This document shows positions 1-17,231 of a stretch of DNA of 17,231 nt, piece by piece; position 1 is the stretch's first letter, and each line of letters begins with the position of its first letter. The translations under genes and the position numbers were made by a program. The stretch is from a bacterium. Its GTDB lineage: Bacteria > Vulcanimicrobiota > Vulcanimicrobiia > Vulcanimicrobiales > SCRA01. Under the pieces are notes generated by a model. It saw only the letters and a list, made by a program, of their open reading frames with translations, searched no databases and was not told where the DNA came from. Location of the stretch: positions 1-17,231 of the forward strand of contig SCRI01000059.1 of assembly GCA_004298675.1 (NCBI GenBank), written 5' to 3'.

Positions 1-1
1 C

Positions 2-259
2 CCTGTGAATACGATCGCGCAGGCCTTGGCCGAGCCGCAGACCGTCGCCCGCGACTTGATCGTGTCCGTGGAGCATCCCGTCTTCGGGACGGTACGCAGC
101 GTCGCTTCCCCCGTGCGCGTAGGAGACGAGGTGCCGCCCGCGCACCGCGCTCCCCAGCGCAACGAGCACGCGGATGCCATCCTTCGCGGGCTGCTAGGTT
201 ATGACGACGCGCGCATCGCCGCGCTCACCGCTGAAGGCGCCTTCGGCCCGCCGCTATGA
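2..259 (+). CDS. CaiB/BaiF (class III) CoA-transferase, C-terminal fragment
   Basis: This is the last 85 codons of a gene that begins before the window; the frame is open from base 2 and ends at TGA 257-259. The segment reads like the C-terminal end of class III CoA-transferases: a PQTVARDL motif, a V-F-G-T-V segment, then SPVR followed by a PP.HRAP.R.EHAD region that leads into the last helix. Members of this family move CoA between carboxylic acids through an aspartyl-CoA thioester. The catalytic Asp lies in the missing N-terminal half, so activity cannot be judged. It converges on the acyl-CoA dehydrogenase gene with 19 bases between the stop codons. A second, complete CaiB/BaiF gene lies at 12588-13787, so the locus may carry two such enzymes. 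The family call is fairly safe; the substrate is unknown. Confidence 0.82.
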   Translation, partial: PVNTIAQALAEPQTVARDLIVSVEHPVFGTVRSVASPVRVGDEVPPAHRAPQRNEHADAILRGLLGYDDARIAALTAEGAFGPPL

Positions 260-278
260 CGGCGTAGTACAGAAGCCA

Positions 279-1472
279 TCAGTACGAACGCGGCATGCCG
301 AGCACGTGCTGTCCGACGAAGGCGAGAATCAAGTTGTTGGAGACCGGCGCCGTGATGTAGAGGCGTGTCTCGCGAAACTTTCGTTCGATGTCGTACTCCT
401 CGGCGAAGCCGTAGCCGCCGTGCGCATCCATGGCGGCATTGGCCGCCTGCCAGGAGGCTTCCGAGCAGAGTAATTTCGCCAGATTGGCCTCGGCACCGCA
501 CTTCTCGCCGGCGTCGAAGAGAGCAGCGGCCTGCAGACGCATCAGGTTGGCGGCCTCGAGCGCCGCGTGCGCTCGTGCGATCGGGAATTGAACGCCTTGG
601 TTCTGACCGATCTGGCGTCCGAAGACGGTGCGCTCGCTCGAGTACGTCGTGGCGCGTTCGATGAAGAAGCGGCCGTCGCCGATGCATTCGGCGGCGATCA
701 GGATGCGTTCGGCGTTCATGCCGTCGAGAATGTAGCGGAAGCCCCGTCCCTCTTCGCCGATCAAGTTCTCCACCGGAACTTCGAGATCGCGGAAGAACAC
801 TTCGTTGGTCTCGTGGTTCATCATGGTACGAATCGGCCGCACTTCGATCTGTCCTGGAGCGGCGGCATTGAGATCGACCAGCATCGTCGAGAGACCGGAG
901 GTCTTGTCCTTCGGGTCGCTGCCCACGGGCGACGTGCGCGCGAGCAGGAGCATCATGTCCGAATGCTGGACCCGCGAGATGAAGACTTTCTGGCCGTTCA
1001 CCACGTAGCGGTCGCCCTTGCGCACCGCCGTCGTTTGGATCTTGGTGGTATCGCTGCCCGCGGTTGGTTCGGTCACTCCGAAAGCCTGCAGGCGCAGCGT
1101 GCCTGCGGCGATTTGCGGAAGGTAGCGCCGTTTCTGCTCCGCGCTGCCGTGGCGGAGCACCGTGCCCATCGTGTACATCTGAGCATGGCAAGCGGCGGCG
1201 TTACCCCCGGCATGGTTGATCTCTTCGAGGATGATGGACGCCTCCAGGATGCCCAGACCCGCGCCGCCGTAGTCCTCGGGAATCAGCGCAGCGAGGTAGC
1301 CCGCCTCCGTCAGCGTTTGAATGAAGCGGTCGGGGTAGCCGCGCTCCGCGTCGAGTTGCCGCCAATACGCCTGAGGGAAGCTCTCGCAGAGCTCGCGCAC
1401 CGCGCTCTGCAGCGCGCGCTGCTCGGGCGTCAAGCGCAGTCCGGTCGTGGTCTGTTGTGGTGTGGTTGTCAT
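279..1472 (-). CDS. Acyl-CoA dehydrogenase family flavoprotein
   Basis: A 397-residue protein of normal length for an acyl-CoA dehydrogenase, an FAD enzyme that makes the alpha,beta double bond in an acyl-CoA and passes electrons to ETF. Visible family marks are the N-terminal helical domain with PEDYGG (65-70), the beta domain with FGVTEPTAGSD (131-141) and VNGQKVFIS (158-166), and the C-terminal domain with RTVFGRQIGQNQGVQF (281-296) and HGGYGFAEEY (351-360). The usual catalytic Glu of the IYEGT motif is absent: the aligned stretch after FRETRLY (366-372) reads ITAPVSNN. A Glu at 255 (NAERILIA) sits where isovaleryl- and long-chain acyl-CoA dehydrogenases carry their base. The ATG has an AGGAA ribosome site 5 bases upstream. 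It is the last gene of the four-gene minus-strand operon, 10 bases after the PrpD-family gene. The substrate is not known. Confidence 0.93.
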   Translation of the reverse strand: MTTTPQQTTTGLRLTPEQRALQSAVRELCESFPQAYWRQLDAERGYPDRFIQTLTEAGYLAALIPEDYGGAGLGILEASIILEEINHAGGNAAACHAQMYTMGTVLRHGSAEQKRRYLPQIAAGTLRLQAFGVTEPTAGSDTTKIQTTAVRKGDRYVVNGQKVFISRVQHSDMMLLLARTSPVGSDPKDKTSGLSTMLVDLNAAAPGQIEVRPIRTMMNHETNEVFFRDLEVPVENLIGEEGRGFRYILDGMNAERILIAAECIGDGRFFIERATTYSSERTVFGRQIGQNQGVQFPIARAHAALEAANLMRLQAAALFDAGEKCGAEANLAKLLCSEASWQAANAAMDAHGGYGFAEEYDIERKFRETRLYITAPVSNNLILAFVGQHVLGMPRSY

Positions 1473-1482
1473 CCGTTCCTAC

Positions 1483-2889
1483 TCAAGCTCCCAACTGTTC
1501 GGTCAACGCTCGGACGTCCGCGGCGCGGTCCAAGCCGCGGACCAGCTGCACGATACGCTCGCGCCGCGCCGGCGCATACGCAACGCCGGCGAGGTCGTCG
1601 AACTTCGCGATGATCTCCCCCCAGGAGAGCGGTTTCTCCGGTTCTCCCTTGGGGGTATCGGAGAGCCGGCGCAGGCTCTTCCCGCGCGCACGCAGCTCGA
1701 CCAGAGCCGCCATCCGCGGATAGAGCTTCTCCACTTCGGGATCCTCCTCCACGCGGATGCGTTGGACGAGCGCCGCGATGCGGGGATCGCCCAGCATCTC
1801 ATAGTCGTCCCAGCCGAAGCGCCGTTTGAGGATCGCGACGGCGGCCAGGAAGTACATGCTGAATTGGCCGTCGACGACCGACGTTGCGGCGCGTTTGTAG
1901 GCCTCCGGATAGGCCACGAGATCCATCCCCGTACGTGGCAGCGCGATCCGCAGGGACTCGACCTCCTCGGGCTTGAGATCCAGCTCGAGCACCATGGCGA
2001 GTAGCTCGTCGAGCGCGGCGTGCGTGAAGCGGCAGGAGGGATACGGCTTGAAGGCCGTCTCTTCGATCGCATGCGGCTTGCCGAGCCGATCGAGATACGC
2101 GTCGGGATCGACGCCGTCGGAGTAGGCATGGTAGAAGCCGCTGCCGCCTTCGAGCGCCTTACTCGAGCCGACGACGCCCGCCTGCGAGAAGCGATACGCG
2201 AGGACGGCGTTGTGCGCCGTGAAGCCGACGTGGAGACGCTTGATCCAAGAGCCGTTCTCGAGGAACTGCAGCGATCCGGCCGCTTGGCTGACGTTGATGC
2301 CGAAAGCGTTCTCGATCTGGTCGGCCGTGCCATCGAGGGCGTTATAGATTGCCGCCGTCGCGCCGAACGTCCCCGCGGTTGCCGTGGGGTGGAATCCACG
2401 GTCGTAGTGCACTTTCGCGCTCGCCGTCTCGCTGATGTGCGCGATGACGTCGTAGCCGGCGATGATCCCGCGCAGCAGGGCGGCGCCGCTTGCGCCGCTC
2501 TCCTCGACCATCGCGAGCGTCGCCGCGACGATCGGTGCCGCGGGGTGGAGCGAGCCCCCGACGTGCGTGTCGTCGTAGTCCAGCGTGTGGAAGTAGGCAC
2601 CGTTCAAGAGCGCTGCGTACTGCGGCGGATAGAGCGCGCCATGCCCGATGCCGGTGCAGGTGCCGCTCGCGCCGAGTTCGCCCACCGCTCGCGCGATCGG
2701 TCCGCTCGACTCCGCATCGAAGCGGGCGCGGACGGCGATCCCGATGCAATCGAGGAGCGCCTGTTTCGCGTGCTCGATGGCGGAAGCGGGGAGCTCTTCG
2801 AAGCGCAAGCCCGCGGCATATTCGGCGACGGCGCGCGTGGCGCCGGTGCGTTTCGCGGCGTTGCCGCCGCGCGTGGTCGTCGAGGTCAT
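1483..2889 (-). CDS. MmgE/PrpD family protein (2-methylcitrate dehydratase / cis-aconitate decarboxylase fold)
   Basis: A 468-residue, full-length member of the MmgE/PrpD family, which includes 2-methylcitrate dehydratase, cis-aconitate decarboxylase and iminodisuccinate epimerase. All act on polycarboxylic acids without a metal cofactor. Family motifs are intact: LDYDDTH (103-109) with a following H115, GFHPTATAG (165-173), SWIKRLHVG (214-222) and FKPYPSCR (280-287). These form the active-site Asp/His/Lys cluster known from cis-aconitate decarboxylase. ATG 2889 is preceded by AAGGAG about 8 bases upstream. The gene starts 4 bases after the MaoC-like gene ends and is followed 10 bases later by the acyl-CoA dehydrogenase gene. 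The neighbours suggest dehydration, epimerisation or decarboxylation of a di- or tricarboxylate in the same pathway. Which reaction it performs cannot be told, because the family's substrate range is wide. Confidence 0.93.
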   Translation of the reverse strand: MTSTTTRGGNAAKRTGATRAVAEYAAGLRFEELPASAIEHAKQALLDCIGIAVRARFDAESSGPIARAVGELGASGTCTGIGHGALYPPQYAALLNGAYFHTLDYDDTHVGGSLHPAAPIVAATLAMVEESGASGAALLRGIIAGYDVIAHISETASAKVHYDRGFHPTATAGTFGATAAIYNALDGTADQIENAFGINVSQAAGSLQFLENGSWIKRLHVGFTAHNAVLAYRFSQAGVVGSSKALEGGSGFYHAYSDGVDPDAYLDRLGKPHAIEETAFKPYPSCRFTHAALDELLAMVLELDLKPEEVESLRIALPRTGMDLVAYPEAYKRAATSVVDGQFSMYFLAAVAILKRRFGWDDYEMLGDPRIAALVQRIRVEEDPEVEKLYPRMAALVELRARGKSLRRLSDTPKGEPEKPLSWGEIIAKFDDLAGVAYAPARRERIVQLVRGLDRAADVRALTEQLGA

Positions 2890-2893
2890 GGCA

Positions 2894-3403
2894 CTACTCC
2901 TTGTTGGACGAAGGAATCGGCGGGCTCGCCCCGAGGCGGTGGGCGCGTTTGTAGACCATGAACGTCCGCTTGTACGAGATCACCAGATCGCCGTCCTGAT
3001 TGAAACCCTCCGACTTCACGCCCACGATACCGACGGCCGGCCGGGACTTCGATTCGCGTTTCTCCAGCACTTCGCTGCGCGCGTAGATCGTGTCGCCGGC
3101 GAACACGGGATGCGGCAGCACGATGTCGGTCCAGGCGAGATTGGCCAGCGCGTGCTCGCTGAGATCGCTCACCGTCAGGCCCGTGACGAGCGCTAGGGTG
3201 AAGCAGCTGTTGACCAGGGCCTTGCCGAAGGTCGACTGCTCCGCGAGATGATTATCGAAGTGCATCGGGTTGGTGTTCAGCGTCAGCAGCGTGAACCAGA
3301 TGTTGTCGGCCTCGGTGATCGTACGGCCCAGGCGGTGGACGTAGATGTCTCCCACCTCGAAGTCCTCGTAACAACGTCCCTGCCAGCCTGGCTTTTCAGC
3401 CAT
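2894..3403 (-). CDS. MaoC-like hotdog-fold hydratase/dehydratase
   Basis: A 169-residue single-hotdog protein of the MaoC dehydratase family, enzymes that add or remove water across the double bond of an enoyl-CoA. The N-terminal YEDFEVGD (12-19) and GRTITEADNIWFT (26-38), followed by TNPMHFD (44-50), are the hydratase region; the conserved active-site His is H48. In (R)-specific enoyl-CoA hydratases an Asp lies five residues before this His, but here that position is N43. HPVFAGDTIYARSEV and KRESKSRP in the C-terminal half are typical of the branch related to mesaconyl-CoA and methylmalyl-CoA type hydratases. The start at ATG 3403 is chosen because AGGAGAG lies 5 bases upstream and the homology begins there; the frame stays open further upstream without similarity. 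It sits between the ThDP-enzyme gene (11-base gap) and the PrpD-family gene (4-base gap). Confidence 0.9.
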   Translation of the reverse strand: MAEKPGWQGRCYEDFEVGDIYVHRLGRTITEADNIWFTLLTLNTNPMHFDNHLAEQSTFGKALVNSCFTLALVTGLTVSDLSEHALANLAWTDIVLPHPVFAGDTIYARSEVLEKRESKSRPAVGIVGVKSEGFNQDGDLVISYKRTFMVYKRAHRLGASPPIPSSNKE

Positions 3404-3414
3404 GGAACTCTCCT

Positions 3415-5088
3415 TTATCCTAGCGGTGCGGCGAGTGCGAGATAGCTGTTGGGCGAGGGCCGCAGCGCGTCCGTCGTGACCTCGACCAAACTGGGTCCGC
3501 CGGCGCACGCTGCCTCCATGGCCGCGGAGAACTCCTCCGCCGTCTGCGCCGAGAAGCCGCGCGCGCCAAGCGACTCCGCGAGCGCGGCGAACGACGGCTG
3601 AGGAAGGTCGACGGCGAAGCGGCGTCCTGGGAAGCGCGCATCTTGATGAAGCGCGATCGATCCCCAGACACCGTTCTTGAAGACCACGACCGTGATCGGC
3701 AGCTTCAAGCGTACCGCCGTCGCCAGTTCCAAGCCCGTCATGAGGAACGCGCCGTCTCCCACCAGCGCCACCGTACGCGTGCCGCGCAGCGCCAGCTGAA
3801 CGCCCTGTGCCGCCGGTACCGCATAACCCATGCTTCCTGAGAGCGGGCCGAAGTATCGCCGTTGCGCGCGGAACGGGAAGTAGCGCACGATCCAATCGTT
3901 GAACGACCCGGCGTCCGAAACGGCGTTGGCGTCGTGCGGCAGCGCGCCGTCCAAGATCTCGAGAATCGATCCGAACGGGACACCGCCGGCCTCTTGTGCC
4001 TCTGCGGCGATAATCTCTCGCCCCTCCAGGGCCAAGGCATGCCTGCTGGAACGGACCCATTCCATTCGCGCCTCGCGCTCCGCCGCGCGATCGTCGTGTG
4101 ACTGGGCTAGCCGCGCGCTGATCTGCGCGACGGCGGCGACGGGGTCAGCGTAGTAGAACTCCGCTGCCAGATACTCGTCCCAGCCGATGTCCGGTGCCGG
4201 CTGGACGATCGCGATCCTCGCCGTAAGCGGAAGGTAGCCTTGCGTCACGCGGTCACCCAGACGGTGGCCGAGCACCAGCAACGCGTCGGCTTCGTGAAGG
4301 AGCTGCTTGACCGCACGCGGTCCCCGGATCGTGCTGCAGCCGAGCCAGGAGGGATGGTCCGGCGGCAGCACGTCGGGGAACGCATGGCCGCCCAGCACGC
4401 CGAAACCGGAGCGCTGGGCCAGGGCGTCGAGGGCCTCCGCCGCAGCTCCGCCGGCGAGATCGGCCCCGCAGATGATTGCGCCGCGCCGCGCGCCCTGCAT
4501 CATCGCGACGATCGCGTCGAGCGCCGCGTGCGAGAGGACGCCGTACCTCGCCGGCGTTTGCGGGAGCCGCGTTTGCGCGGCTTCATCCACCTCGCCGTAG
4601 AAATGGTCCGCTGGTATGCTGACCACGACCGGACCGGCCGGCTCCGTGGCCGCCTTGCGCAGCGCCGCTAGGAGTGCTGCGGGTGCCTGATCCGGGCGCG
4701 TTACTTCGAAGGCGTCTTTAGCAACGGAACGGAAGACGTCGGTGTATTCCATCTCCTGAAGCGACCGCCGCCCGCGCACCCCGCTCTCGAGTTGGCCCAC
4801 CAGGACGACGAGCGGAATGTTGGCTTGCGAGGCCTCGTGCACGCCGATCAACGCGTTGGAGGCGCCGGGGCCGCGGGTCACGGCGATGACGCCTGGGCGC
4901 CCGGACGCGCGTGCATAGCCGGCGGCTAGGAATGCGGCCCCCGCTTCATGACAGGTCGAGAGGAACGGCAGCGACTCGTTGCGCATGCCGTCGAGCAACG
5001 GCAGATAGCTTTCTCCCGAGACCCCGGCCACCCACGGAATGCCGTATTCGTGCAAGAGCGCCGCCATGGCGTGTCCGGCCAACATCAT
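3415..5088 (-). CDS. Thiamine-diphosphate-dependent enzyme, acetolactate-synthase/benzoylformate-decarboxylase type
   Basis: A 557-residue three-domain ThDP enzyme. The N-terminal PYR domain has the activating Glu in STCHEAGAAFLAAGYARA (E48) and the TRGPGASNALIGVHEA loop. The middle domain follows from about residue 190. The C-terminal PP domain carries the ThDP/Mg motif GDG (444-446) ending at N472 in VVVFKNGVWG. Family members decarboxylate 2-oxo acids or condense them (acetolactate synthase, sulfoacetaldehyde acetyltransferase, oxalyl-CoA or benzoylformate decarboxylase). No small regulatory subunit lies nearby, and the catabolic setting argues against amino-acid synthesis. Two ATG codons stand in tandem (5086-5088 and 5083-5085); an in-frame stop at 5095-5097 rules out a longer protein. 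No Shine-Dalgarno sequence precedes them. It is the first gene of the minus-strand operon. A 2-oxo acid decarboxylase is my guess; the substrate is open. Confidence 0.9.
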   Translation of the reverse strand: MMLAGHAMAALLHEYGIPWVAGVSGESYLPLLDGMRNESLPFLSTCHEAGAAFLAAGYARASGRPGVIAVTRGPGASNALIGVHEASQANIPLVVLVGQLESGVRGRRSLQEMEYTDVFRSVAKDAFEVTRPDQAPAALLAALRKAATEPAGPVVVSIPADHFYGEVDEAAQTRLPQTPARYGVLSHAALDAIVAMMQGARRGAIICGADLAGGAAAEALDALAQRSGFGVLGGHAFPDVLPPDHPSWLGCSTIRGPRAVKQLLHEADALLVLGHRLGDRVTQGYLPLTARIAIVQPAPDIGWDEYLAAEFYYADPVAAVAQISARLAQSHDDRAAEREARMEWVRSSRHALALEGREIIAAEAQEAGGVPFGSILEILDGALPHDANAVSDAGSFNDWIVRYFPFRAQRRYFGPLSGSMGYAVPAAQGVQLALRGTRTVALVGDGAFLMTGLELATAVRLKLPITVVVFKNGVWGSIALHQDARFPGRRFAVDLPQPSFAALAESLGARGFSAQTAEEFSAAMEAACAGGPSLVEVTTDALRPSPNSYLALAAPLG

Positions 5089-5098
5089 TGTACGTCAG

Positions 5099-5126
5099 AG
5101 TGTACCGCGTCCGCCGGGGATGTTCA
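5099..5126 (-). promoter_or_regulatory. Candidate sigma70-like promoter for the ThDP-enzyme operon
   Basis: On the minus strand TGAACA (5126-5121) and TACACT (5104-5099) are spaced by 16 bases, four of six matches each to the -35 and -10 consensus. The -10 box ends only 10 bases before ATG 5088, which would give an almost leaderless message and fits the lack of a ribosome site. The call rests on pattern only. Confidence 0.3.
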
Positions 5127-5192
5127 TTGGCTGCATCTGCCAAGCGCCCATGTACCCGCTCGGTCGTTTCGGCCGATGGCGAGCGCCGCACG

Positions 5193-5209
5193 GCATGCTA
5201 GGATCATGC
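5193..5209. promoter_or_regulatory. Possible operator: 5-7-5 inverted repeat in the divergent spacer
   Basis: GCATG (5193-5197) and CATGC (5205-5209) form a perfect inverted repeat with a 7-base spacer. It lies in the 165-bp region between the divergent ThDP-enzyme and tctC genes, about 45 bases before the tctC start. The position suits a binding site for a dimeric regulator, but five-base arms occur by chance fairly often. Confidence 0.25.
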
Positions 5210-5253
5210 GAACGCGTCATACTGCTGACTCCGGAGAGTGGAAAGGTGCCCAT

Positions 5254-6246
5254 ATGAGACGGCTACATTTCGGTATCCTCGGAAGTGCGTTCGCAGTCAT
5301 CGCCCTCTTACTGGGAATGCAAGGCAGCGCATCAGCCGCAGACTTCCCGAATCATCCGGTCACGCTGATCGTCCAATACCCGGCGGGCGGCGGGATCGAC
5401 ATCACCTCGCGTCTCCTGGCGAAGTACGCGGAGAAGTATCTCGGCCAGAAGATCATCGTCGTCAACGTCGTCGGCGGCGGCGGCGTGGTTGGCAATACTC
5501 GCGTCGCCAGCTCGAAGCCGGACGGCTACACCCTCGGACTCGAGATTCCCGCGATCATCACCGACAAGAGCCTGTTGCCGGACGTGTCGTACACGGCGGA
5601 GTCCTTCGATCCAATCGTTCTTGTGAATACGGACTACGGCGTCTTGAGCGCCAAGAGCGGCAGCGACTTCGAGCGGCCGTTCAAAGCTACCGAAGCGCAG
5701 GCCAAGTCCCATCCCCATACCGTGACGATCGGCGAGAGTGGACTCTGGACCAGCAACGATTGGTCGCTCCTCGCACTCAAGCAGGTCTATAACATTCCCT
5801 TCCAGCGCGTCGAGTTCCAAGGCGGGGCCCCGGCGCTGCGCGCGGTCATGGCCGGGACGGTCAATCTGGCATTCAACTATCCCGCTGAGATCATCGATTA
5901 CGTCAAGGCGGGTACCGTGAAGCCCATCGCCGTCGCGGCGCCCAAGCGCCTGACATCATTCCCCGACACACCCACGTTCAAAGAGCTCGGTCTCCCGAGT
6001 GCGCAGTTCGCGCTCTGGCGGATTCTCGTGGCCCCGCACGGGATCTCGGCGGACGTCCAGAAAGTCTTGGAAACGGCGTTCGTCAAAGCCCTCAACGATC
6101 CCGAGTTGAAAGCGGACTACGCCAAGGCCGGCCTCCCCTGGGGGCCCGGTTCAGCGCAGCAGGCACTCGCCCTCATCCGGTCTGACGAGGGTACCTACAA
6201 GACCTTCATCGAGCACTACAAGCTCCACCCGGGCTCCACGCCATAA
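5254..6246 (+). CDS. tctC: Tripartite tricarboxylate transporter substrate-binding protein (Bug/TctC family)
   Basis: A 330-residue secreted solute receptor. The N-terminus is a signal peptide: MRRLHF, a hydrophobic core to about residue 21, then a likely cut after GSASA (residue 28). The mature protein starts with FPNHPVTLIVQYPAGGGID, the hallmark of Bug receptors, whose PAGG..D loop binds a carboxylate of the ligand. GGGGVVGNTRVASSKPDGYTLG (75-97) and SFPDTPTFKELG are further family marks. It hands small carboxylates such as citrate, dicarboxylates or aromatic acids to the TctAB permease. ATG 5254 is chosen because it gives the signal peptide and has GAAAGG 7 bases upstream; the frame is open much further upstream without similarity. 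tctB follows after 3 bases. The tandem order C-B-A, right beside catabolic genes, suggests it supplies their substrate, which is not identified. Confidence 0.96.
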   Translation: MRRLHFGILGSAFAVIALLLGMQGSASAADFPNHPVTLIVQYPAGGGIDITSRLLAKYAEKYLGQKIIVVNVVGGGGVVGNTRVASSKPDGYTLGLEIPAIITDKSLLPDVSYTAESFDPIVLVNTDYGVLSAKSGSDFERPFKATEAQAKSHPHTVTIGESGLWTSNDWSLLALKQVYNIPFQRVEFQGGAPALRAVMAGTVNLAFNYPAEIIDYVKAGTVKPIAVAAPKRLTSFPDTPTFKELGLPSAQFALWRILVAPHGISADVQKVLETAFVKALNDPELKADYAKAGLPWGPGSAQQALALIRSDEGTYKTFIEHYKLHPGSTP

Positions 6247-6249
6247 TCG

Positions 6250-6663
6250 ATGGCAAGGATCAAGTATCCGCAGGTACTCGTCGGCGCCGTACTCCTGGTC
6301 ACCGGCCTCTATTTTTGGTGGCTGAGCACCGGCCTGCAGTTGAGCGCGGCCGAATACCCGCGGATCGTCCTTGCGCTCATGATCGGCGTCGCCGCCATCA
6401 TGGTCGGGGCGGGAATCCGTTACGACCGTTCGGTGGCCAGCTATGACTTCGCCGGCGTGGCCGTGCCGATCGTCCTGACGCTGATCTACATCGCATTGTT
6501 CGGACGGCTGGACTTCCGGGTGCTCACGGCGCTCTACGTCCTGGCCATGATCTGGAAGCATCCCGCAGGCTGGTCACGGTTCTCCAAAGTCGTGCTCGCC
6601 GCGGCAACGAGCATGGCGCTGTATACCATCTTCGTTCGCGCATTCAACTTACCGATTCCCTAA
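6250..6663 (+). CDS. tctB: Tripartite tricarboxylate transporter small membrane subunit TctB
   Basis: A 137-residue integral membrane protein with four hydrophobic segments (about residues 8-26, 33-52, 70-90 and 108-130), the layout of TctB. Charged turns lie between segments 2 and 3 (RYDRSV) and after segment 3 (KHPAGWSRF). TctB is the poorly conserved small subunit that partners the large permease TctA. Sequence similarity alone is weak for this family; length, topology and its place between tctC and tctA decide the call. It begins 3 bases after the tctC stop and ends 27 bases before the tctA start. Confidence 0.9.
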   Translation: MARIKYPQVLVGAVLLVTGLYFWWLSTGLQLSAAEYPRIVLALMIGVAAIMVGAGIRYDRSVASYDFAGVAVPIVLTLIYIALFGRLDFRVLTALYVLAMIWKHPAGWSRFSKVVLAAATSMALYTIFVRAFNLPIP

Positions 6664-6690
6664 GCCGGACGTTTCGGGAGAGACGGCGCC

Positions 6691-8238
6691 TTGTACGACT
6701 GGAACACGATCCTCCTAGCGTTACATCAGGTGCTCACGCCGATCAGCATGGTAGCGATGGCGATCGGGCTGGTTATCGGATTCTTCATCGGCATCATCCC
6801 GGGCGCGACCGCGACGATGGCGGTGGCGCTGACCGTGCCGTTGACGTTCTCGTTCGCAACGGCGCCGGCGCTGATGATGCTGTTGGCCGTCTACGTGTCC
6901 GCCATCTGGACCGGCTCGATCTGCGCCGTCTTGATCAACATACCTGGAACGGTAGCGTCAGCGGCCACCACGTTCGACGGCTACCCCATGGCGAAGAAGG
7001 GGCAGGCGGCCAAGGCGTTGGCCGCGTCGTCGTACTCGTCGTTCATCGGCACGCTGATCAGCGGCCTGATCCTCATCGGATTGACCTCCGCCCTCGCGCC
7101 GGTCGCTTTGAAGTTCGGCCCGATCGAGACGTGCGCGTTGGCGCTGTTCGGGCTCAGCATCGTCTCGACGCTCTCCGGTGGAAGTGCACTGCGCGGCTGG
7201 GGGGTGGCGCTCGTCGGGCTCCTGGTGGCCACGGTGGGCATGGCTCCCCAACTGGGCGAGCCGCGCTTCACCTTCCACAACGTCAACCTGCTCAGCGGGA
7301 TCTCGGTCATCCCCGTCATCATTGGCATCTTCTCGATACCGGAAGCCATTGGGCTGGCGCTCAAGCGCGGCACCATGTTCAAGATGCCCGGGAAGATCAC
7401 CGGATCGCCGTTTCTGCGCTGGAGCGAGATCGTCCGCATCTTCCCGACGTCGATTCGCTCCTCGTTCATCGGAGCGGCGCTGGGTCTCATCCCCGCGGTC
7501 GGCCCGGAGACGGCAACGTTCCTTGGATATTGGGCCGCGCAGAAGTTCTCGCGCTACCGCGCGCTCTTGGGCAAAGGTGAGATGGACGGGGTAGCGGCCT
7601 CGGAAGCGGCGAGCTGCGCGATCCTGGGGACGTGCCTGGTTCCGCTGCTCTCGTTCGGCATCCCCGGATCGGCGGAGGCCGCCGCGTTCGAAGCCGGCTT
7701 GATGATTCACGGACTGCGGCCGGGCCCCGCGCTCTTCACGCAGCAGCTGCCGATGCTGTGGGTGCTGTTCTTGGGCTTCATTTTAGCGATCGTCGGCACG
7801 TTTTTGCTCTCGCTCGTCTCGACGATGACCTCGCCGGCCATGCTGCGCATACCACCCGCCGTTCTTGCACCGCTGATCGTCGTCTTCAGCGTCATCGGAG
7901 CGTACGGTTTGAGCAGCAACCCGTTCGACGTGTACGTCATGCTCGTGGCGGGGCTGCTCACGTTCCTCTTGCAGATCCTCGGCTTCTCGCCGATCCCGCT
8001 AGTTCTTGCGATCATCTTGGGACCCATCATCGAGACTAGCCTCTCCGAGGCTCTCGCGGCCTATGGCGGATGGCATGGACTGGGAATCTCACTGGGGGTT
8101 CACCCGATTGCCTTGGCCTTCTTGGCGTTCGCCCTCATTGCATTCGCGCTGCCGCTGCTCGTCGGCAAGCGCAAGAGTTTCGAAGCGGCGCCCGAGCCCG
8201 TCGTGGAGCCACTCGGAGAGATCGCCAGTGAAGGATGA
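6691..8238 (+). CDS. tctA: Tripartite tricarboxylate transporter large permease TctA
   Basis: A 515-residue polytopic inner-membrane protein, the large permease of the TTT system, driven by an ion gradient. Two repeated family loops are clear: GIIPGATATMAVALTVPLTF near residues 34-53, and the later IPAVGPETA with VPLLSFGIPGSAEAA and GLMIHGLRPGP. These are the PGxG-type loops thought to form the substrate path. About ten or more hydrophobic segments run through the protein, and the C-terminus is acidic and cytoplasmic-looking (EAAPEPVVEPLGE). The start is TTG 6691, with GGGAG 10 bases upstream; it gives the short lead before the first membrane segment that the family shows. The gene for the OYE-type reductase overlaps its end by 11 bases if that gene starts at GTG 8228. 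Confidence 0.95.
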   Translation: MYDWNTILLALHQVLTPISMVAMAIGLVIGFFIGIIPGATATMAVALTVPLTFSFATAPALMMLLAVYVSAIWTGSICAVLINIPGTVASAATTFDGYPMAKKGQAAKALAASSYSSFIGTLISGLILIGLTSALAPVALKFGPIETCALALFGLSIVSTLSGGSALRGWGVALVGLLVATVGMAPQLGEPRFTFHNVNLLSGISVIPVIIGIFSIPEAIGLALKRGTMFKMPGKITGSPFLRWSEIVRIFPTSIRSSFIGAALGLIPAVGPETATFLGYWAAQKFSRYRALLGKGEMDGVAASEAASCAILGTCLVPLLSFGIPGSAEAAAFEAGLMIHGLRPGPALFTQQLPMLWVLFLGFILAIVGTFLLSLVSTMTSPAMLRIPPAVLAPLIVVFSVIGAYGLSSNPFDVYVMLVAGLLTFLLQILGFSPIPLVLAIILGPIIETSLSEALAAYGGWHGLGISLGVHPIALAFLAFALIAFALPLLVGKRKSFEAAPEPVVEPLGEIASEG

Positions 8239-10198
8239 TGAAGACTTGAAGATGACCTCTGCCTTGTTCGATGATGTCGCGGTCGGCGCGCTGCACCTCA
8301 AGAACCGCCTCGTGCACGTCGCGACCGTTGGAAACTACGGCCTTGACGGCTTGCCGACCGAAGAGCTGATCGCCTATTACGCCCGCAGGGCCAAGGGCGG
8401 CGTTGGACTTATCATCACGGAAGGCGTCTCGGTCCATCCGAGCTCGCAACCGAATCCAACGATCGTGCACGCCTATGATCCGGCGGCCTGGCCGGGCCTA
8501 GTAAGGCTCGCCTCCGCCGTTCACGCTCACGGCGTGCCGATCTGCTTACAGTTGTGGCACGTAGGGCGCCAGCAGCTCTGGGGTCCGGTGGGCTCGCCAT
8601 GGGGCGTCTCCGCCGCGCCGGACGCGCTCAGCGGTGTGGTGCCGCACGTCATGAGCATCGCGCAGATCGCGGAGCTCGAGAACGCATTCGTCGACTGCGC
8701 GGTGGTAGCGAAGGAGGCAGGGTTCGACGGAGTCGAGATTCACGGCGCGCACGGGTATCTCGTGACGCAGTTTCTCTCGCCGTGGAGCAATACGCGCGCG
8801 GACGCCTACGGCGGCAGCCCGGAAAACCGGATGCGTTTCTTGCGCAATATCTTGCAAGGGATCCGCGGCGCGTGCGGCGCGGAGTTCGTCCTGGATCTCA
8901 AGCTGAGCGGGAGCGAGTTCGTAGCAGGGGGCCTGACGCCGGACGACACGCGGGGCATCATCGCCGCGCTCGAAGCGGATGGACTGATCGACGTCGTCGG
9001 CATCAGTCAGGGAAATTTCAGTCTGAGCTTAGAGCGGCACGTTCCGGACATGCATTTTCCGCCCGCGCCGTTCGCCGGCGTCATCGCGCAGACGCGCCCG
9101 CCGCAGACGAAGACGCCCATCATCGCTATTGGACGCGTCATGGACCGCCGGACCGCGGAGGAGCTGGTGGCAAACGGCACCGCCGATCTCATCGGCATGG
9201 CGCGGGCTCTGATCAGCGATCCCGACTTGCCGTCCCTCTGGCGCGTGAACGACGACGCACACGTCCGTGACTGCATTGCGTGCAACGTCTGTTGGGGCGC
9301 CATCCACGCGGGAAAGCGCATGCTCTGCATCCACAACCCGGAGGTGGGCGCCGAGCAGTCGTGGGAGCCGGCGCAGCGCGCCGCCGCGCCGCGCACGCTG
9401 CACGTGGTCGGCGCAGGCCCCGCTGGCATGGAAGCCGCGTGGGTGGCGGCCAGCCGGGGACACCGGGTACAGCTTTGGGAGGCCGCCGGTGAGCTCGGCG
9501 GACAGCTTCGCTACCTTGCGGCGCTGCCGGGTTTGGGAGAGTATGGCGGCATCCTTGCGTATCAGCAGGCACGCATGGGCGAGTACGGCGTCGAAGTTCA
9601 CTGCGGTCATGCCGTCACCCGTGACGAGTTGAAAGCGTGGGCCGGGCAGGACGACGTCGTTGTCGTCCTCGCCACGGGGTCGCTCCCGCAGCCCTATCCG
9701 CGAGTCTTGGCAGCGCTGGAGCCGTTGGCACCGGACGATGACCGCTGGTGGACGCTTGGGGCCGCTGAGGGCGACGCGATCGTCTTCGACGAGGATGGCG
9801 GCTACGGCGCCTACGGTCCCGCAGAGCGCTTGCTGGCGTTGGGCTACCGCGTCTCGATTGTAACCTCGAGGACGGACATCGGAGCAAATCTCGACTATCT
9901 CTCGCGCATCGGGCTGCAGCGCCGCTTGCGAGAGGCCGGAGTACCCGTGTATACCGGCATGCAGCCGGAGGCCGTGACGTCCGAGCATCTGCGCATCAAG
10001 GACGTGTATTCCGGCAAGCCGATGATGCTCGCTAAACCCGCGCTCACGGTCTGGGCAGGGCCGCGCGTTGCAAACGACGCCTTGGCGGAGACGTTCGGCC
10101 GTAACGGCGGCTTCCTGAACTTGATCGGCGACGCCGTGTCGCCGCGAAAGATCGTGTCTGCCATCCATGAAGGGCAGCTGCTGGGGCGGACGCTCTAG
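8228..10198 (+). CDS. Old-yellow-enzyme family NADH:flavin oxidoreductase with 4Fe-4S and FAD domains (2,4-dienoyl-CoA reductase/TMADH type)
   Basis: A 656-residue multi-cofactor reductase like 2,4-dienoyl-CoA reductase FadH and trimethylamine dehydrogenase. The N-terminal FMN TIM barrel holds HGAHGYL (from 172) and QFLSPWSNTRADAYGGSPENR. A 4Fe-4S site follows with C349, C352, C355 and C367, spaced CxxCxxC-x11-C. The C-terminal FAD/NAD(P)H domain begins at VVGAGPAG (393-400). Such enzymes reduce activated C=C bonds or demethylate amines. GTG 8228 is preferred: GGAGAG lies 7 bases upstream and it overlaps tctA by 11 bases. ATG 8252 (648 residues) is the alternative and agrees better with where homology begins. 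It looks cotranscribed with tctCBA, so its substrate may be the imported compound or a derivative. Its stop codon overlaps that of the opposing hydroxyacid dehydrogenase gene (CTAG, 10195-10198). Confidence 0.93.
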   Translation: MKDDEDLKMTSALFDDVAVGALHLKNRLVHVATVGNYGLDGLPTEELIAYYARRAKGGVGLIITEGVSVHPSSQPNPTIVHAYDPAAWPGLVRLASAVHAHGVPICLQLWHVGRQQLWGPVGSPWGVSAAPDALSGVVPHVMSIAQIAELENAFVDCAVVAKEAGFDGVEIHGAHGYLVTQFLSPWSNTRADAYGGSPENRMRFLRNILQGIRGACGAEFVLDLKLSGSEFVAGGLTPDDTRGIIAALEADGLIDVVGISQGNFSLSLERHVPDMHFPPAPFAGVIAQTRPPQTKTPIIAIGRVMDRRTAEELVANGTADLIGMARALISDPDLPSLWRVNDDAHVRDCIACNVCWGAIHAGKRMLCIHNPEVGAEQSWEPAQRAAAPRTLHVVGAGPAGMEAAWVAASRGHRVQLWEAAGELGGQLRYLAALPGLGEYGGILAYQQARMGEYGVEVHCGHAVTRDELKAWAGQDDVVVVLATGSLPQPYPRVLAALEPLAPDDDRWWTLGAAEGDAIVFDEDGGYGAYGPAERLLALGYRVSIVTSRTDIGANLDYLSRIGLQRRLREAGVPVYTGMQPEAVTSEHLRIKDVYSGKPMMLAKPALTVWAGPRVANDALAETFGRNGGFLNLIGDAVSPRKIVSAIHEGQLLGRTL

Positions 10199-11133
10199 CG
10201 GCGATCCCTGACGGCTAGTGCTCCCTCGATGGCGTCGATGCCGCTGCGGATGAAATGCTCCCACGTCTCATCGGTCATCCAGGCGATGTGCGGCGTCAGT
10301 ACGCCGGGAGCGCTCCGGATGGGGTCGTCGGGGGCTGGAGGTTCCTGGTCGAAGACGTCGAGTCCTACGAGGAGGTCGCCGCGCGCCAGGCGCTGGAGCA
10401 GAGCGGTACGATCCACCAGCCTGGCACGCGACGTATTGATCAGGAGTGTATGAGGCCGAAGCGCATCGATGACCGTGGCATCCACGATACCGATGGTCTG
10501 CTCGACGACGCGAAGGTGGATGGAGAAGACGTCTGCCCGGCGTGCGAGATCGATCAGATCCGCGGCGCGCCGCACCCCGGCAGCCTCCGCGCGTGCGCCG
10601 GTCAACGTAGGGCCCCACGCGACGACGTCCATCCCGAACGCTTGGCCCAGGCGCGCAACGCGCGTGCCGATCGTTCCCAACCCCAGCACGGCGAGCGTCT
10701 TGTGGTGCAGATCCCTGATGATCGGGCGCGTAAACCCGCCGCTACGGATGTCGGCGTCGAGCTGCGGCATGCGGTGAAACGCGGCCAGCATCAGCGCAAA
10801 GGTATGCTCCGCTACGGACTGCGCGGTTGCACCGGGGCTCGTGAGGATCTGAATGCCCAGGTCCTGCGCAGCCGCCGTGTCCAGATGCGGCAAGCCGGTG
10901 CCGGTATTATAGATGATGCGCAGGTTCGGAAGGGAGCGCAACGCAGCGGCGTCGAGCGCCGTGCGCTCGCGATTCAAGATCAGGATGTCCGTGTCGTGGA
11001 TGCGACCGGTGAGTTCCGGCGCCGCAAGGTGGCGATCGAAGATCTCCACGGCAGCATGTTGCCGGAGGCGATCCGTCGCGGGCGAATCCGCCCAGCGATG
11101 CTCCCAATCGTCGAGTATTGCGATACGATGCAC
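10195..11133 (-). CDS. D-isomer-specific 2-hydroxyacid dehydrogenase
   Basis: A 312-residue NAD(P)-dependent dehydrogenase that interconverts a 2-oxo acid and a D-2-hydroxy acid. The nucleotide-binding fold carries GLGTIG (151-156). The catalytic trio is present: R236 in NTSRARLVD, E264 in DVFDQEPP and H282 in LTPHIAW. After the second strand of the Rossmann fold the protein reads VVAWGPTLTGARA (170-182), without the acidic residue that favours NAD, so cofactor preference is open. The start is GTG 11133, with GGAGAA about 9 bases upstream. It is a single gene, convergent with the OYE reductase and divergent from the aldolase operon by 136 bases. Glycerate, lactate or phosphoglycerate dehydrogenase activity cannot be told apart here. 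Confidence 0.93.
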   Translation of the reverse strand: MHRIAILDDWEHRWADSPATDRLRQHAAVEIFDRHLAAPELTGRIHDTDILILNRERTALDAAALRSLPNLRIIYNTGTGLPHLDTAAAQDLGIQILTSPGATAQSVAEHTFALMLAAFHRMPQLDADIRSGGFTRPIIRDLHHKTLAVLGLGTIGTRVARLGQAFGMDVVAWGPTLTGARAEAAGVRRAADLIDLARRADVFSIHLRVVEQTIGIVDATVIDALRPHTLLINTSRARLVDRTALLQRLARGDLLVGLDVFDQEPPAPDDPIRSAPGVLTPHIAWMTDETWEHFIRSGIDAIEGALAVRDRR

Positions 11134-11187
11134 GTAGCACCGTTCTCCGTGGCAATCCCGCGGCCCCTGGTCGCCTCCGCCAATCGT

Positions 11188-11245
11188 GTACGGGTTTCTC
11201 TGTCTGGTACGGCCGATGAACGGCGGCCGGCCCTTCGATTAGAAT
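11188..11245 (+). promoter_or_regulatory. Candidate promoter and direct repeats upstream of the aldolase operon
   Basis: TAGAAT (11240-11245) matches the -10 consensus in five of six bases. TGAACG (11217-11222) lies 17 bases before it as a weak -35. Two copies of GTACGG (11188-11193 and 11207-11212) sit just upstream with starts 19 bases apart, close to two helical turns, a usual layout for an activator site. The weak -35 box fits a promoter that needs an activator. This is by pattern only. Confidence 0.35.
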
Positions 11246-11269
11246 ACTACCGACCGGAAAGGACATCGT

Positions 11270-11875
11270 GTGACTGAAGCTTCGAAGAGTATCTTCGCGT
11301 TCTCGTCGGCCACGCTCCACGAGGCCTTCGCCAGACGTGGGGCGATGCCGAGCGCTATCAAACCGGTCGCGCACGGGATGCGCATTCGCGGCCGCGCATT
11401 CACCGTTGCATCACCGCCGCAAGACAATCTCATGCTGCACAAGGCGATCTACGCCGCGGAGCCAGGCGACGTCCTCGTCGTCGGCGTCAGCGGCTTCCAC
11501 GAAGCCGGCTACTGGGGTGAAGTGATGAGCGTTGCCGCAGTGGCAAGACGCCTCGCGGGCCTGGTCATCGACGGCTGCATCCGGGATTCCAACGAAATCG
11601 CCGCGCTGGGCTTTCCCGTGTTCGCGCGTGGGACGTGCATCAGTGGCACCGCGAAGCACGGCGGAGGCGCGCTGCAGGTTCCGATCGTCGTCGGCGACGT
11701 CGTCGTAAGCCCCGGAGACCTCATCGCCGGTGACGACGATGGCATCGTGGTCGTCCCGCCGGGCGAGGCGGGGGCCCTAGCCGTTGCCGCCGCGGAGCGC
11801 ATGGAGCACGAGGCGGAGATCATGCGCCGCCTACGGTCCGGCCAAACCACGCTCGCGCTCTTCAATTTGTCCTGA
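11270..11875 (+). CDS. RraA-type class II aldolase (4-carboxy-4-hydroxy-2-oxoadipate/HMG aldolase family)
   Basis: A 201-residue protein of the RraA/HMG-aldolase family. Catalytic members cleave 4-carboxy-4-hydroxy-2-oxoadipate to pyruvate and oxaloacetate, or 4-hydroxy-4-methyl-2-oxoglutarate to two pyruvates; others inhibit RNase E. The aldolase site looks intact: DGCIRD (101-106) supplies the R-D pair that binds substrate and divalent metal, and WGEVMSVAA (82-90) supplies the acidic loop. The length and these residues favour an aldolase over the RNase regulator. GTG 11270 follows GGAAAGGA at 11256-11263. Its stop overlaps the start of the GalB-like gene by one base (TGATG), and those two enzymes act in sequence in the gallate and protocatechuate 4,5-cleavage pathways. 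This strongly suggests a GalC/LigK-like role, though the substrate here may differ. Confidence 0.88.
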   Translation: MTEASKSIFAFSSATLHEAFARRGAMPSAIKPVAHGMRIRGRAFTVASPPQDNLMLHKAIYAAEPGDVLVVGVSGFHEAGYWGEVMSVAAVARRLAGLVIDGCIRDSNEIAALGFPVFARGTCISGTAKHGGGALQVPIVVGDVVVSPGDLIAGDDDGIVVVPPGEAGALAVAAAERMEHEAEIMRRLRSGQTTLALFNLS

Positions 11876-12588
11876 TGAGTTCGCGGCTGATCGTTGTCTC
11901 CGCGCACGCAGGTGACTGGCTGTGGCGCGCGGGCGGCGCCATCGGTAAGGTCGTACAAGGCGGAGGTGAGGCCGTCGTCGTCGCGCTGAGCTACGGCGAG
12001 CGCGGCGAGTCTGGCGAGCTGTGGAAGCAGCCGGCGCAAACCGTCGACAACGTCAAACAGGTTCGCGAGCAAGAAGTGCGTGCGGCGGCCGCTATCCTCG
12101 GCGCTACCATGCAGTTCTTCGATCTCGGTGACTATCCGCTCGTCGTGGACCGCCCCGCGCTAGACCGCCTTACCGAGCTCATGCGTGACTTCGAACCGGA
12201 CGCCGTCATCACGCACACGGAGCTGGACCCGGCCAATCCAGACCACCCGGAGGCTCATCGTGCGGCGGTCCTGGCGCGTAAGCTCGCGATCGGCGCAGGG
12301 GTGCCGGCGGCCTTCAAGACCATCGCGCCGCCGGCGCTCTACGTTTTCGAACCGCATCATACCGAGCTATGCAGCTTCAGTCCCGATACGTACTTGGATA
12401 TCACGGACGTCTTTCCGAGCAAGGCGGAGGCGATGGCTCAAATGGCGGCGCAGCCATACATGATCGAACAGTACACGCAGCGTGCCCAGAACCGTGCGTC
12501 GTTCGGGCGCAGGTTCGGCAAGAATCAAACGATGCGCTACGCCGAAGCGTTCCAACGCCTTATTCCGGAGGTTGTCGATACACTCTGA
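11875..12588 (+). CDS. galB: PIG-L/LmbE-fold hydratase, 4-oxalomesaconate hydratase (GalB) type
   Basis: A 237-residue PIG-L-fold zinc protein. Most relatives are deacetylases with AHPDD, but here the motif is SAHAGDWLWRAGG (H11, D14). The following text, LSYGERGESGELWKQP (38-53), LGDYPL (84-89), HTELDPANPDHPEAH (114-128) and FEPHHTELCSF, matches my memory of GalB of Pseudomonas putida, which hydrates 4-oxalomesaconate to 4-carboxy-4-hydroxy-2-oxoadipate. H11, D14 and a His in the HPEAH segment are the likely zinc ligands. It overlaps the aldolase stop and the CoA-transferase start by one base each, so it is translationally coupled on both sides. Pairing with the aldolase supports the hydratase call. 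No gallate or protocatechuate dioxygenase lies in the window, so the true substrate could be another tricarboxylic acid. Confidence 0.85.
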   Translation: MSSRLIVVSAHAGDWLWRAGGAIGKVVQGGGEAVVVALSYGERGESGELWKQPAQTVDNVKQVREQEVRAAAAILGATMQFFDLGDYPLVVDRPALDRLTELMRDFEPDAVITHTELDPANPDHPEAHRAAVLARKLAIGAGVPAAFKTIAPPALYVFEPHHTELCSFSPDTYLDITDVFPSKAEAMAQMAAQPYMIEQYTQRAQNRASFGRRFGKNQTMRYAEAFQRLIPEVVDTL

Positions 12589-13787
12589 TGCAGCCGCTAG
12601 CAGGGATCACCGTCGTCGATTTGAGTATCAGCGTCTCCGGCCCCATGGCCGCCGCGATGCTCGCGGACGCCGGCGCGCGCGTCATCAAGGTCGAGCGTGT
12701 GACCGGAGAGCTGACCAGCGAATGGGACTCCGTGGTCCACGGCATGAGTTCGTCGTACGTCTGGAACGCGCGCAATAAGGAGAGCGTGGCTCTCGATCTG
12801 AAGGACGCACGCGCTCTGGATGCCGTCCACCGGCTGGTCGAGCGTGCCGACGTGGTCATCGAGAACTTCTCTCCGGGCACGGCCGAGCGCATCGGCGTCG
12901 GCTATGCGGAGCTATCGGCAAAGAACCCGCGGCTGATCTATTGCCACATCTCCGGGTACGGTCAAGAGGGACCGTACCGCGGCGAGCGGGCATTCGATTT
13001 CCTGGTGCAGGGCGAATGTGGGCTGATTGCGATGAACGGTACGCCCGATGAGGCCTGCAAGGTGCCGCTCTCCATCGCCGATATCTCCGCGGCCATGTAC
13101 GCCGCACAAGCGATTACGTTGGCGCTGATCGCGCGCGAGCGAACCGGCGTGGGCGACGAGATCGACATCGCGATGCAGCACTCGCTGCTCTCGTGGATGG
13201 GTTATCATGCCTATTTCGCGTGGTTCCGCGATCAGAACCCGCAGCGTATCGGGTCCAGACATCACCTGCTGGTACCGTACGGGCCGTTCTTGTGCTCCGA
13301 CGGCAGCGCCATGAACGTGGCGGTGCTCAGCCAGGCCGCATGGCGTACGTTCTGCGAACGGGCGATCCAACAGCCGGAGCTTGCCGCCGATCCGCGTTTT
13401 GCCACCAACGAGTTGCGCGTGCGCAACCGGGAGGCGTTGGATGCCATCGTCAGCGCAGCGTTTCGGCTGCATCCGCGAGCGTACTGGGACGAGTTGCTGC
13501 ACGACTTGGGCTTGCCGTGCGGCCAAGTCTTGGAGTTGAAGGAGGCCCTGAAGCACCCGCAAGTCGTCGCGCGCGGCGTCGTGCAGCAGGCGCCGTCGCG
13601 GCGCGGCGTCGTACCGGCGATTTCGTCGCCCGTGCGCGCTACGCGCATGGAGATGCGTTATGACGGCGTGCCGGTGACGGGCGAGCACACGCGCGGTGTG
13701 CTGAGCGAGATCGGGTTCAGCACGGCCGAGATCGATACCATGCTACAAGCCGGTGTATGCCGCGCTGCGGACACGGGGGCCGAATAG
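12588..13787 (+). CDS. CaiB/BaiF (class III) CoA-transferase
   Basis: A 399-residue, full-length class III CoA-transferase. The N-terminal part has VVDLSISVSGPMAAAMLADAGARVIKVE, then NKESVALDLK (63-72) and ENFSPGTAERIGVGY (92-106). The catalytic Asp is D165 in PLSIADISAAMYA, matching Asp169 of formyl-CoA transferase. HISGYGQEGPY and the C-terminal SPVRATRM region complete the family picture. The enzyme forms an aspartyl-CoA thioester and moves CoA from a donor such as succinyl-CoA to an acid. ATG 12588 is chosen because it overlaps the galB stop (TGATG) and begins the homology; a GGAGG lies further upstream at 12567-12571, so reinitiation is likely. The operon link to the hydratase and aldolase is unusual, since that route does not use CoA. 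The donor and acceptor are unknown. Confidence 0.94.
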   Translation: MQPLAGITVVDLSISVSGPMAAAMLADAGARVIKVERVTGELTSEWDSVVHGMSSSYVWNARNKESVALDLKDARALDAVHRLVERADVVIENFSPGTAERIGVGYAELSAKNPRLIYCHISGYGQEGPYRGERAFDFLVQGECGLIAMNGTPDEACKVPLSIADISAAMYAAQAITLALIARERTGVGDEIDIAMQHSLLSWMGYHAYFAWFRDQNPQRIGSRHHLLVPYGPFLCSDGSAMNVAVLSQAAWRTFCERAIQQPELAADPRFATNELRVRNREALDAIVSAAFRLHPRAYWDELLHDLGLPCGQVLELKEALKHPQVVARGVVQQAPSRRGVVPAISSPVRATRMEMRYDGVPVTGEHTRGVLSEIGFSTAEIDTMLQAGVCRAADTGAE

Positions 13788-13821
13788 GAGGGCCCTTTTC
13801 TAGCGGCGCGAATGGTCCGCC

Positions 13822-15444
13822 ATGTCCACCCACGTTTGCGTTTCAGAGTTGGTGGAATCGTTGCCGGGTGCGATCGAACTGCGGCCTTCGCGGTCGATGA
13901 CGCCGGAATTGACCCACCTGTGGACACCGGGAGACCCCGATGACGTGGCCCGCGGGGCCGCCGTCGTCGTGACCGAGGACGACGCCCGGTCGATGGTACC
14001 GTGGGCCGTCGCCCACGGGGCCGCCGCCGTGATCGTCTGTGCAGCCCCGGCGGAAGTGGAACGTGAGGCTCTAGACGAGTCGATCCCGGTGATCGTATGG
14101 CCGCCGGCGGCCGGTCGCGACCCGCGAGATCTCAAGCTTGCGGTCCAGCGAGCCATCATCGAGGCCCAGAGCAAACAGATCGAGCGCATCCACACGATTC
14201 ACGACCGGTTGACACAGGTGGCGCTCACGGGTAGCGGGCTCGAAGATCTCGCCCGTGCGCTAGGGGAGATCGTTGCGAACCCCGTGATCATCAAGAGTCG
14301 CGAGCATCGCAATCTCTCGTTCTTTGGCGATGGCGGCATGCTGGACTCGGTTCGCCGCCGTGCCTTCGCCCACGGTGGTACGACGCCCGACGTCGTCAGG
14401 GAACTCGAACGCCGTGGTGTCTTCGCGCGCCTGCGGCGGGATCGCCGTCCTTTGCACCTACATGCCATCGAGGAGCTGGAGATGGCGGCGCGTGTCATGG
14501 CGCCGATCATGATGGGCGAGGCCTATTACGGCTATATCTCGATCGCTGAAGTGCGGCATGCGCTCGCGCCCGTCGATCTGATGGCTACGGAGCAAGCGGC
14601 GACGGTCGCCGCGCTGATCCTTGGCCGCGAGCAGGCGGTCCGCGCGCGCGAGCGTGGTTTGCGCTCTTCCTACGTCTACGAGATGCTCTTCGGTCACGAG
14701 TCCCTGGAGCTCATGGAACGGCGAGCGGAGTTTCTCGGCTACCCAGCTAGGCAACGTTACGCGGTGATGGTGTTGCGGCCGGCGGATGCCGGCCCCGATT
14801 CCGTGCGTCCGCTGATGGAGCATGTTGCCGCTGCGGCAGACGCACATATTCGCCAACTTCAGTCCCGGCGCGGCGGGCTCTACGCCATCGCGCTGGAAGA
14901 CGTGGCGGTGGCGATTTATCCCGCGCAGGGAGAGGCCTCGCGCGAGGAGTGGCTCAACCGCGCGCGGCAGTTGCTTGATATTGTCTCCCCAGTCAGCGAC
15001 GACTGCGGCTTAACGGTCGGTGTGGGCTGCTGGCAGCCTGAAGCACGCGCCGCGCGGCACTCTTTCACCCAAGCGCGCTTGGCGGCAATGGTAGGACAAC
15101 GGCTACGTGGTCCTGGTTCCGTCATGCACTACCAAGATTTGGGCCTCTACCGCTTACTCGTGGAGGCCGTTGACCCGAAAGAACTTGAATCCTTCCGCGC
15201 GGAGCAAATTGGAGCGCTCGCCGGAGATGAGGAATTGCTGCGTACGTTACGAGTCTATCTCGACGCGCGTTCCAATAAAGCGTTAGCCGCAAAACGCCTC
15301 GCCGTACATCTCAACACGCTCAAATATCGCTTGCAGCGTATCGCCGATCTTACGGGGCGGGATTTGAACGATCCGCAAACGTTGCTCGATCTGCACGTGG
15401 CGATCGAGATCGGGGATCTCGCCTCGCCCTCCGCAGTTCGATAG
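13822..15444 (+). CDS. PucR/CdaR-type transcriptional regulator
   Basis: A 540-residue regulator of the PucR type. Residues 1 to about 115 look like the PucR N-terminal sensor domain (VSELVESLPG, AAVVVTEDDARS, AAAVIV). A helical linker (IEAQSKQIERIHTIHDRLTQ) leads into a GAF-like region, then a degenerate GGDEF-like region around residues 300-440. The C-terminal winged helix (472-530) has the family signature with SNKALAAKRL, HLNTLKYRLQRI and LTGRDLNDPQTLLDLHVA. Such proteins usually activate catabolic operons in response to the substrate or a pathway intermediate. An in-frame stop at 13801-13803 fixes the first possible start as ATG 13822; no clear ribosome site lies close to it, the nearest AGGAGGG being 28 bases upstream (13787-13793). 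It follows the CoA-transferase by 34 bases on the same strand, so it probably belongs to that operon and controls the cluster. Confidence 0.92.
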   Translation: MSTHVCVSELVESLPGAIELRPSRSMTPELTHLWTPGDPDDVARGAAVVVTEDDARSMVPWAVAHGAAAVIVCAAPAEVEREALDESIPVIVWPPAAGRDPRDLKLAVQRAIIEAQSKQIERIHTIHDRLTQVALTGSGLEDLARALGEIVANPVIIKSREHRNLSFFGDGGMLDSVRRRAFAHGGTTPDVVRELERRGVFARLRRDRRPLHLHAIEELEMAARVMAPIMMGEAYYGYISIAEVRHALAPVDLMATEQAATVAALILGREQAVRARERGLRSSYVYEMLFGHESLELMERRAEFLGYPARQRYAVMVLRPADAGPDSVRPLMEHVAAAADAHIRQLQSRRGGLYAIALEDVAVAIYPAQGEASREEWLNRARQLLDIVSPVSDDCGLTVGVGCWQPEARAARHSFTQARLAAMVGQRLRGPGSVMHYQDLGLYRLLVEAVDPKELESFRAEQIGALAGDEELLRTLRVYLDARSNKALAAKRLAVHLNTLKYRLQRIADLTGRDLNDPQTLLDLHVAIEIGDLASPSAVR

Positions 15445-15526
15445 ACTATCAATCACACGGCCGCGCAGTACCTCAAGCCAAGCGGGCAAGCGTCCGGCGA
15501 GATCGACGTCGCGCCCCAGACTTGGT

Positions 15527-15543
15527 CTAGTGTGTTAGACTAG
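15527..15543. promoter_or_regulatory. Candidate operator of the toxin-antitoxin module
   Basis: CTAGT (15527-15531) and ACTAG (15539-15543) form a perfect inverted repeat with a 7-base spacer. It ends 4 bases before the antitoxin ATG. Antitoxins of this class repress their own operon by binding a palindrome at the promoter, so the position is as expected. The arms are short, so confidence is moderate. Confidence 0.45.
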
Positions 15544-15547
15544 GTGT

Positions 15548-15773
15548 ATGAAAAAAAGTAAACCTCTACGAGGCTAAGACGCATCTTTCGGCTCTCGTTT
15601 CTGATGCGCTACGCGGAGAGGAGATCGTTGTTGCCAGAAGCGGCAAGCCGCTCGTACGCTTGGTGCCCGTAGAGCGGCGCAAGCCCAGCGATTCGTTTGG
15701 GATGGACAGCGGCCTCGTCCTGATCGCGGCCGATTTCGACGAGACACCAAGCGACTTCGCGGATTACACCTAA
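15548..15773 (+). pseudogene. Phd/YefM-type antitoxin, apparent frameshift after the start codon
   Basis: From GTA 15558 to TAA 15773 the frame encodes 71 residues that clearly belong to a Phd/YefM antitoxin: VNLYEAKTHLSALVSDAL, then GEEIVVARSGKPLVRLVPVE, and an acidic C-terminal tail (DFDETPSDFADYT) that would bind the toxin. No start codon exists in this frame; TGA at 15549-15551 closes it upstream. ATG 15548 lies one base out of frame and is followed by seven A residues. With six A residues the protein would begin MKKVNLYEAK, exactly as the family does. As written, translation from the ATG ends after nine residues. A one-base insertion, a sequencing error in the A run, or restoration by transcriptional slippage would all explain it. 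The toxin gene starts 3 bases after the stop. Confidence 0.82.
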
Positions 15774-15775
15774 GC

Positions 15776-16189
15776 ATGCGGGCGCTCCTCGATACCCACG
15801 TCTTTCTTGCCTTGCTCGCTCAACCGGAGCGCGTGCCCAAGCCCCTTCGTGCCGCCGTGGATACAGCCGATGTGCGCCTCCTCTCGGTTGCGTCGATTTG
15901 GGAGATGGCGATCAAAGCAACGCTAGGAAAGCTGACGCTCCCGCTCCCCGTGGGCGAGTATGTCGCTTCGAGAGTTGCACAGCTTCAGTGCGCCATTCTT
16001 CCAATATCGGAGTACCACGCAGCCGCGGTGCAATCGTTGCCGTACCATCATCGGGACCCCTTTGACCGCCTCATCGTCGCCCAAGCGATCCTAGAAGATG
16101 CCGTGCTCTTGACACTCGACCGGAGCATCTCGCGCTACGATGTCGCGACGTTGCCGCTGCAGGTGAAGAAGAAGCGTCCCGCGCGGTAG
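15776..16189 (+). CDS. vapC: PIN-domain toxin, VapC family
   Basis: A 137-residue PIN-domain ribonuclease, the toxin of a type II module. The acidic metal-binding residues are all visible: D6 in LLDTHVF, E43 in SVASIWEMAIK, D94 and D97 in HHRDPFDRLIVAQA, and D115 in LLTLDRSI. LGKLTLPLP (49-57) and LPISEYHA (75-82) place it in the branch usually paired with Phd/YefM-type antitoxins. Such toxins cut tRNA or rRNA and stop growth unless bound by the antitoxin. ATG 15776 lies 3 bases after the antitoxin stop, with no ribosome site of its own, so its translation probably depends on the upstream gene. An intact toxin next to a broken antitoxin is odd: either the antitoxin is still made or this toxin is not expressed. 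Confidence 0.93.
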   Translation: MRALLDTHVFLALLAQPERVPKPLRAAVDTADVRLLSVASIWEMAIKATLGKLTLPLPVGEYVASRVAQLQCAILPISEYHAAAVQSLPYHHRDPFDRLIVAQAILEDAVLLTLDRSISRYDVATLPLQVKKKRPAR

Positions 16190-16201
16190 CGCGCTAATTT
16201 T
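16180..16201 (+). terminator. Possible weak terminator at the end of vapC
   Basis: CGCGC (16180-16184) and GCGCG (16189-16193) pair around a GGTA loop, followed by CTAATTTT (16194-16201). The stem overlaps the vapC stop codon and is only five GC pairs, so termination would be weak. The remaining bases up to 16267 contain no gene that I can see. Confidence 0.3.
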
Positions 16202-16267
16202 GAACAATTTTCATAGAGCGTCTGCTCGCCGAGGATCTAGACAAACCGAACAGATAGGTTTACACTG

Positions 16268-16509
16268 TTGCCGTCAATAAGGGTCGGCGCGTGGCGCCTC
16301 GTCGTGATACCGGGTGATCATGAACCATGCCACGTGCATGCGCGGTACGGAGTCGGTGAGGCTAGTGAAGTCGTAGCCGAAATACCGAGGGCGCAGTGAA
16401 GATCAGGCGCGCAAGTAGGGCCCTGTCACGTGCCCAAGTGCGGTGGGCGCTTGAGCTCGTCGCTGAGTATCGTGCGAAACTCATAGGGATCTGGGAGAAA
16501 TACTGCTGA
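16268..16509 (+). pseudogene. DUF4160 family gene, apparent frameshift
   Basis: Two frames together give one DUF4160-like protein of about 80 residues. The first part, from TTG 16268, reads MPSIRVGAWRLVVIPGDHEP, then CHVHARYGVGEASEVVAEIPRAQ, and stops at TGA 16397-16399. The second part, one base back in phase from about 16396, reads VKIRRASRALSRAQVRWALE, then LVAEYRAKLIGIWEKYC, to TGA 16507-16509. The DHEP.HVHARYG motif and the LSRAQ...WALELV...LI.IWEKY end are the family pattern, so one indel near 16390-16398 would join them. AGG at 16256-16258 suits the TTG start. The DUF2442 gene starts at ATG 16509, sharing one base with the stop, as expected for the usual DUF4160-DUF2442 pair. No function is established that I can name with confidence. 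It could be decay or a sequencing error. Confidence 0.72.
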
Positions 16510-16934
16510 TGGCCGGTCGAGCTCATGCGGTCACCGACGTAGACATCGAAGCCGCCTATCGTCGCGGAGACGCGGCGATCGCGCGTGAGCCGCTTGCCAA
16601 GAGCGTTCGATACGATCGCGCGAACGACACCATCGTCATTGAGATGAACAATGGCGCTGCGTTGGTCATCCCGCGTGGGCTGCTGCAGGGACTCCGCGAA
16701 GCGTCTCCCGCTCAGCTAGAGCGAGGCCGCGTCGTGGTGCAAAGAACCGCCCTTTCTTGGCCGGATCTCGATGCCGATTTCACCCTTGGGGGGCTCCTCG
16801 GTGGAATCTACGGCGGCAAGCGTTGGATGTCGGAGCTGGCCCGCCACGCCGGAGCAACGATTTCGAAGGCGAAGGCCGCTGCAGCAAGAGCCAACGGTCT
16901 AAAGGGTGGGCGCCCGCGAAAGCGTCTGCTATAG
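16509..16934 (+). CDS. DUF2442 family protein with basic C-terminal tail
   Basis: A 141-residue protein of the DUF2442 family, often found next to DUF4160 genes. The core (about residues 30-105) has VRYDRANDTIVIEMNNGAAL, a short hydrophobic strand region ending in IPRGLLQGL, then LSWPDLDADFTLGGLLGGIYG. The last 25 residues are Ala/Lys/Arg-rich and end in GLKGGRPRKRLL, which holds an AT-hook-like GRPRK core. This suggests binding to DNA or RNA, but function is unproven. ATG 16509 overlaps the DUF4160 stop (TGATG), with GGGAG 11 bases upstream. Its end overlaps the stop of the opposing nitronate monooxygenase gene by six bases. DUF4160-DUF2442 pairs look like a two-component module of toxin-antitoxin layout; that reading is inference. 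Confidence 0.8.
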   Translation: MAGRAHAVTDVDIEAAYRRGDAAIAREPLAKSVRYDRANDTIVIEMNNGAALVIPRGLLQGLREASPAQLERGRVVVQRTALSWPDLDADFTLGGLLGGIYGGKRWMSELARHAGATISKAKAAAARANGLKGGRPRKRLL

Positions 16935-17231
16935 CCGCTGCCAAGGAAAATGCGAGATGGCGTGTTCGGCCTGCTCCACCACGCGCCGCACGATCTCACC
17001 CGCTGGCGGAACGTCGTGAACCAGGTCCACGCATTCGCCCGCCCACACCACGGCCGTGGAGAGATCGCCGGACGCGGCGGCGGCGGCGTAGCGCTCCCGC
17101 TCTTGCGCCAATTCCTCCTCGAGCGTGGATTCGCGGCCGTGGTACGTGCGAATGAAGTCGTTGGTCAGCGCCCTGCCCGTGAAGGGCGCGGGCCACGCAT
17201 ATCCGCGCACGCGATCGAAGATCGTCGTCCG
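16929..17231 (-). CDS. Nitronate monooxygenase (2-nitropropane dioxygenase family), C-terminal fragment
   Basis: The last 100 codons of a minus-strand gene whose start lies beyond the right edge; the frame is open through base 17231. The text RTTIFDRVRGYAWPAPFTGRA followed by LTNDFIRTYHGRE, and later VVWAGECVDLVHDVPPAGEIV, is typical of the C-terminal third of FMN-dependent nitronate monooxygenases, which oxidise alkyl nitronates to carbonyl compounds and nitrite. AGE.V.L..D..PA.EIV forms part of the end of the TIM barrel. The FMN-binding and catalytic His regions are outside the window, so activity cannot be judged. It converges on the DUF2442 gene with a six-base overlap of the ends. Confidence 0.85.
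   Translation of the reverse strand, partial: RTTIFDRVRGYAWPAPFTGRALTNDFIRTYHGRESTLEEELAQERERYAAAAASGDLSTAVVWAGECVDLVHDVPPAGEIVRRVVEQAEHAISHFPWQRL

Follow-up and report, generated by a model that had tools for sequence, protein, structure and literature searches.

The window, a stretch of 17,231 bp, makes up the entire contig C45 of the draft genome (3.03 Mb, 98.5% complete) of a little-known groundwater bacterium. It contains three operons. Operon (a), at positions 279–5088 on the reverse strand, encodes a ThDP enzyme, a MaoC hydratase, an MmgE/PrpD family protein and an acyl-CoA dehydrogenase, separated by gaps of 4–11 bp. Operon (b) (5254–10198, forward strand) encodes TctC, TctB, TctA and an ene-reductase, and operon (c) (11270–15444, forward strand) encodes an RraA aldolase, a GalB homologue, a CaiB CoA-transferase and a PucR-type regulator. 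The positions and strands of the genes named in the first-pass annotation were all confirmed. Two features had been absent from it, namely a D-2-hydroxyacid dehydrogenase gene located between operons (b) and (c) and divergent from rraA (10195–11133, reverse strand), and caiB0, another family III CoA-transferase gene, of which the window holds the 3′ end (2–259, forward strand). The left end of the contig cuts caiB0; the N-terminal part of this gene is found at the end of contig C11, which probably adjoins C45. The genes are intact, and all 13 of those tested are under purifying selection, with dN/dS values of 0.02–0.17 relative to the sister species. The predicted divergent promoter region that separates operon (a) from operon (b) (5089–5253) features long stretches conserved in three species. 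A motif common to both divergent intergenic regions was sought, and the best ungapped match was no better than those in shuffled sequences. The genes for a PIN-domain protein (15776–16189) and a DUF2442 protein (16509–16934) downstream of pucR are unrelated to the catabolic block.

The acyl-CoA dehydrogenase gene acad (279–1472, reverse strand) encodes a homologue of (RS)-methylsuccinyl-C4-CoA dehydrogenase (Mcd), 62% identical to P. aeruginosa PA0879 and 63–68% identical to members of the Shinella, Deinococcus and Paraburkholderia clusters. The adjoining MmgE/PrpD family protein (1483–2889, reverse strand) is a probable methylsuccinate isomerase (Msi). It is 33% identical to PA0881 and 44% identical to its Shinella counterpart, and the columns common to cluster members comprise the motifs DD, H.A, HY, K and FK...C..H. 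In a published survey, every methylsuccinate isomerase gene adjoined the gene for methylsuccinyl-CoA dehydrogenase (PMC12290011), and prpD and acad are likewise adjacent in the window. The MaoC hydratase (2894–3403, reverse strand) is a single-domain protein resembling RipB/Ich, the itaconyl-/mesaconyl-CoA hydratase. Its best NCBIfam model is RipB_Ich, with 193.5 bits against a cut-off of 340; the single-domain type also occurs in the Deinococcus, Rhodococcus and Rubrobacter clusters. By sequence, operon (a) thus contains counterparts of the genes for methylsuccinate isomerase and methylsuccinyl-CoA dehydrogenase and a probable counterpart of that for itaconyl/mesaconyl-CoA hydratase. The remaining product, a ThDP enzyme of the acetolactate-synthase/decarboxylase superfamily (3415–5088, reverse strand), is confined within the phylum to the window's genus at E ≤ 1e-80, and a search for plasmid relatives of this protein and of the ene-reductase returned none or weak ones.

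An (S)-citramalyl-CoA lyase gene was not found in the window. In the sister species G002, acad is followed by an HpcH/CitE-type lyase gene (contig C29, locus positions 8224–9027), the product of which is 42% identical to P. aeruginosa Ccl (PA0883). In the window, the stop codons of caiB0 and acad are separated by only 20 bp (259–279), and the flanks match G002 on both sides. As read from this alignment, the window genome has cleanly lost the lyase gene that would separate acad from caiB0. Lyase paralogues (38–41% identity, and 41–43% in the case of the C27 homologue) are encoded on contigs C27 and C70 of the same genome and may replace the deleted gene. The Ccl-like lyase gene of C27 lies in an island with genes for an IclR regulator, an amidohydrolase, CaiB, a cyclase, MmgE/PrpD, an MFS transporter, an ALDH, a molybdenum hydroxylase and a second RraA aldolase; the ALDH is 59% identical to that of a Deinococcus C5 cluster.

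In operon (b), the genes for a TctC-type periplasmic binding protein (5254–6246), a small permease TctB (6250–6663) and a large permease TctA (6691–8238) stand together, and all three products score above the Pfam cut-offs. Solved relatives of TctC provided generic Tct/Bug matches only as a guide to its ligand. The fourth gene (8252–10198) encodes an OYE/FadH-type ene-reductase with FMN, [4Fe-4S] and FAD (Cys341-344-347-359). The presence of a Tct importer beside CoA-ester genes had first been regarded as a novelty; a TctC-family gene was, however, already noted next to the itaconate/methylsuccinate cluster of C. necator (PMC12290011).

Operon (c) begins with the genes for an RraA/HMG-CHA aldolase-type class II pyruvate aldolase (11270–11875), a GalB homologue with the PIG-L hydratase fold (11875–12588) and a family III CoA-transferase of the CaiB type (12588–13787), followed by the gene for the PucR-type transcriptional regulator (13822–15444). 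The junctions rraA-galB and galB-caiB are 1-nt overlaps (TGATG), a strong indication of translational coupling of the three genes. The early description of GalB and RraA as joined to a CoA-transferase in one coupled operon is thus upheld, while nothing is fused.

GalB is homologous over its full length to the characterised P. putida GalB (4-oxalomesaconate/4-carboxy-2-hydroxymuconate hydratase; PDB 5cgz, E 2.8e-55), with which it shares the PIG-L fold and the metal-ligand motifs (H11, D14, E45, H124). Both proteins lack the deacetylase base, their AHxxD motif having no second Asp. Gly13 of the window protein occupies what we take to be the catalytic Asp position of the PIG-L family AHxDD motif, and a deacetylase function is disfavoured. 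Unlike P. putida GalB, the window protein carries the replacements F15W (beside Asp14) and Q162H (beside His161), is coupled to a CoA-transferase and has no GalD or dioxygenase partner. The residues F and Q occupy these positions in 84 of 84 other GalBs; Y199 is changed as well, so that the active-site neighbourhood differs from that of other GalBs. RraA barely reaches the cut-off of the NCBIfam model PRK09262 for CHA aldolase (179.3 bits; cut-off 179). It retains the motif E84-X20-R105-D106 together with H57, T127, K129 and R177, in agreement with the [D/E]-X20-R-D, His57, Thr127, Lys129 and Arg177 of HMG/CHA aldolase (LigK/GalC/ProA; PDB 3noj), from which it differs by Glu in place of Asp102, a change shared by 32 of 69 relatives, and by its other partners. 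These features of GalB and RraA fit a shifted substrate, without proving it.

The phylogenetic position of the CaiB protein was studied using two maximum-likelihood trees, in which the placement of one short partial sequence is unsure. The CaiB of operon (c), which keeps the catalytic-type Asp165, groups with itaconate/methylsuccinate CoA-transferase (Ict) proteins (support 100/99), and all other full-length CaiB proteins of the genome, as well as caiB0, fall outside the Ict clade in both trees. The caiB0 product was therefore rejected as the CoA-transferase of the cluster. The operon (c) protein is also the best match of its own genome to PA0882 (286 bits vs 211 for the next; 40% identity), and these results mark it as the one Ict-clade protein detected in the genome. 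The CaiB proteins nearest to it in the tree come from a relative within the same order (54%) and from a haloarchaeon, the latter being encoded in an acad-MaoC-CaiB operon with an MmgE gene nearby. As the only full-length CaiB within the Ict clade is encoded in operon (c), operons (a) and (c) are linked by likely function, beyond mere proximity. The location of an Ict-clade gene in the RraA-GalB operon suggests that the two operons probably constitute one split module, placed beside the TctCBA importer.

The whole block is syntenic, with the same gene order, in the sister species G002, and two contigs of a third genome, G003, carry matching pieces of it, which bears out the earlier view that these genes belong together. 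This genus-level synteny rests wholly on draft metagenome bins. Among 148 relatives, one further genome encodes GalB; the RraA next to it is not that of the window, and CaiB is lacking there. The acad gene is present in 20 of 146 relatives, and in several of them it adjoins a prpD gene whose product is 53% identical to that of the window. The conserved co-occurrence proposed in the first-pass annotation was thus found within the window's genus only; elsewhere the modules are separate and the C5 module stands alone.

The surroundings of GalB were compared in the 80 best GalB loci of GTDB genomes, 65 of which have at least 3 kb of flank on both sides. Among these listed matches, RraA lies within 3 kb of GalB in 55 of 65 loci, GalD or a DUF6282 gene in 48 and a C23O- or LigB-type dioxygenase in 33. 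Outside the window's genus, GalB-RraA is accompanied by tautomerase and dioxygenase genes, and CaiB adjoins GalB solely within the genus, both among the matches listed. In loci of Thermus, Thermomicrobium, Rubrobacter and Actinomycetes that lack GalD, a DUF6282 gene is regularly the one immediately preceding GalB, which suggests that DUF6282 supplies the missing tautomerase activity or a similar step. In a Spirochaetes MAG, DUF6282-GalB-RraA-TctC-TctB-TctA form one run with a dedicated Tct importer (locus positions 8045–13443), and in C. metallidurans tctC adjoins galB-rraA. A literature search for the combination of RraA, PIG-L protein, CoA-transferase and Tct returned no match.

Ring-cleavage partners were sought in the window genome and the sister genomes. 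Neither the PrpF/GalD tautomerase nor a C23O-type dioxygenase was found in these three genomes; the control for the C23O query came from outside this search, as the same protein matched many of the 80 GalB loci. No LigAB was found in the window genome, and its sole LigB-family match is YgiD-like, as judged by sequence. The own and sister genomes contain one distant (35%) DUF6282 paralogue, located in an acyl-CoA cluster. The contig of G002, 111 kb in length, has P450, FAH and HgmA genes on one flank of the block and an MFS transporter gene on the other. For the GalB-RraA pair, no partner in ring cleavage was detected, and the initial expectation that no gallate/protocatechuate dioxygenase would explain it stands for C23O-type enzymes in three genomes and for LigAB in the window's own.

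The CoA-ester half of the locus is a known pathway, characterised in Pseudomonas and Cupriavidus. The cluster proteins to which the window dehydrogenase, MmgE and CaiB correspond have been assigned as methylsuccinyl-CoA dehydrogenase, methylsuccinate isomerase and itaconate CoA-transferase, respectively (PMC12290011). The proposal that this part represents a new route was not sustained, since operon (a) and the CaiB of operon (c) correspond to the itaconate/methylsuccinate pathway (PMC12290011, PMC9875883). The locus resembles the clusters PA0878–PA0883 of P. aeruginosa and E6A55_22580–22600 of C. necator in its Mcd and Msi homologues, its probable Ich homologue and its Ict-clade CoA-transferase. 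It further resembles the Pseudomonas/Cupriavidus arrangement (ich-mcd-mmgE-ict-ccl) in having Ccl in the sister species and an adjacent Tct gene, as in C. necator. Unlike these clusters, the window set is split over two operons, with Ict in the RraA-GalB operon; it has a single-domain MaoC and an added ThDP enzyme, Ccl is deleted, and the host lineage is apparently outside Pseudomonadota, in a phylum that is small and separate among the genomes compared. A full itaconate cluster (MaoC-acad-VOC-MmgE-CaiB-CCL-TRAP) was found on the megaplasmid NZ_CP131792.1 of a clinical P. aeruginosa, with a gene order that agrees with PA0878–PA0886 (PMC9875883), and clusters of this kind are also present in Shinella, Rhodococcus, Deinococcus, Thermus and Rubrobacter. 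Those on Deinococcus plasmids, MmgE-ThDP(a,b)-PxpA-acad-CaiB-(CCL)-MaoC-ALDH, likewise join a gene for a ThDP enzyme to the C5 module, but differ in a two-subunit ThDP enzyme, the presence of 5-oxoprolinase and ALDH and the lack of GalB/RraA. The 5-oxoprolinase of these plasmids is PxpA, and one of them also encodes a urea amidolyase family protein, hinting at a route from substituted glutamate or pyroglutamate to methylsuccinate.

On balance, we favour, with some reserve, the interpretation of the locus as a catabolic cluster for itaconate/methylsuccinate (branched C5-dicarboxylates) split over two operons. TctCBA would import the acid, Ict would form its CoA ester, and Mcd and Ich would convert this ester to citramalyl-CoA, which a lyase, in the window genome the C27 paralogue, would split into acetyl-CoA and pyruvate. 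The absence of the lyase gene from the window contig, the low identity of MmgE to PA0881 (33%), the MaoC score below the Ich cut-off and the restriction of synteny to draft metagenome bins of one genus speak against this interpretation.

The strongest competing explanation, in itself unlikely, is that the locus holds two independent modules with a neighbourhood and an importer in common. GalB-RraA would act on an imported C7 tricarboxylate, converting an oxalomesaconate/CHA-type acid to pyruvate and oxaloacetate without CoA, while the C5 module would separately degrade itaconate/methylsuccinate. All metal and catalytic motifs checked are kept in GalB and RraA, and the Spirochaete and C. metallidurans arrangements indicate that Tct importers do pair with GalB-RraA. 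However, the 1-nt overlap of caiB is with galB and not with operon (a), two elsewhere-invariant GalB positions are changed, and no tautomerase is encoded.

For the split C5-dicarboxylate cluster itself, the contribution of GalB-RraA is the less certain part. The pair might handle a methyl analogue of the gallate-derived C7 tricarboxylate, that is, a methyl-branched 2-oxo acid instead of gallate products; we regard this part as doubtful. 4-Methylene-2-oxoglutarate is the normal substrate of GalB minus one carboxylate, and it might be converted to HMG by GalB and then to two molecules of pyruvate by RraA. RraA-family aldolases cleave HMG to two pyruvates, besides CHA (PMC5065237), and HMG, itself formed from pyruvate, can be converted chemically to methylsuccinate (PMC11951559). 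The ene-reductase, the 2-hydroxyacid dehydrogenase and the ThDP enzyme could then connect the C6 pool to methylsuccinate. Stated as an undescribed branch for methyl-branched C6 2-oxo acids (4-methylene-/4-methyl-2-oxoglutarate, parapyruvate/HMG), the scheme is similarly tentative: GalB of altered specificity and the RraA aldolase would turn one part into pyruvate, and the ene-reductase and ThDP enzyme would route the remainder into the methylsuccinate pathway, with one TctCBA importer and control by PucR. The basis of the HMG scheme is, however, chemistry and two changed GalB residues, and the locus has no aldehyde dehydrogenase for the decarboxylation product.

It is rather improbable that GalB is a free-acid hydratase converting mesaconate, whose structure is contained in that of its usual substrate, to citramalate for the neighbouring CoA-transferase, with RraA in an accessory role (oxaloacetate decarboxylase/HMG aldolase). 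Class I fumarase does likewise in other bacteria, and in Thermus thermophilus AA2-2 the FumA/FumB genes stand beside acad, CaiB and MaoC in a cluster of the same kind. Ict accepts (S)-citramalate (PMC9875883), and the active-site neighbours of GalB are changed; the coupling of RraA to GalB is, however, left unexplained, and RraA keeps its aldolase motif. Ordinary end enzymes of gallate/protocatechuate 4,5-cleavage, with the dioxygenase and tautomerase unrecognised or in an assembly gap, are very unlikely: GalB-RraA is the classic pair and a dioxygenase is close by in about half of the listed loci, but the genome is nearly complete, no C23O-type dioxygenase or PrpF/GalD was detected in three genomes, the window's own has just the YgiD-like LigB protein and the G002 flanks encode other functions.

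The locus can be described as a known C5-dicarboxylate pathway in split form, to which GalB-RraA has been added for reasons that are not explained; it is conserved within a single genus. The placement of the CoA-transferase beside GalB-RraA suggests an undescribed side entry into the itaconate/methylsuccinate pathway and indicates that an Ict-type CoA-transferase can be housed with GalB-RraA. Methylsuccinate isomerases are 96% from Pseudomonadota (PMC12290011), and the locus extends the itaconate/methylsuccinate module to a poorly known lineage. It also offers a testable case for the role of RraA-family aldolases where a genome lacks aromatic ring-cleavage pathways, which has been asked about previously (PMC5065237). 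Until recently, the environmental source of methylsuccinate was described as unclear (PMC12290011), and the HMG link, if true, would constitute one more such source.
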